Shown here piece after piece: positions 1 to 57,042 of a stretch of 57,042 bases of DNA. A model generated the notes under the pieces. It did not search any database and was not told the DNA's origin. It saw nothing but the letters and a program-made list of their open reading frames with translations. Numbering within the stretch: position 1 is the first letter of the stretch; every line of letters starts with the position of its first letter. This stretch comes from an uncultured Oscillospiraceae bacterium (lineage in GTDB: Bacteria > Bacillota > Clostridia > Oscillospirales > Oscillospiraceae), in contig CANRFT010000012.1 in the NCBI GenBank assembly GCA_947629955.1, positions 1 through 57,042 on the forward strand, read 5' to 3'. Position numbers and translations under genes: made by a program.

Positions 1-210
1 ACCGTGGAGGAGGTCAAGACCTTCATGGAGACCGAGGGCGGCTTCGCCAAGACCATGTGGTGCGGCGACGTGGCCTGCGAGGAGGCTATGAAGGAACGGG
101 CCGGCGTGTCCTCCCGGTGCATCCCCTTCGACCAGGAGCAGGTCAGCGACGTGTGCGTCTGCTGCGGCAGACCCGCGAAGAAGATGATCTACTGGGGCGT
201 GGCCTACTGA
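1..210 (+). CDS. proS: Prolyl-tRNA synthetase, C-terminal end (5' partial)
   Basis: The window opens inside this gene; 69 C-terminal residues are visible in frame 1 and end with a TGA at 208-210. The segment matches the C-terminal zinc-binding domain of the eukaryote/archaeal-type ProRS: a WCGD motif, a Cys after SSR followed by IPF, then CVCCG, and the terminal Tyr (WGVAY) that is typical of this class. The enzyme charges tRNA-Pro with proline in the cytoplasm. It is followed by its own terminator, so it is transcriptionally separate from the ribosomal operon downstream. The start and catalytic domain lie outside the window. Confidence 0.85.
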   Translation, partial: TVEEVKTFMETEGGFAKTMWCGDVACEEAMKERAGVSSRCIPFDQEQVSDVCVCCGRPAKKMIYWGVAY

Positions 211-236
211 GTTGTATCCTTATATGTAATGAGGCG

Positions 237-270
237 GGGGCCGTCCGGTGCGGACGGCCCCTGTATTTTG
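237..270 (+). terminator. Terminator of proS
   Basis: An 11-bp perfect GC-rich stem (237-247 with 251-261, loop GTG) lies 27 nt after the proS stop and is followed by a T-rich stretch (TGTATTTTG). It separates proS from the S10 operon promoter. Confidence 0.8.
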
Positions 271-340
271 TGCCTTGAAAACCCTTGCGGCACAAGGGCT
301 GGAATCGTGAAAAAAGACGGAAAAATCTTCGAAAAAATCC

Positions 341-369
341 TTGACTTACGTGCAACGATGTTGTAGAAT
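341..369 (+). promoter_or_regulatory. Sigma-A-type promoter of the S10 ribosomal operon
   Basis: TTGACT (341-346) and TAGAAT (364-369) are separated by 17 nt, a near-consensus vegetative promoter. Transcription would start near 376, giving a ~258-nt leader before rpsJ. Confidence 0.8.
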
Positions 370-375
370 AATCGA

Positions 376-633
376 GCGTCTGTGAAAGACGCACTGCGAT
401 GATGCAGGAGATTGCTCGGGAACGAGGTAACTTCTGCGGAGTATGTCCGTGAATCGGGCGGCTGAGGGACTCACGCCACGGCGTATATCGCCGCGGATGG
501 GTAGAACCGGCCAGCTATGCGCCGGTTTTATTCATGCCGGGGAGTGATACGCACGGAAACGTGTGCGGGAACTTCCCTCACCGTACGAAGGGACGCAAGT
601 TTATCACTTCGTATGTTTAAGGAGGAAAACCAC
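376..633 (+). promoter_or_regulatory. Structured rpsJ leader with attenuator-like hairpin
   Basis: This long untranslated leader begins with a small hairpin (GCGTC 376-380 with GACGC 388-392). It contains further short stems and an intrinsic-terminator-like hairpin: AACCGGC 505-511 pairs with GCCGGTT 521-527 and runs into TTTTA. About 100 nt then remain before the rpsJ ribosome site (GGAGG 621-625). The layout fits transcription attenuation of the S10 operon, plausibly autogenous control by a ribosomal protein, but the ligand is inferred, not seen. An open frame starting at 517 crosses the leader but lacks a ribosome site. Confidence 0.55.
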
Positions 634-945
634 ATGGCAGCAAAAGAAATGATCCGCATCCGGCTGAAGGCCTACGACCACCAGGTCATCGACCAGGCCG
701 CCGAGAAGATCGTGGACACCGCCAAGCGCAGCGGCGCCACCGTCTCCGGCCCCATCCCCCTGCCCACCAAGAAGGAGATCGTCACCATCCTGCGCTCTCC
801 CCACGTGAACAAGGACTCCCGCGAGCAGTTCGAGCGCCGCACCCACAAGCGGCTCATCGACGTGATCAAGCCCTCCCCCAAGACGGTGGAGGCCCTCATG
901 TCTCTCGAACTCCCCGCCGGTGTGGAAATCGAGATCAAACTCTGA
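634..945 (+). CDS. rpsJ: 30S ribosomal protein S10
   Basis: First gene of the operon, 103 residues, the normal S10 length. It starts at ATG 634, 8 nt after GGAGG, and opens [16 protein letters not shown]. The conserved region ending in [20 protein letters not shown] is intact. S10 sits in the 30S head and, as NusE in bacteria generally, also joins transcription antitermination complexes. The longer open frame from 517 is rejected because it reads the structured leader. A 145-nt gap to rplC follows and holds one hairpin. Confidence 0.97.
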
Positions 946-971
946 TCTCACGCAAAACCGTTTGTACCGCG

Positions 972-994
972 GCCCATCGCGTTCTGAGATGGGC
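972..994 (+). promoter_or_regulatory. Intercistronic hairpin between rpsJ and rplC
   Basis: GCCCATC (972-978) pairs with GATGGGC (988-994) around a 9-nt loop. There is no T-run, so it is not a terminator. It may be an mRNA processing or stabilising element; the function is not known. Confidence 0.35.
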
Positions 995-1090
995 GGGTCA
1001 TGTTGACAGAGCAATGGAGGAAGCGCCAGCCCAATGGTCGCGGAGGCCAACTCTCTCAACCAATAACCTTTCATAAGGAGGAAAACCACT

Positions 1091-1813
1091 ATGGAGAAGG
1101 CCATTATCGGCAAGAAGGTGGGCATGACCCAGATCTTCGATGACGCCGGCAAGGTCATCCCGGTCACCGTCATCCAGGCGGGCCCCTGCACCGTGGTGCA
1201 GAAGAAGACCGAGGAAAAGGACGGCTACTCCGCCGTCCAGCTGGGATTTGAAGAAGTCCCCGAGCGCAAGCTCACCAAGCCCGAGCTGGGCCACAGCAAG
1301 AAGGCCGGCAAGGCCCTCAAGGTTCTGAAAGAGTTCAAGCTGGACAATGCCGACAGCCTGAACGTGGGCGATGAGATCAACGCCACCGTGTTCGCCCCCG
1401 GCGATCACGTGGACATCACCGGCATCAGCAAAGGTAAAGGGTTCCAGGGCGCTGTCAAGCGCTGCAACACCCACATCCAGAAGATGACCCACGGCGGCGG
1501 CCCCGTCCACCGTCATTCCGGCTCCATGGGCTCCAGCACCGATCCTTCCCGCATCTTCAAGGGGAAGAACGGCGCCGGCCAGATGGGCAACGAGCAGGTC
1601 ACCGTGATGAACCTGGACGTGGTCCAGGTCGATGAGGAGCTGGGCGTCATCGCCGTGCGCGGCGCGGTCCCCGGCCCAAAGGGCGGCATCGTCGCCCTCC
1701 ACACCAGCGTGAAGAAGGTCTTCGAGAAGAAGGGCGCCGCCGGTATCAGCGTCAACCCGCAGAAGGCTTCCGCCCGCGTCAACCCGCAGAAGGCCTCTGC
1801 GCGTAACCGCTAA
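1091..1813 (+). CDS. rplC: 50S ribosomal protein L3
   Basis: 240 residues, preceded by AAGGAGG at 1076-1082. The L3 core is complete, including the loop rich in Gly/His (MTHGGGPVHRHSGSMG) that reaches toward the peptidyl transferase centre. L3 is an early-assembly 23S rRNA binder. It is about 30 residues longer than the usual ~209, and the extra length is a basic C-terminal tail. In that tail a 27-nt unit is tandemly duplicated (1751-1777 and 1778-1804), so VNPQKASAR occurs twice before the stop. A 19-nt gap leads to rplD. Confidence 0.96.
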   Translation: MEKAIIGKKVGMTQIFDDAGKVIPVTVIQAGPCTVVQKKTEEKDGYSAVQLGFEEVPERKLTKPELGHSKKAGKALKVLKEFKLDNADSLNVGDEINATVFAPGDHVDITGISKGKGFQGAVKRCNTHIQKMTHGGGPVHRHSGSMGSSTDPSRIFKGKNGAGQMGNEQVTVMNLDVVQVDEELGVIAVRGAVPGPKGGIVALHTSVKKVFEKKGAAGISVNPQKASARVNPQKASARNR

Positions 1814-1832
1814 GGAAAGGAGAGTGTGACAA

Positions 1833-2447
1833 ATGCCTAAAGCGAACCTTTACAACATGACCGGTAAGCAGATCGGCGAGGTCGAGCTCTCCGAGGCCGT
1901 CTTCGGCATCGAGCCCAACGTTTCCGTCATGCACGACGTGGTGAAGAACCACCTGGCCAACTGCCGGCAGGGCACCCAGAGCGCCCTCACCCGCGCGGAA
2001 GTGTCCGGCGGCGGCAGAAAGCCCTGGCGTCAGAAGGGCACCGGCCACGCCCGTCAGGGCAGCACCCGCGCCCCCCAGTGGACCCACGGCGGCATCGTGT
2101 TCGCCCCCAAGCCCCGGGACTACAGCTACAGCCTGAACAAGAAGGTCAGGCGTCTGGCCCTGAAGTCCGCTCTGTCCGCCAAGGCCGCCTCCGGCGATGT
2201 GCTGGTGGTGGATAAGCTGGAGATGGACGGCATCAAGACCAAGACCTTCGCCGGCTTCCTGGGCGCCGTTGAGTCCAAGAAGGCCCTGGTGGTCACCGGC
2301 TGCCCCAACGTGGTCAAGTCCGCCCGGAACATCCCCGGCGTGGTGACCAGCCCCGCCAACCTGATCAACGTGTACGATATCGTCAACGCCAACCAGGTCA
2401 TCATCGACCAGGGCGCGCTGGCTGTCATCGAGGAGGTGTTCGCGTAA
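1833..2447 (+). CDS. rplD: 50S ribosomal protein L4
   Basis: 204 residues, the usual L4 length. It has the long Arg/Gly-rich extended loop ([19 protein letters not shown]) that lines the peptide exit tunnel. L4 is the classic autogenous repressor of S10 operons in enterobacteria; whether it acts on the long leader here is unknown. A ribosome site (GGAAAGGAG) precedes the ATG at 1833. Its TAA overlaps the rplW ATG by one base (TAATG), which suggests translational coupling. Confidence 0.97.
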
Positions 2448-2743
2448 TGAAGACCGCTTACGACATCATCAAGCGCCCCATCGTCACCGAGCAGTCCATG
2501 GAAGCGGCCGCCGACAAGAAGTACACCTTCGAGGTGGCCAAGGACGCCAACAAGATCGAGATCGCCAAGGCTGTTGAGGAGATCTTCGGCGTGAAGGTGG
2601 CCAAGGTCAACACCCTGAACATGCAGGGCAAGGTCAAGCGCCAGGGCCGCTATCCCGAGGGCCGCCGGCCCAGTTGGAAGAAGGCCATGGTCACCCTGAC
2701 CGCCGATTCCAAGTCCATCGAGTTCTTCGAGGGCATGGTGTAA
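2447..2743 (+). CDS. rplW: 50S ribosomal protein L23
   Basis: 98 residues, beginning [17 protein letters not shown], the L23 signature. L23 sits at the exit tunnel rim and docks trigger factor and SRP. Its start overlaps the rplD stop. The C-terminal half carries the basic extended loop ([19 protein letters not shown]). It ends just before the rplB ribosome site. Confidence 0.97.
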
Positions 2744-2758
2744 GGAGGAGAATGAAGA

Positions 2759-3592
2759 ATGGCTATCAAGACTTATAAGCCCACGACGCCCTCCCGCCGC
2801 CACATGACTGTGTCCGCCTTCGAGGGCATCGACAAGAAGGCCAAGCCGGAGCGCTCCCTGCTGGAGGTTCTGAAGAAGAACGCCGGCCGCAACAGCTATG
2901 GCCGCATCACCGTCCGCCACAAGGGCGGCGCCAACCGCCGCAAGTACCGCGTGATCGACTTCAAGCGGGACAAGGCGGGCCACGCCACCGTCATCAACCT
3001 GCAGTACGACCCCAACCGCTCCGCCAACATCGCCCTGATCGAGTATGAGGACGGCGAGCGCCGCTACATTCTGGCCCCCGTGGGCCTGAAGGCCGGCAGC
3101 ACCGTCACCACCGGCAGCGGCGCCGACATCCTGCCCGGCAACGCGCTGCCCATCGCGGAGATCCCCGTGGGCGAGATGATCCACTGCGTGGAGCTGTATC
3201 CCGGCAAGGGCGCCCAGCTGGTGCGCTCTGCCGGCACCGCCGCCCAGCTGATGGCCAAGGAAAACGGCATGGCCCAGGTGCGCCTGCCCTCCGGCGAGGT
3301 TCGTCTGGTCCGTGAGAACTGCCTGGCCACCATCGGCCAGGTGGGCAACACCGACTGGGCCAACATCCACATCGGCAAGGCCGGCCGCAAGCGCCACATG
3401 GGCTGGCGGCCCACCGTCCGCGGTTCCGTCATGAACCCCAACGACCACCCCCACGGCGGCGGCGAGGGCAAGAGCCCCGTCGGCCGTCCCGGCCCTGTGA
3501 CCCCCTGGGGCAAGCCCGCTCTGGGTTACAAGACCCGCAAGAAGAAGAACCGCACCGACAAGTTCATTGTCCGGCGCCGCAACGGTAAGTAA
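2759..3592 (+). CDS. rplB: 50S ribosomal protein L2
   Basis: 277 residues, standard length. It opens [18 protein letters not shown] and retains the C-terminal motif [12 protein letters not shown], whose His is implicated in the peptidyl transferase region, and the basic tail [16 protein letters not shown]2 is needed for subunit association. It follows AAGGAGGAG at 2743-2751 and is tightly linked to rplW and rpsS. Confidence 0.98.
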
Positions 3593-3606
3593 GGAGGGAG
3601 TTTGAA

Positions 3607-3882
3607 ATGAGCAGAAGTGTTAAGAAAGGCCCGTTTTGCGCTCCCGAGCTGCTGAAGCGGGTCGACGAGATGAACAAGAAGAACGAGAAGAAGGTTCTGA
3701 AGACCTGGAGCCGCGCCTCCACCATCTTCCCCTCCTTCGTCGGACACACCATCGCCGTCCACGACGGCCGCAAGCATGTTCCCGTCTATGTGACCGAGGA
3801 CATGGTCGGCCACAAGCTGGGCGAGTTTGCCCCCACCCGGACCTTCCGGGGCCACTCGGGCAGCAAGACCGCCGCGAAGTAA
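3607..3882 (+). CDS. rpsS: 30S ribosomal protein S19
   Basis: 91 residues, beginning [19 protein letters not shown] and ending in the conserved [10 protein letters not shown] segment. S19 lies in the 30S head and contacts S13 and the A/P-site tRNA region. The ribosome site AAGGAGGG lies 8 nt upstream. There is a 12-nt gap to rplV. Confidence 0.97.
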
Positions 3883-3894
3883 GGAGGGGAGAAC

Positions 3895-4236
3895 ATGGAA
3901 GCGAAAGCCACACTGAAATATATCCGGATCTCCCCCCGCAAGGTGGGCATCCTGTGCGACCAGATCCGTGGCAAGAGCGTCAAGGAAGCCAACGCCATCC
4001 TGTCCCTGATCCCCAAGGCCGCCTCCGAGCCCCTGGCCAAGCTGGTCAAGAGCGCCGCCGCCAACGCGGAGAACAACCACCAGATGGATCCTGAGAAGCT
4101 GTACGTCGCCGAGACCTACGCCACTCCCGGCCCCATCATGAAGCGGTTCATGCCCCGGGCCAAGGGCCGCGCCTATGGCATCAAAAAGCGCAGCTCCCAC
4201 ATCACCGTGGTGCTGAAAGAAAAGGAGGCCAAGTAA
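3895..4236 (+). CDS. rplV: 50S ribosomal protein L22
   Basis: 113 residues with the L22 beta-hairpin region ([19 protein letters not shown]), which reaches into the exit tunnel and is where macrolide-resistance changes occur in other bacteria. The start ATG at 3895 follows AAGGAGGGGAG. Its stop is one base from the rpsC start. Confidence 0.97.
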
Positions 4237-4237
4237 T

Positions 4238-5101
4238 ATGGGACAGAAAGTCAATCCCCACGGCCTTCGCGTGGGCGTCATCAAGGACTGGGATTCCCGC
4301 TGGTATGCCCGGGACGAGAAGGTCGGAGACCTGATCGTGGCCGATTACAACCTGCGCCGTGAGCTGAAGAAGCGCCTGTACGCCGCCGGCGTGCCCAAGA
4401 TCGAGATCGAGCGGGACAACGCCCGTATCCGCATCTACGTGCACTGCGCCCGCCCCGGCGTGATCATCGGCAAGGGCGGCGAGGAGATCGAGAAGCTCCG
4501 CGCCGAGCTGGAGAAGCGCATGGGCAAGACCGTGCTGCTGAACATCGTCGAGGTCCGCAACCCCGACGTGGACGCCCAGCTGGTGGCCGAGAACATCGCC
4601 CAGCAGCTGGAGAAGCGCATCGCCTTCCGCCGGGCCATGAAGAACGCCATGGGCCGCGCCATGCGGATGGGCGCTCTGGGCATCAAGGTGCAGGTCTCCG
4701 GCCGCCTGAACGGCGCCGAGATCGCCCGCACCGAGCACTATCACGACGGCACCATCCCCCTGCAGACCCTCCGGGCCGACATCGAGTACGGCTTCACCGA
4801 GGCGGCCACCACCTATGGCCGGCTGGGCGTGAAGGTGTGGATCTACAAGGGCGAGGTCCTCACCCAGACCCTGCGCACCACCCCCCGCACCATCGACACC
4901 AAGAACTACAAAGAGCGCGAGCAGCGTCCCCGCCGGGACCGCCGCGACGGCGACCGCAGAGGCGGGTTCAACCGCCAGGGCGGCGACCGGCGGCAGGGCG
5001 GTCAGGGCGGCTTCAACCGCCAGGGCGGCCAGGGCGGCGGCTATAACCGCCAGAACAACGGTCCCCGGCCCAGCGCTCCCAAGGAAGGAGGGGCCCAGTA
5101 A
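4238..5101 (+). CDS. rpsC: 30S ribosomal protein S3 with RGG-like C-terminal tail
   Basis: 287 residues. The first ~220 are a normal S3: KH domain with GxxG loop ([13 protein letters not shown]) and a C-terminal S3 domain. S3 forms part of the mRNA entry channel. The last ~65 residues are an Arg/Gly/Gln-rich low-complexity extension with repeated FNRQGGxRR and GGQGG units (about 4920-5098). This tail is disordered by composition and probably RNA-binding. The stop overlaps the rplP start by one base. Confidence 0.97.
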
Positions 5102-5535
5102 TGCTTCTGCCTAAGAGAGTCAAGTACCGCCGGCAGCACCGCGGCCGTATGACCGGCACCGCCACCCGCGGCAACAAGGTGTCCTACGGCGAGTGGGGCC
5201 TGCAGGCCCTGGAGCCCGCCTGGATCACCGGCAACCAGATCGAGGCCGCCCGTGTGGCCATGACCCGTTACACCAAGCGCGGCGGCAAGGTCTGGATCAA
5301 GCTCTTCCCCGACAAGCCCGTGACCAAGAAGGCCCTGGGTACCCGTATGGGCTCCGGTAAAGGCGCCCCTGAGTACTGGATCGCCGTGGTCAAGCCCGGC
5401 CGCGTGATGTTCGAGATCGCCGGCGTGGGCGACGAGACCGCGAAGGAGGCCCTGCGCCTGGCCAGCCACAAGCTGCCCATCAAGTGCAAGATCGTCAAGA
5501 AAGAGACCGAAGAGGCCGAGAATGGTGGTGAATGA
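5101..5535 (+). CDS. rplP: 50S ribosomal protein L16
   Basis: 144 residues, starting [17 protein letters not shown], the invariant L16 opening. The motif [19 protein letters not shown] is intact. L16 organises the A-site tRNA region of 23S rRNA. The start codon overlaps the rpsC stop, and its 3' end overlaps the rpmC start by 4 nt (ATGA), indicating coupled translation. Confidence 0.98.
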
Positions 5536-5729
5536 AGATGAAAGCGAACGAGATCCGTAAAATGAGCGCCGCCGAGCTGGAGACCAAGCTGGTGGACCTG
5601 AAGAAGGACCTGTTCAACCTCCGTCTTCAGCACGCCACCAATCAGCTCGACAACCCCATCCGCATCGCTGAGGTCCGCAAGGACATCGCCCGCGTGAAGA
5701 CCATCCTGCGTGAGCAGCAGGGCCGATAA
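5532..5729 (+). CDS. rpmC: 50S ribosomal protein L29
   Basis: 65 residues. It starts at ATG 5532 inside the rplP stop region; [17 protein letters not shown] matches the L29 N-terminus. It contains the conserved helix [22 protein letters not shown]29 neighbours L23 at the tunnel exit. A second in-frame ATG at 5538 is possible, but either choice leaves the fold intact. Confidence 0.95.
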
Positions 5730-5742
5730 GGAGGAGTAGGAC

Positions 5743-6003
5743 ATGGAAAACAGAACTTCTTCCCGCAAGACCAGAGTCGGCCTGGTGGTTTCGGACAAGA
5801 TGGACAAGACCGTGGTGGTCGCCATCGCCGACCGCGTGGCCCATCCTCTGTACAAGAAGATCGTGAAGCGGACCTACAAGCTGAAGGCCCACGACGAGAA
5901 CAACCAGTGCGGCGTGGGTGACCGCGTCCGTGTGATGGAGACCCGCCCCCTGTCCAAGGACAAGCGGTGGCGCGTGGTCGAGATCATTGAGAAGGCCAAG
6001 TAA
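5743..6003 (+). CDS. rpsQ: 30S ribosomal protein S17
   Basis: 86 residues, an OB-fold primary 16S binder. It has the [17 protein letters not shown] opening and the [19 protein letters not shown] motif of bacterial S17. The ribosome site AAGGAGGAG lies 6 nt upstream. Confidence 0.97.
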
Positions 6004-6017
6004 GGAGGTGCCAGAGT

Positions 6018-6386
6018 ATGATTCAGGAAGAAACCTATCTGAAGGTTGCTGACAACACCGGCGCCAAGGAGATCAAGACCATCCGCGTGCTGGGCGGCTC
6101 CAAGCGCCGCTTCGGCAACATCGGCGACGTAGTGGTCGCCTCTGTCCGCAAGGCCCAGCCCGGCGGCCAGGTGAAGAAGGGCGAGGTCGTCCGCGCCGTG
6201 ATCGTGCGCTCCAGCCGGGGCGTGCGCCGGGCTGACGGCTCCTATGTCCGGTTCGATGACAATGCCGCCGTCCTCATCCGTGAGGACAAGAACCCCCGGG
6301 GCACCCGTATCTTTGGCCCGGTGGCCCGCGAGCTGCGTGACAAGGATTACATGAAGATCCTGTCTCTGGCTCCCGAAGTGCTGTAA
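6018..6386 (+). CDS. rplN: 50S ribosomal protein L14
   Basis: 122 residues, the exact usual length. It begins [19 protein letters not shown], and the C-terminal [13 protein letters not shown] block is intact. L14 forms intersubunit bridges and binds the silencing factor RsfS. It is tightly packed between rpsQ and rplX, each with its own GGAGG site. Confidence 0.98.
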
Positions 6387-6403
6387 GGGAGGAGCGAACG
6401 AGT

Positions 6404-6709
6404 ATGAACATCAAAAAGAACGATACCGTCGTGGTCCTCTCCGGCAAGGACAAGGGCAAGAAGGGCAAGGTCATGTCCGTTGACCCCAAGGCCGGCAAGG
6501 CCATCGTGGAGAAGGTCAACGTGGCTGCCAAGCACCAGAAGCCCCGCCGTGAGGGCGAGGAAGGTGGCATCATCTCCAAGGAGACCCCCATCTACGCCAG
6601 CAAGCTGATGACCGTCTGCCCCAAGTGCGGCAAGCCCACCCGGGTGGCCCACAAGGTGGAGAACGGCAAGAAGACCCGGGTGTGCAAGCACTGCGGGGCC
6701 GAGATCTGA
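6404..6709 (+). CDS. rplX: 50S ribosomal protein L24
   Basis: 101 residues. The N-terminal KOW motif (VVVLSGKDKGKKGKVM) is clear. The C-terminus carries a CPKC...CKHC zinc-ribbon pair, common in Firmicutes L24. L24 is an assembly initiator of the large subunit. The ribosome site GGGAGGAG precedes the ATG at 6404. Confidence 0.97.
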   Translation: MNIKKNDTVVVLSGKDKGKKGKVMSVDPKAGKAIVEKVNVAAKHQKPRREGEEGGIISKETPIYASKLMTVCPKCGKPTRVAHKVENGKKTRVCKHCGAEI

Positions 6710-6729
6710 GAGAGGAGGAGTGATTCGCA

Positions 6730-7335
6730 ATGGCTGACAAGAAGTCCAAGAAGGCCGCCGAGGTGGAGGAGACCCCCGCCGTGAAGAAGGTCCCCAACCT
6801 GAAGGCCAAGTATCAGTCCGAGGTCGCTCCCGCTCTGATGCAGAAGTTCGGCTACAAGTCCGTGATGGAGATCCCCCGGATCGACAAGATCGTGGTCAAC
6901 TGCGGCTGCGGCGAGGCCCGGGACAACGCCAAGGTGCTGGACGCCGTGGTCACCGACCTGGGCGCCATCACCGGTCAGAAGCCCGTCATCACCAAGGCCA
7001 AGAAGTCCGTGGCCAACTTCAAGCTCCGTGAGGGCATGCCCATCGGCGCCAAGGTGACCCTGCGGCAGAACAAGATGTGGGAGTTCATGGACCGTCTGTT
7101 CAACGTGGCCCTGCCCCGCGTCCGCGACTTCCGCGGCATCAACCCCAACGCCTTCGACGGCCGCGGCAACTATGCCCTGGGCCTGAAGGAGCAGCTGATC
7201 TTCCCGGAGATTGAGTACGACAAGATCGACAAGATTCGCGGCCTGGACGTGGTCATCACCACCACCGCCAAGACCGACGAGGAGGCCAAGGAGCTGCTGA
7301 CGCTCCTGGGCGCTCCCTTCACCACCAACGGCTGA
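6730..7335 (+). CDS. rplE: 50S ribosomal protein L5 with N-terminal extension
   Basis: 201 residues, about 20 longer than usual because of a charged N-terminal extension ([20 protein letters not shown]) before the normal L5 start. The long start is supported by GAGAGGAGG about 8 nt upstream; the next internal Met has no ribosome site. L5 binds 5S rRNA and contacts P-site tRNA. The conserved [17 protein letters not shown] segment is present. Confidence 0.96.
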
Positions 7336-7351
7336 GAAGGAGGAGACAGCT

Positions 7352-7537
7352 ATGGCTAAGAAATCTATGATTCTCAAGCAGCAGGCTGAGCCCAAGTTCT
7401 CCAGCCGCCGCTACAACCGCTGCAAGATCTGCGGCCGGCCCCACGCCTATCTGCGGAACTACGGCATCTGCCGTATCTGCTTCCGCGAGCTGGCTTACAA
7501 GGGCCAGATCCCGGGCGTCAAGAAGGCGTCCTGGTAA
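7352..7537 (+). CDS. rpsN: 30S ribosomal protein S14, zinc-binding type
   Basis: 61 residues, the short zinc (Z) form. CKICG and CRICF supply four Cys ligands, and the segment [20 protein letters not shown] is characteristic. S14 completes the 30S head. It follows AAGGAGGAG, and a 174-nt structured gap separates it from rpsH. Confidence 0.97.
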
Positions 7538-7559
7538 ATTTCATGGTAACACGCCTGAA

Positions 7560-7686
7560 GGCGGGAGCTTGCTCCCGCCTATGGGCCTGTTATAAGGATC
7601 CCCAGCGTGGGACAAGACGGATAACAGGTCGGGCGGCCCTTACCTGGCGCCCGATACCTTTCCGCCTGTACGGATGGAATTTCCGT
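7560..7686 (+). promoter_or_regulatory. Four-hairpin leader upstream of rpsH
   Basis: The rpsN-rpsH gap holds four consecutive stems. They are GGCGGGAG 7560-7567 with 7572-7579; CCTGTTAT 7586-7593 with ATAACAGG 7621-7628 (inner CCC/GGG at 7601-7603 and 7609-7611); TCGGGCG 7629-7635 with CGCCCGA 7648-7654; and ACGGA 7670-7674 with TCCGT 7682-7686. None has a T-run, so this is not a terminator. S8 is the spc-operon repressor in enterobacteria, so autogenous control is a reasonable guess. Confidence 0.5.
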
Positions 7687-7711
7687 AATCTGAATAGGAG
7701 GTAAAAATCTC

Positions 7712-8113
7712 ATGCAAATCACCGATCCCATTGCGGATATGCTGACCCGCATCCGCAACGCGAACAACGCCAAGCATGACACCGTGGATGTTCCCGCTTC
7801 CAACATGAAGAAGGCCATCGCCCAGATCCTGTTGGATGAAGGCTATATCAAGAACTTCCAGAACATCAGCGACGGCAAGCAGGGCGTGATCCGCATCACC
7901 CTGAAGTATCAGCAGCCCGGCAAGGAGAAGGTCATCTCCGGCCTGCGGCGGGTGTCCAAGCCCGGCCTGCGGGTGTACGCCGGCGCCGAGGAGCTGCCCC
8001 GCGTCCTCCGCGGCCTGGGCATCGCCATCGTGTCCACGTCCAAGGGCGTCATGACCGACAAGAAGGCCCGCGAGGCCCATGTCGGCGGCGAAGTCCTGGC
8101 GTTCGTGTGGTAA
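7712..8113 (+). CDS. rpsH: 30S ribosomal protein S8
   Basis: 133 residues. It opens [23 protein letters not shown], the invariant S8 start, and has the C-terminal [26 protein letters not shown] block. S8 is a primary binder of the 16S central domain. The ribosome site AGGAGG lies at 7696-7701. It is preceded by an unusually long structured spacer for this operon. Confidence 0.98.
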
Positions 8114-8126
8114 GGAGGGTATAGGA

Positions 8127-8672
8127 ATGTCGAGAATTGGTAGAACTCCTATTGCCGTCCCCGCCGGTGTGGACGTCAAGATCGAGGACAACAATGTTGT
8201 CACCGTGAAGGGCCCCAAGGGCACTCTTACCCAGCAGCTGGAGCCCAGCATGACCATCACCCAGGACGGCAGTGTGCTCCACGTCACCCGTCCCAACGAC
8301 CTGAAGGAGAGCCGCTCTCTCCACGGCCTGACCCGCAGCCTGCTCCACAACATGGTGGTGGGCGTCACCGACGGGTTCAAGAAGTCCCTGGACGTGAACG
8401 GTGTCGGCTACCGTGTGGCCATGGAGGGCGGCAAGCTGGTCATGAACCTGGGCTACTCTCATCAGGTCACCATGGAGGCCCCCGCTGGCATCACCATTGA
8501 GACCCCCAACCCCAACCAGATCGTGATCTCCGGCGCTGACAAGCAGCTGGTAGGCCAGTTCGCCGCCAACGTCCGCGAGAAGCGTCCTCCCGAGCCGTAC
8601 AAGGGCAAGGGCATCAAGTATTCCGACGAGGTCATCCGCCGCAAGGTGGGCAAGACCGGCGTCAAGAAGTGA
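8127..8672 (+). CDS. rplF: 50S ribosomal protein L6
   Basis: 181 residues. Start ATG 8127 ([15 protein letters not shown]) follows AAGGAGGG at 8112-8119; the longer frame from 8079 overlaps rpsH and is rejected. It contains the two-domain L6 fold and the conserved C-terminal KGKGIKY signature. L6 stabilises the factor-binding side of the 50S. Confidence 0.97.
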
Positions 8673-8690
8673 TAAGGAGGTGTGCCGATT

Positions 8691-9050
8691 ATGATCAACC
8701 GTCCCAATACCAAGGCTCAGCGCCTGCACCGTCATAAGCGGGTCCGCGGAAAAGTGTCCGGCACCCCCGAGCGTCCCCGTCTGAACGTGTTCCGCAGCGA
8801 GACCAACATCTACGCCCAGGTCATCGACGATACCACGGGCAAGACCCTGGCCTCCGCTTCCTCTCTGGAGAAGGGCTTCTCCCACGACGGCACCAAGACC
8901 GACGCCGCCAGGAAGGTCGGCAAGCTGGTGGCCGAGCGGGCCAAGGCCAAGGGCATCGAGGCTGTCGTGTTCGACCGCGGCGGCTATCTGTACCACGGCC
9001 GCGTGAAGGCTCTGGCCGAGGGCGCCCGCGAGGGCGGCCTGCAGTTCTGA
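8691..9050 (+). CDS. rplR: 50S ribosomal protein L18
   Basis: 119 residues. ATG 8691 is chosen because AAGGAGG ends at 8680, giving 10-nt spacing; the GTG at 8682 would be too close. It contains the L18 motif [18 protein letters not shown] and ends with [26 protein letters not shown]-type sequence. L18 binds 5S rRNA with L5. Confidence 0.96.
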
Positions 9051-9070
9051 GAGAGGAGGAAAAACAAGCT

Positions 9071-9568
9071 ATGCCTAGATTTGAAAGAGAACCCAAGGAA
9101 TATGTGGAGAAGGTCGTGTACCTGAACCGGGTTTCCAAGACCGTCAAGGGCGGCCGTGTGGCCAAGTTCTCCGCTCTGGTCGTCGTGGGCGACGAGAAGG
9201 GCAAGGTGGGCTACGGCCTGGGCAAGGCCGCCGAAGTGGCCGAGGCCATCCGCAAGGGCATCGAGGACGCCAAGAAAAACATGGTGACCGTCACCCTGTC
9301 CGGGACCACCATTCCTCACGAGATCATCGGCGAGTTCGGGGCCGGCCGCGTCCTTCTCAAGCCCGCCAGCAAGGGTACCGGCATCATCGCCGGCGGCCCC
9401 GTCCGCGCTGTCATGGAGGCCGCGGGCGTGTCCGACATCCGCGCCAAGTGCCTGCGCACCAACAACCCCCAGAACGTGGTGGCCGCCACCATGGAGGGCC
9501 TCAAGGCTCTGCGGAGCCCCGCCGAGGTGGCCCGCATCCGGGGCAAGAGCGTGGAAGAGATCATTTAA
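9071..9568 (+). CDS. rpsE: 30S ribosomal protein S5
   Basis: 165 residues. The N-terminal double-stranded-RNA-binding-like domain ([20 protein letters not shown]) and the C-terminal domain are complete. S5 affects decoding fidelity. The ribosome site GAGAGGAGG precedes it. Confidence 0.98.
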
Positions 9569-9582
9569 GGAGGCTCGCGACA

Positions 9583-9768
9583 ATGGCTAAAACGATCAAC
9601 ATCAAGCTCGTCAAGAGCCTGAACGGGCGCCTGGCCAACCACAAGGCCACCGCGGCGGCCCTGGGTCTGCGCAAGATCGGTGACACCACCGTGCAGCCCG
9701 ATAACGAGGCTACCCGCGGCAAGATCGCCCACATCGGTTACCTGCTCCAGGTCACCGAGAACGCCTAA
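9583..9768 (+). CDS. rpmD: 50S ribosomal protein L30
   Basis: 61 residues from ATG 9583, with TAAGGAGG 8 nt upstream. The sequence contains [10 protein letters not shown] and the [12 protein letters not shown] motif typical of L30. A longer frame from 9448 reads through rpsE and is rejected. It lies between rpsE and rplO as in most spc operons. Confidence 0.96.
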
Positions 9769-9781
9769 GGAGGTGCCACAC

Positions 9782-10222
9782 ATGAATCTGCATGATCTGT
9801 CTCCCGCCGCCGGCTCCACTCACGTGGCCAAGCGCAAGGGCCGCGGCATCGGCACCGGCAACGGCAAGACCGCCGGCCGCGGACACAAGGGCCAGTGGGC
9901 CCGCTCCGGCGGCGGCGTCCGCATTGGGTTTGAGGGCGGCCAGATGCCTCTGGCCCGCCGGCTGCCCAAGCGGGGCTTCAACAACATTTTCGCCAAGCGG
10001 CTGGAGACCGTCAACGTCTCCGCGCTGAACAAGTTCGAGGACGGCGCCACCGTCGACGCCGCCGCGCTGCTGGACAAGGGCATCCTGTCCAAGTGCGAAT
10101 ATGGCGTGAAGGTGCTGGGCAACGGCGATGTCACCAGGAAGCTCACCGTCCGCGCGTCCGCCTTCTCCGCCTCCGCCAAAGAGAAGATCGAAAAGGCGGG
10201 CGGCACGGCGGAGGTGATCTGA
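9782..10222 (+). CDS. rplO: 50S ribosomal protein L15
   Basis: 146 residues from ATG 9782, with TAAGGAGG 6 nt upstream. The Gly-rich basic N-terminal region ([21 protein letters not shown]) is diagnostic. L15 is a late-assembly 23S binder. It ends two bases before secY, consistent with coupling. Confidence 0.97.
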
Positions 10223-10223
10223 C

Positions 10224-11558
10224 ATGCTTCAGACGATCCGTAACGCGTGGCGCGTGCCGGAGCTGCGTGGCAAGATGATCTTCACCATCTTCGCGCTTCT
10301 CATCTTCCGGCTGGGCGCCTGCATCCCGGTGCCCTTTATCGACACCCAGACCCTGGGCCAGTATATGAGCCAGCAGTCGGCCAGCATCTTCGGCCTGCTG
10401 AACGTCATGAGCGGCGACGCCTTTATGTATGCCACAGTGTTCGCCCTGGGCATCCAGCCCTATATCAACAGCTCCATCATCGTGCAGCTGCTGACCATCG
10501 CCATTCCCGCCCTTGAGCGCATGGCCAAGGACGAGGGCGAGGAGGGCAAGAAAAAGATCGCCGCCATCACCCGGTACGCCACCGTGGCCATCGCCCTGAT
10601 CCAGGCCTTCGGCTACTACACCATGATCAACTACTACGGCGTGGTCACGGTGAAGGGCGTCTGGCCCGCCATCGTCATCATCGCCGCCTTCGTGGCCGGC
10701 TCCGCCTTCGTCATGTGGCTGGGCGAGCAGATCACCGAGTTCGGCATCGGCAACGGCATCTCCATCGTGCTGTTCGCGGGCATCGTGTCCCGCGGCCCCC
10801 ACATGGTGTACAGCATCATCACCGGCGTGCGGAACTGGGCGGCGGGCGCCGATCCCAAAAATGCCAGTGTACTGGCCCCATGGTTCATCCCGCTCATCGT
10901 CATCGGCCTGCTGCTGCTCACCGCTCTGGTGGTGTTCATCGACAACGCCGAGCGCCGTATCCCCGTGCAGTATGCCAAGCGGGTGGTGGGCCGGAAGATG
11001 TACGGCGGCCAGTCCACCCACATCCCCATCAAGGTGAACATGGCCGGCGTGCTGCCCATCATCTTCGCCCAGGCCATCGCCTCCATTCCGGCCACCATCG
11101 GCTCTTTCGTGCCGTCGGCCCAGACGGAGGGCACCGGCTGGTACAACTTCCTGCACTTCTTCCGCACCACCGGTCTGGCCTACAGCATTGTCTACTTCCT
11201 GCTGATCATCGCGTTCAGCTACTTCTACAACACCATCCAGTTCAACCCCGTTGAGGTGGCCAACAACCTGAAGAAGAACGGCGGCTTTGTGCCCGGCTTC
11301 CGGCCTGGCAAGCCCACAAGTGACTTCCTCGCCCGGGTCATCTCCCGCCTCACTCTGTTCGGCGCCCTGTATCTGGCGGTCGTCGCCCTGCTGCCCACCA
11401 TCACGGGCAACATCATGAGCGCCATGAAGAGTTCCGCCGGCAGCAGCCTGTCCATCGGCGGCACCTCCATCATCATCGTGGTGGGCGTCGCGCTGGAGAC
11501 CGTGAAGGCTCTGGAGGCCCAGCTGATGATGCGGCACTACAAGGGCTTCCTTGAGTAA
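10224..11558 (+). CDS. secY: Protein translocase channel subunit SecY
   Basis: 444 residues with ten hydrophobic membrane segments, including the first (MIFTIFALLIFRLGACIPVPF) and the plug-region sequence after it. The cytoplasmic loop with PVQYAKRVVGRK, which contacts ribosome and SecA, is intact. SecY forms the membrane channel for secreted and membrane proteins. In this genome that includes the SLH and pilin products encoded further along. It starts two bases after rplO. Confidence 0.98.
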   Translation: MLQTIRNAWRVPELRGKMIFTIFALLIFRLGACIPVPFIDTQTLGQYMSQQSASIFGLLNVMSGDAFMYATVFALGIQPYINSSIIVQLLTIAIPALERMAKDEGEEGKKKIAAITRYATVAIALIQAFGYYTMINYYGVVTVKGVWPAIVIIAAFVAGSAFVMWLGEQITEFGIGNGISIVLFAGIVSRGPHMVYSIITGVRNWAAGADPKNASVLAPWFIPLIVIGLLLLTALVVFIDNAERRIPVQYAKRVVGRKMYGGQSTHIPIKVNMAGVLPIIFAQAIASIPATIGSFVPSAQTEGTGWYNFLHFFRTTGLAYSIVYFLLIIAFSYFYNTIQFNPVEVANNLKKNGGFVPGFRPGKPTSDFLARVISRLTLFGALYLAVVALLPTITGNIMSAMKSSAGSSLSIGGTSIIIVVGVALETVKALEAQLMMRHYKGFLE

Positions 11559-11576
11559 GCCTGAGAGGTGAGCTGT

Positions 11577-12209
11577 ATGAAGCTGATCCTGCTCGGCGCC
11601 CCCGGCGCCGGTAAGGGGACCCAGGCGGCCATCCTTAGCGAGAAGCTGTCCATCCCCACCATTTCCACAGGCAACATCCTCCGGGCGGCCGTGAAAAACG
11701 GTACCCCGGTGGGTCTGAAGGCCAAGAGCTATATGGACGCCGGCCAGCTGGTGCCCGACGAGGTCATTATCGGCATCGTGGCGGAGCGGCTGGCCCAGCC
11801 GGACTGCGCCAAGGGTTTCATCCTGGACGGGGTGCCCCGCACCATCGCCCAGGCCGAGGCCCTGGACCAGGAGGGCGTTCAGTTCGACGCGGTGGTCGAT
11901 ATCGAGGTGGACGACGCCGTCATTGAGCAGCGTATGTCCGGCCGCCGGGCCTGCACCAACTGCGGTGCCACCTATCATGTGGTGGCCGCGCCCCCCAAGG
12001 CTCCGGGCGTGTGCGACGTGTGCGGCGGTGAGCTGATCCAGCGGCCCGACGACAAGCCCGAGACCGTGCGCAGCCGCTTGAAGGTCTACCACGTGGAGAC
12101 GGAGCCCCTGCGCGGGTTCTACGCCCGGCGGGGCCTGCTGAAGACTGTGGAAAATCAGCAGACCATCGAGGACACCACCAAGGCGATCCTCTCGGCATTG
12201 GGGCTCTGA
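11577..12209 (+). CDS. adk: Adenylate kinase
   Basis: 210 residues from ATG 11577, preceded by GAGAGGTG. It has the P-loop GAPGAGKGT, the AMP-binding region, and a zinc-type lid with CTNCG and CDVCG, as is common in Gram-positive adenylate kinases. It interconverts ATP, ADP and AMP. A GTG at 11568 would overlap the ribosome site and is not preferred. Its place after secY is conserved in Firmicutes. Confidence 0.97.
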
Positions 12210-12212
12210 TCT

Positions 12213-12986
12213 ATGGAGCTCATCACCCTGAAATCTCCCCGGGAGCAGGAGCTTATGCGCCGGGCGGGGCGGATCACCGCCCAGGCCCGGAGGCTGGCCG
12301 GGGAGATGGTAAAGCCCGGCGTCACCACCCTTGAGATCGACGCCGCGGTGAGAAGATTTATCGAAAGCCAGGGGGCGACCCCCTCGTTTCTGAACTACAG
12401 CGGCTACCCGGGTTCGGCCTGCATCTCCGTGAATGAAGTGGTCATCCACGGCATCCCGTCCCGGCGGATCGTCCTGAAAGAGGGCGACATCGTCAGCGTG
12501 GACGTGGGCGCCTATATCGACGGCTTCCACGGGGACTGCGCCGCCACCTATCCCTGCGGGGAGATCTCCGACGAGGCCAAAAAGCTCATCGAGGTCACCC
12601 GGCAGGGCTTCTGGGAGGGCATCCAAAACGCCCGGGCGGGGAACCGCGTGTCGGACATCTCCCACGCCGTACAGAAGTATGTGGAAGGCTTCGGCTTCTC
12701 CGTGGTCCGGGACTTTGTGGGCCACGGGGTGGGGGCCAAACTCCACGAGGCGCCCGAGGTGCCCAACTACGGTCCCGCCGGCCACGGCGCCCGGCTCCAG
12801 CCGGGAATGACCATCGCGGTGGAACCCATGGTGTGCGCCGGCGACTGGCGCGTGCGGGTGCTGAAGGACGGTTGGACCACGGTGACGGAGGACGGCAGCC
12901 TTGCCGCCCACTATGAGAACTCCATCCTCATCACCGAGGACGGGCCGGAGATCCTCACGGTCACCGAGGACGGCGCCTATGTATGA
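12213..12986 (+). CDS. map: Methionine aminopeptidase, type I
   Basis: 257 residues. It removes the initiator Met from nascent proteins. Metal-ligand residues are visible in VDVGAYIDGFHGDCAATY (two Asp), GHGVGAKLHE (His) and the C-terminal VEPM and TEDG segments (Glu). It starts 3 nt after adk, and its last codons overlap the next gene by 8 nt. Confidence 0.97.
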   Translation: MELITLKSPREQELMRRAGRITAQARRLAGEMVKPGVTTLEIDAAVRRFIESQGATPSFLNYSGYPGSACISVNEVVIHGIPSRRIVLKEGDIVSVDVGAYIDGFHGDCAATYPCGEISDEAKKLIEVTRQGFWEGIQNARAGNRVSDISHAVQKYVEGFGFSVVRDFVGHGVGAKLHEAPEVPNYGPAGHGARLQPGMTIAVEPMVCAGDWRVRVLKDGWTTVTEDGSLAAHYENSILITEDGPEILTVTEDGAYV

Positions 12987-13272
12987 CTACACGGGCTGGA
13001 TCGTCCGGGCAGAGGCCGGACGGGACAAAGACGGGATCTTCTGCGTGGTGGGCGTGGACGAGAGCACGTCCCATCTGCTGCTGGCTGACGGCAAGCGGCG
13101 GAGAGCGGCGCGGCCCAAGCGCAAAAAGCTGGGGCATGTGCTGGCGCTGACCGGACAGGAGGCCCTGTATCCGCACCCGACCATTCAGAAACTGAAATTG
13201 GGAGAGCCGGTCTCCGACCGGGAATTGAGACGGGCGCTGGCCGCCTTCAAGGAGGAAAACACCCTTGGCTAA
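12979..13272 (+). CDS. KOW-domain RNA-binding protein (L14e-like)
   Basis: 97 residues, [19 protein letters not shown] onward. The start at 12979 overlaps the map stop by 8 nt, and the stop overlaps infA by 8 nt, so it is translationally embedded. The N-terminal half resembles the KOW/L14e fold ([20 protein letters not shown]), with a basic stretch [11 protein letters not shown] after it. Similar small proteins occur at this site in Clostridia. Its exact role is unknown; an RNA-binding or ribosome-associated function is inferred from fold and context. Confidence 0.8.
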
Positions 13273-13483
13273 AGACGATATGATCGAACTGGAGGGCGTG
13301 GTCACCGAGGCCCTGCCCAACACCACCTTCAATGTGGATATCGGAAACGGCCACATCATCCTGGCCCACATTTCCGGTAAGCTGCGGATGAACTTCATCC
13401 GCATTCTCCCCGGCGATAAAGTCACGGTGCAGATGTCGCCCTACGACCTGACCCGCGGCCGCATCACCTGGCGGAGCAAGTAA
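13265..13483 (+). CDS. infA: Translation initiation factor IF-1
   Basis: 72 residues, an OB-fold protein with the standard IF-1 body ([19 protein letters not shown]). It uses a TTG start at 13265, with AAGGAGG at 13250-13256 upstream. IF-1 blocks the A site during initiation. It overlaps the KOW gene. An 82-nt spacer without a gene leads to rpmJ. Confidence 0.97.
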
Positions 13484-13565
13484 GTATCAACGACCGGCGC
13501 GGCGCGGCCTTGCCCACGCCGCTGTCCGGGGCCATTTAAGGCGCTATTACAGGAGGTTAAACAAA

Positions 13566-13679
13566 ATGAAAGTCAGACCGTCTGTTAAGCCCATGTGCGA
13601 GAAGTGCAAGATCATCAAGCGCAAGGGCAGAGTCATGGTCATTTGCGAAAACCCCAAGCACAAGCAGAGACAAGGTTAA
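13566..13679 (+). CDS. rpmJ: 50S ribosomal protein L36
   Basis: 37 residues, [20 protein letters not shown] onward, ending KHKQRQG. CEKC plus later Cys and His give the C-type zinc site. L36 is the smallest 50S protein. ATG 13566 follows AGGAGG at 13551-13556. Confidence 0.96.
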
Positions 13680-13694
13680 GGAGGGGCAAAGAGT

Positions 13695-14063
13695 ATGGCA
13701 AGAATTGCCGGCATTGATCTGCCGAGGGAAAAGCGAGTCGAGATCGGACTCACCTATATTTATGGGATCGGCCGCACCAGCGCCAATAAGATCCTGAAGG
13801 AAGCTGGCGTGAATCCCGACACCCGGGTCAAGGACCTCACCGACGCCGAGGAGGCCAAGCTGCGCGAGATCATCAGCCACGAGTACGTGGTGGAGGGCGA
13901 CCTGCGCCGGAACGTGGCCATGGACGTGAAGCGTCTCACTGAGATCGGCTGCTACCGGGGCATCCGCCATCGCAAGGGCCTCCCCGTCCGCGGGCAGCGT
14001 TCCAAGACCAACGCCCGCACCCGCAAGGGTCCCAAGCGCACCGTCGCCAACAAGAAGAAGTAA
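13695..14063 (+). CDS. rpsM: 30S ribosomal protein S13
   Basis: 122 residues, [19 protein letters not shown] at the start. It has the [20 protein letters not shown] basic C-terminal region that contacts P-site tRNA. The AAGGAGGGG site lies 9 nt upstream. It begins the alpha-operon part of the cluster. Confidence 0.98.
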
Positions 14064-14078
14064 GGAGGGATATGCGAT

Positions 14079-14471
14079 ATGCCTGCTAAGAAAGTCGTCA
14101 AGCGCCGCCGCGAGCGCAAAAACGTGGAGAAGGGTCAGGTGCACATCCGCTCCTCCTTCAACAACACCATGGTCACCGTGACTGATATGCAGGGCAACGC
14201 CCTGTCCTGGGCTTCCTCCGGTGAGATGGGCTTCCGGGGCTCCCGGAAATCCACTCCCTTCGCCGCCCAGACCGCCGCCGAGACCGCCGCCAACGCCGCC
14301 ATCGACCAGTGCGGCCTGAAGAGCGTCGAGGTGTACGTGAAGGGTCCCGGCCAGGGCCGTGAGGCCGCCATCCGCGCGCTGCAGGCCGTGGGCCTGGAGG
14401 TCACCCTCATCAAGGACGTGACCCCTGTTCCCCACAACGGCTGCCGCCCGCCCAAGCGCCGCCGCGTGTGA
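14079..14471 (+). CDS. rpsK: 30S ribosomal protein S11
   Basis: 130 residues with the conserved [20 protein letters not shown] and [11 protein letters not shown] segments. S11 lies on the 30S platform near the Shine-Dalgarno duplex. Tightly linked to rpsM. Confidence 0.98.
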
Positions 14472-14495
14472 TCAGGAAGGAGGAAAACAACAGCT

Positions 14496-15107
14496 ATGGC
14501 TAAGAATTCTCAGCCCATTATGAAGCGCTGCCGCGCTCTGGGCATTTCTCCCGCCGTTCTGGGTTACACCGGCAACAGCAAGCGGGAGTCCAACCGGAAC
14601 CCCGGCCCCCAGCGCCGCGCCAAGAAGAGCGAGTACGCCCTGCAGCTCGCCGAGAAGCAGAAGGTCAAGTTCGTCTACGGCGTGCTGGAGAAGCAGTTCC
14701 GCGGCTATTATGAGAAGGCCGCCCGCAGGTCGGGCAACACCGGCGAGGAGCTCATGTCCCTGCTGGAGCGCCGCCTGGACAACGTGGTGTACCGCCTGGG
14801 TCTGGCCGGCACCCGCCGGGAGGCCCGCCAGCTGGTCAACCACGGCCACTACACCGTCAACGGCAAGCGGGTCAACATCCCCTCCTACCTGGTGAAGACC
14901 GGCGACGTGGTGGCCGTCAGCGACAAGAGCCGCTCCACCGCCCGCTTCAAGAAGCTGGTGGAGGACGACGCCTTCGCCCCCGCCCCCAAGTGGCTGGAAA
15001 AGGCCAAGAACGCCCCGCTGGAGGGCAAGGTCATCGCCATGCCCGCCCGGGACGACATCGACTTTGAAGTGGCCGTCAACCTTATCGTGGAGTTGTATTC
15101 CAAGTAA
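14496..15107 (+). CDS. rpsD: 30S ribosomal protein S4
   Basis: 203 residues. It begins [19 protein letters not shown] and contains the S4 RNA-binding domain ([20 protein letters not shown]). S4 is a primary assembly protein and in many bacteria the regulator of the alpha operon. The short gap to rpoA holds no gene. Confidence 0.97.
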
Positions 15108-15205
15108 CGCATCGCCGGGCGCTTGCCGCGCCCATGCGTCAGAATACGACTATACTGCCGTTTCCATAGCGGCAGCCGCCATCAAAAGGAGGGTAAACAC
15201 ACGAT

Positions 15206-16153
15206 ATGGTAGAAATCCAGAAGCCGCGTATCGAATGTATCGAAAATGTGGGCGAGGACGCCTACGGAAAGTACGTGGTCGAGCCTCTGGAGCGGGGCTA
15301 TGGCACCACCATCGGCAACTCCCTGCGCCGCATCCTGCTGTCCTCCCTGCCCGGCACCGCCGTCACAGCGGTGAAGATCGCCGGCGTCCAGCACGAGTTC
15401 TCCACCATCCCCGGAGTTAAGGAGGACGTCACCGAGATCGTGCTGAACATCAAGGGCATCATCGCCAAGCTGTACAGCGAGGGCGCCAAGACGGTCTATA
15501 TCGAGGCCATGGGCGAGGGCGAGGTCACCGCTGGCGACATCAAGGCCGACAGCGACGTGGAGATCCTCAACCCTCAGCACCACATCGCCACCCTGGGGGC
15601 CGACGGCTCCCTCAATATGGAGCTCACGCTCTCCCAGGGCCGCGGCTACGTCACCGCCGATAAGAACAAGCCCGCCCAGACCATCATCGGCCTCATCCCC
15701 GTGGACTCCGTCTACTCCCCCGTGCGGAAGGTCAACTACTTCGTGGAGAACACCCGCGTGGGCGACGCCACCGACTACGACAAGCTCACCCTGGAGGTCT
15801 GGACCAACGGCACCATCTCCGCCAGAGACGCCATCTCCCTGGGCGCGCGGATCCTCGTGGACCATTTTACCCTGTTCACCGATCTGTCCGAGACCATGGG
15901 CTCCAAGTCCACCGTCGTGGAGAAGAGCGAGACCCAGCGGGATAAGGTGCTGGAGATGACCATCGAGGAGCTGGACCTGTCCGTGCGGTCCTTCAACTGC
16001 CTCAAGCGGGCCAACATCAACACCGTGGAGGACCTGATCTCCAAGACCGAGGACGAGATGATGAAGGTCCGCAACCTGGGCCGCAAGTCCCTGGAGGAGG
16101 TCATCAACAAGCTGGCCATGATGGGCCTCTACCTGGCCACAGAGGAGAAGTGA
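15206..16153 (+). CDS. rpoA: RNA polymerase alpha subunit
   Basis: 315 residues. The N-terminal dimerisation/assembly domain ([21 protein letters not shown]) and the C-terminal DNA- and activator-binding domain ([30 protein letters not shown]) are both complete. The AAAGGAGGG site lies about 10 nt upstream. A REP-like palindrome cluster intervenes before rplQ. Confidence 0.98.
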
Positions 16154-16154
16154 G

Positions 16155-16242
16155 CCTCATCCGCCCCCTTCGGGGGCACCTTCCCCGGCCTCATCCGTCA
16201 TCCGCTGCGCGGATGCCACCTTCCCCAGAGGGGAAGGCTCTT
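16155..16242 (+). repeat. REP-like palindromic elements between rpoA and rplQ
   Basis: Two head-to-tail units begin CCTCATCCG. Each has an internal palindrome (CCCCCTTCGGGGG; ATCCGCTGCGCGGAT) followed by ACCTTCCCC, and the second ends GGGGAAGGCTCTTA. A related unit occurs at 24911-24970. The rest of the 197-nt gap to the rplQ start holds only its ribosome site (AAAGGAG). Insertion inside an essential operon shows that the element is transcribed and tolerated. Confidence 0.7.
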
Positions 16243-16350
16243 AGAGGAATAAAATTCAATCCGGGGAAGGCTTTCCGGGGTAAGTAACGTTCCCCCGCGC
16301 AAAACCGAACGAATCTATCCGCCCCACGAGGGCGAAAGGAGTTAATCGCT

Positions 16351-16692
16351 ATGGCTACCAACCGTAAGCTGGGCCGCACCAGCGACCAGCGCCGCGCCAT
16401 GCTGCGCGCCATGACTACCTACCTGCTGGAGAACGGGCAGATCAAGACCACCTACGCCCGCGCCAAGGAGGTCGCCCCCATCGCCGAAAAGATGATCGGC
16501 CTGGCCAAGAAGAACAACCTGGCCGCCTACCGGCAGGCCCTGTCCTACCTGACCAAGGAGGACGTCGCCAAGAAGCTGTTCGACCAGATCGGCCCCAAGT
16601 ACGCCGACCGCAACGGCGGCTACACCCGCGTCCTCAAGATGGGTCCCCGCCGCGGCGACGCCGCTGAAATGGCGATTATCCAGCTGGTGTAA
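16351..16692 (+). CDS. rplQ: 50S ribosomal protein L17
   Basis: 113 residues, [19 protein letters not shown] at the start, which is diagnostic for L17. It is the last gene of the ribosomal cluster and is followed by a parS-like site and an intrinsic terminator. L17 lies near the peptide exit tunnel. Confidence 0.98.
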
Positions 16693-16706
16693 GGTAATCG
16701 AACAAG

Positions 16707-16722
16707 CGTTTCACGTGAAACA
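16707..16722. promoter_or_regulatory. parS: parS-like centromere site
   Basis: CGTTTCACGTGAAACA matches the conserved bacterial parS 16-mer (TGTTTCACGTGAAACA) at 15 of 16 positions and contains a 14-bp perfect palindrome. It sits 14 nt after the rplQ stop and before the terminator. parS sites cluster near oriC, and the S10 region is usually origin-proximal in Firmicutes, which fits. It would be bound by chromosomal ParB (Spo0J), not encoded here. Confidence 0.85.
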
Positions 16723-16733
16723 GACGTGAGAAA

Positions 16734-16760
16734 AGCCCACCCGGGAGGGTGGGCTTTTTC
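16734..16760 (+). terminator. Terminator of the S10-spc-alpha cluster
   Basis: AGCCCACCC (16734-16742) pairs with GGGTGGGCT (16747-16755) around GGGA, followed directly by TTTTC. Strong intrinsic terminator 41 nt after rplQ. Confidence 0.92.
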
Positions 16761-16768
16761 GTGCAACG

Positions 16769-16798
16769 TTGACTTTTGGGGTCAAATGTATGTAGAAT
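16769..16798 (+). promoter_or_regulatory. Promoter of small-peptide module A
   Basis: TTGACT (16769-16774), 18-nt spacer, TAGAAT (16793-16798). The sequence around the -35 (GTGCAACGTTGACT) is shared with copy B. Transcription would begin near 16805 at GAGGGCGCTG. Confidence 0.75.
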
Positions 16799-16857
16799 AA
16801 CGTCGAGGGCGCTGTTACATATGGCGGTCAAGTAACCTCCCGAAAGGGGGGATGCCT

Positions 16858-16953
16858 ATGGAGCACGATCGGCGAACGAAAATCCTTCGTTTTGTAGTTC
16901 GCCTTCTTGTCATCCTCTGGATGATAAGCTGTGTAGTCCAGAAAGCGTACTAG
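16858..16953 (+). CDS. Small hydrophobic peptide A (type I toxin-like)
   Basis: 31 residues: a charged start (MEHDRRTK), then a single hydrophobic span (FVVRLLVILWMISCVV), then QKAY. This is the size and build of membrane-acting type I toxins, but I do not recognise a named family. The Shine-Dalgarno run of G (16846-16851) is locked in a GAAA-capped hairpin with CCTCCC (16836-16841). The ATG at 16852 is too close to that run, so 16858 is chosen. Copy B at 25098-25193 differs by only two residues. The gene is bounded by inverted repeats (16805-16832 and 17007-17030) and faces a convergent antisense promoter. Confidence 0.65.
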   Translation: MEHDRRTKILRFVVRLLVILWMISCVVQKAY

Positions 16954-17033
16954 CCGCCCGGCTTGCACCCGGACGGCTAGCATTTTCTATGCTGCCATCT
17001 TGAGGGCTTGACCGCTGTAACAGCGCCCTCTTT
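16947..17033 (-). ncRNA. Putative antisense RNA A
   Basis: Predicted transcript from the minus-strand promoter at 17040-17067 (TTGACA, 16-nt spacer, extended TGCTATAAT). It runs into the hairpin shared with the peptide mRNA (CTAGCCG arms, about 16950-16980). Its 5' end (GAGGGCGCTGTTACAGCGG) is nearly the same as the 5' end of the peptide mRNA. The 3' ends of the two RNAs would overlap over the terminator hairpin, as in TxpA/RatA-type modules. The ends are estimates. Confidence 0.55.
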
Positions 17034-17039
17034 ATGTTT

Positions 17040-17067
17040 ATTATAGCACACCGCATCCGTTTGTCAA
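17040..17067 (-). promoter_or_regulatory. Antisense promoter of module A
   Basis: On the minus strand: TTGACA (17067-17062), 16-nt spacer, TATAAT (17045-17040) with an extended -10 TG. The elements are kept in copy B although the spacer sequence has diverged, which supports function. Confidence 0.75.
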
Positions 17068-17188
17068 GCGGAAAAGAAACAGCTCCGCTGAGCCCGCCCC
17101 TCCGGGGCCGTGTGCAAGAAGTTGTATTGTTATGTAAACTTTCTGTAAATAATTGCGTAAAACGGGGCATTTCGTACATCATTTGTAC

Positions 17189-17218
17189 TTTATCACCCTC
17201 TTTTAGGAGGGTGATAAA
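17189..17218 (+). promoter_or_regulatory. Shine-Dalgarno-sequestering hairpin before fibre gene 1
   Basis: TTTATCACCCTC (17189-17200) pairs perfectly with GAGGGTGATAAA (17207-17218) around TTTTAG. The ribosome site AGGAGG (17205-17210) is in the loop edge and 3' arm, and the ATG is 4 nt after the hairpin. Copies 2 and 3 form the same structure with different bases, i.e. compensated changes. Confidence 0.75.
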
Positions 17219-17221
17219 AAC

Positions 17222-17614
17222 ATGCACCAAACAACCAAATACGCGCTCAACCTGATCGACCCCGCCGACGAGTTCTCGCCGGACCCGCTGAACGAGAACG
17301 CCAACAAGATCGACGCCGAGCTGGCCTGCCGGCCCCGGTATCACCTGTTCCAGTACACCGGCGACAAGCAGCTCACCCGCACCCATACGTTCCCGTTCGA
17401 GCCGCAGATGGTGCTGATCTGGGGTATCGGCAACACTCCGGGTCCGCTGCTGGTGTTTCAGGGGCAGGAGAAGGGGATCATGGCCGGATCGACCACGTCG
17501 TCCAACCAGTTCGATATCTTCTGGAACGAAAAAACTGTCACATTCACCGCCAAAACAACCGCCGGAACGATCTGCAACGGGGACTTACTCTATCGCGGCA
17601 TCGTGTTCGGATAA
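17222..17614 (+). CDS. Phage-tail-fibre-like variable protein 1
   Basis: 130 residues with no signal peptide. The first 26 residues (MHQTTKYALNLIDPADEFSP, then DPLNEN) are identical in three genes here and are encoded by identical DNA. The pattern (Y-L-x-P-x-D, then LNEN and D-x-L) resembles the N-terminal segment of phage tail-fibre or tail-tip proteins. The C-terminal ~90 residues are Gly/aromatic-rich beta-type sequence (FQYTGDKQLTRTHTFPFEPQ) and differ from copies 2 and 3. It lies ~170 nt after module A and converges on SLH1 over a shared terminator. Function unknown; a ligand-binding tip is inferred. Confidence 0.6.
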   Translation: MHQTTKYALNLIDPADEFSPDPLNENANKIDAELACRPRYHLFQYTGDKQLTRTHTFPFEPQMVLIWGIGNTPGPLLVFQGQEKGIMAGSTTSSNQFDIFWNEKTVTFTAKTTAGTICNGDLLYRGIVFG

Positions 17615-17655
17615 AAGAGCCGCCCCCCTCGCAAGAGGGGGGCGGCTCTTTCATG
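17614..17655. terminator. Bidirectional terminator between fibre1 and SLH1
   Basis: A 17-bp perfect stem (17614-17630 with 17635-17651, loop GCAA) has A-runs and T-runs at its ends, so it works on both strands. It serves the fibre1 stop at 17614 and the SLH1 stop at 17679. Confidence 0.9.
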
Positions 17656-17678
17656 TGAGCAGTGAAGCGTGCTCTTTA

Positions 17679-20585
17679 TCAGCCAGCAGAACTTACGCTG
17701 CTGATGTTGTACTCCACAACAGTCACACCGTCAGGGGCAAACACTACGAGCTTTTCGCCCTGCGTGATGTTCCCAGCCGGGGCACTGCTGGTTACCTTGT
17801 AGCTCGCCATATCCTGTTCGGTCTTGTTGGTGGCGACGTTAGTGGACGAACCGTAGTACAGGTTCTGGCCGTCCTCACCGACCAGGTTCATCAGGGCGGA
17901 GGCAGGAACGTTGGAAACGCTACCATGAGTGGTCACGGTGATGTTGGCACCCGCCACGGCGATAGTGGCATAGTTGGCCTCATCAGGCTCACCGGTGGTG
18001 TAGGTATACTCCGCCTTCAGCGCGGTGGACTTGCTGGCCACCTTGGTGACGTACACCTGAGTGGCGGTCTTCACGTTGTTCACCGTCTCAAAGGTGACGG
18101 CCACGAACACGGTGTTGTCGGCGTCCTCGAAGGAGGAGAACTTGCCCTCGGTCAGGTCATAGACCACGCCGTCAGGCACCTGCATGGTGTCGGTTCCCAC
18201 GGTCAGGGTGCCCTCGTAATAGGCGGTCACATTGCCGGCGGCGGAAACGGTGGTAAGCCCACTGTTGGTGATGTCGCCGGTGCCGGACACCTTCACGATA
18301 CCGGCGGTTGCACTGCCGTGAGCGCCGTTGTACACGATCTCGGTCTTCACGCCGTCCAGATACACCTCATAGGTGGTCACAGTGCCGTCAGCGGTAGTCT
18401 GTTCTGTGTAGTTGCCGTTGTAGTAATAGAGGTTCTCGTCCGCGGAGGGAGCGGTGTAGTTGCTCACCATACCGGCGGTGTAGACCAGGGTGCCGGTGCC
18501 GGTGTAGTAGCCGCTGGTCAGGGTAACGCCCTTCAGATCAGCCACGCCCACGACGACCTTCACGGTCAGCGGGTCGGTTGCTTCGCCATAGGTGCCGTCC
18601 ACGAAGAAGGTCACGGAGTTGGCGTTGCCGTACACATTGGTGCTGCTGGTCGCCGTTCCTACCACGTTAGTAGCGATAGCTCCGGGGGTGGTAATGGCGG
18701 TAGTGGGCTGATACAGCAGATAGCTACCGTCGTCCTGGACCTCGTAGGCGTACACGCCGGGGTTCTGGCTCTTCAGGGTGTTGCCGGTCACAGTGTCACT
18801 CTCGGGATCAGCGTCATGGAAGGGGTTGGCAGGAGAGCCGCCCGGAGCGTTCGCCTCAGAGGTGTTGATGGTCACGACCTTGTTGGTGCCGTCGGCGAAG
18901 TACAGCAGGGCCTGGAAACCGGCCTTAGCGGTGCTGCCGATCTCGTCGCTGCCGGCGGTCTTACCAAAGGCGGCCAGATAGACGAAGCCGTTGTCCACGG
19001 CGTCCTCGCCCTCGACCAGCCAGATGGAGACGATCTTGCCGTCAGCGCCCACAACGAACCGATAGGTGTTGCCAACGGTGTTGGTCACATTGCCGCTGCC
19101 CAGCGCGGTGCCGGGGGTGGCGACGAAGCTGTTGAGGTCACCGAGCGTGCCCGTCAGTTCCTGAGCAGCGGCGAAGTCATAGCTGGCGCTGCCGAAGTTG
19201 TACTTCGTGGCGGTAGCGGAAGCGGTGGTGCCGTTGTAGACGGCCTCGATCACGTCGGCGTGCTCGACCAGAGTGGTCACGTCGCCGATCTCGGAGACCC
19301 AGACCACGTCGTTCTTGGCCAGAGGCGCATCGACGGTGATCTCATCGTCCGTATAGTTCTTGGAGGCAGTGCCGTCGTTGAGGGTGTAGGTGGTCACGCT
19401 CTTGCCGCTCACGGTGTTGGTGCGGACAGCGGTGACGACCTTCAGGTCCTTCTCCAGGACGATGTAGTAGTCGACGACCATATCGCTCTCGTTGGCGATG
19501 GCGATGGCGGTGTAGGAAGTGCCAGGCACGGTCCCGTTGGCGGCAGAGATATCATAGTCGCGGACCCACACGTTAGAGGCGGTGGCGGCCTTCAGGCCGG
19601 CGGCCTTGAGGGCCTTGGCCAGGTCGTTGTTGGCGTCCACGTTGATGGTGGCCACCTTGGCGGCATCATCCACCACGGCGTAGACCACGCCGTCAGTGCT
19701 GCCCTTGCCGTTCTCGGTGTAGTACACCTTCACCTTGTGGCCGATCAGATCCAGGCCGGCCTCGCCCTTGTAGGTCTTGGTGCCCACAGTGATGGTGCCG
19801 TTGGTGGCGCTGGTATCGTCATTCTCGGCGCAGGCGGTCAGGACGCCGGTCTCGCAGAGGGCGGTAATATCAGAACCGCTCCTGGTGATCTTGCCGCCGA
19901 ACACGCTCTCGTACAGAGGAGTGTCGTTGCTGGTGCCGGGATTGAAGGTGATGGTGCCGTCGGGAGCCACGACCCAGGAGCCCTGGGAGGTGATCCGCTT
20001 GGACATGATGGTGTTGAACGCCATCTGCGCGGCGGCCTCACGGGTCAGGGGCTCGTCGTTGATGGTGCCGGCGGGCAGACCCTTGTCCAGGCCGTTGGCC
20101 CGCAGGGCGGTCATGACCTTCAGCTCCCAGCCGGTGCCGGTGTAGTTGTCACCGTTGTCGCCCAGAGCGACCAGAACCAGCTTGCCGAAGCCAAAGCCGT
20201 TGACTTCCTGGGTGGGATAGAAGTGGCCCTGGCCGTCGCCCACGACGATGTTGGCGACGCTGCAGTAGTTGATGGCGCTGGAGCCCCAGTCGGTGGCCTT
20301 CACGTCGCTGAAGGAATCAGCGGGGGGCAGGACCGCCACGGTGTCGGGGCCGAGGATCATCTTGGCGATGAGTTCGGCCGCGGCCGCGCGGGTGAGGGTG
20401 CGGTCAGGATAGTAATGGCCTTGGCCGTCGCCCTGCAGGACCTTGAGCCCGCTCATGACGTCGACGGCTTCCTTGTAGTCGATGTCGGCGTCGTCGTCAT
20501 AGCTGGTGGCGTTGACGGTGACCATCACGGAGACGACCATCATCAGCGCCAGCACCAGCGCGAGGAACTTCTTCAAGTTTCTCAT
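17679..20585 (-). CDS. S-layer-homology surface protein 1 (SLH1)
   Basis: 968 residues. ATG 20585 is chosen because AAGGAGGAAAA lies just upstream and a signal peptide follows (MRNLKKFLALVLALMMVVSV, cleavage near residue 25); the longer frame from 20717 reads untranslated leader. Three SLH motifs follow at about 34-80, 90-142 and 148-197 (GDGQGHYYPDRTLTRAAAAE; GDGQGHFYPTQEV; LTREAAAQMAFNTI), which anchor proteins to pyruvylated wall polymers. The remaining ~770 residues are Thr/Ala/Gly-rich beta-type repeats without a recognised enzyme domain. It shares the signal peptide and a 17-nt leader element with SLH2 and SLH3, but the body is different. I see no consensus promoter upstream. Confidence 0.88.
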   Translation of the reverse strand: MRNLKKFLALVLALMMVVSVMVTVNATSYDDDADIDYKEAVDVMSGLKVLQGDGQGHYYPDRTLTRAAAAELIAKMILGPDTVAVLPPADSFSDVKATDWGSSAINYCSVANIVVGDGQGHFYPTQEVNGFGFGKLVLVALGDNGDNYTGTGWELKVMTALRANGLDKGLPAGTINDEPLTREAAAQMAFNTIMSKRITSQGSWVVAPDGTITFNPGTSNDTPLYESVFGGKITRSGSDITALCETGVLTACAENDDTSATNGTITVGTKTYKGEAGLDLIGHKVKVYYTENGKGSTDGVVYAVVDDAAKVATINVDANNDLAKALKAAGLKAATASNVWVRDYDISAANGTVPGTSYTAIAIANESDMVVDYYIVLEKDLKVVTAVRTNTVSGKSVTTYTLNDGTASKNYTDDEITVDAPLAKNDVVWVSEIGDVTTLVEHADVIEAVYNGTTASATATKYNFGSASYDFAAAQELTGTLGDLNSFVATPGTALGSGNVTNTVGNTYRFVVGADGKIVSIWLVEGEDAVDNGFVYLAAFGKTAGSDEIGSTAKAGFQALLYFADGTNKVVTINTSEANAPGGSPANPFHDADPESDTVTGNTLKSQNPGVYAYEVQDDGSYLLYQPTTAITTPGAIATNVVGTATSSTNVYGNANSVTFFVDGTYGEATDPLTVKVVVGVADLKGVTLTSGYYTGTGTLVYTAGMVSNYTAPSADENLYYYNGNYTEQTTADGTVTTYEVYLDGVKTEIVYNGAHGSATAGIVKVSGTGDITNSGLTTVSAAGNVTAYYEGTLTVGTDTMQVPDGVVYDLTEGKFSSFEDADNTVFVAVTFETVNNVKTATQVYVTKVASKSTALKAEYTYTTGEPDEANYATIAVAGANITVTTHGSVSNVPASALMNLVGEDGQNLYYGSSTNVATNKTEQDMASYKVTSSAPAGNITQGEKLVVFAPDGVTVVEYNISSVSSAG

Positions 20586-20681
20586 GGTAGGGTTTTCCTC
20601 CTTTTTTTGATTGCGAAAAGGGCCGGTTTCCGGCGCTTTCGCGGAAATTTTGACCCGTTTCGGGGCCAGCCGCCTGAGAGA

Positions 20682-20698
20682 ATAAGCCATCCTCTCAA
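20682..20698 (-). promoter_or_regulatory. Conserved 17-nt leader element of SLH1
   Basis: TTGAGAGGATGGCTTAT (minus strand), 97 nt upstream of the SLH1 ATG. The same 17-mer occurs before SLH2 (21035-21051) and SLH3 (44575-44591), though the sequence between it and the SLH1 start has diverged. Its role is unknown. Confidence 0.5.
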
Positions 20699-20855
20699 AC
20701 GCCGATAGGTGCCCCAAAAGGCGGATTTTGGGACCCTCCGGCGAATTTTAGGGCCGCGATAGAGCGGGTTTTTCTCCTATCTGTCGGATAAAAAGCCCCC
20801 GTATGTCCCGCCGAGGGCCGGCGCGGACCCCTCCGGCCGGGAGGGATCCGCCCGC

Positions 20856-20885
20856 CGGAGGCCCTTTCGGCCTCCAAACTTTTTT
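20856..20885 (+). terminator. Terminator-like hairpin between divergent SLH1 and SLH2
   Basis: GGAGGCC, loop CTTTC, GGCCTCC, then AAACTTTTTT on the + strand. It sits in the 530-nt SLH1-SLH2 divergent gap (20586-21115), upstream of the SLH2 promoter, so it would stop transcription entering from the left. Further GC-rich palindromes (around 20826-20846) lie beside it. No gene is seen in this gap. Confidence 0.5.
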
Positions 20886-20974
20886 GGCGGGAAACCCCCG
20901 CTTTGGCACAGATTGCACGTTTTTCTACAACTTGAGGATATTGTTTCACTTTTATTACAAAACACGCCGGACCC

Positions 20975-21004
20975 TTGACAGCGGCGAATGGCCGGGTCTA
21001 TAAT
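20975..21004 (+). promoter_or_regulatory. Promoter of SLH2
   Basis: TTGACA (20975-20980), 18-nt spacer, TATAAT (20999-21004): both hexamers are consensus. It is the only consensus promoter I find upstream of any of the three SLH genes. The 5' leader would be about 105 nt and contains the conserved 17-mer at 21035-21051. Confidence 0.85.
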
Positions 21005-21115
21005 GGGGCCAGCCTGAGGAGGGGACTTTGGCGCTTGAGAGGATGGCTTATCCCATCCTTTCCCGCGAAAAAGTTCGCAAAATCGGCAAATTTAATTTGA
21101 GGAGGAAAAAATCCT

Positions 21116-24061
21116 ATGAGAAACTTGAAAAAGTTCCTCGCGCTGGTCCTGGCCCTGATGATGGTCGTCTCCGTGATGGTCACCGTCTCCGCCGCGGACT
21201 ACACCGACCAGGCCGACATCGATTACGATGAGGCCGTGGCGGTCATGACCGCCGTCGGTATGGTCGAGGGCGGCGATCAGGGTCAGTTCGACCCCGACAG
21301 CAACCTCACCCGCGCCCAGGCCGCTACCCTGATCGTGCGGCTGCTGCGGGGCACTGAGGAGGGCCTCGGCGCCCCCACCGCTCCCTTCATCGATGTGCCC
21401 GCCACCCACTGGGCTGCCGGCGCCATCAACTACTGCTCCCTGAACAACCTCATCGACGGCGACGGCCAGGGCCACTTCTACCCTGACGAGGGCGTCACCG
21501 GCGTCCAGATGGCCAAGCTGCTGCTGGTCGCTCTGGGCTATGACAGCAAGAACGAGGGCTTCACCGGCGCCGATTGGGAGCGCAATGTCGCTACCATCGC
21601 CCTGGGCAGCAAGGTGAATATGCTCAAGGGCGGCAACTTCGCCATCGACAAGAAGGAGATCAGCCGTCAGGAAGCCTGCCTGATGGCCTTCAACACCATC
21701 CAGGCTGAGACCGTGGAGTATTCCGGCGGCACCAACGTGACCCTGGCCGACGGCACCACCATCACCGTGAACGCCACCCGCACCTACTCCGGCGCGGCTA
21801 ACCCGTTCTACACCAGGTACGACCTGAAGCCTTATGCTTCCAGCGACTCCGCCAAAGCTGATGACGACGCCTTTGGCCGCGACTCCACCCCCAAGTGGGT
21901 CAATGATAAGGGCGATGCGGTCGTTTACGCCGAGCCCAGCACGGCCACCAAGACCTACACCAAGAAGGCCGATGCCGCCCAGTTCGCGAAGGACTATCCT
22001 GATGCTCACACCAAGGTTGCCTCTGCCATCAGCGGCAATGGCGTCTATGTGGACGGTGCGCAGGATAAGACCACAAAGACTGTCAGCGCTATCGGGGGTC
22101 TGATCAAGAACGGCACCACCGTTGAGGTCTACTCTACCAAGTCCGGCGACGAAATCACCATCAACAACGTGGTGGTCATCAAGACCTATGCCAAGAAGCT
22201 GGCCGACACCGACATCAAGGCCGCTAAGGGCGAAACCCCCGCTTACATCGTTCTGGGCGGCGCTAACTATCCCACCACCGCCTACAAGGCCGGCGACGTG
22301 GTGAGCTACAACCTGGGCAAGGACGACGAGGACAACACTGTGGCCCTGAACGTGAAAGCCCTGACCCCCTCCATCACCGGCAAGGTGACCTCCACGGGCA
22401 CCGATCCCAAGCCCACCGAGGCGTCCTATGTCCGCGTTGAGAAGGGCGACAAGCTCTATGCCAACGAGACGTTCACCGGCTTTGCGACCGCTCTGGCGCT
22501 GGGCAACACCCAGAAGGACGTCTATCTGGACGACGCCGGCTTTGTGCTGTTCGCCGAGGACCATAAGAACGATGACGCCCCCGCCGCCGAGACCAACTAC
22601 CTCTACATCCTGACGTATGAGGCCGCCGCTGGCTCCGGCACCGGCACCATGATCGACCAGACCGGCACCGACGCCCAGGTCAAGGCCAAGGTCCTGGATC
22701 CCGCCACCGGCGAGACCTCCGTGATCGACATCGCCATCGTGAAGGACGGCAACACCTGGTACTATGCCAAAACCGACGGCACCAAGGGCGCGAAGGTCGA
22801 GAATGAAGGTATCTCCGGTACGGAGACCAAGCGGAACAACACCTTCGTCACCTACACCGAGACCGACCTGGGCTATGTGCTGGGCGATACCGTGGGCGTG
22901 ACCAAGGCTGAGGACCTGGCCATCGCGCAGGGCAAGGCCGAGGTGACCGTGACCAAGGACGGCGCAAAGCGCTACGCGGACGCCAACACCCGCCTGGTCG
23001 TCATCGAGGTGGAGACCAAGGACGACGCGTCCACCTACACCGTGAAGACCGACGTGACCGGCTACACCAACTTCCCGGCTGTCAAGGGCGACGCGAGCAC
23101 CAATGTCCTGGTGACCCCCGACTCCGGCGCTGTCAAGGCCATCTATGTGATCCAGAACAAGGCGAGCGAAACCACCACCCCCGTGGGCGTGTACGCCGGC
23201 AAGGGTGAGACCACCGCGGACGGCACGACCTATCAGTTCTATGTGGACGGCGCGCTGACCGACTATGTGAGCGCCAATGCGGAGCTGAAAGATACAAACG
23301 CGTCCGCTGAGCTGGCGGCCGGTAAAGTGTATGCGCTGACCGTCACGGACGGCAAGCTGACCAAGGCTGACAGCACGGAGGGCACTCTGACCAGCGCGAA
23401 CCTCACCAAGGTCGAGGAGACCACCGGCCTGGAAATGGTGACCGACTCTTACGTGGTCCTCAGCGACGGCTCCACGATCCATTATCTGGCTGACGGCTGC
23501 GCCGTGTACACCACCGAGACCGACGCGAATGATAACAAAACCGTTTCCACCACCACCGTGGGCGTTGGCGACAAGGTGACCATGTACACGGACAAGACCA
23601 AGGAGAGCAAGGTCGTGCTGATCATCGTCGATGCGAAGTACGACAAAGCCGCTGACACCAGACTGTCCGGCACCGTCGTGGTGAAGGAAGTCAATGCCGG
23701 CAGCGTCACCCACAAAGAGGGTAAAGGCCTGACCAAGGATGACATCACCGCCAAGGTGGACCGTTCCGGCAAGGTGACGATCACCCTAAAGGCTGGCACC
23801 GAAAACAAGTATATTGCCGACAACGCGACAATCACCCTGACCTTTAAACCTGAGGTGAGCGGCGCTCAGATCCAGGAATCGACGAGCGCACAGAGATACG
23901 GACCCACCGTGGACCTCACATTTACCTGCGCTACCGCAAGCAATGGGACGTGGGCTCAAACGAACAACAAGGTGAAGATTCAGGCCTCTGACGGGACGGA
24001 AGGTACCGAGATTACCATCACGGTTGCAAACATCGACGGCGTTGAGGAAGACAAGGCTTGA
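21116..24061 (+). CDS. S-layer-homology surface protein 2 (SLH2)
   Basis: 981 residues, with GAGGAGGAAAA before the ATG. Signal peptide MRNLKKFLALVLALMMVVSV is followed by three SLH motifs: about 35-75 (FDPDSNLTRAQAATLIVRLL), 88-140 (GDGQGHFYPDEGVTGVQMAK) and 146-200 (ISRQEACLMAFNTIQ). From 81 nt upstream of the ATG to about residue 222 it is nearly identical to SLH3; beyond that the two are homologous but strongly diverged. The long C-terminal part is Thr/Asp/Lys-rich beta-type sequence with motifs such as DPATGETSVIDIA. It is probably an exported S-layer or cell-wall protein. It has a consensus promoter and is likely the expressed member of the set. It converges with fibre gene 2. Confidence 0.9.
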   Translation: MRNLKKFLALVLALMMVVSVMVTVSAADYTDQADIDYDEAVAVMTAVGMVEGGDQGQFDPDSNLTRAQAATLIVRLLRGTEEGLGAPTAPFIDVPATHWAAGAINYCSLNNLIDGDGQGHFYPDEGVTGVQMAKLLLVALGYDSKNEGFTGADWERNVATIALGSKVNMLKGGNFAIDKKEISRQEACLMAFNTIQAETVEYSGGTNVTLADGTTITVNATRTYSGAANPFYTRYDLKPYASSDSAKADDDAFGRDSTPKWVNDKGDAVVYAEPSTATKTYTKKADAAQFAKDYPDAHTKVASAISGNGVYVDGAQDKTTKTVSAIGGLIKNGTTVEVYSTKSGDEITINNVVVIKTYAKKLADTDIKAAKGETPAYIVLGGANYPTTAYKAGDVVSYNLGKDDEDNTVALNVKALTPSITGKVTSTGTDPKPTEASYVRVEKGDKLYANETFTGFATALALGNTQKDVYLDDAGFVLFAEDHKNDDAPAAETNYLYILTYEAAAGSGTGTMIDQTGTDAQVKAKVLDPATGETSVIDIAIVKDGNTWYYAKTDGTKGAKVENEGISGTETKRNNTFVTYTETDLGYVLGDTVGVTKAEDLAIAQGKAEVTVTKDGAKRYADANTRLVVIEVETKDDASTYTVKTDVTGYTNFPAVKGDASTNVLVTPDSGAVKAIYVIQNKASETTTPVGVYAGKGETTADGTTYQFYVDGALTDYVSANAELKDTNASAELAAGKVYALTVTDGKLTKADSTEGTLTSANLTKVEETTGLEMVTDSYVVLSDGSTIHYLADGCAVYTTETDANDNKTVSTTTVGVGDKVTMYTDKTKESKVVLIIVDAKYDKAADTRLSGTVVVKEVNAGSVTHKEGKGLTKDDITAKVDRSGKVTITLKAGTENKYIADNATITLTFKPEVSGAQIQESTSAQRYGPTVDLTFTCATASNGTWAQTNNKVKIQASDGTEGTEITITVANIDGVEEDKA

Positions 24062-24097
24062 GAGACCGATAACCTGGTTCTTTCACACCGACACACG

Positions 24098-24127
24098 AAA
24101 ACCCCCGGACATTCGTCCGGGGGTTTT
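24098..24127. terminator. Bidirectional terminator between SLH2 and fibre2
   Basis: AAAACCCCCGGAC (24098-24110) pairs with GTCCGGGGGTTTT (24115-24127) around ATTC. Symmetric A/T runs serve both the SLH2 stop (24061) and the fibre2 stop (24138, minus strand). Confidence 0.92.
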
Positions 24128-24137
24128 CCCTTTGTGT

Positions 24138-24548
24138 TCAGCTGTTGGTCCCAAGCGCGAGATAGCTGTACCGGATGTTCGAGGCGTTCAGCTGCTCCAC
24201 GTCGCTCTCATTGTTATACCACTCGACGGCGTTGTCCAGCCAGGTCAGATTGACGCTCTGATACTCCGCCACCTGGCCGGTATTCGCGTTGCGGAGCCAG
24301 ACCCAATTTCCGGCGGAGTAGCCACCGTTGGTCGCCACGATGACCAGCATGATCGGCTTGAAGCTGAATTGCAGCCGGTTCTTGTTGGCGGAGCCGTATT
24401 TGCCGCTGCCGGAATAGCTGCTGTGGGCGAACACCAGGCGCTTGCCCAGCTCGGCGTCCAGGCTGGTGAAGTTCTCGTTCAGCGGGTCCGGCGAGAACTC
24501 GTCGGCGGGGTCGATCAGGTTGAGCGCGTATTTGGTTGTTTGGTGCAT
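24138..24548 (-). CDS. Phage-tail-fibre-like variable protein 2
   Basis: 136 residues from ATG 24548. The first 26 residues and codons are identical to copies 1 and 3; the C-terminal ~100 residues are unique in detail. They follow the same plan: Y-x-G-x-G-K, then a beta segment (RLQFSFKPIMLVIVATNGG) and aromatic repeats. There is no signal peptide. The frame stays open upstream into the tandem-repeat block to 24869, but that part is low-complexity Arg/Pro/Gly sequence. The ribosome site hairpin and the shared ATG context fix the start at 24548. Function unknown; a fibre tip or carbohydrate-binding role is inferred. Confidence 0.6.
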   Translation of the reverse strand: MHQTTKYALNLIDPADEFSPDPLNENFTSLDAELGKRLVFAHSSYSGSGKYGSANKNRLQFSFKPIMLVIVATNGGYSAGNWVWLRNANTGQVAEYQSVNLTWLDNAVEWYNNESDVEQLNASNIRYSYLALGTNS

Positions 24549-24552
24549 GATT

Positions 24553-24577
24553 TTATCCCTCCCATGGGGAGGGATAA
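24553..24577 (-). promoter_or_regulatory. Shine-Dalgarno-sequestering hairpin before fibre gene 2
   Basis: TTATCCCTCCC and GGGAGGGATAA form an 11-bp perfect stem with a 3-nt loop just upstream of the minus-strand ATG. The ribosome site GGGAGGG lies in the arm next to the start. It has the same fold as copy 1 with different base pairs. Confidence 0.75.
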
Positions 24578-24618
24578 GGGGCGGGGGGTTGTATGGGTTT
24601 GTGCAAGGGATATTGTAG

Positions 24619-24885
24619 GGGCCGCCCCGCGTGGCGGCCCGCGTCTCGGTCGGGGGTTTCGTGTCGGGGGGTGTGTCGGGGGGCCGCCCCGCGTCTTGAA
24701 CCGGCGATTCCGTGTCGGGGGGCCGCCCCGTGTGGCGGCCCGCGTCTCGGTCGGGGGTTTCGTGTCGGGGGGTGTGTCGGGGGGCCGCCCCGCGTCTTGA
24801 ACCGGCGGTTCCGTGTCGGGGGGCCGGCCCGCGTCTTGAACCGGCGGTTCCGTGTCGGGGGGCCGCCACATGGGGCGGCCCCTAC
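24619..24885. repeat. GC-rich tandem repeat block
   Basis: Two ~101-bp units (from about 24619 and 24720) are followed by an extra ~39-bp partial unit. They are built from CCGCCCCGCG, GTCTTGAACCGGCG and TTCCGTGTCGGGG modules, and the block ends in a palindrome (GGGGCCGCC...GGGGCGGCCCC type) near 24859-24882. It lies in the gap between fibre2 and module B. There is no stop in one minus-strand frame, probably because of composition. Confidence 0.75.
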
Positions 24886-24910
24886 TTTTGGGGTGGTGAC
24901 CCTCCGCGCC

Positions 24911-24970
24911 CCCTCATCCGCCCCAGTGTGCGCACTGGGGCACCTTCCCCCCTGCGGGTGGAAGGCTTAA
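24911..24970 (+). repeat. REP-like palindromic element
   Basis: CCTCATCCG, a perfect palindrome (GCCCCAGTGTGCGCACTGG plus GGC), CACCTTCCCC and GGAAGGCTTAAG. It is the same family as the units at 16155-16242. Confidence 0.65.
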
Positions 24971-24983
24971 GGGCAGTTCGGGC

Positions 24984-25011
24984 TTGACAACGGGCCGGGA
25001 TGTGCTATAAT
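24984..25011 (+). promoter_or_regulatory. Antisense promoter of module B
   Basis: TTGACA (24984-24989), 16-nt spacer, TATAAT (25006-25011) with extended -10 TGC. Counterpart of 17040-17067. The spacers differ while hexamers and spacing are kept. Confidence 0.75.
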
Positions 25012-25017
25012 AAACAT

Positions 25018-25104
25018 AAAGAGGGCGCTGATACAGCGGTCAAGCCCTCAGTTTGCTAGGTCAAAAAACGCTAGCCGCCTGGGGGCAAGCCGGGCGGCTA
25101 GTAC
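25018..25104 (+). ncRNA. Putative antisense RNA B
   Basis: Predicted from the promoter above. The 5' end is GAGGGCGCTGATACAGCGG, and the RNA ends in the hairpin CTAGCCGCC...GGGCGGCTAG (about 25070-25100) that also terminates the peptide mRNA. The 3' overlap with the peptide gene is short. The ends are estimates. Confidence 0.5.
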
Positions 25105-25193
25105 GCTTTCTGGACTACACAGCTTATCATCCACAGGATGACAAGAAGGCGAACTACAAAACACAGGAATTTCGTTCGCCGATCGTGCTCCAT
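25098..25193 (-). CDS. Small hydrophobic peptide B (type I toxin-like)
   Basis: 31 residues, identical to copy A except F and C replace I and R at positions 9 and 11 (MEHDRRTKFLCFVVRLL). It keeps the same charged start, single hydrophobic span and QKAY end, and the same G-run Shine-Dalgarno locked in a GAAA hairpin (about 25200-25215). It lies on the minus strand upstream of fibre2, mirroring copy A upstream of fibre1. Membrane toxicity is inferred from build only. Confidence 0.65.
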   Translation of the reverse strand: MEHDRRTKFLCFVVRLLVILWMISCVVQKAY

Positions 25194-25252
25194 AGGCATC
25201 CCCCCTTTCGGGAGGTCACTTGACCGCCTTATGTAACAGCGCCCTCATACAT

Positions 25253-25281
25253 ATTATACAAGGTTCGACCCAAAAAGTCAA
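25253..25281 (-). promoter_or_regulatory. Promoter of small-peptide module B
   Basis: On the minus strand: TTGACT (25281-25276), 17-nt spacer, TATAAT (25258-25253). It is closer to consensus than copy A. Confidence 0.78.
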
Positions 25282-25292
25282 CGTTGCACGGC

Positions 25293-25320
25293 AAAAGCTG
25301 CCCTTCGGGCGGCTTTTTGC
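25293..25320. terminator. Terminator flanking module B
   Basis: AAAAGCTGCCC and GGGCGGCTTTT (one G-T pair) around TTC, with A/T runs at both sides. In copy A the rplQ terminator holds the equivalent place, directly before GTGCAACGTTGAC. Confidence 0.75.
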
Positions 25321-25330
25321 GTGTTTTTGG

Positions 25331-25570
25331 CAACGTGGCAATAGGAGTACCAAGGCCCCCTTCGCAAAGGGCCGATTCCCCCTGTCAAGGGGAAATGGCC
25401 GTAGGCCAAAAGGGGGAGGCTTAAGGGCGGAGAAAATCTTCCGTCAGCCCTTCGGGCTGCCACCTCCTTTTGCGAAAGGAGGTTTGGCGATTCTGCCGCA
25501 ACGTCGCAATAGAAGTACCAAGCTCCCTTCGCAAAGGGAGCTGGCACGGCGAAGCCGTGACTGAAGGTTT
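25331..25570. repeat. Cluster of palindromic repeats before fibre3
   Basis: A ~24-nt sequence (CAACGTGGCAATAGGAGTAC plus CAAG) occurs at 25331 and, with two changes, at 25499. Each copy is followed by a stem with loop TTCGCAAA (GCCC/GGGC; GCTCCCTTCGCAAAGGGAGC). Between them are further palindromes (CAGCCCTTCGGGCTG; CCTCCTTTTGCGAAAGGAGG). No gene is seen in 25320-25611. Confidence 0.7.
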
Positions 25571-25611
25571 TCTCCAAAAATGTTGCCCTCCCCCATACAA
25601 CCCCCCGCCCC

Positions 25612-25636
25612 TTATCCCTCCCCATGGGAGGGATAA
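25612..25636 (+). promoter_or_regulatory. Shine-Dalgarno-sequestering hairpin before fibre gene 3
   Basis: TTATCCCTCCC (25612-25622) pairs with GGGAGGGATAA (25626-25636) around CAT, 4 nt before the ATG. About 30 nt upstream of it are also shared with fibre2 (CATACAACCCCCCGCCCC). Confidence 0.75.
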
Positions 25637-25640
25637 AATC

Positions 25641-26039
25641 ATGCACCAAACAACCAAATACGCGCTCAACCTGATCGACCCCGCCGACGAGTTCTCGCCG
25701 GACCCGCTGAACGAGAACGCCCAGATCATCGACGCCGCCCTGGCCGGGAATCTCCGCTGGAAGTACGGCTCCTATGTGGGCAACGGACAGAGCGGCGAGA
25801 AAAACCCCCGAACGCTGACCTTCGACTTCAAGCCGCTGTTCGTGGCGGTCACCCACGAGACCAGCGCCAGTTTCCGCGACTGGTGGGTCCGGGGCGAAAA
25901 ATACGGCTTCGCCAACAGTGCGAGTACTTATCTGACCTGGACGGATAACGGGGTGTCCTGGTACTCTGCCGGTGACGGCGGCCAGTTCAACGAACAGTCC
26001 AAGAAATATTATTATCTCGTCATTGGCAGCAAGGAGTGA
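25641..26039 (+). CDS. Phage-tail-fibre-like variable protein 3
   Basis: 132 residues. It has the same 26-residue head as fibre1 and fibre2, then AQIIDAALAGNLRWKYGSYV and a distinct C-terminal part with the same layout (YVGNGQSGEKNPRTLTFDFK, then FVAV and aromatic-rich strands). No signal peptide or membrane span. Its 3' side once faced SLH3; the terminator between them is split by the mobile element that begins 25 nt after this stop. Function unknown. Confidence 0.6.
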   Translation: MHQTTKYALNLIDPADEFSPDPLNENAQIIDAALAGNLRWKYGSYVGNGQSGEKNPRTLTFDFKPLFVAVTHETSASFRDWWVRGEKYGFANSASTYLTWTDNGVSWYSAGDGGQFNEQSKKYYYLVIGSKE

Positions 26040-26050
26040 GTGCAAAGAAA

Positions 26051-26063
26051 CCCCCGGCTCAAT
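26051..26063 (+). other. Left element junction (attL) with half terminator
   Basis: CCCCCGGCTC (26051-26060) is the left arm of a terminator whose right arm GAGCCGGGGG is at 41521-41530. CAAT (26060-26063) is shared with CAAT at 41516-41519. Joining across it restores a 10-bp stem with loop AATA, like the other fibre/SLH terminators. Confidence 0.75.
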
Positions 26064-26100
26064 CGGGCGGGCTGGATAAGGAAACATTTTGTATGTACGG

Positions 26101-26130
26101 CAAGGTGCAGTCTTTCGGGACTGCACCTTG
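26101..26130. terminator. Hairpin downstream of the recombinase gene
   Basis: CAAGGTGCAGTC (26101-26112) pairs with GACTGCACCTTG (26119-26130), 7 nt beyond the recombinase stop. There is a modest T-stretch on the + side only. Likely the terminator of the element operon. Confidence 0.65.
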
Positions 26131-26136
26131 TCCGTT

Positions 26137-27816
26137 TTATGCGGACTGCATCCTCTTGAGGTAGTCGGCCCGCAGTTGTTCCAATTCCTGCTTTGTGGGG
26201 ATGTCGATCATGCCGACGGCGGTGAAGTAGATGTCCACCTTGACGTAACAATGTCCGCTGGATTTGTCGTTGTTGTGGATCTCGATGCGCTGGATGAGGG
26301 TGTTGACGATGGTGGGGGTGAGTTCACGGACCATGGAAAACTCTCTGAGCCCATTCAGGAGCATCCGCAGGTCGATGGCGGCCTTGTCTGCTTCCTTCAG
26401 CTTTTCCTCGCAGTCGGTAATGGACCTCTCCAACTCCTTCTGCTCCGCCTCGTAGGTCGCGGACATCTTTCTGAAGCGTTCATCGGAGATCTTGCCGGAG
26501 ATGTTGTCCTCGTAGATGCGGGAAATAATCCGGTCGATCTCAGCCACACGCCGCCTGGCCTGTTCCAACTGATTTTTTGCGGCCTGAAGCTCCTTCTTAC
26601 GCATGACGGTTTCCCTTTGCTCCTGCATGATGAGAAAGTCGGACTCATAGCACCGCACGAAGTCGGCCAAGCCGGAGACAGCTTCATAGACAATCTTCTC
26701 CAACACTACGTCCCGAATAAAATGGATGGTACATTTCCCTCGCCCGGATTTGTAATTTGCACACCGAAAATGCTCCTGGTTCCGCTTCAAACTCTTGGCG
26801 GCGGAGAAATGAAGTTTCGCTCCGCAGTCGTAGCAGTAGACCAACCCGGAAAACAGGCTCTTTCGACCTGTGGCCGTGGGACGGCGCTTATTGCTCCGAA
26901 GCTCCTGTACCCGCAGCCAGGTGTTCTCGTCGATGATGGGTTCCTGGGTGTTAGGGATGATCTGCCACTCGTCCTCCGGCTTGCGAACCTCCTTGTGGAC
27001 CTTGTAGCTGACGGTGGTGGTCTTGAAATTGACCGTACAGCCAGTGTACTGGCGGTTAGCCAATATCCGCGCTACAGTGTCAGGACTCCAGATATACGGG
27101 TCTGCCGGAGGCAGATGGCTTCCGGGGCGTCCAGCATTGAGCCTGTACGCGGTGGGGCACATAATGCGCTCATCTTCCAACTGATTGGCGATCTGCTGCG
27201 GTCCCCGTCCGGCGAGGCAGAGGGCATATATCTTCCGCACCACCTGAGCGGCAGGCTCGTCGATGTGCCATTTCTCATGGTCGTCTGGGTCTTTTACATA
27301 GCCGTATGGCACGGCGGAGCTGATCCGTTTCCCTTTGGATGCTTTCATGGCCCACACCGCTCGGATCTTCTTGCTGGTCTGGGCGGCATACCACTCGTTG
27401 AAAATATTGTGGAACGGCATCATCTCCGTGCCAGTCCCGGCCAAGGTGTCCACGTTTTCCTGGATGGCAATGAATTTCACCCCCAGCGTGGGGTACACGA
27501 CTTCAAGATACCGCCCCACCTCCAGATAATTCCTGCCGAACCTGGAGAGGTCCTTGACGATGACCGTGGCCACCTTTCCCGACTCCACCAGCGCCTCCAT
27601 CTCCTTGAAGCCGGGACGCTCGAAGGTGGTCCCGCTCACGCCGTCATCACAGAAGAATTGAGGATGGAGATAGCCATTCTTACGGGCGTAGTCCTGAAGG
27701 ATGGTCCTCTGATTGGCGATGGAATTTGACTCAATATCCACCCCGTCGTCGTCACTGAGGCGCCCATAGAGCGCCGTGATCTTTTCTTCCTGCCCTGATT
27801 TGTTTGCTGCTGCCAT
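26137..27816 (-). CDS. Large serine recombinase (TnpX-like)
   Basis: 559 residues from ATG 27816, with AAAGGAG upstream; the longer frame from 27945 has no ribosome site. The N-terminal resolvase domain carries the YGRLS motif (catalytic Ser about residue 21) and KDLSRFGRNYLEVG. A recombinase domain, a zinc ribbon (CYDCG ... RCANYKSGRGKC, about 335-375) and a C-terminal coiled coil follow. It should excise and integrate the element through short dinucleotide-core sites, and it lies next to the left end as expected. Last gene of the minus-strand element operon. Confidence 0.93.
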   Translation of the reverse strand: MAAANKSGQEEKITALYGRLSDDDGVDIESNSIANQRTILQDYARKNGYLHPQFFCDDGVSGTTFERPGFKEMEALVESGKVATVIVKDLSRFGRNYLEVGRYLEVVYPTLGVKFIAIQENVDTLAGTGTEMMPFHNIFNEWYAAQTSKKIRAVWAMKASKGKRISSAVPYGYVKDPDDHEKWHIDEPAAQVVRKIYALCLAGRGPQQIANQLEDERIMCPTAYRLNAGRPGSHLPPADPYIWSPDTVARILANRQYTGCTVNFKTTTVSYKVHKEVRKPEDEWQIIPNTQEPIIDENTWLRVQELRSNKRRPTATGRKSLFSGLVYCYDCGAKLHFSAAKSLKRNQEHFRCANYKSGRGKCTIHFIRDVVLEKIVYEAVSGLADFVRCYESDFLIMQEQRETVMRKKELQAAKNQLEQARRRVAEIDRIISRIYEDNISGKISDERFRKMSATYEAEQKELERSITDCEEKLKEADKAAIDLRMLLNGLREFSMVRELTPTIVNTLIQRIEIHNNDKSSGHCYVKVDIYFTAVGMIDIPTKQELEQLRADYLKRMQSA

Positions 27817-27862
27817 GTTAACTCCTTTCCTGACAACCGGGCATTGCAAAGGCGATTTTATT

Positions 27863-28042
27863 TTACGAAGCCTTTTGCTCGGTTTCAAATCTGTCCAACA
27901 GGTCCATGAACTGCTCCAGCACGCACTGCCGACCATTAGGGTCAAAGTGAAGGCCCACTTCGTAAGTGGTACCCCCGATGCGCATGGTGAAGCCGTCGTA
28001 GTCCTTATAAAATTCCTCCGGGGTCAGTTCATCTTTCTCCAT
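27863..28042 (-). CDS. tnpW: Transposon-encoded TnpW-like protein
   Basis: 59 residues beginning MEKDELTPEEFYKDYDGFTM, with AAGGAGGTAGTT upstream. The core RIGGTTYEVGLHFDP followed by a short helix (LEQFMDLLDRF) matches the small TnpW family found in Tn4451-type and related elements. Its function in the family is not established. It lies between parB and the recombinase. Confidence 0.7.
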   Translation of the reverse strand: MEKDELTPEEFYKDYDGFTMRIGGTTYEVGLHFDPNGRQCVLEQFMDLLDRFETEQKAS

Positions 28043-28052
28043 AACTACCTCC

Positions 28053-28880
28053 TTATCTGGCGTCGCGGTCGCGGCTGCGCTGGCGTTTCAGCAGGTCCAG
28101 CCCATGCATGATGTCCCTTGCGATTTGCCGGTCAGTGTAGCTTGCCGGGAAATACTTTCGAAAGTCCTCCCAACGAAGTTTGATCTGCTCCCGCTGGTTG
28201 GGCTTTTCCTCGGCCATGATCTCCGAGATCCTCTCGGCGGAGATGGTCCCCGCCTCCTTGTGCATCCGGCAGGCCTGGGAGTAGGACGGGGTGCAGTCGT
28301 TCAGGTCGATGGCGTCCAGCACAGCGTACTGTTGGCGCTCGTTCAGGAAGGACAGCTCCACGCCCACGGAGAAGGCGATACGGCCCTCGTCCATCATTTG
28401 AAGCAGCTCCGGGATGAGCTTGGTGAGGCGGATATACCGATGGATCTGGCGCTGGCTCTCATTCGCCGCCTCGCTGACCTGTGCTACGCTCCACTTCTCG
28501 CCAACTTGGCGAGAGGTCTTACCCTGGTGGGCCAGGGCCTCCAGCTTCAGTTTGTAGGCAAACGCCTTCTCGCTGGGCAGGATATGCTCCCGGTGGAGGT
28601 TGCTGTCCACCAGCAGGACCGCCGCCTCGTCCCGGTCGATCTCATGGATAAAGGCGGGGACGCTCTGCATCCCCGCCCTCTCCGCGGCGTGAAGTCTCCG
28701 GTGGCCGGAGATCACCTCGTATTCGTCTGTTCCCGCCAATGGCCTCACGATCAGGGGGGACAGGACGCCGTTCTCCCGGATGCTTTCGGTCAGGTCGTCC
28801 ATCTCCCCGTCGTCCAGGACCTTGTAGGGATGACCCTCAAAGGGGTGAAGTTTTGCGATGGGAATATCTGTTGTTTTCAA
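28053..28880 (-). CDS. ParB/RepB-type partition or nuclease-fold protein
   Basis: 275 residues. The N-terminal ParB CTPase-type domain has the box GHRRLHAAERAG and LLVDSNLHREHILPSEKAFA. A central HTH (TSRQVGEKWSVAQVSEAANE) and a C-terminal dimer-like region follow. It starts within the mobA end (4-nt overlap), so it belongs to the mobilization operon. No ParA is nearby, so it may act in element copy control or transfer rather than classical partition. A 14-bp CACGTG-centred palindrome at 30891-30904 is a candidate binding site. Confidence 0.85.
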   Translation of the reverse strand: MKTTDIPIAKLHPFEGHPYKVLDDGEMDDLTESIRENGVLSPLIVRPLAGTDEYEVISGHRRLHAAERAGMQSVPAFIHEIDRDEAAVLLVDSNLHREHILPSEKAFAYKLKLEALAHQGKTSRQVGEKWSVAQVSEAANESQRQIHRYIRLTKLIPELLQMMDEGRIAFSVGVELSFLNERQQYAVLDAIDLNDCTPSYSQACRMHKEAGTISAERISEIMAEEKPNQREQIKLRWEDFRKYFPASYTDRQIARDIMHGLDLLKRQRSRDRDAR

Positions 28881-30286
28881 CGCTCATAGCTCCTTCCGTT
28901 TCGTTTTCTCTCTGTCCGCTCCTGCTCGTCCAAGAACCGCTCCAATTCCTCCCGCGTTTGCGCGGAGCGTTCCGCAATCCCGTCGCACAGGCGAAGGTCC
29001 TTTCGCAGTTCGGCGAGTTGTGCGGAAATCTCATCGCGCCTGGATTTTTGCTCGGCGGGGTCCTGGCCGGCGCGGGAAACCCGGCGTATTTCGTTGTAGA
29101 GGCCCTGGCGCTCAGTCGTCAGGGCCTCCATCTGCTTTTGGATGTCCGCTTGTTTGGCGGCCAGTTGCTCCCCGCTCTCGATGCCATTTGCGGCCAGAAA
29201 GCGGGTCTGGGCGTCCAGCCGGTCCAGCTTGGCCAGGTCCTCGCGCATAAAAATAGACACCCGTTTGGCGGATGTCGGATGGCGCTCTATGATGTGAAGT
29301 TCAAAGCAGTAGCGGCGATAAAGCGACTGGAGGCCAGACTTTTGCCGCTCATAGGGCGGCTGGCTCTCCGCTCGGAACCGCCTGACCTCCGCCCGTTCCT
29401 CTGGCGGGTACGGGCCGGCGATCTCCCATTTGCCCAGGATGCGGTCCCGGATGTCGTCCAGAGAATATCCCCGGCCCAGCTTGTGGAACCGGAAGAACCC
29501 CTTGGCCCCCGGCGGCTTCAGGCTTGGGTACTTCAACGGCCTGCCGTCCTCGCCGGTGAACCGGAACTCATAGCCCTTTGCGGACAGAAACTGCACAAAT
29601 CCTTTTGGAGAGATGGTCGTGAGGATGGCGGCGTCGATGTCCGCCCGGATAGTCCCCCGGATGGTGGGTTTGTGTTCTTGCTCTGCCTTCCATTCGGCGT
29701 AGGGTTTGGACTTGTCCGCAGGATGTTCTATGATGGACAGGCCATATTCCCGGCAGAGTTCATCGGATACCCTCTGCATGTCCCGGTAGTCCTGTTCCGT
29801 GCGGTGGTATTTGAAGCCGTCCACAAAGGACACCGTGTTCAGCACAAAGTGGGAGTGCAGATGGCTCTCCTTGTCCAGATGGGTCGCCACGAGGACCTGA
29901 TACCTGTCACCCCACAGCCGCTCCGCCAGCTTCACGCCGATCTCATGGGCGATTTCCGGTGTGGCCTCTCCGGTGGCGAAGGACTGATAGCCGTGGTAGG
30001 CTATGGTCCCGTCCTCTTTGCCGAATTTCCTCTTCACCGCAATCATTTCCTCCCTGGCCGTGGCCGGGGAGCAGTTGACGCCGGACACGAAGCTCCGCAG
30101 GACAGGGGCTGTCTCGTCATCCACGCGCGCGGTCTTGGCGGTGTTCACCGCGTAACCGATCACGTCCTCCAGTCCCTGCTCCGGCTGGGTGTCATACTCC
30201 GGGTCCTCCGTTTTCTTTGGGTTCTCAACGTACTGCACCACCTTATCCAAGCGGCCCTTGACCCGCCAGATGGATGTGACGGCCAT
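28877..30286 (-). CDS. Relaxase / mobilization nuclease MobA-type
   Basis: 469 residues. The N-terminal relaxase domain has an upstream Tyr candidate region (VVQYVENPKKT) and the metal-binding His cluster HLHSHFVLN near residues 138-147. The C-terminal half is Arg/Glu-rich coiled coil with possible primase-like helices. It would nick the element at oriT and lead the strand into a recipient using another element's transfer apparatus. mobC lies just upstream; parB overlaps its 3' end by 4 nt. Confidence 0.92.
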   Translation of the reverse strand: MAVTSIWRVKGRLDKVVQYVENPKKTEDPEYDTQPEQGLEDVIGYAVNTAKTARVDDETAPVLRSFVSGVNCSPATAREEMIAVKRKFGKEDGTIAYHGYQSFATGEATPEIAHEIGVKLAERLWGDRYQVLVATHLDKESHLHSHFVLNTVSFVDGFKYHRTEQDYRDMQRVSDELCREYGLSIIEHPADKSKPYAEWKAEQEHKPTIRGTIRADIDAAILTTISPKGFVQFLSAKGYEFRFTGEDGRPLKYPSLKPPGAKGFFRFHKLGRGYSLDDIRDRILGKWEIAGPYPPEERAEVRRFRAESQPPYERQKSGLQSLYRRYCFELHIIERHPTSAKRVSIFMREDLAKLDRLDAQTRFLAANGIESGEQLAAKQADIQKQMEALTTERQGLYNEIRRVSRAGQDPAEQKSRRDEISAQLAELRKDLRLCDGIAERSAQTREELERFLDEQERTERKRNGRSYER

Positions 30287-30292
30287 GGGCGG

Positions 30293-30622
30293 TCACTCCA
30301 TCTTCTGCGGGAGGACCACGGCCTCGGTGATCTTCCTGACTGCCGCCTTGAACTCGTGCATCCCCTCATCATACCGCTGGGCGTCGATGAAGTTCAGAGC
30401 GTGGGCCTTCTGCGCGATCTGATTCATGTTGTTGCCGATGTGGTAGAGTTCCCGCATCATGCCGTAGTAGTCTGGGGGCGGCGCGTCGCGCGGAACGAGG
30501 CCGTTGATGAGTTGGCGGAGATATGCCTCACGGGACAGTCCGCTTCGCTTGACGTTCCTGTTGAAGTTTTCGGCCTCCTTTTCATCCAACCAAAATTGAA
30601 TGTGGACATTTCGCTTTCTCAT
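30293..30622 (-). CDS. Relaxosome accessory protein MobC
   Basis: 109 residues from ATG 30622 (MRKRNVHIQFWLDEKEAENF), with AAGGAGA upstream; the longer frame has no site. It has a ribbon-helix-helix-like start (HIQFWLDEKEAENFNRNVKR) and the MobC region GNNMNQIAQKAH. It should bind oriT and assist MobA, and it ends 7 nt before the mobA start. Confidence 0.88.
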   Translation of the reverse strand: MRKRNVHIQFWLDEKEAENFNRNVKRSGLSREAYLRQLINGLVPRDAPPPDYYGMMRELYHIGNNMNQIAQKAHALNFIDAQRYDEGMHEFKAAVRKITEAVVLPQKME

Positions 30623-30739
30623 GGGGTTCTCCTTTCTGTGGGGTTTTAGGGGCGCAGCCCCTGACAAGCTGCCGATGTGGTATCACAGAGGCGATGCTTG
30701 TTAAGACTTAACCGCCCTGCTATGGCATCACTTTTGATG

Positions 30740-31040
30740 CCAACGGGTCATGACGGCCAATCGGATCGATTTGGGCAAAAAAATAGACGGCTTTTCGCCG
30801 TCGCATGGGAAATAACCTCGCAAGACCGCAAGAAATACAACCGTCTCTGGGTTGCGGCCTTCAATTCCGCTAAAACGCTGAAAAATCTACTTGTCACGTG
30901 ACAAAGTGACGGCAAAAACCGCGTTTTTTGCCGTCTTTGCTCTTTTGGGTCCAAATTGTGTGACGGCAAATTCGCACATTTTTGCCGTCACACGGGGTTT
31001 GAACCTCGCAAGGCCGCAAGAAATACAACTGACACAGGGC
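30740..31040. other. Repeat-rich origin or transfer-origin region
   Basis: This gene-free stretch lies between mobC and the RepA-like gene. A 26-nt direct repeat is at 30816-30841 and 31004-31029 (one mismatch; CCTCGCAAGACCGCAAGAAA...). TGACGGCAAA-type inverted repeats form hairpins at about 30788-30802, 30907-30934 and 30958-30992. TTGTCACGTGACAA (30891-30904) is a perfect palindrome. Placement upstream of mobC and downstream of the repA-like gene suggests oriT and/or a replication origin. Confidence 0.6.
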
Positions 31041-31061
31041 CATCAACACCGCAAATGTCAG

Positions 31062-32045
31062 TCACGCGGACTTATTGCGGTCTTGCGGCATTGACCAGAA
31101 CCAAGCGCCGCCCCGCTTGTCCGACCTGACGCCCATGGCCGCCTTGACGCTCTCCATAGTCCTCTGGCTGATCCCCTGTTCTTTCAGCACATCGGACACT
31201 TCCGCCGCTGGCTTCGGTCCCTCTGCAAGAAGGGCCTGGAGCAGTACCTCTGCCTCCTGTGCCTTGGCCGCCGGTCTGCCGGGTGGCGCGGGGAAGCCGC
31301 TCAAGATGTCGTCCGCCGTCTGGTCCGTCTGCCCGAGCCATTCGATTCTCTCACCGACTGAAAAGACGACGGCTGGCCCTGGTGGGGCCAGGTTGCATTT
31401 CTGGACCGCCATGACGCGCTCATCCGGCTTGTCCTTGTCTGTCCGTGCGATCAGCAGGGCGCTCCGGGCCGCGCCTATGATGTCGATGGAGCCGATGGCG
31501 CGGTACAGCGCCTTCATACCGCGCTGCTTGTTCATGTGCCCCACGATGATGATAGCGCAGCCGGTCTCCTTCGCTGTCTGGATCAGCGGATTGAACTGTG
31601 CCCGGACCTCGTTGGCCATATTCAGGGACACATCTCCGCCGATATACGACGAAAGCGGGTCCAGGATCAATACCCTTGCGCCTATCTGCCGGATGGCACG
31701 AAAAAGGCGGTCATCCGAAAAGGTCAGCGCCTTCCGGTCCTCCCGGATAAAGCACAGCCGTTTCGGGTCACCGCCCGCCTGGAGGAACCTGGGCAGGACT
31801 GTGTCCTCCGCGTCGTCCTCCGTATTCTGATAGATCACGTTCATAGGCTCCGGCGCTACATCTGTGAATGGCAACTGTCTTCCGCTGGTGAGGATCGCGG
31901 CGAGGTTCAGGACAAAGGTGCTTTTCCCGTCTCCGGGGTCGCCCTGGACCAGCGTGATCTTCCCGTATGGGATATACGGATACCACAGCCATTCAACCTC
32001 CCGAACCGGTACGTCGCTTCCCCGGACGATTTCCAATTCGTCCAT
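31062..32045 (-). CDS. RepA-like AAA ATPase (RecA-fold helicase)
   Basis: 327 residues from ATG 32045, with AAAGGAGG upstream. Walker A GDPGDGKS lies at residues 35-42, Walker B in VLILDPLSSY, and a Gln/His motif in IIIVGHMNKQRG. The fold matches plasmid RepA/RegA hexameric helicases of the KaiC/RecA group. The C-terminus is a winged-helix-like segment (AEVSDVLKEQGISQRTMESV). It suggests the excised element can replicate. First confident gene of the operon, followed by the repeat-rich region. Confidence 0.85.
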   Translation of the reverse strand: MDELEIVRGSDVPVREVEWLWYPYIPYGKITLVQGDPGDGKSTFVLNLAAILTSGRQLPFTDVAPEPMNVIYQNTEDDAEDTVLPRFLQAGGDPKRLCFIREDRKALTFSDDRLFRAIRQIGARVLILDPLSSYIGGDVSLNMANEVRAQFNPLIQTAKETGCAIIIVGHMNKQRGMKALYRAIGSIDIIGAARSALLIARTDKDKPDERVMAVQKCNLAPPGPAVVFSVGERIEWLGQTDQTADDILSGFPAPPGRPAAKAQEAEVLLQALLAEGPKPAAEVSDVLKEQGISQRTMESVKAAMGVRSDKRGGAWFWSMPQDRNKSA

Positions 32046-32413
32046 CTCTGCTGCCTCCTTTCCGCTCTTGTATGATGCTCGACATCTCCTGTTCACCTCC
32101 GAAAAATAATGTTCCCGTCTCGTTAAAAATTAAAGGCGGGTATGTATAACTGTGCTGTTTCGGAGCGAAATTTGTCGATCATCTTCGCGGAAAAGGCCAT
32201 GGGAAGCTGATACGTTGGCTCGGAATAATATGTAGCGCCGGTCTGCCTGAACCCCGTTCCTGCCCCGGAGTCTCACCGCGGCGTCGCCTCGCTCATTTCA
32301 TCGCAAGGTCATATCCTGTTCAGCCGATCATTCGGTTTTGGATGGCGTCCATGGACAGGAAGAAGTGTCCTCCAATCGTCCACGCTGCCATAGCTCTCGA
32401 AGGAGAGTACTGT
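32046..32413 (-). other. Leader region of the element operon, no confident gene
   Basis: Between the promoter at 32414-32443 and the RepA-like gene I find no convincing gene. A 23-residue frame (32391-32320, MAAWTIGGHFFLSMDAIQNR) and a 49-codon frame without a start (32272-32123, containing TYYSEPTYQLPMAFSAKMID) look more protein-like than chance. They could be remnants of one disrupted small gene. Confidence 0.4.
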
Positions 32414-32443
32414 AGAATAGCACATGGAACAGATGTTTGTCAA
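32414..32443 (-). promoter_or_regulatory. Promoter of the mobilization/replication operon
   Basis: On the minus strand: TTGACA (32443-32438), 18-nt spacer, TATTCT (32419-32414). It would drive the RepA-like gene through the recombinase. Confidence 0.7.
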
Positions 32444-32507
32444 GAGTTTTTTCAAAATTTTCTGAATATTTTTTTGAGAGGCTGGACATACTATTTAGTT
32501 TTGAAAA

Positions 32508-32545
32508 AACAGCCCTGTGACCCAAAAAGAGGTCATAGGGCTGTT
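32508..32545. terminator. Bidirectional terminator of the XRE gene
   Basis: AACAGCCCTGTGACC (32508-32522) pairs with GGTCATAGGGCTGTT (32531-32545), one mismatch, with A/T runs on both sides. It insulates the repressor gene from the operon promoter. Confidence 0.9.
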
Positions 32546-32546
32546 T

Positions 32547-32750
32547 TTACTCGTCGGGGATATACACGGCCACATCTTCCAGTCGGCAGTTCAAAATAGA
32601 ACACAGCTTATTCAGCGTGTGCGTCGAGACTGGCATATCCGCCTGGAGGCGCTGGACGGTGGCGTGACTCATGCCATGCTTGAAGCGCAGGGTATATGTT
32701 GTTACCTTTTGTTCAGCCATAGTTTTCCACAGCGGCGCATAGCGGATCAT
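32547..32750 (-). CDS. XRE/Cro-type HTH transcriptional regulator
   Basis: 67 residues from ATG 32750 (MIRYAPLWKTMAEQKVTTYT), with a G-rich ribosome site upstream. The helix-turn-helix is TYTLRFKHGMSHATVQRLQA, then the Cro/YozG-like end STHTLNKLCSILNCRLEDVA. It is divergent from the YpsA-helicase genes. Inverted repeats in the shared gap suggest it represses itself and them. It has its own terminator. Confidence 0.88.
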   Translation of the reverse strand: MIRYAPLWKTMAEQKVTTYTLRFKHGMSHATVQRLQADMPVSTHTLNKLCSILNCRLEDVAVYIPDE

Positions 32751-32763
32751 CACAACCACCCCC

Positions 32764-32824
32764 TTTACAGTCCTTATTATGGCTGATATAATGGCCATGG
32801 AATATGGCTATTATTTAGCCATAT
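32764..32824 (+). promoter_or_regulatory. Defence-gene promoter overlapped by operator-like repeats
   Basis: TTTACA (32764-32769), 17-nt spacer, TATAAT (32787-32792) point toward ypsA and the helicase. ATGGCT/AGCCAT half-sites occur at 32779-32784, inside ATGGCCAT (32791-32798) and as a perfect inverted repeat ATATGGCT (32802-32809) with AGCCATAT (32817-32824). This is a probable binding site for the adjacent XRE protein. Confidence 0.65.
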
Positions 32825-32838
32825 CGTGGGAGTGAACT

Positions 32839-33357
32839 ATGATGATTGAGAATAGTTGTGCCTTTACAGGCCATCGTCCACACAAGTTTCCATGGGGGTA
32901 TGACGAAACTGCTACTGGGTGTATCCAATTAAAAGCGGTTCTATTTGCTAAAATAGCGGAGTTGGCCGCTACCGGGATTACTGATTTCCTCTCCGGCATG
33001 GCCGAGGGCACCGATACCTGGGCCGCGCTGGCAGTCCTCGCATTGCGTGAAAAAAATCCCGCGCTGAAGCTCCACTGTATACTGCCGTGCAAGGGGCAGG
33101 CGGACCGGTGGACGGCTTCAGCGCGGGAGTTGTATTATCAGATCCTTGATATGGCTGACGATGTGATTTATGTGAGTGAGGTTTACCACAAAGGCTGTAT
33201 GCTGGAACGAAACCGTTATCTGGTGGACCACGCCGCAAAACTGCTGGCCGTCTACAACGGGGAGCGGCGGGGCGGTACGGCCATGACGGTGAGGTATGCT
33301 CAAAAACTGGGTCGAACAATAGTCTTGCTAAATACAAATGTGTGTAAAATCGAATAA
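32839..33357 (+). CDS. YpsA/DUF1273-type SLOG-fold protein
   Basis: 172 residues. It opens with the family motif CAFTGHRPHKFPWGYDE, and the Rossmann-like core has FLSGMAEGTDTWAA and LLAVYNGERRGGT. SLOG proteins bind nucleotide-type ligands and are frequent in conflict and defence loci; YpsA in Bacillus affects division. The upstream promoter overlaps the XRE operator. A 206-nt AT-rich gap without a gene separates it from the helicase. Confidence 0.85.
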   Translation: MMIENSCAFTGHRPHKFPWGYDETATGCIQLKAVLFAKIAELAATGITDFLSGMAEGTDTWAALAVLALREKNPALKLHCILPCKGQADRWTASARELYYQILDMADDVIYVSEVYHKGCMLERNRYLVDHAAKLLAVYNGERRGGTAMTVRYAQKLGRTIVLLNTNVCKIE

Positions 33358-33563
33358 TGAAATCGAATAATAATGCGGCTTCTCGCACACGAGATTATGT
33401 AGCTTTAATGAAAATGATCGTTATTTTTCATTGCACTGTTATAATTCGGATAAGACAAATAGCTTAGGGCACTTTTGGTTGTTTTTTCTGCCTGTTTGTG
33501 GTATGTTTGTACTATGGTTTTGAAAGAACTGGCCCTAACTCATGAGGACAAGGTCGTGATTGT

Positions 33564-36500
33564 GTGATTGATATGAATTTCAAACTGGATAACTGGAAGA
33601 AGCGGCTGTTGGATCTGGGCAAACGGAATCAGCTGCTAAACTATCGGGACACCCGCAGATCCAACCTCAGAATCACGAAACCGGAGATCTTTAGCCTTTG
33701 GGACAGCTTTGTAGTCAATGAGCAACCGTTGGAGTTTCCTCTTGCCGATGATGAGCAGGTAAGCGGTGAGCAGCTGATGTTGCTGGATGGTGAAGGCACC
33801 GCAGGAGTATCTGAACCCGCTGTTTTGACCAACAAGTCCGTGAAGGATCAGCAGGCAACGCTCCGCAACCTCCGCAACAAGGCCAGGACCATTATGGAGG
33901 AGCAGGGTGTCAATGTCCTCTATTTGTCTTTTGGCTTCCTGCGCTGGACCGAGGCGGCCCAATCGCGCACTTCTCTTGATTCGCCTCTGATTTTGGTGCC
34001 TGTTACGCTGAGTTGGGAGTCCATTACCGCGCCCTTTGTGCTTTCTCTGCATGAGGACGAAATCGTTGTCAATCCTACACTGGTTTACAAAATGGAGAAC
34101 GATTTTGGCATCAGGCTGCCTGAACTTAATGCTGACGATGGTTTATTCGATTATTTTGACCGCCTGCAGAATCTGGTGGCCGCACAGCAATGGGAGGTTG
34201 TTGCTGAGGTCGGACTTGGACTCTTCTCTTTCCTCAAGATCAATATGTACCGCGATTTGGAGCGGCACAGAGATGTCATTTTAAGCAATCCTGTTATCCG
34301 CACACTTGCAGGCGATGCCAGCGCAATAAGCCATGACCTCTCTTTCATAGATGGGTTTGACCATGATACGAACACCCCGCCAGAGACGACGTTCCAAGTG
34401 GTGGACGCAGATTCCAGCCAGCAGGATGCTATTGTCTGTGCAAAGCAAGGGGTCAGCTTTGTACTGCAGGGCCCGCCCGGCACCGGGAAAAGCCAGACCA
34501 TCACCAATATTATTGCGGAGTGCCTTGCAAACGGCAAGAAGGTCCTGTTCGTTTCCGAGAAGATGGCCGCCCTTGAGGTCGTTCACAAACGGCTGAAGGA
34601 TGCCGGCCTGGACGATTTCTGCCTCATTTTGCATAGTCACAAAGCCAACAAAAAAAGCACACTGGCCCAGCTTGGCAGCGTGCTGAATTTGGCGAGCCAA
34701 AAAGCGGCGCTGAGTGAGGAGGCATATCAAAAACTTACCCAGCTAACAGAGGACAAGACAAGGCTCAACGACTATGCAGCGGCTATTTTTTCCGTAATAG
34801 AGCCATTACACAAAACCATTTACGACGTCAATGGTGAGCTTGCCAACCTTCAGGATTATGATGAGATCATTTTCCCGATCCCAGAAGTAAGGCAGACCAC
34901 TCAGCAGACTTATAATAGCTATATTCTGCGCCTTAGAAAGTTTGCCGACACCATTTCCGGGCTGAGCATAGACTATCAGGCCAATCCATGGCGCGACGCC
35001 AAAGTCGAATTCGTTACCAACGAACTGCGGCATGACATCAACGCCCATTTGGGCTCTTTGATTCCGCAGAGCAGGCGTGTCCAGGAAATTTACGATGCCA
35101 TTGGTGCCTCTTTGGGAATTCCTCTTGATACATCGTATTCACAATGGGAACACAACATTGCGTTGCTGCGGACGGCGGCACAGGCTCCGAGCATTCCTAC
35201 GGCATGGGTCATTGACGGTGATTTTGTTCAGTTAGAACAAACAGTCGGAGAAAGCAGGCAACTGCAAACGGAATTTCTTGCCCAGCGCGAGAAGGTGCGT
35301 GCGATTCAGGCAGAGATTTGCAAAGTCGATCCCGCGGCTGATTTTACAAAGTTCCGTGTTCTTACCTCGCAGGATGAAGTTCAAGCTCATATCGCGGCTA
35401 TTCGCACCTACATTACATCCTCTGACCCGTGCTATGCGATTTGGGAGGGGTATCCAGATCACACGAAGGTCAAGGGCCTCTTTTCAAGTGCAAAGGAACT
35501 GATTGAGGAGCAACGGGCTACTGTCCAGGAAATCTCCTGCGACTACAAGCAAGACGTTTTTGGTATGGACTATGAGGCCATGTATGCCCGGTTCGACTCT
35601 GAGTATCCGCCGATCCTCAAAGTTTATAACGAGCAATATAGGCCGGACAGGGAACTTGTCCACAGTTTTTGCCAGGACAGCAGGGCTGTGTATTCAGATG
35701 CAGAAATCATTTCAATATTGGAAGAGCTTCATCGCATAGCGGAATTGAAAACGCAGTTGGGTGAGGCAAACATCGCAGAATACAATTCCATCTTGCTGGA
35801 AATCACACAGAACTATGAGCGGGATATTTTTTCGATTGATTATAATTCCCTGTATCTCCGCTTTAAGACTGAGTGTACCTCCGCACTCAAAATATTCAAC
35901 GGCAAGTATCGTGCGGACAAAAAACTGATCCAAGGTCTATACCGGCAAATTGGCATAAAATTTACTGATGAAGAAATCCTCGCAGTTTTAAGTCAACTGC
36001 GCCGTTTGGACGAACTCAAGGCGCAGTTGGGCGAAGCATGCCTTGAGGAATATAATTCCCTGACGCAAAAGATCGGCCAGAGTTTTGAACCGGGGATTTT
36101 TTCAATCGACTATGATGGGATATGCTCAAAGTTCAAGGCCGTTTATCCATCAATAGTCAGGACGGTCACAGGGCAGTATCAGGCAGACAAGGAGTTTATT
36201 CAGGGCCTCCGGCTCGGCACGGGCGAAGTGCCCGCTGATGAGGAAGTTGTTGCGCTCTTGACTCGCCTCCGTCGGGTGGCAGAAATCAAGGGCCGGCTGA
36301 ATGAAATGGATTCCGAACTCTCTACCGTATTTGGACCTGCGTACTGCGCAGAGAAAACCGATTTGTCCGCACTTGAGACTCGTTTGCAAGCCTATGAAAT
36401 GATGGGCCAGTGTGTAGAACTTCTAAAGGGGCTTGAAGAACTTACGGTGCGCAGCGAGGCGCAGGAGGAGGATATGCGCCGGCGTTTCGGAACGCTCTAT

Positions 36501-39161
36501 TGCGGCCTTGAGACAGACTGGGGTCAGATGTGCGGCGCGTTGGATTGGGCAAAACAATTCCGAGAGGACTATGGTTCCACCGTAATTCCCAGTGAGAGGT
36601 TTTTGACGTATATTTTCACCTCGGCCACAAAAAGAGAACTATGTGTTCAATACGCAGATAAACTTCAGACCGCTTTGAGTTCTTTCCGCCCAGAATTTGA
36701 GTGGTTCCTTGGCCTGTTCCAACCGGCGGATGAACTGTACAGCGCACGGCTTCTGGATCTGACCGCCAGAATGGAGGACTGTCTGAATAAACTGGCGTCT
36801 CTTGAGGAGTGGATCGACTTCCGAACCGCCCGCAGCCGTTGCTACGATGTGGGGCTGAAAGAGTATATAGAACAGATCGACGAAAGGAATATTTCTGCCC
36901 ACGCCATTGAACCGATGTTCAAAAAACGGTTCTTCCGGCTTTGGCTGGACAGTGTTTTGCCGGAGTACCCGGTTGTAGCCAATTTCCGCCACAAGGTGCA
37001 GGAAAACACGATCCAAGAGTTTGCCCAGCTGGACAAACTCCAATTTTCCATTGCCCGTTCCCGGATTCGCTCCCGGCTGATCAACGGTCTGCCGTCCCTG
37101 GACCATTTCACCAGTGGTGTGGACGAAGTAAGCGTTCTGAAAAGGGAACTCGGCAAGCAGCGCCGCATCATGCCCATCCGCCTGCTGTTCAAGAGGATTC
37201 CCAACCTGATCCTCTCTCTGAAACCCTGCCTGATGATGTCGCCCCTCTCGGTCAGCCTGTTCCTGGAATCGGATGCATTTATGTTCGATACGGTCATTTT
37301 TGACGAGGCGTCCCAGGTCTGCACGGAAAACGCCATCGGCGCCATCCTGCGCGGCAAGCAGGTCATCATCGCCGGGGACAGCAAGCAGTTGCCGCCCACT
37401 AATTTCTTTACCGCGAATGCGGGAGAAAGCGATTTCGACACCGACAGCGATAACGAGGAAGAGTATGACGACACCGCGGGTTATGAGTCCATTCTGGACG
37501 AGGCCGCGCTGCTGCCGGAGCGCACCCTTTTGTGGCATTATCGGAGCCGCCATGAACACCTGATCGCGTTCTCCAACGCCAAGATCTATAAAAATAACCT
37601 GATCACATTCCCCTCCAATGTGGACCGCATGCCGGACATCGGTGTGGAATATATCTATGTGCCTGCCGGGTTTTATGACCGGGGCGGGCGTAAGGGCAAT
37701 ACCGTCGAGGCCGCAAGGGTGGCCGAACTGGTTTTCGAGCATTTCAGGAAATTCCCCAAGCGTTCCCTGGGCGTGATCGCCTTTGGCGAAGTCCAGCAGA
37801 TGGCCATTGATACCGCGATCCGCAAGATGCGGTTGGAGCATCAGGAGTTTGAGCCATTCTTCCGTGAGGACGAACATGATGCGTTCTTTGTCAAGAGCCT
37901 GGAGAACGTCCAGGGCGACGAGCGGGACACGATCATCTTCAGCATCGGCTACGCGAAAGACGCCGCCGGCGTCATGCGGATGAACTTCGGCCCGTTGAGC
38001 CAGGTGGGTGGGGAACGCCGCCTGAATGTTGCGATGACCCGTGCCAAGTACAACGTCAAGCTGGTCGGCTCCATCATGCCGACGGACATCGACGTTGACC
38101 GGGTCAGCGCGGACGGCCCGAAATTGCTCCGCAGTTACATCGACTACGCCATCAACGGCCCCTCCGTTTTGGCCAGCGAAATCACCGAGCAGGACATGGT
38201 GGAGCATGACTCGCCTTTTGAGGCCGCGGTTTACAACTTCTTGGATCGGAAGGGGTACAAGCTGGCGACGCAGGTCGGCTGCTCCGGCTACCGCATTGAT
38301 ATGGCCGTCAAGCATCCGACGCTCAGCGGGCGCTATGTCCTGGGCATTGAGTGCGACGGGGCCTCTTATCACTCCGCACGGACCGCTCGCGAGCGGGATC
38401 GCCTGCGTCAGGATGTGCTGGAGAGCATGGGGTGGAAGATCTATCGGATCTGGTCCACGGACTGGATCAAAGATCCCATCACCGAGGGGAATCGGCTGGT
38501 CGAGGCGGTAGACGAGGCCATCTCCAGCTATGTAGAGAATTTTCCCGAACCCATCCGAAATGATGAGCCGGGGGCGGCAGCGGAATCAGATGAGTTTATA
38601 ACAGTGGAGGAAAAGCCTATTGACGTAGAAAAAGCGGCAAATCCATACGGTTTTGCCGCACCGGTGGTCACTGATTTTAAGCAGCTTCCCCGTGACCGAT
38701 TTGGTTATCTCAAAATGACCGACTGCGTTGAACTGCTGGTCAAAAATGAGTATCCGATCCATTATGAATTGCTGTGCCAGCGGCTCAGCCCTTTGCTGGG
38801 ACGGGAGAAGGCTACATCTGTGGTCCGCCGGGAGGTTGACTATGCGTTGAGGTCTATCAAGGACCGTGTCGTGAGAAAAGGCGACTTCCTCTATCCGACG
38901 GATTATACGGAGATCCCTGTCCGCCAGGCCAACGGCAGACCCATCAAGCATATCAGCACGGATGAACTGGCCGCCGCGCTGCTGCTCGTTTTGAGGCAGT
39001 GCGTGGGCACCACCCGTGCTGCGCTGATCGACGAGACGACGAGAGCCTATGGGTTCAATCGGCGCGGGGCGAATATCGCAAGCGCGATGGATGCGGCGTA
39101 TGAGCAGTTGGTGGCAGAGGGGAAAGTAACAGAGATTGATGGAAAGGTTGTCGGTTTATGA
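33564..39161 (+). CDS. DUF4011-helicase-nuclease giant protein (Hhe-like anti-phage protein)
   Basis: 1865 residues. The N-terminal DUF4011-type region starts at NFKLDNWKKRLLDLGKRNQL. Walker A GPPGTGKS is near residues 302-309. A long middle insert contains three tandem ~90-residue repeats (starting near 662, 752 and 842, each with FxxDYxxxxxRF and later LRRxxEL). Superfamily-1 motifs follow: DEASQ near 1245, GDSKQLPPT, VQGDERD and NVAMTRAK. A PD-(D/E)xK/Vsr-type nuclease domain lies at about 1547-1640 (SPFEAAVYNFL; GIECDGASYHS), then a DUF3320-type end. The DUF4011-helicase-Vsr architecture was reported as an anti-phage system (Hhe). The start GTG 33564 follows AAGG; ATG 33573 is the alternative. 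Confidence 0.85.
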   Translation: MIDMNFKLDNWKKRLLDLGKRNQLLNYRDTRRSNLRITKPEIFSLWDSFVVNEQPLEFPLADDEQVSGEQLMLLDGEGTAGVSEPAVLTNKSVKDQQATLRNLRNKARTIMEEQGVNVLYLSFGFLRWTEAAQSRTSLDSPLILVPVTLSWESITAPFVLSLHEDEIVVNPTLVYKMENDFGIRLPELNADDGLFDYFDRLQNLVAAQQWEVVAEVGLGLFSFLKINMYRDLERHRDVILSNPVIRTLAGDASAISHDLSFIDGFDHDTNTPPETTFQVVDADSSQQDAIVCAKQGVSFVLQGPPGTGKSQTITNIIAECLANGKKVLFVSEKMAALEVVHKRLKDAGLDDFCLILHSHKANKKSTLAQLGSVLNLASQKAALSEEAYQKLTQLTEDKTRLNDYAAAIFSVIEPLHKTIYDVNGELANLQDYDEIIFPIPEVRQTTQQTYNSYILRLRKFADTISGLSIDYQANPWRDAKVEFVTNELRHDINAHLGSLIPQSRRVQEIYDAIGASLGIPLDTSYSQWEHNIALLRTAAQAPSIPTAWVIDGDFVQLEQTVGESRQLQTEFLAQREKVRAIQAEICKVDPAADFTKFRVLTSQDEVQAHIAAIRTYITSSDPCYAIWEGYPDHTKVKGLFSSAKELIEEQRATVQEISCDYKQDVFGMDYEAMYARFDSEYPPILKVYNEQYRPDRELVHSFCQDSRAVYSDAEIISILEELHRIAELKTQLGEANIAEYNSILLEITQNYERDIFSIDYNSLYLRFKTECTSALKIFNGKYRADKKLIQGLYRQIGIKFTDEEILAVLSQLRRLDELKAQLGEACLEEYNSLTQKIGQSFEPGIFSIDYDGICSKFKAVYPSIVRTVTGQYQADKEFIQGLRLGTGEVPADEEVVALLTRLRRVAEIKGRLNEMDSELSTVFGPAYCAEKTDLSALETRLQAYEMMGQCVELLKGLEELTVRSEAQEEDMRRRFGTLYCGLETDWGQMCGALDWAKQFREDYGSTVIPSERFLTYIFTSATKRELCVQYADKLQTALSSFRPEFEWFLGLFQPADELYSARLLDLTARMEDCLNKLASLEEWIDFRTARSRCYDVGLKEYIEQIDERNISAHAIEPMFKKRFFRLWLDSVLPEYPVVANFRHKVQENTIQEFAQLDKLQFSIARSRIRSRLINGLPSLDHFTSGVDEVSVLKRELGKQRRIMPIRLLFKRIPNLILSLKPCLMMSPLSVSLFLESDAFMFDTVIFDEASQVCTENAIGAILRGKQVIIAGDSKQLPPTNFFTANAGESDFDTDSDNEEEYDDTAGYESILDEAALLPERTLLWHYRSRHEHLIAFSNAKIYKNNLITFPSNVDRMPDIGVEYIYVPAGFYDRGGRKGNTVEAARVAELVFEHFRKFPKRSLGVIAFGEVQQMAIDTAIRKMRLEHQEFEPFFREDEHDAFFVKSLENVQGDERDTIIFSIGYAKDAAGVMRMNFGPLSQVGGERRLNVAMTRAKYNVKLVGSIMPTDIDVDRVSADGPKLLRSYIDYAINGPSVLASEITEQDMVEHDSPFEAAVYNFLDRKGYKLATQVGCSGYRIDMAVKHPTLSGRYVLGIECDGASYHSARTARERDRLRQDVLESMGWKIYRIWSTDWIKDPITEGNRLVEAVDEAISSYVENFPEPIRNDEPGAAAESDEFITVEEKPIDVEKAANPYGFAAPVVTDFKQLPRDRFGYLKMTDCVELLVKNEYPIHYELLCQRLSPLLGREKATSVVRREVDYALRSIKDRVVRKGDFLYPTDYTEIPVRQANGRPIKHISTDELAAALLLVLRQCVGTTRAALIDETTRAYGFNRRGANIASAMDAAYEQLVAEGKVTEIDGKVVGL

Positions 39162-39274
39162 GTTATTGAAGAATTACATAATCGAGTACCTCAAATTCCT
39201 ATTAGACACGGAATACATAGCGGAATGGGATCAGAAAAATAATTTCAGACAAAGGCAAGCGTGGAGATAAGACA

Positions 39275-40158
39275 ATGAATTTAGATGATGAAAAAAAGAA
39301 CTATCGTAATCTGGCAATAGAACTATTCGCCATTCAAGAAAAACTGGACCAGGGAACATACGAAGAAGCATTTGATAATTTAGCTCGGCATTTTGTTCAT
39401 ACATTACCACAGCTGAAGCTATACAGATACAGATCAAATTTAAATTGGAGATATTCCCTACCTATAATTGAAAGAAACACAGTGTATCTGTGCCCATTGG
39501 AAAAGCAAAATGACCCGTTTGAATTTGCATTTAATGATGATTTTGGTGAGATTGTGAAGAGAGTGCCGATATTGAGGGAAGGGAGGAATTTTAACATATT
39601 GAGCAGTGCATCGCATTTTCAAGATGCGTTGAAAAATCTATGTAAGGAATTGAATTTATATAAAAAGAAAATCTCAGTCGCCTGTTTTAGTGAAGAAAAA
39701 GACAATATATTATTATGGGCACATTATGCTAATAATCACAAAGGAATATGCATTGAATATTCTGCGTTAGATTTATTGCAGTTGTTTCAGTGTTTCTTGT
39801 TACCCGTTATATATCAAAAAGACCTTCCTACGCTATCAAGCATTATGGAAATCAATTCGTTGTCCTCATACAAATTGCGTTTGAACGTATTTCTACGAAA
39901 TCGGACATATGGAACTATGAAAAAGAGTGGAGGGTAATAAAGTATTTTGATAATGAAACTGATGATCATTATGTAGAGTTTCCAAAGCCAACTGCAATTT
40001 ATCTTGGGGCTAATGCAAGCAGCATATCGTGGAATAGAGTATTAAAGACTTGCGCTACAAAAAAGATACCTCTGTACGTTATGGTGCCAGATAAATATTC
40101 ATTTTCTTTGACAGATAAGCTAATATATGATCCACATAAAAATAGAGAAATAATTTGA
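39275..40158 (+). pseudogene. DUF2971 gene with a frameshift
   Basis: The first part (39275-39937) contains the DUF2971 hallmarks LYRYRS, NDPFEF, SVACFSEEKDNILLWAHYAN and GICIEY. The conserved ending (IWNYEKEWRVIKYF onward, to 40158) continues in another frame. Adding one A to the AAA at 39898-39900 rejoins the frames cleanly, giving a ~294-residue protein. The gene is very AT-rich. DUF2971 proteins are common in defence islands but their activity is unknown. It may be a true 1-nt loss or a sequence error. Confidence 0.75.
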
Positions 40159-40237
40159 AGCATCCTGAGAATCATGAATTCCCTTGCAGATATGAAAAAC
40201 ACCAACGAGGAAGTTACCCATCCATAGAAAAAGAAAT

Positions 40238-40270
40238 CCCAGGAAAGCATTTCTGCTTCCCTGGGGCTTC
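40238..40270. terminator. Hairpin between DUF2971 and the secreted-protein gene
   Basis: CCCAGGAAAGCA (40238-40249) pairs with TGCTTCCCTGGG (40254-40265), one mismatch, followed by CTTCTTTCTTTCC. It lies between convergent genes. Confidence 0.6.
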
Positions 40271-40316
40271 TTTCTTTCCCTAACAATTCCTGAGATTTGG
40301 CTGCTAAATCGTAGTC

Positions 40317-40958
40317 CTACTTTATCCACGCTCTCGACAAGTCGAAGTTGCTGATGGTATAGCCGTTCATCGCATTGGCATTGCCCAGGGGGAGGTTGCC
40401 GTAGGAGAAGTACATCGTCACAGTGTAGCCCGGTACGAGTTCCTGGGCCTCAGCCGCCATCTTCTCGCATTCGGCCCGGATGGTGGAGAGGTCCATGGAC
40501 TTCCACCATGCCATGAACTCCGTTTTGCTCATGGAGCCGGAGTAGTCGGCGTTGAAAATCCTTTCGGAGCCGTAGTTGGTAACGGGTGTCTCCGTGACCG
40601 TCCACTGGCTGGAGAAGGAGGAAACGCTGGGCACGGGAGCCGGAGCAGAAGCGGCGGCCTTGCCAGGGTCGTTGACCACCGCCATGTTGCGGGAGCCATC
40701 ATAGCTGACCTCCAGGCCGTAAGCCTCGGCCAGCGCCCGGAGAGGAGCGTAGGTGGTGCCGTTGTAGACGAACACCAGCACATCGTTCCCGTTCACATCC
40801 TTGGGCTTGAACACTTCGCCGTTGACCATGACGTTGATGGGACTGCCGGTGATGGTGAACGCGCCGCCGGCGGCCAGGGCGGGCAGAGACACGGAGCAAA
40901 GGATCAGGGCGACGACAGCGCCCATGAGGAAAGAAACGAGCCGGTTCTTGTTTTTCAT
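40317..40958 (-). CDS. Secreted protein with stalk (copper-amine-oxidase-N-like) domain
   Basis: 213 residues from ATG 40958, with GGAGGT 7 nt upstream. Signal peptide MKNKNRLVSFLMGAVVALIL, cut after ALA. Next comes a stalk-type domain (INVMVNGEVFKPKDVNGNDV; TTYAPLRALAEAYGLEVSYD), typical of clostridial surface or secreted proteins. An Ala/Pro linker and a C-terminal domain of unknown type follow. It is cargo of the element; role unknown. Confidence 0.75.
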   Translation of the reverse strand: MKNKNRLVSFLMGAVVALILCSVSLPALAAGGAFTITGSPINVMVNGEVFKPKDVNGNDVLVFVYNGTTYAPLRALAEAYGLEVSYDGSRNMAVVNDPGKAAASAPAPVPSVSSFSSQWTVTETPVTNYGSERIFNADYSGSMSKTEFMAWWKSMDLSTIRAECEKMAAEAQELVPGYTVTMYFSYGNLPLGNANAMNGYTISNFDLSRAWIK

Positions 40959-40996
40959 GATATGTACCTCCAAATAGTTAGTATTGTGGGACCTAC

Positions 40997-41347
40997 TCAG
41001 GAATAGATCAGTTCGTTCAGTATCACCTCCTCAGCGGCGTTGCGGATGTTGTTCATGGCACCTACCCAGGCCATCTGGTCCTGGGCCTTGAGCCGCTCTG
41101 TGACACCCTGCTCTGCCGCCATCTGGCGGGTCAGCTGCTCGAACATCTCTGTGGCCTGCTGGTTGATCTGTGCGAGGTGGGCGTTGAGCTTGCCTGAAAG
41201 AAGCATCCCGGTGTAGATCCCGTTGCGGTGCTGCCATAGGTACTTCTTTCTTCTCATTCCCCAGATACCCGTCGGGACGTCCTCCGGGGCAACCAGGTCT
41301 GGGATCAGGTAGTCACCCTCCCGGTGGTACGTCAGGTTTGCGCTCAT
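40997..41347 (-). CDS. tnpV: Transposon-encoded TnpV-like protein
   Basis: 116 residues from ATG 41347, with AAGGAGGTC upstream. The sequence YHREGDYLIPDL, the region GMRRKKYLWQHR and the ending WVGAMNNIRNAAEEVILNEL match the TnpV family of Tn4451-type elements. The function in the family is unknown. It lies at the right end, opposite the recombinase. Confidence 0.8.
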   Translation of the reverse strand: MSANLTYHREGDYLIPDLVAPEDVPTGIWGMRRKKYLWQHRNGIYTGMLLSGKLNAHLAQINQQATEMFEQLTRQMAAEQGVTERLKAQDQMAWVGAMNNIRNAAEEVILNELIYS

Positions 41348-41419
41348 TTCTTGACCTCCTTCCTTTGATGGCTTTATTGTAGCAGTCACCGTTCCAAAAG
41401 ACGAATGTGCGAAAAAGAA

Positions 41420-41460
41420 AACGCTCAGAAAAGCATTTTCTGCCTTTCTGAGCGTTTTTC
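41420..41460. terminator. Bidirectional terminator at the right end of the element
   Basis: AACGCTCAGAAA (41420-41431) pairs with TTTCTGAGCGTT (41445-41456), with A-run and T-run flanks. It stops transcripts at the element border in both directions. Confidence 0.88.
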
Positions 41461-41515
41461 GCCTCTACAATGCCAATATTTAGCTTCTCAAAATTACTTC
41501 CTTATTGTGCCGGAA

Positions 41516-41530
41516 CAATAGAGCCGGGGG
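41516..41530 (+). other. Right element junction (attR) with half terminator
   Basis: CAAT (41516-41519) then AGAGCCGGGGG. GAGCCGGGGG (41521-41530) is the right arm complementary to 26051-26060. The T-rich CCTTCTTT that follows is the terminator tail, left stranded upstream of the SLH3 stop. Confidence 0.75.
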
Positions 41531-41564
41531 CCTTCTTTGCGTAGTTCGTTGAAATCGGGGTGGC

Positions 41565-44510
41565 TTACTCCGCCGCGTCGGCAGTCAGGTTAGTGAGGGA
41601 CCCCTTCATGGACAGGGTAATCTCATCCACGGCCTCGGTCCCGTCGGCGGAAATGACCTTCACCTTAGCGGGAGAAGCGGTCCAGCTCGAATCGTAAGTG
41701 AACGTGACGCTCACGGACTCGGCGTAGCTGTCAGCGGTGCTGGCCTTGATGCCCGCACCGTTGACCTTCGCCTTGAGGGTCACGGTGACAGAAGCGCCCT
41801 TGCCGAAGTAGGTCTCCGACTCGGAGCTGGTCTTGAGTTCCAGCTCGCCGGTCGCGCTGATCTCAGCGCTCAGGTCACTCCGGTCGGCCTTCTTGTCATC
41901 CGACTCGTGGCTCTGGGTTGTACCGGCGTTCCAGGCGGTGATCTCAGCCACGGTGGCCAGGTCGGTATCCTTGATGGCCTGGTCGGCAGCCTCGATGATG
42001 ATCACGGAGATCGGGTTCTCGGCATTGATGGTCTTGGTCGGGTCGACGGCATAGGCCTTCACCTCATCATACAGGGACAGGCTGCCCACGGAGACCTTCT
42101 TGGTGTCGGTCCCGGTCACCAGATAGACCACATAGTCCGCGGCCACATCTTTTTCCTTGTTGGTCTTAAACACGATGTAGTCGTCCTCGATGTGCGTGAC
42201 CTCATCCTTGGTCGAAATGGAGCCGGTGTCAGAGGTCTGCGCTTCAGCGTTAAGCAGCGCGCTGCCGCTCACGGTCAGCTTGTAGTATGTGCCGATGTTG
42301 GTCGACGTAAGCGCGGAGCCGAGGGTCACGCCGTCGCCGCTCTTCCAATAGTAGGTGGCAGGCTGGCCGTTGACCAGGAAGTTCTGGGCTGCGCCGTCAG
42401 CGCTCGTCTCACCGTCGCCGGTGAAGATGCCGTACACGGCGCTGCTGGTCTGCTTGTTGATCACCACATACACGTTGGTGGCGGCCCCGGAGGCGCCCAC
42501 GATGGTGTAGGCGGCCTTGGTGCCGGTCAGAGTCTGGAAGTTGGTGTAGCCGGTGATCGTCTCAGCCTCATAGGTGGGCGCGTCAGCGGTGCCGCCCACG
42601 GTGACGACGGTCAGCTTGGTATCGGCGTTCACATACACCTTGTCGCCCGTCTCAGTCGTGAGCTGGCGGCCGCCCTGGGTGTAGTCCAGGCTGTTGTCGG
42701 CGCCATCGCCCACAACGCTGATGCCCAGCTTGCCATCATCCTGTGCCACGGCGGCGACGAAGTGTTTGTCAATAGAGCCGTAGGAACCCCCATCGTTACC
42801 GAAATCCACGGTGGCTTTGCCCTCAGCGTTCACGATTTTCCAGGTGCCGTTGTCGTTCTTCACGGCCAGATCGATCACGGAGGTCTCGCCGGTGGCGGGA
42901 TCCACCACGCTGGCCACGGCCACGCCGTCAGTGCCGGTCAGAACGCTGCCGGCGGTGCCCTTCCGGGTCTCCACCTTGATCACATAGTAGTAGGTCAGGG
43001 CGGTCTCCTCCTGGGCGGTGGCGTGCTCGGTCAGGTACACCACATAGCCGTAGCTGTCGGTATACACGTCATAGCTGGTGGTGCTGCTGGGGAGAACCTT
43101 GCCGAACACGGTGCCGGTCAGTTCAGTGGCGGCCTTATAGTACTTGGTGGCAGCGCCGTCCAGACGGATGTACTTCGCGGTGCCGGTGGTGCCGGTGTGG
43201 GTCACCTTGGCCACGGTGGGCTCCAGCTTGGTCAGCTCGCCGATGACGGCGTCGCCGTCGCTATTCTGGCCCACGGTGTAGAGCACGATGTCGCCCACGG
43301 CCAGGCCGGCGTCGGGATAGCTGGCGCCGCTCAGATTGACATGGGCGGGCACGGTGTCGGTCGCGGCAATAAAGTCGCTCTTGATCAGCTTCCTCACGTG
43401 CTCCTCAATGACCACGATCTTGGTGATTACCTTTTCGGCGTTGGCATAGACCTCGACGCGCTTGCCGTTACCGGTCAGGCCCATGATCCGCTTGGCAGCG
43501 GAATCATTAGAAGATCCAAAGCTCTCGGGCACACCGTCTCTGGAAACGATGCCGGCAGCGAGCGTATCGTTAGTAACACCTTCGGTCGCGGACACAGTGC
43601 CGCTGGCAGCTTTGCCGATTTGATAGCCGGTCAGCGCGTCATTGACGGTCTTGATCTCGGTCACTTCGTCGGTGAACACGGCCACGGTGGCGGCGGCCTC
43701 GTCATAGACGGACTTGTCGTCATAGGTCCACTTTTGAGTGGTGGGGCGATCGAACTCGTCGGTGGCGCCCGCGGTCCCATCGGCGCTCACGTTCTCCAGC
43801 TTGCCGTTGTACTCGGTGGTGTAGAACGGGTCTTTGGAATAATTGCGGGTGGCGTTCACGGTGATGGTGGTGCCATCGGACAGGGTCACGTTGGTGCCGC
43901 CGGAATACTCCACAGTCTGGGCCTGGATGGTGTTGAAGGCCATCAGGCAGGCTTCCTGACGGCTGATCTCCGCCTTGTCGATGGCGAAGTTGCCGCCCTT
44001 GAGCATATTCACCTTGCTGCCCAGGGCGATGGTAGCGACATTGCGCTCCCAATCGGCGCCGGTGAAGCCCTCGTTCTTGCTGTCATAGCCCAGAGCGACC
44101 AGCAGCAGCTTGGCCATCTGGACGCCGGTGACGCCCTCGTCAGGGTAGAAGTGGCCCTGGCCGTCGCCGTCGATGAGGTTGTTCAGGGAGCAGTAGTTGA
44201 TGGCGCCGGCAGCCCAGTGGGTGGCGGGCACATCGATGAAGGGAGCGGTGGGGGCGCCGAGGCCCTCCTCAGTGCCCCGCAGCAGCCGCACGATCAGGGT
44301 AGCGGCCTGGGCGCGGGTGAGGTTGCTGTCGGGGTCGAACTGACCCTGATCGCCGCCCTCGACCATACCGACGGCGGTCATGACCGCCACGGCCTCATCG
44401 TAATCGATGTCGGCCTGGTCGGTGTAGTCCGCGGCGGAGACGGTGACCATCACGGAGACGACCATCATCAGGGCCAGGACCAGCGCGAGGAACTTTTTCA
44501 AGTTTCTCAT
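41565..44510 (-). CDS. S-layer-homology surface protein 3 (SLH3)
   Basis: 981 residues. Signal peptide and three SLH motifs are nearly identical to SLH2 through about residue 222; the first 180 residues differ hardly at all. The C-terminal ~755 residues then follow the same plan but with low identity (DPATGETSVIDLAVKNDNG; GETSADGAAQNFLVNG). The near-identity also covers the 81 nt upstream of the ATG, up to the conserved 17-mer (44575-44591), and stops there. It has no consensus promoter upstream, so it may be a silent or differently controlled allele. Its head is inverted relative to SLH2. Confidence 0.9.
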   Translation of the reverse strand: MRNLKKFLALVLALMMVVSVMVTVSAADYTDQADIDYDEAVAVMTAVGMVEGGDQGQFDPDSNLTRAQAATLIVRLLRGTEEGLGAPTAPFIDVPATHWAAGAINYCSLNNLIDGDGQGHFYPDEGVTGVQMAKLLLVALGYDSKNEGFTGADWERNVATIALGSKVNMLKGGNFAIDKAEISRQEACLMAFNTIQAQTVEYSGGTNVTLSDGTTITVNATRNYSKDPFYTTEYNGKLENVSADGTAGATDEFDRPTTQKWTYDDKSVYDEAAATVAVFTDEVTEIKTVNDALTGYQIGKAASGTVSATEGVTNDTLAAGIVSRDGVPESFGSSNDSAAKRIMGLTGNGKRVEVYANAEKVITKIVVIEEHVRKLIKSDFIAATDTVPAHVNLSGASYPDAGLAVGDIVLYTVGQNSDGDAVIGELTKLEPTVAKVTHTGTTGTAKYIRLDGAATKYYKAATELTGTVFGKVLPSSTTSYDVYTDSYGYVVYLTEHATAQEETALTYYYVIKVETRKGTAGSVLTGTDGVAVASVVDPATGETSVIDLAVKNDNGTWKIVNAEGKATVDFGNDGGSYGSIDKHFVAAVAQDDGKLGISVVGDGADNSLDYTQGGRQLTTETGDKVYVNADTKLTVVTVGGTADAPTYEAETITGYTNFQTLTGTKAAYTIVGASGAATNVYVVINKQTSSAVYGIFTGDGETSADGAAQNFLVNGQPATYYWKSGDGVTLGSALTSTNIGTYYKLTVSGSALLNAEAQTSDTGSISTKDEVTHIEDDYIVFKTNKEKDVAADYVVYLVTGTDTKKVSVGSLSLYDEVKAYAVDPTKTINAENPISVIIIEAADQAIKDTDLATVAEITAWNAGTTQSHESDDKKADRSDLSAEISATGELELKTSSESETYFGKGASVTVTLKAKVNGAGIKASTADSYAESVSVTFTYDSSWTASPAKVKVISADGTEAVDEITLSMKGSLTNLTADAAE

Positions 44511-44700
44511 AGGATTTTTTCCTCCTCAAATTAAATTTGCCGATTTTGCGAACTTTTTCGCGGGAAAGGATGGGATAAGCCATCCTCTCAAACAAAAAAT
44601 TCCCATAAAAAGTAAATATCGGTCAAAAAAAGGGAGGAAAAATCGAAAAATAACGGTCAAAAAAAGAGGAGATACAATCGTTGGGGATAAACTCCTCTCA
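44511..44700 (-). promoter_or_regulatory. SLH3 upstream region
   Basis: The first 81 nt upstream of the ATG are identical to the SLH2 leader, including the 17-mer at 44575-44591. Beyond it the sequence is AT-rich with a 13-nt direct repeat (CGGTCAAAAAAAG at 44620-44632 and 44654-44666; TTGACC on the coding strand). No good -10 follows at the right distance. No gene is seen. Confidence 0.5.
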
Positions 44701-44716
44701 ACGGGGGCGGGCGTGA

Positions 44717-44751
44717 AAAAAGGAAGCGGCGCGGCCCGTCGCTTCCTTTTT
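44717..44751. terminator. Terminator of the lepB operon
   Basis: AAAAAGGAAGCG (44717-44728) pairs with CGCTTCCTTTTT (44740-44751). Symmetric flanks; 14 nt beyond the lepB stop on the minus strand. Confidence 0.88.
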
Positions 44752-44764
44752 GAGGGAAAATATG

Positions 44765-45358
44765 CTATTTTATGAGCTCCATCTGCGACAGAGGCCAGAC
44801 CCGGAACAGGATCTTGCCCACCACCATATCGTCGCTGACGCAGCCCACCGCCGTATTGCGGCTGTCGATGCTGCTGGCGCGGTGGTCGCCCATGACGAAG
44901 CACCTGCCGTCCGGCACCTGGTAGGGGAGATCGATATTGCAGTTCCCGAGGGACTTCTCGCTGACGTAGGGCTCGTCCAGGGCCTGGCCGTTGACGTAGA
45001 CAGTGCCGTCCTCATCGAGGTCCACCCAATCTCCGGCGACGGCGATCACCCGCTTGACCAGGATGGCGTTATTGTAGTAAAAGGCGACTACGTCCCCGGT
45101 TTTATAGGAGACGCCGTTGACCGCGACCACCACGTCCCCGTCCTGGAGGGTGTCGGCCATTGAGACGCCGGTGATCTGGAGGACCGGCAGGAACAGGACG
45201 GCGATGAGCACGGCCACGGCCGCCACGGCCAGGAGGGAGAAGATAGTGCTTCTCAGCACCCGGCCGAAATTGCTTTTGTAGCGTTCTTTTTTCAGCTCAG
45301 CCTCCAGCTGTTCGAGGCTGGGGGCGTCGGGGAGCAGTTGTTTTTCGTTCTCACTCAT
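44765..45358 (-). CDS. lepB: Signal peptidase I
   Basis: 197 residues from ATG 45358. One N-terminal membrane span (FSLLAVAAVAVLIAVLFLPV) is followed by the catalytic Ser in GVSMADTL and the catalytic Lys in ILVKRVIAVAGD, then box E GDHRASSIDSR. It cleaves Sec signal peptides outside the membrane. Its start overlaps the coiled-coil gene by 8 nt. Likely substrates include the neighbouring SLH and pilin precursors. Confidence 0.93.
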   Translation of the reverse strand: MSENEKQLLPDAPSLEQLEAELKKERYKSNFGRVLRSTIFSLLAVAAVAVLIAVLFLPVLQITGVSMADTLQDGDVVVAVNGVSYKTGDVVAFYYNNAILVKRVIAVAGDWVDLDEDGTVYVNGQALDEPYVSEKSLGNCNIDLPYQVPDGRCFVMGDHRASSIDSRNTAVGCVSDDMVVGKILFRVWPLSQMELIK

Positions 45359-45929
45359 GCCGAACACCCCTTGTGTCCGAATCGGGAGGCGAAGGGCGCT
45401 CCGCGGCCCGGTCCGCCAGATCGCGCTCCCGATCCGCCCGGAGCAGACGTTGCAGCTCCGCGTCGGCGGCAGCGTCCGCCCCGTCCGTCCCGCATTCCGG
45501 CGGAGGAGGAGCCTCCGGCTCCCGCGGGGGCTTTGGGCCGTACTGGTCGATGAGCAGCTGGAGATTGTAGAGGTACTGATCCGCGGCCCGCTGGGCGGCG
45601 TCGAACACGCCGTTCAGCTTCAGTGCCGCCATGGCGATGGAGCCGGCCTCATCCAGTTCGATCCTGCGGCTGGCCTGCCGCTCCGCGATCTCGGCCCGCA
45701 GCGCGTGGATGGCGGCGTCTTTGGCGTCCAGGCGGCCCTTTAGCTTTTCGATGAGCTCGTCCTTCTCGTTCAGCCGCTCCTTGATCCGCTCGTTGCTCTG
45801 CCGGGTGAGCTCAAGGTCCTCTTGGGTCTTATCCAGCTTCTCCTGCAGTTCGGTCAACTCTGTCCCCTGCATGAGCAGGAGCTGCAGAAAGTCCTGCCGG
45901 CGCAGCTTACGAAGTTCCTTTTCGGTCAT
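45351..45929 (-). CDS. Coiled-coil protein of unknown function
   Basis: 192 residues. The N-terminal basic stretch (MTEKELRKLRRQDFLQLLLM) is followed by a long heptad-rich coiled coil (about 20-100), a helical segment and a Pro/acidic C-terminal tail. There is no signal peptide. It overlaps lepB by 8 nt and has its own strong promoter, so the two are co-transcribed. Similar pairs occur in related gut Clostridia, to my recollection. A role in secretion or division is possible but not shown. Confidence 0.7.
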   Translation of the reverse strand: MTEKELRKLRRQDFLQLLLMQGTELTELQEKLDKTQEDLELTRQSNERIKERLNEKDELIEKLKGRLDAKDAAIHALRAEIAERQASRRIELDEAGSIAMAALKLNGVFDAAQRAADQYLYNLQLLIDQYGPKPPREPEAPPPPECGTDGADAAADAELQRLLRADRERDLADRAAERPSPPDSDTRGVRHE

Positions 45930-45989
45930 GGTCTCTCATCTCCAGATTCCGGACGCCCTGCTGCGTAAACGTTCGCTCAGACAGCGTAT

Positions 45990-46018
45990 ATTATACTCTT
46001 TTCCAGATATGGGGTCAA
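45990..46018 (-). promoter_or_regulatory. Promoter of the coiled-coil/lepB operon
   Basis: On the minus strand: TTGACC (46018-46013), 17-nt spacer, TATAAT (45995-45990). Confidence 0.82.
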
Positions 46019-46129
46019 TATACAATGCGGAGAGGTTCGGATCTGTGCCGGAACGCAATCGTCCGGCCATCCTCCGGCGGCCCTGCCTCGCCCGGCACCC
46101 TGTCGGTCCCGATACGGAGTGGAAACCGG

Positions 46130-46939
46130 TCAGTATATGATTTTAACACCGTCAACGCTGTCCACCGGCACCAGCTTGCCGTGGATCACGAACCGCATCT
46201 CTCTGCTCATGACACCTCTGTCCACGCAGGTGGACAGGAGCACATAGCAGGCGTTCGGCTCGATCTCCGCATGGGTATCGATAACGGACTGAGACAGCTG
46301 CTCGGCGAGGAAATCGTCGAACACCTTGCTGTGCCCCCGGAACACAGTGTAGACGTCCGAATAGGCCGACGTGTAATAACCGCCCAGGATGTCGAGCCGG
46401 TAGTCCTGACCGGGGGTCAGCAGCCACATCGACGGGTGTTCCTCATAGAAGCTCTGGTCCTTCCATTCATCCAGGCAGGCAAACATGGTGCCGTCGCGCA
46501 TATTATGGCCGTAGATGATGGTGTTGGTGTCACTGAAATCCGTCCTGTTTTCCGCCTCGATGAAAATGGAGCCGGCGTTGCTATAGCTCCTGTCATAGAG
46601 GTGGCGCAGGTACTGGTCGTTGTCGCTGCCGTGGAGCACCGGATAGTTGATCACGGTGCCCTCGCAGTAGAGCCAGCCGATCACGTCCTCGTTGACGGCC
46701 CGCAGGGAGGCGAAGTCCACCACGATGGGCGGGTCCTCAGCTTCGGCCGGGGGCTCGTCCGCCTCTGCAGAGGGCCGGACGGTGGAACGAGGGCGGGAAT
46801 CTACAAACCGGTCCGCCGCGTCCTCGTAGTTCTTCTCCCCCCGGCTGTCCTCATACCGCTTGTACATCAGGCTGCCGCCGGCGAACAGGAACACCGCCGC
46901 AAGCGCGGTGAGGACGATCCGCTTCAGCCATTTGCCCAT
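46130..46939 (-). CDS. srtB: Class B sortase
   Basis: 269 residues from ATG 46939. An N-terminal membrane span (IVLTALAAVFLFAGGSLMYK) and a linker precede the SrtB catalytic domain. The catalytic His lies in TIIYGHNM, the Cys in LLSTC and the Arg in SREMRFVIHGK. Class B sortases attach or polymerise surface proteins through NPQTN-like or pilin motifs. It is the last gene of the minus-strand pilus operon, 4 nt after sipW. Confidence 0.92.
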   Translation of the reverse strand: MGKWLKRIVLTALAAVFLFAGGSLMYKRYEDSRGEKNYEDAADRFVDSRPRSTVRPSAEADEPPAEAEDPPIVVDFASLRAVNEDVIGWLYCEGTVINYPVLHGSDNDQYLRHLYDRSYSNAGSIFIEAENRTDFSDTNTIIYGHNMRDGTMFACLDEWKDQSFYEEHPSMWLLTPGQDYRLDILGGYYTSAYSDVYTVFRGHSKVFDDFLAEQLSQSVIDTHAEIEPNACYVLLSTCVDRGVMSREMRFVIHGKLVPVDSVDGVKIIY

Positions 46940-46943
46940 AACA

Positions 46944-47492
46944 TCACTCCTGCTCTTTCTGATACGCTCTGCGCTCACGTATCCTGCCGGCCAGCAGATT
47001 CAGCATGGCTCCGCAGGCGGCAAAGAGGATCAGATAGATCTTCCCGACTGTGCTGGTATAGATCTCCATCAGGCCGCCCAAAACAGGCAGATGGAGGGTC
47101 ACACGCCCGATCACGGAGGTATACTCCACCGGGTTGACATCCTCCGCCGCGTTGGCGTCCCCCTTGGTGGTGATCTCCCCCTCCACCGTCTGATTCCGCA
47201 CCACGCGATGGGCGATCACGCCGTCTGCGCTGAAAAAAGCGATGACATCCCCCTCCTCGATCGTCTCGGGCGGGGCATACTTGACATAGATCACGCTTCC
47301 CATCGGGATCTCCGGCTCCATGCTGGGGCTGACCACATTGTAGATCTCGTAGCCCATGAGGTGGGGGAGCGAGATGGGGACGCATGTGGCGATAGTTGCC
47401 ACCAGCATCAATGTTCCAAGCAGATTGCAAAGGGCGGGAAAAAGCTTCCCGCCCTTTGTCCGCCGCTCGGGAGGCAGCGATTGTTTATTCAT
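46944..47492 (-). CDS. sipW: SipW-type signal peptidase I
   Basis: 182 residues from ATG 47492. Two membrane spans (near 15-40 and at the C-terminus) flank the catalytic domain. The Ser is in VVSPSMEP, and a His (VIAHRVV) replaces the usual Lys, which marks the archaeal/ER SipW type. SipW in Bacillus matures the TasA fibre protein. The TasA/camelysin-like precursors upstream are the likely substrates. Overlaps the upstream gene by 8 nt. Confidence 0.9.
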   Translation of the reverse strand: MNKQSLPPERRTKGGKLFPALCNLLGTLMLVATIATCVPISLPHLMGYEIYNVVSPSMEPEIPMGSVIYVKYAPPETIEEGDVIAFFSADGVIAHRVVRNQTVEGEITTKGDANAAEDVNPVEYTSVIGRVTLHLPVLGGLMEIYTSTVGKIYLILFAACGAMLNLLAGRIRERRAYQKEQE

Positions 47493-48414
47493 CGTTTTTC
47501 TGCTCCTTGTCCTTTTTCCGGAAGAACACCAGCCAGACAAGCAGGCCCAGCAGGGTCGCGCCGCCGGCGGCGATGGCGGCCTTCACGCCCAGAGACAGCG
47601 CGGAGGGCGCAGAGGGATCCGCACTGTCACCGGGGATGAAGTCGCCGGGGGCCAGAGGGACATCGTCATCGTCAAGGTCCGCAATCTCAGGGGGAGGACC
47701 CTCTGGCGTGGGCTCTTCAGGAATGACGGCGGGCGGTTCCTCGGGGGTTCCTCCGGGGCCTCCGGGGTTTTCCCCGGGATTTCCGCCGGGGTTCGCGTCA
47801 GGAGTGCCGCCCGGTTCGCCGTCCGGCCCGACCACTACCGGCGGGAATCCGCCCTCGCCGGTCTCAACGGCGGTATAGACGAACGTAAAGACGTTGTCCG
47901 CCGCGTTTTCGCTCAGCGTCTTGGTCAGGTTATAGGCCTGGGGCTGATAGCCATCGATGTACTGGAACGCCACCACGGGTTTGTCGCCCACATTGCCGTA
48001 GTAGGTCGCGGAGGGATAGAGGGTGTTCCCGTCGGCGTCCTGATAGTTGATGGTATAGGCCACCGTGCTGCCCGGGATCCCGTAGGCCACCACATAGTCC
48101 ACGTCGCCGGTGACCAGAATGGAGGGAGTCGCCACAGTGTCGTTGTCCCTGCCGCTCTCCCGGATCCCGCGGACATAGTACTTGCTCTCATCCTCCAGGA
48201 CCACGCGGCCGATGTCAAAGGTGACCCGGTCTCCGTAGCTGAGGCCGGTGTATTCGACCATTTCCTCACCGCCAATGGTCCCCTGGGCGCCGGCGAGGAT
48301 CCGGACCGTATAGGTGTAGGCGCCTTCCCCGGTGGCGGCCGCGGCGGGTGTCGTCAGCATGAGCGCGAGGAGGACAACTGCAAGCGCCCCGCCGAGCATT
48401 TTCAGGGTCTTCAT
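47485..48414 (-). CDS. Secreted MucBP-like protein with C-terminal anchor
   Basis: 309 residues from ATG 48414. Signal peptide MKTLKMLGGALAVVLLALML, then a MucBP-like region (YTINYQDADGNTLYPSATYY to FTFVYTAVE), a Pro/Gly/Glu-rich spacer (about 190-245) and a membrane span (AAIAAGGATLLGLLVWLVFF) with a charged tail. There is no LPXTG motif. A wall-spanning accessory adhesin is likely. It sits between a TasA-like gene and sipW. Confidence 0.72.
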   Translation of the reverse strand: MKTLKMLGGALAVVLLALMLTTPAAAATGEGAYTYTVRILAGAQGTIGGEEMVEYTGLSYGDRVTFDIGRVVLEDESKYYVRGIRESGRDNDTVATPSILVTGDVDYVVAYGIPGSTVAYTINYQDADGNTLYPSATYYGNVGDKPVVAFQYIDGYQPQAYNLTKTLSENAADNVFTFVYTAVETGEGGFPPVVVGPDGEPGGTPDANPGGNPGENPGGPGGTPEEPPAVIPEEPTPEGPPPEIADLDDDDVPLAPGDFIPGDSADPSAPSALSLGVKAAIAAGGATLLGLLVWLVFFRKKDKEQKNDE

Positions 48415-48415
48415 C

Positions 48416-49132
48416 TCACCGCCCCTTTCTCTGCCGCCGCTGGGCCGCCAGACTGTACACGGCATAGGCCAGAAGCAGCGCGCCGCTGACCGCCGCCGCG
48501 ACGATGTAGGGAAGCATATCGCTGTCGCCGGTGACGACGACGGTCGTGGTGTTGTCATCATTCAGTTCCACCGCGAAATTCATCTGCAGGTCGGCCAGAG
48601 TGTCCTGGTATCCGTTGCCCTGGGTCTCGCCCTCCAGTGCTACCGTCAGGGTGATAACACCGCTCTGGCCTGTGGTCAGCGTATCCAGGAAGAAAAAGTC
48701 CTCCAGACCGCTGGTGGCCTCGTTTAGGCCCTCGCCAGCCTCGCCGATCTCATCGCCGCCCACGGTATCGCTGTCGAACAGCACATCTTCCGCCCCGTCA
48801 GAGCCCGTATAGACCAGCCGGTATGTGTAGGCGCCGCCGCTGGCGGTGTCCCGGCTGTCTTCCGGAGAGCTGAGCACCTCATTGGTCATGTACCAATTGG
48901 TGGAGGCGCTGTGCTGATTGGCCAGCCGCAGTGTGATGATGGCCTGATCGCCGGGTTGCATGCCCTGAACGAGATCATCCATATCGGAGGTCCTGAAGTT
49001 GCTCGCCAGCTCCTTCTCCCGGGTGAAGGAGACTTGCCAGTCGTCCCTGCCGGTAAAGGTCTTTGCCTGGGCGGGAAGGATCACGGCGGCCGCAAGAGCC
49101 AAAGCGAGCAGGCATATGATCGATTTTTTCAT
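48416..49132 (-). CDS. Secreted protein with C-terminal membrane anchor
   Basis: 238 residues. Signal peptide [20 protein letters not shown], a beta-rich middle containing ITLRLANQHSASTNWYM, and a C-terminal span (YIVAAAVSGALLLAYAVYSL) with an Arg/Lys tail. The body loosely resembles TasA/camelysin-like matrix proteins. It may link the fibre to the membrane. One base separates it from the next gene. Confidence 0.65.
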   Translation of the reverse strand: MKKSIICLLALALAAAVILPAQAKTFTGRDDWQVSFTREKELASNFRTSDMDDLVQGMQPGDQAIITLRLANQHSASTNWYMTNEVLSSPEDSRDTASGGAYTYRLVYTGSDGAEDVLFDSDTVGGDEIGEAGEGLNEATSGLEDFFFLDTLTTGQSGVITLTVALEGETQGNGYQDTLADLQMNFAVELNDDNTTTVVVTGDSDMLPYIVAAAVSGALLLAYAVYSLAAQRRQRKGR

Positions 49133-49144
49133 GCCGCTCCCTCC

Positions 49145-49909
49145 TTATCTCAGCGCCAGCGTACCGGCGGTCTCATCGATGGCGACCTCACGGCCCCAGG
49201 CGCTGAGCGCTGCCGCTTCCGCGTTGTTCTCCTGGACCGCGTCCACCTTGGCCTCCAAGATGAAGCGGACCCCGTTGTAGTCGTAGGTGATCTTGACGGT
49301 GCCGTCCGGCAGGGTGGTTTCGGTGGAATGGGCCTTCAGCCCGCCGCTGATGGTCAGCGTGTCGGAGAACGGGGGAGACTCCTCGCCGGAATCCAGCAGC
49401 CGGCTGTAATAGAGCACCGTGCGCTCCGGGGTTGTGGCGGACTCATCCAGCAGCCAGTCGCTGTCCAGGTTGACCAGGTGCAGATCGATATAATCGGGGG
49501 ACAGGCCCTGGAGCTTCCTGCCGTCCTGATCCACCCAGTAGCGGTAGACGCTTACGCGGACATACTGGTTGATGGTACCGCTGTTGCCCACGCTGAGCCG
49601 CTCGTCATAGGCTTTGCCCAGTTGGACCCGCTCCCCCTCGGCCAGCATGTCGGTCAAAAGCTCGCCGGTGTTCTCGTCCCAGGTGCCGTTGGCCTGTTCG
49701 CCGTAATTGCGCCAGGAGACGCTGGCCCCGTTCTCGATCAGCGTCACGCCGATGTCATACATCTGGACGCGGGAGGCGTAGGTCTCGGAGAAGTAGGTCA
49801 GCGCGGCCCGGGCGCCTCCCACGGTGCTGAACAGCAGCAGACACGCCGCCAGCACGAACGCGATGATGGTCACGGCGGGGGAGAGGATGATCTTGCGGAC
49901 GGTTTTCAT
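49145..49909 (-). CDS. TasA/camelysin-like SipW-dependent protein (large)
   Basis: 254 residues from ATG 49909. The signal region is MKTVRKIILSPAVTIIAFVL to the ARAALTYFSETYASRV stretch; Ala-Leu-Thr-Tyr-Phe after the cleavage site is typical of SipW substrates. Beta-rich body, no sorting motif. It overlaps the upstream gene by 4 nt (ATGA), so the two are coupled. Probably a matrix or fibre subunit. Confidence 0.68.
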   Translation of the reverse strand: MKTVRKIILSPAVTIIAFVLAACLLLFSTVGGARAALTYFSETYASRVQMYDIGVTLIENGASVSWRNYGEQANGTWDENTGELLTDMLAEGERVQLGKAYDERLSVGNSGTINQYVRVSVYRYWVDQDGRKLQGLSPDYIDLHLVNLDSDWLLDESATTPERTVLYYSRLLDSGEESPPFSDTLTISGGLKAHSTETTLPDGTVKITYDYNGVRFILEAKVDAVQENNAEAAALSAWGREVAIDETAGTLALR

Positions 49910-50403
49910 GACAGGCCCCCTCCCTTCATGGCTCTGAAGCATTCCACTGCGGACAGGGGACTGCCGTCGGCGCCGTACTGGACAGGGGCGCTCTCGTACA
50001 CGACCACCACGTCAAAATTATCGCCGTGGGCCACGCTCTCCGGGATGTTCTCGATGCGCACCAGCAGCTCGTCCGTGATCCCGCCGCCCGTGAGGATCGG
50101 CCTGTAGTAATACCATCCATCGCCCCCGGCCGTCCAGTTCTCGCCGGAGTAGATCAGATCGTACCCGGTGGGCGCGATGGCCCTGACACGCACATAGCAG
50201 TCCACGGTGCCGGTGCTCTCGATCCGCACATGCTTCGTCCAGTCGTAAAACTCCTCGTCAATGTGACGCTCGCCCTCCAGGCGGACGGTGTAGCCGCCCC
50301 TGGCTTCCGCGTAGGTGGTGAAATAGGCCGACGCCGAGTGGATGAACGAGGTCAGGATCAGCGCCACCGCTGTCAGGAACAGGACCTGGCTTTTTCGTTT
50401 CAT
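49906..50403 (-). CDS. TasA/camelysin-like SipW-dependent protein (small)
   Basis: 165 residues. MKRKSQVLFLTAVALILTSF is followed by SASAYFTTYAEARGGYTV, the SipW-type cleavage context. The rest is a compact beta domain (KHVRIESTGTVDCYVRVRAI). No anchor. Coupled to the next gene by a 4-nt overlap. Probably a secreted fibre subunit. Confidence 0.68.
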   Translation of the reverse strand: MKRKSQVLFLTAVALILTSFIHSASAYFTTYAEARGGYTVRLEGERHIDEEFYDWTKHVRIESTGTVDCYVRVRAIAPTGYDLIYSGENWTAGGDGWYYYRPILTGGGITDELLVRIENIPESVAHGDNFDVVVVYESAPVQYGADGSPLSAVECFRAMKGGGLS

Positions 50404-50417
50404 CCTCGCTCCCTCCT

Positions 50418-51464
50418 TTACTCGATCACGGGGATGGGCGTCCAGACCCAGCCGCCTTCATCTTCAAAGTTGAAATGGTTGATGATAGCGCCGCCGTCGC
50501 CGGTGCTGCCCGTGTTGGTAAACTCCGCTTGCAGGACCTCGCCGGCCGAGATCGTGCCCCGGACCATGCCCGCGGTGGTCAGCCGGTAAGAGGCGCCGGA
50601 GTACTCCTCGGTCACCACGACCTCGGCGCCCTCGGGCAGATCCGGGACGGTGATCCTCTGCTGCCCGGCCTGGTCAAAGATCATGTTGTAGAGCGTGCTC
50701 GAAATCAGCTCCCCGCCCACATAGACGTCCACCTTGAACACGAAGAACCCCTGGTGATCGGCCACGAAGTCCGTGAGGGTCTTGACGATCTCCAGACTGC
50801 CCAGCCGCCCGTTCTCCCGGGTGGGCTTCAGCGTCATGCGCACATTGAACAGCCAGCCGCCGGGGTTGGCCGGGCTGTTGTTGCCGTTGGCGTCCACCGG
50901 CTTGCCGGGCAGGAACACCAGCCTCGGCAGATATGTGTACAGCCAGTTCCCCGTCTGGACGCGGCTGACGATGATGTCCCGGCCGTTCGCACCCTTTATC
51001 GTGCCCAGATACCGCTCGGGCCGGCTGCCCCTTACGACCACCAGATAGAGGCCGGGCTCGATCCCGCCGACAGCGCTGCCCGCAGGCGCGCCCTCAACGG
51101 TGGGAACGGCCCTGTCCCCGCCGCCCAGAGCCGCCTGGGCCGCCAGCTCTGACAGAGCCTCCAGCGCCTCGCCGACAGGGGTCGTGAGGACCTGATCCAG
51201 CCCCTCCCGGAGGCCGGCGTATCGCTCGCCCAGGGTGTACGCGTATCCGCTCCCCTCGCGCGCGGCGGAGGCCACCTGATAGAGATCGACGACGACCCCG
51301 GCGCCGGCCAGATCGCTCAGCTCCTCCTGAGAGCCGGGAATGACCGTCAATGAGGACGCCTCCCCGGCCGGCGCGGCCTGGGCCGCGCCGATGGGACCGG
51401 GTAAGACGGCCGCCACAGCGCAGATCAATAAGAGGGCTATGAGGATCTTCCCCGTTCTTTTCAT
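50418..51464 (-). CDS. SpaA-like minor pilin without sorting signal
   Basis: 348 residues. Signal peptide MKRTGKILIALLLICAVAAV. An N-terminal pilin-like domain (VVVDLYQVASAAREGSGYAY; GIEPGLYLVVVRG) and a Cna-B-like C-terminal domain (SLEIVKTLTDFVADHQGFFV to VTEEYSGASYRL) follow. It ends GGWVWTPIPVIE with no LPXTG, hydrophobic span or charged tail, which is unusual for a pilin. It lies directly after the class C sortase gene. It may be joined through a pilin Lys or be a released accessory. Confidence 0.7.
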   Translation of the reverse strand: MKRTGKILIALLLICAVAAVLPGPIGAAQAAPAGEASSLTVIPGSQEELSDLAGAGVVVDLYQVASAAREGSGYAYTLGERYAGLREGLDQVLTTPVGEALEALSELAAQAALGGGDRAVPTVEGAPAGSAVGGIEPGLYLVVVRGSRPERYLGTIKGANGRDIIVSRVQTGNWLYTYLPRLVFLPGKPVDANGNNSPANPGGWLFNVRMTLKPTRENGRLGSLEIVKTLTDFVADHQGFFVFKVDVYVGGELISSTLYNMIFDQAGQQRITVPDLPEGAEVVVTEEYSGASYRLTTAGMVRGTISAGEVLQAEFTNTGSTGDGGAIINHFNFEDEGGWVWTPIPVIE

Positions 51465-51495
51465 AAGCGCTTCCTCCTTACGCCTGAGCGTATCG

Positions 51496-52428
51496 TCACT
51501 GCTTCTTCCTAAATTCGGCCAGGATCTCCTGCTTGCTCCTGGGCGCCGGCTTCCTGCGGTAGACGATCAGCATGATGACCAGCAGCACAAACAGGATGGG
51601 AATGGCGATGGCCGGCATCACCAGCCGCGGGTCGAACTTGACGGCGTCGGGCGTGACCACTACCTCCTCCGGCAGGTCCGCCACGCGGCGGCCCCGCACC
51701 AGCATCCTGTGGGTGTTCACGCCGTAAGGCGTACACGTCACCAGCGTGCAGTAGTCCTTCCCGGGCTCGATGGCCAGGTCGTCCACCTCCTCCGGCAGCA
51801 CGATGCGGATCTGGTCCACCGCGTAGGTCACCGTCTGGTTCAGCACGGTGATGGTAAAGCTGTCCCCCTCCGTGAGCTCGTCCAGATCGGTGAACAGCCG
51901 CGCGGAGGGCAGGCCCCGGTGGCCGGATATCACACTGTGAGTGCCCTCGCCCCCCACCGGCAGCGACGTCCCCGCCAGATGGCCCGTGGCCACCTGCAGC
52001 ACTGACTCGTCCGTGCCGTGATAGATGGGGAGGTCGACATCGATGGCCGGTATCTGGATGTACCCCATGATCCCGGTCCCGGTGATGTCCAGCATCTCCA
52101 GATATTCGGCGTACTCATCGTCCTCCAAAAGCAGCCGCACCCCCGGCGGCAGCCCGGCGTTGTATGCCCTGGCCGCCTCCAGCATGGCCTCCTCTTCCTC
52201 GGTGTTCATGTTCTCCACCGCCTCCACATAGGAGGCCACCGCCCGGGATTGGTGGAAGGAGTTCCACCAGTCGCTGACCGTGGGATACAGCATGATCGCC
52301 ATGCCTACAACGAGGATCAGGAACAGGATGATGTTGGACAGCCGGTTGGCGGCGTTCCGCTTCGCCCGCTTTCGGGCCCGCTCCTCGGTCTTTGGATCGA
52401 CCGGCCTGTTTTGATCTTCCTCTTTCAT
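51496..52428 (-). CDS. srtC: Class C (pilus) sortase
   Basis: 310 residues from ATG 52428. An N-terminal cytoplasmic basic stretch and membrane span (LSNIILFLILVVGMAIMLYP) precede the catalytic domain, with His in VISGHRGLPSARLF, Cys in LVTCTPYGVNTHR and an Arg two residues later. A second C-terminal span (VMPAIAIPILFVLLVIMLIV) is the class C mark. It polymerises the LPSTG major pilin encoded just upstream. A hairpin lies between the two genes. Confidence 0.94.
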   Translation of the reverse strand: MKEEDQNRPVDPKTEERARKRAKRNAANRLSNIILFLILVVGMAIMLYPTVSDWWNSFHQSRAVASYVEAVENMNTEEEEAMLEAARAYNAGLPPGVRLLLEDDEYAEYLEMLDITGTGIMGYIQIPAIDVDLPIYHGTDESVLQVATGHLAGTSLPVGGEGTHSVISGHRGLPSARLFTDLDELTEGDSFTITVLNQTVTYAVDQIRIVLPEEVDDLAIEPGKDYCTLVTCTPYGVNTHRMLVRGRRVADLPEEVVVTPDAVKFDPRLVMPAIAIPILFVLLVIMLIVYRRKPAPRSKQEILAEFRKKQ

Positions 52429-52540
52429 TGCGTCTCTCCCGCGTCTGGGATCGATTTGCTTCCGTACTGGCGTTGGCCGGACGCCCCGCGTCCGTTGCTC
52501 GCCGCGCACCACGGGAAGGTGCCAGTCCGCGCGGCAGCCC

Positions 52541-52566
52541 CCGGGACGGGACGTCGCCCGTCCCGG
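52541..52566 (-). terminator. Attenuator-like hairpin between major pilin and srtC
   Basis: CCGGGACGGG (52541-52550) pairs perfectly with CCCGTCCCGG (52557-52566) around ACGTCG, 38 nt beyond the pilin stop. There is no T-run. It may stabilise the pilin mRNA or reduce read-through so that pilin exceeds sortase. Confidence 0.5.
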
Positions 52567-52604
52567 AGGCGGTAAACAGCGTTACTTCCGCTTCATGTAA
52601 TCGA

Positions 52605-54374
52605 TCAGTCGACCTTGTTGACCATGCGCTTCTTGGTCACCAGCAGCACCACCGCCGCCAGGACCAGCGCGCCGCCCACCACATAGAAGATCGTGGTGCC
52701 GATGCCGCCGGTGCTGGGAAGCACGGTGCCCTGCATGTTCAGAGCAGCCACGCCGACGACCTTGACGTCAGCGCCAAAGTTAAATTCCTTATAATTCTCA
52801 AACTCTTCGTAGGTACTGGACGCATTGACAACTTTACCGTCCTCGTCATACTCAACATACCAGCTGCTCTTATAGCCCTGAGTTGATTCGGTCTTGCCGA
52901 TGACGGTGTCAGCAGTAACAGAGAAGGGGTCAGCAATCAGGTTGTAGCCATTGGGAGCCTTAGTCTCCTTCGCCCAATAAGTGCCCTTGTCCACACCCTT
53001 CAGGGTGATAGTGCCCTGTGCATTGGTAACGAAGGTGGAAGTAACTTCAGGATGGTCCAGGGGCAAAGCTTCATCGTTTTCATATGTGCCATAATAGGTG
53101 TAAGTGCCGTCCATGTTTTCAACGGCGTAGATCTTCCCGGTCAGCGACCCGTCCTCGTCCTTATTGGTGTAAATCTCGAACTCAGCATCAGCCAGAGCAG
53201 TCAGATCGGGGTTGACCTTCATGATGCCCAGAGCATAGGTGTAGGTGACGGTCTTCTTCTCGTCCTTCTTCTCGCCCCATTCCTCTCTGGTATCGGGGGT
53301 AGGACCATCGGTGACCTCATGGTTTAGACGAAATTCGGCGGTGTTGTGGTTGCCGGGGATTGCAAGGGCGGCGTCGGTATCAATTTCGCCCCGATAGGTG
53401 ATCTCGATCTTATTGACAGAGCCGTCATAAATAAAATGGTCGAGGCTGCCATTGTCTTTGAGTACCGCCCAGGGAATCAGGATAGAGAAGCTGTCGGCTT
53501 TCTCGAAGGACTCAACTTCATCGTCACCATTCCACCATTTGAAAGTGTACTCACTGCCGGCAGTAAGAGTCTTCTCGCCGACCTTCACGACCACATCGCC
53601 GTCGTGATACTTCAGGCCAGAGTCAAGTTTATCGTAGATGTAATACTGCACAATCGGCTTCTCGCTGTCAGCATCATACTGCGTGGCATCAGCGCTGATA
53701 GTATAGTCGATTACATCGCCGATAGCGCCCTCGTTGGAGGGGATATCCAGTTTAGGATCTTGAGTATCAGGAGTAGTAGCGCCCTCCATGGTCTTGTTGA
53801 ACGTGGGCTGCTGGTTCTTGTCGATCACAGTGGCATCAGGGTTGGTGGAGGTGATAGTCACCACAGCGCCCACGGTGGAGGTGATGAAGTAGTAGCCAAA
53901 TTCCAGGCCATCAAAAACGAGTTCGCCGTTGTTGCCGGTCTGAGATTTGCCCTCCTCAGCACCGGGCAAATCGCACTCGTAGCCAGTGATCTTTTCGTCG
54001 CCATCCTTCTGGGCGATCATATGCGCTTTGAGAAACCCGATCACATCGCCTTCCTTGCCCTCTTTCACGGCCACAGTATACATATCATCGGAGTTGGGGC
54101 CGGTGAACGTGAAGGGGTTTTCCTCGCCCAGATCCTCATATCCCTCCTTCTGAGTTGCGGTCGCCAGGTAGGAAATGATGTCGTTGCCATCGGCATCCTT
54201 AGCCACGGTGGCGTCAAAGATCTTCCACGCGGTGTAGGTGGCGCCCTGGGTGCTGTTGGTAATAGTGATCTTGCCGCTCGTGGGCGCAGCCTCACTGGCG
54301 AACGCCATCGGCAGCAGGCTGACGCACATCACCAGCGCCAGCAGCACGGCCAAAAACTTACTGAACTTTTTCAT
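52605..54374 (-). CDS. Major pilin subunit, LPSTG-anchored
   Basis: 589 residues from ATG 54374, with AAGGAG upstream. Signal peptide MKKFSKFLAVLLALVMCVSL. Fimbrial isopeptide-type domains follow: a D1-like N-domain with YTAWKIFDATV, a central domain with VIDYTISADATQYD, and a Cna-B/SpaA C-domain with KVNPDLTALADAEFEIYTNK and an E-box-like TYWAKETKAPNGYNL. The sorting signal LPSTGG, a membrane span and a charged tail (KKRMVNKVD) end it. Substrate of the adjacent class C sortase. Its codon use is less GC-biased than the ribosomal genes. Confidence 0.92.
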   Translation of the reverse strand: MKKFSKFLAVLLALVMCVSLLPMAFASEAAPTSGKITITNSTQGATYTAWKIFDATVAKDADGNDIISYLATATQKEGYEDLGEENPFTFTGPNSDDMYTVAVKEGKEGDVIGFLKAHMIAQKDGDEKITGYECDLPGAEEGKSQTGNNGELVFDGLEFGYYFITSTVGAVVTITSTNPDATVIDKNQQPTFNKTMEGATTPDTQDPKLDIPSNEGAIGDVIDYTISADATQYDADSEKPIVQYYIYDKLDSGLKYHDGDVVVKVGEKTLTAGSEYTFKWWNGDDEVESFEKADSFSILIPWAVLKDNGSLDHFIYDGSVNKIEITYRGEIDTDAALAIPGNHNTAEFRLNHEVTDGPTPDTREEWGEKKDEKKTVTYTYALGIMKVNPDLTALADAEFEIYTNKDEDGSLTGKIYAVENMDGTYTYYGTYENDEALPLDHPEVTSTFVTNAQGTITLKGVDKGTYWAKETKAPNGYNLIADPFSVTADTVIGKTESTQGYKSSWYVEYDEDGKVVNASSTYEEFENYKEFNFGADVKVVGVAALNMQGTVLPSTGGIGTTIFYVVGGALVLAAVVLLVTKKRMVNKVD

Positions 54375-54470
54375 TGATTTTTTCTCCTTCCTCATTTTCA
54401 AGTTTTTTGATGTTACGGACATTGGTACTTCACGGACTTGATCGCTGTAGGACTGCCTCCGGGGAGGCGC

Positions 54471-56948
54471 TCATTCACGCTTACGCCTCCTCCCCGCAAA
54501 GGCTATATACACCAGAGCGCAGCCAATGAGCAGCGTTCCGCTCAGAGTGTACCAGTAGGTCCCCACGCCGCCGGTCTTCGGGAGCTCGTAGCCGCCGTCG
54601 TTGCTGACCGTAAAGGTGTAGCACGTGGTGCCGTCCTCAAGTGTCGAGGTCATGAGGTTTCCATCGCCGTCAGGCTTGAGGTAATACTGGATGACCACTT
54701 CTCCCGCTTCATTGATGGTCACTTCGATGCGGATATCGTCGTGGAGGATGTTGTACCCAGGCGGGGCTTTCATCTCCCGCAGGATGTATTTCCCCACGGA
54801 CAGCAGCGGGAAGGGCTGCCCATCCTCGCCGTTGACCGAACCCTTGTCCAGGCGGCCGTTCTCGTCAGAGACGCCCTGCCACAGATATGGGGTATCAGTG
54901 TCATCAGTGGCCTTCTTCACGTCCCAGGTGCCGTCGTCTTTTTCCTCGGCCTCCCACAGGGCGAACTGCGCGCCGGCCAGCTTCCTCTCGGGCCTGACGC
55001 TGTCTACCTTCTCCACCACCACCTTGTAGCCGTCGGGCTTGTTCGCGATGGTCATCGTGATGGTGGTCGTGTCGTCCTCGTCCGGGTCGGGCTGTTTGAG
55101 TTTGACGAAGTAGTTATCGTCAGTGAACCCTTCGGGGTAGTTCAGCGTCACGCCGCCCTCGTCGCTCACGGTGAACTGGAAGTCTTTTGCCTTCGCGTAC
55201 CCGGCGGGGGCCTCCGTCTCGGTCATGGTGTAGGTCCCGGCGGCCAGCCAGCCGTCGAACACAAGGCCGGTCTGCTCTGCGGAAGTGTACTCGCCGTTCG
55301 GATGTGTGCTGTCGGTAACCGGATCGCCGTCCTCGTCGGTCAGCTCGAACGTCGCGCCCGCCAGGGGGTGCCCGGCGTCGTCATGCTTGATGATTTTCAG
55401 CTCGTGGGTGCGGGTGTTGGTGACGGTGAGGGTGTCGCTTCCGTCGTCGTAGGTCGTATTGGGGGTGTTGTTGTCCTTGCTGGGGTCATACTTGGCGCCC
55501 GTCCATTCAGCCGTTATCCCCGCCGCCGCGGCCTCTGCGTCTTCCACTACGTTGGTGATGCGGCCCTTTTGCACTGTGAAGGTTGCTACCAACACCTCTC
55601 CGGGACCGCCCGCGAAGCCCGGCTGAACATACTCGTAAAGCTCATACTCGCCATGTTTCAGCTTGCCGAAGTCGAGCCCGCCTTTATTGTTAGTCAGATA
55701 ATAGTCTTTCGCCTTACTATACGGTAGGCATTTATCCTGATTTGCAGCCGGGATCGCCACGTCTTTTTCAGGGGTTTCTCCTTTTCTGACCAGCTTGAAG
55801 GGTATATTCGCGATACTTTGTCCCTTATCATCGATCTTCCGCAGGAAGAACCTTGTGCGCCACGCCTGGACCACGGGGTGATCGTAGGTGAGCTCCCCGG
55901 ATTGGTCTTCGATCTTGAATGTCACCGTAGCCGATTTGTTAGAATGCATACCCAGCTTTTCAGAACTGGTGGCATTGCCAGGATAATCTGTACCGAGGTC
56001 TCCTTCTGTGCCTTTATAATTTGGATGTTCGGCGTAGTAGTCATACGCTTCTTCTGTCAGCCTTACATTGAAGGACAACGTGTAGGTGTATTCGTCGCTC
56101 ATGCTATAGTTGTCATTGAAATGCACCGCAAGCGTTCGGGTCGCTTCATCGTAGGTCACGCTTTGGACTGCACCATTCAACTCCGTTTTCTTTGCATCCG
56201 CACGTTTATTATCAAAATTGACAGCAGGGTTACGTAAATTACCGTCTACCTTGTTGTTTTCAAGTAATGTAAATTTACCTTTCGTACCCGAACCGTCTTT
56301 CGCAAAATAGCCCGCCTGATTCCACAGGAGATATTGCTTGGTTGGGTCCGTTTTACTTGTCGCGGTGACCAGGATATCTGCTCTGGACTCATAGAGTTCC
56401 ACATATTTGCTCAGCGTGTCGCTGATGGTCACACCGGTGGGGAACATAACGGACTGCAGGTACTTTTTCAGCCCGCTCGAGTTACTGGCGCTGTACGTCG
56501 TGCCGCCATATTCTTTCGCCATATCCTTCAGCAGTGTGGTGCGGTCCCAGCCGTTGATTTTTTCTTTGGACATATCGATAGCCACAGTGTGAAAGATGAT
56601 GTTCGGGTTGCGTTTTACAAAGGAATTATCCCCGTCCTTGAAGATCTTCAGCGTCTCGTTGAAATAGGGAGACTCATAAAAAGTCTTAGCCGTTGAATGC
56701 CCGACGTAGTTATAAATCTGCTTAGAGCTACTACCACTATCCTGATAAGTATAAACCTCGGCGCCTGCGCCGTATCGCTTCATGCCGCTGGGGTCATCCC
56801 AGTTCATGGCACTGGCCATGTAGTAATAGACCGGGATGCCATCTGATATAAAGATAACTACTTTTTTGTGATCTTTCGTCGCCTTGGGCATATTTTGCAG
56901 CTTCTGGTCTGCCTGCCACAAACCAGCTATATAGTTGGTACAGGCCAC
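54471..56948 (-). CDS. VWA/Cna-B tip adhesin, 5'-truncated, LPKTG-anchored
   Basis: 825 residues from GTG 56948, but the true N-terminus is missing. The frame opens inside a von Willebrand A domain (CTNYIAGLWQADQKL; KKVVIFISDGIP). The signal peptide and the MIDAS DxSxS part are absent, and an in-frame TGA is at 56975-56973. Downstream are several Cna-B/SpaA domains (HELKIIKHDDAGHPLAGATF; TMTETEAPAGYAKA; KYILREMKAPPGYNI) and a sorting signal ELPKTGG with span and RRRKRE tail. The layout fits a pilus tip adhesin. The truncation is bordered by inverted repeats at the window edge, so it may be a real break, a silent cassette or an assembly join. Confidence 0.75.
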   Translation of the reverse strand: MACTNYIAGLWQADQKLQNMPKATKDHKKVVIFISDGIPVYYYMASAMNWDDPSGMKRYGAGAEVYTYQDSGSSSKQIYNYVGHSTAKTFYESPYFNETLKIFKDGDNSFVKRNPNIIFHTVAIDMSKEKINGWDRTTLLKDMAKEYGGTTYSASNSSGLKKYLQSVMFPTGVTISDTLSKYVELYESRADILVTATSKTDPTKQYLLWNQAGYFAKDGSGTKGKFTLLENNKVDGNLRNPAVNFDNKRADAKKTELNGAVQSVTYDEATRTLAVHFNDNYSMSDEYTYTLSFNVRLTEEAYDYYAEHPNYKGTEGDLGTDYPGNATSSEKLGMHSNKSATVTFKIEDQSGELTYDHPVVQAWRTRFFLRKIDDKGQSIANIPFKLVRKGETPEKDVAIPAANQDKCLPYSKAKDYYLTNNKGGLDFGKLKHGEYELYEYVQPGFAGGPGEVLVATFTVQKGRITNVVEDAEAAAAGITAEWTGAKYDPSKDNNTPNTTYDDGSDTLTVTNTRTHELKIIKHDDAGHPLAGATFELTDEDGDPVTDSTHPNGEYTSAEQTGLVFDGWLAAGTYTMTETEAPAGYAKAKDFQFTVSDEGGVTLNYPEGFTDDNYFVKLKQPDPDEDDTTTITMTIANKPDGYKVVVEKVDSVRPERKLAGAQFALWEAEEKDDGTWDVKKATDDTDTPYLWQGVSDENGRLDKGSVNGEDGQPFPLLSVGKYILREMKAPPGYNILHDDIRIEVTINEAGEVVIQYYLKPDGDGNLMTSTLEDGTTCYTFTVSNDGGYELPKTGGVGTYWYTLSGTLLIGCALVYIAFAGRRRKRE

Positions 56949-56960
56949 ATGATCTCCCTT

Positions 56961-57033
56961 ATGCGGTAAGCGTCAATTCTCTCCGCATACAGCAACCCCG
57001 CCAAGCCGGTTCACTCACCAGCCTGGCGGGGTT
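56961..57033. repeat. Inverted repeats at the truncated end of the adhesin gene
   Basis: AACCCCGCCA (56994-57003) pairs with TGGCGGGGTT (57024-57033), with partial inner pairing. A second small pair, ATGCGG (56961-56966) and CCGCAT (56983-56988), lies closer to the gene. The larger one could be the terminator of a minus-strand gene beyond the window. Confidence 0.6.
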
Positions 57034-57042
57034 CCATTTCAT

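Follow-up and report, generated by a model that had tools for sequence, protein, structure and literature searches.

In the sap antigenic variation system of Campylobacter fetus, one promoter is accompanied by several promoterless S-layer cassettes that have conserved 5′ heads and different tails, and in the slpA/slpB inversion of Lactobacillus acidophilus two S-layer genes in inverted orientation share a conserved 5′ block. Gene-transfer agents (GTAs) are marked by clustered phage genes for head, packaging and tail, present in single copy at a fixed chromosomal site, vertically conserved and lying outside any complete autonomous phage; random host DNA is packaged into their particles and delivered. 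In Rhodobacter capsulatus, the fibre genes rcc00171 and rcc01080 and the capsule genes lie away from the main cluster of its GTA (RcGTA). RcGTA is described as binding cells by the tail fibre rcc00171 and the head-spike fibre rcc01080, and the genes that adjoin rcc01080 by locus number, rcc01081-rcc01086, are the capsule genes for its receptor (PMC10218006). In Faecalibacterium, a GTA-like operon (FpGTA), described as most likely podovirus-like, is reported with a second operon for baseplate, fibre, RBP and lysis functions; packaging of GTA type is reported for Oscillospiraceae too (Onthomonas), and among the MAGs searched, Onthomonas among them, only one from Faecalibacterium gave a strong candidate operon (PMC12946183). 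The words S-layer, SLH and sheath are absent from the main text of that report.

Here we analysed a window of 57,042 nucleotides (the whole stretch of DNA) from an uncultured Oscillospiraceae bacterium, in which three fibre genes and three genes of S-layer proteins with SLH domains are found:

17222..17614, + strand: fibre1, 130 aa, a conserved head followed by a tip domain
17604..17661, unstranded: inverted repeat / terminator-like hairpin common to fibre1 and SLH1
17679..20585, - strand: SLH1, S-layer cassette; the strongest promoter match in 300 nt has 7/12 positions
21116..24061, + strand: SLH2, S-layer protein gene, 981 aa
24097..24128, unstranded: terminator-like hairpin between SLH2 and fibre2
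24138..24548, - strand: fibre2, 136 aa
25641..26039, + strand: fibre3, 132 aa
26040..41564, unstranded: fibre3-to-SLH3 interval, somewhere within which a mobile element lies
41565..44510, - strand: SLH3, S-layer cassette, 981 aa

We favour, with moderate confidence, a model in which this is an S-layer cassette-switching locus where each cassette would carry its own tail-fibre gene for a GTA-like particle. The initial annotation had described three fibres with an identical N-terminus of 26 residues, which protein comparison bore out, and had stated that they differ completely after this head, which was wrong: identity to fibre1 is 35% for fibre2 and 43% for fibre3 over the alignment, and the C-terminal ~90 residues of the three form one divergent domain. 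At the DNA level, the fibre genes contain repeats of 112-161 nt at 91-94% identity. The shared start of SLH1, SLH2 and SLH3 was also found as annotated (MRNLKKFLALVLALMMVVSVMVTV), with a signal peptide called by eye, and two stretches of each protein matched the SLH domain (PF00395). Convergence of each fibre gene on an SLH gene across a terminator applies to fibre1/SLH1 and fibre2/SLH2, in which the stop-free frames are 71 and 83 nt apart, respectively, with terminator-like hairpins within both gaps; it does not apply to fibre3 and SLH3, which face each other without being adjacent. The stop codons of the latter are 15.5 kb apart, and the mobile element in between contains Resolvase/Recombinase, ParB_N, Relaxase, NikA/MobC and TnpV matches. 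No direct repeat was found at the element ends in the two short stretches compared. An Rfam scan of the window returned one ribosomal leader and nothing else.

The fibre-SLH array is real and conserved. The same genome carries two further pairs, a convergent one on contig C24 and one on contig C16, in which the two genes share a strand and the fibre gene follows immediately 3′ of the SLH gene. Pairing in related genomes, proposed at the outset as a check, was consistent: among 70 head-bearing fibre genes from 31 genomes (14 of the 84 fibre-profile ORFs, which had no head start codon, and three hit contigs of G071 being excluded), 51 are convergent with a gene whose SLH identity was verified by HMM. 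In another 13, the facing gene is a long ORF truncated at a contig end, the opposite strand being imposed by rule (without this rule the longest frame is on the same strand in 10/13); 12 of these 13 ORFs match verified SLH proteins with E 3e-21 or better, and the same-strand frames gave no match. As to the rest, one fibre gene lies directly 3′ of an SLH gene, fibre3 faces SLH3 across the mobile element, two are at contig ends, and two are exceptions that face other genes. The fibre-SLH gaps measure 51-209 nt (median 82), with 56/64 within 59-101 nt. Of the 14 excluded ORFs, 11 converge on an SLH gene and three do not. Up to five cassettes with fibres occur in a single genome, and the pairing suggests that coat and fibre genes could be matched lock-and-key sets.

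We then considered how the S-layer cassettes differ from each other. The relevant features are:

20975..21004, + strand: perfect sigma70-type promoter upstream of SLH2, the proposed expression site
21022..21790, + strand: SLH2 head block, an inverted copy of 43836-44604 at 98% identity that starts right after the promoter
43836..44604, - strand: SLH3 head block, a conserved SLH head

The near-identical heads previously noticed in SLH2 and SLH3 correspond to an inverted block of 769 nt with 98% identity, which spans from 94 nt upstream to about codon 225 and is followed by divergence. Among the SLH genes of the window only SLH2 has the perfect promoter, and no promoter-like site was found in the DNA upstream of SLH3. 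The promoter tests covered the 40 SLH genes in which the MRNLKK start is readable and upstream DNA extends for 280 nt or more. Exactly one cassette carries the promoter in 11/13 genomes with several readable cassettes, and none does in 2/13; when the promoter window was 300 nt instead of 230 nt, a second cassette of G019 reached 10/12 positions. Ungapped similarity between cassettes stops short of the promoter in 18/18 comparisons. Fibre heads are 73% alike within a genome vs 56% between genomes, and SLH heads 66% vs 48%, whereas little difference was observed for the fibre tips (34% within vs 31% between) and the SLH tails (33% vs 27%). With conserved 5′ heads, divergent tails and a single promoter-bearing expression site, as in sap/slp-type systems, the window has the appearance of a locus for S-layer cassette switching; the surface-variation or modular locus first suggested gains support from the one promoter-bearing cassette per genome and from the end of similarity before the promoter, and a role of the heads as recombination handles is plausible. 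It is quite unlikely, in our view, that there is no switching, and that the SLH heads are alike from recent duplication only, the promoterless copies using other promoters or decaying. The inversion was not seen, and tip and tail partly travel together, as vertical inheritance of loci would give; however, the promoter and similarity counts, the heads being closer within than between genomes, and long open frames that lack a promoter match and fit silent cassettes argue against this explanation.

The particle for which the fibres might be made was sought elsewhere in the genome. Contig C8 carries a compact set of terminase, capsid, portal and contractile-tail genes. Terminase, Phage_capsid_4, sheath and LysM/DNA_circ_N scored over the cut-off, and portal and Mu_Gp48 below it; PHROG matches were obtained for the major head (3e-111), portal (4e-157) and sheath (7e-44), and several cluster genes are named from position only. 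The gene order is kept in 14/19 other regions around Baseplate_J genes of the genus, and also in other genera. In the genus regions that reach that far the cluster is flanked by recD2 and mreB, which lie side by side in the cluster-less genomes G011 and G025, so that these show the empty site; in other genera mreB is on a different contig from the cluster. The capsid is single copy, with one match in each of 45 positive genomes. Hence, a head, packaging and tail gene cluster at a fixed site, with vertical conservation and in single copy, was found, as in GTAs. In IMG/VR, 56/58 capsid relatives are on contigs of 14.3 kb or less. One faecal phage record of 46.7 kb has a capsid 60% identical, and therefore a real phage relative may exist.

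Within the genus (42 genomes, including this one), 29 genomes have a fibre-profile match and 28 have head-bearing fibres, G034 having been removed because there the profile hit nothing but the tip of a prophage-like fibre. The capsid was found in 31 genomes of the genus, which include all 28, and none of the 11 without it has such a fibre (Fisher p 9e-8, with relatedness ignored, the genomes being phylogenetically non-independent). By profile, 12 capsid-positive genomes have no head-bearing fibre (G034 and 11 others). That a tip-type fibre goes with every cluster did not hold, since a tip-profile re-search of these 11 gave no match; in G065, which belongs to them, an ORF with the head runs into a contig end, with no recognised tip in the available part. 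G106 and G079 have tip matches and no match to this capsid.

In the distant relative G094, a fibre with head and tip lies directly behind tail I, the identity of which was confirmed. In the cluster regions of the genus no head or tip match was found, and the fibre gene is unlinked to the cluster there. G034 and G035 have prophage-like loci in which the fibres encoded downstream of Baseplate_J also contain the tip. In the family searches, 9/68 members matched phrog_24898 'tail fiber protein' (best E 1.4e-4) and 11/68 matched Pfam DUF7483 (best E 6e-6), and the window fibres themselves had no match; PDB searches gave weak, implausible relatives only. The 58 IMG/VR capsid loci, only 14 of which reach tail I, contain no head or tip match. 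The fibres were also searched for as phage genes: tblastn of three fibres against 50,697 phage records gave nothing, and one IMG/VR scan returned no relative and another a single short one. Most likely, the fibre belongs to the tail of a domesticated phage-like particle whose genes lie elsewhere in the genome, and the fibre genes resemble dispersed tail-fibre genes of a GTA-like particle. The initial annotation had proposed a cytosolic, tail-fibre-like partner of the S-layer protein; the pairing stands, but the fibre is most likely more than a cytosolic partner.

The upstream DNA links the fibres, the cluster and the S-layer promoter further. The features in the window are:

17147..17221, + strand: fibre1 leader, with an SD-sequestering hairpin directly before the ATG (z -7.4) and a palindrome score of -2.3
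20912..20931, unstranded: weak palindrome copy, 204 nt upstream of the SLH2 start, score 8.0
24549..24623, - strand: fibre2 leader, with the palindrome CTTGCACAAACCCATACAAC and the SD hairpin
25566..25640, + strand: fibre3 leader, with a degenerate palindrome and the SD hairpin

The SD hairpin is present in 60/70 fibre leaders, all counted, and the leader alignment (46/58 leaders) has 25 covarying cells vs 8.8 in shuffles, a count that leans towards structure because the aligned leaders were chosen mostly for a visible hairpin. The palindrome precedes 7/7 cluster starts with upstream DNA and 54/69 fibres, the fibre count being partly circular because 26 fibre sites, next to 7 cluster sites, served to train the matrix; no SLH or lysis site entered the training set. 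Fibre1 has no good upstream copy, and the fibres of G055, G063 and G071 have none. A scan of the genus gave 54 matches vs 6 with the reversed pattern; six matches fall in five capsid-negative genomes. The palindrome is found before 12/16 SLH genes with the promoter vs 1/24 without it, and before 11/17 lysis cassettes (holin-amidase) of capsid-positive genomes; these cassettes were discovered through the palindrome in G041 and G034, neither of which is among the 17. The lysis cassettes lacking it are those of this genome, its closest capsid relatives G004, G007, G029 and G030, and G002. A single regulon probably takes in the cluster, the fibres, the lysis genes and the active S-layer promoter, which share the palindrome.

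These results bear on three other explanations. The fibre could be a small protein that serves the S-layer as chaperone, export inhibitor or adhesin, fibre-like by chance and with no part in a particle. The near-constant convergent pairing and the failure of three fibres to match phage records by tblastn agree with this, but the capsid in 28/28 genus genomes with head-bearing fibres, the palindrome common to fibres, cluster and lysis genes, and the canonical place of the G094 fibre make it very unlikely. That the fibres are decoys guarding against phages that use the same S-layer as receptor is barely credible: the tip is homologous to fibres of prophage-like loci, but no secretion signal is evident by eye, and the shared palindrome and the co-occurrence would be left unexplained. 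A bacteriocin-like or defective prophage particle, whose fibres hit competitor or sibling S-layers, with the paired gene marking target or self and no gene transfer, is unlikely, though it draws on the palindrome-bearing holin-amidase cassettes, the 46.7-kb phage record and SlpA, reported as a phage receptor in C. difficile (PMC10100898, PMC9615553). Against it, terminase, portal and capsid, needless for a tail-only bacteriocin, are kept in the cluster, and for Oscillospiraceae there is a report of host DNA being packaged in a GTA-like manner (PMC12946183).

In the cassette-switching model that we favour, a cassette would comprise a conserved SLH head and a variable tail with its own fibre gene, and one cassette per genome would be placed behind the strong promoter, the others being promoterless copies. 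The heads of the silent copies could provide homology for recombination, by which a new tail and its fibre would be moved behind the promoter. The shared fibre head would dock on the baseplate and the tip would recognise the S-layer tail, the particle being GTA-like, derived from the compact cluster on C8, and predicted to package and transfer DNA. This model builds on the pairing, the single promoter, the cluster co-occurrence, the palindrome, the SD hairpin and the fibre position in one relative. Similarities of tip and tail correlate with r=0.50 vs a mean of 0.43 in within-genome shuffles (reached in 2/2000), in a test of 66/70 pairs that included 13 cut ORFs, the fibre3-SLH3 pair and the C16 pair; the rank version is weak, 124/2000 shuffles reaching it. 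In G016, two fibres have identical tips, and the SLH tails opposite them differ. Strict tip/tail co-evolution was rejected, the effect being weaker than hoped and the covariation modest. As a tentative extension, which we hold at somewhat less than even, these could be receptor-ligand co-cassettes: every S-layer variant would be stored with its recognising fibre, which would travel when the coat changes, and particles with all fibres would dock on any coat variant of a sister cell, keeping gene exchange within kin in spite of antigenic variation.

If true, S-layer antigenic variation and gene-transfer particles, usually separate fields, become linked, and the locus illustrates in principle how a particle could keep recognising kin with an ever-changing surface. 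For the DNA packaging of GTA type that has been reported in Oscillospiraceae it is a concrete candidate locus whose fibres and lysis genes are dispersed, and it supplies matched pairs of putative receptor and ligand genes open to direct in vitro testing.

As in C. fetus sap, the window locus has one promoter, promoterless cassettes, conserved heads and variable tails; unlike in sap, the anchor is different, fibre genes are paired with the cassettes, and switching is proposed from sequence. Inverted S-layer genes sharing a conserved 5′ block recall L. acidophilus slpA/slpB, which has two genes and no fibre genes, whereas here up to five cassettes come with fibres. In Clostridioides difficile an S-layer protein (SlpA) is reported to be recognised by phage receptor-binding proteins, and the opening lines of the abstracts mention no paired receptor-fibre cassette (PMC10100898, PMC9615553). 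The locus shares with FpGTA, as described in PMC12946183, the GTA-like genes in a gut Clostridia relative, and differs from it in the contractile-tail cluster and the S-layer pairing. Finally, as in RcGTA, a fibre gene adjoins genes for a receptor, here a putative one; the receptor of RcGTA is a polysaccharide, whereas here the putative receptors are SLH proteins in several interchangeable cassettes, and the cluster is of the contractile-tail type.

The pairing of small fibre-type genes with S-layer (SLH-domain) genes, which the initial annotation had noticed in the window, is general and extends beyond it. The genes concerned in the window are:

17222-17614, + strand, fibre1, which converges on SLH1
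17679-20585, - strand, SLH1, partner of fibre1
21116-24061, + strand, SLH2, which converges on fibre2
24138-24548, - strand, fibre2, partner of SLH2
25641-26039, + strand, fibre3, opposite SLH3 with a mobile-element region between
41565-44510, - strand, SLH3, faced by fibre3 from afar

The common heads of the fibre genes were confirmed in the window DNA, as was the conserved SLH head, present as an inverted block of 769 nt; the complete divergence claimed beyond the fibre head did not hold, since the tips are one divergent domain. A serine recombinase, a ParB-like protein, a relaxase, NikA/MobC and TnpV are encoded between fibre3 and SLH3, and an 1865-aa protein with DUF4011, AAA helicase-type and MTES_1575 nuclease domains is also encoded in this region (33564-39161). 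Ribosomal protein genes (assigned by eye) extend to 16692, a short way upstream of fibre1, with an S10-Clostridia ribosomal protein leader at 391-461, and a 101-nt unit is repeated upstream of fibre2 (24618-24858). Type I toxin-antitoxin-like modules, recognized by eye, were observed at 16741-17080 and 24982-25260 and in another fetched region (L002:6195-6660); they consist of a short hydrophobic ORF, 5′/3′ pairing and strong convergent promoters, and the 900 nt upstream of the gene contained related DNA for 15 of 66 fibres, three of them in the window, compared with 2 of 200 control windows.

The window's own genome encodes five fibres, and each has one partner among five related SLH genes. 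Searching for the SLH family yielded 68 domain matches, spread over many further open frames. A profile built from the five fibres matched 36 of 119 genomes when the own genome is counted; 29 of these belong to the genus, which is represented by 42 genomes. Sixty regions were fetched around the profile matches, and the pairing was tallied for 70 head-bearing fibre genes from 31 genomes: 45 were convergent with a complete, HMM-verified SLH gene, 6 with a verified SLH gene truncated at a contig end, and 13 with a long ORF whose N-terminus is lost at a contig end. One fibre gene lies directly 3′ of its own SLH gene, one is opposite SLH3 with the mobile element between, two are at contig ends, and the two exceptions face genes other than SLH. 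The strand of the 13 contig-end ORFs was assigned by a search rule and then checked against verified SLH proteins, which were matched by 12 ORFs at E 3e-21 or better and by one weakly (0.003); same-strand alternative frames at these ORFs gave no match to them. The fibre-SLH gap was nearly constant (59-101 nt in 56/64). The same pairing was observed in other genera (G055, G063, G071) and in G106, from another family, where the fibre head is different. A named genome collection yielded 40 loci, 23 labelled Oscillospiraceae, one Candidatus Enterenecus merdae, and the remainder uncultured bacteria, Clostridiales or Bacillota. All these counts come from genomes that are in many cases fragmented and are related to one another, and several rest on pattern rules set with part of the same data.

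The fibre protein is built of a head of ~36 residues, an optional coiled coil (by eye) and a tip of ~90 residues, with weak family matches only (of 68 fibres, 11 matched Pfam DUF7483 and 9 a PHROG tail fibre). In 60 of 70 fibre genes, a stem of 7 or more pairs precedes the ATG, and its 3′ arm contains the Shine-Dalgarno (SD) sequence. All five leaders of the own genome folded better than all 200 shuffles each, and compensatory changes were present in a selected alignment of the hairpin. When the leader model was run on the genus genomes, nearly all strong matches were fibre genes, and the sole non-fibre match place at E < 1e-5 was G034:C112. The SD hairpin predicts that read-through transcripts of fibre genes would be shut off in translation.

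The fibre genes co-occur with a compact, GTA-like terminase-capsid-contractile-tail gene cluster. In the own genome it lies on contig C8 (L139), flanked by recD2 and mreB; family matches identified the genes for terminase, capsid, portal, sheath and baseplate, and a protease-like gene, the tube gene and the gene for a 218-aa protein, which occupies the tape-measure slot, were assigned by position only. Its last gene is tail I, and the cluster carries no fibre gene. The cluster was present, whole or partial, in the same order in 14 of 19 other fetched regions, with a small rearrangement in other genera, and in two cluster-less genomes recD2 adjoins mreB with ~1.1 kb between. Baseplate_J was found in 29/29 profile-positive genus genomes vs 3/13 others. 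The capsid gave a single match per genome in 45 of 119 genomes (31 of 42 in the genus). Leaving aside G034, whose only match is a tip in a prophage-like fibre, 28 genus genomes had head-bearing fibres; all of them were capsid-positive, and fibres were absent from the 11 capsid-negative genomes (Fisher p 9e-8, not corrected for relatedness). Capsid without a head-bearing fibre was observed in G013, G034 and G041 of the genus and, outside it, in G042, G044, G064, G065, G070, G072, G085, G102 and G107. In G065, the contig that carries the cluster ends within a head-bearing ORF (L167:3-548), and no tip-type domain was found in the sequenced part of that ORF. IMG/VR held 58 capsid relatives, 56 on contigs of at most 14.3 kb, and the best capsid matches among phage records were five unannotated faecal contigs (54-66% identity, 4.7 to 46.7 kb). 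In addition, two long frames of the Baseplate_J family, of 695 and 1003 aa, adjoin each other on own contig C44 (L141), an arrangement reminiscent of an extracellular contractile injection system.

In G094, from another family, a fibre of the same head-plus-tip build lies immediately behind the cluster's tail I (BLASTP to own tail I, E 1e-11; Mu_Gp48 match below cut-off). This is the canonical tail-fibre position and, as judged from gene order in this one genome, it shows which family the gene belongs to. Fibre genes in the family of the window are found at S-layer loci rather than behind tail I.

A palindrome, TTGCAC-N8-GCAAC, is located ~60 nt upstream of most fibres, exceeding the 99% control level in 54/69 (partly circular, as the matrix was trained on part of the fibre sites), and it precedes the cluster's first gene at 7/7 starts having upstream DNA. 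Across the genus, the pattern was matched 54 times, in 36 of 42 genomes, vs 6 times for the reversed pattern. By coordinates, twenty of the 54 are found 2.0-2.6 kb ahead of the capsid gene, on its strand, and a further two are cluster starts, so that the palindrome is at the cluster in 22 of 31 capsid-positive genomes; other matches are at fibres, and 6 are in five capsid-negative genomes. It was also found upstream of holin-amidase cassettes in 11/17 capsid-positive vs 0/3 capsid-negative genomes, and no holin was found in these three. The background was 61 sites of this score per 1767 kb, true sites counted in. Two sites precede hrcA (L193, confirmed by Pfam HrcA, and L195), making a heat-shock link possible.

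The palindrome also occurs ~205 nt upstream of 12/16 promoter-bearing SLH genes vs 1/24 promoterless ones. SLH2 has the promoter TTGACA-18-TATAAT; no promoter-like site was found in the 600 nt searched at SLH3, and the best match at SLH1, SLH3, SLH4 and SLH5 was at most 9/12 positions. Two or more readable SLH cassettes were present in 13 genomes. With promoter-bearing defined as at least 10/12 positions within 230 nt, 11 of these genomes had exactly one promoter-bearing cassette, 2 had none and 0 had more than one, an outcome equalled in 33/5000 shuffles that spread the promoters at random over cassettes; with a 300-nt window, a second G019 cassette reached 10/12. When promoter-bearing cassettes were compared with the others without gaps, similarity ended before the promoter in 18/18 comparisons. 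To judge from these sequences, the layout corresponds to one expression site accompanied by silent cassettes. Head-head recombination could place another tail, together with its fibre, behind the promoter. All fibres may be produced together with the particle, because every fibre gene comes with a leader of its own and, in most cases, with a palindrome as well.

We infer that the tip recognizes the tail of its partner SLH protein; tip and tail similarity correlated slightly above the genome background (Pearson, 2/2000 shuffles; Spearman, 124/2000). No description of S-layer genes paired with tail-fibre genes was found in the titles and abstract beginnings of the best-ranked literature matches, largely outside subscription journals. 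S-layer proteins of C. difficile are reported as phage receptors. A paper whose main text lacks the terms S-layer, SLH and sheath (PMC12946183) reports packaging of the GTA type in Oscillospiraceae and, in Faecalibacterium, an FpGTA made up of two operons. In RcGTA, by locus number, the head-spike fibre gene rcc01080 adjoins the capsule genes rcc01081-rcc01086 (PMC10218006), an arrangement that, by analogy, offers a precedent for the pairing of fibre and receptor genes.
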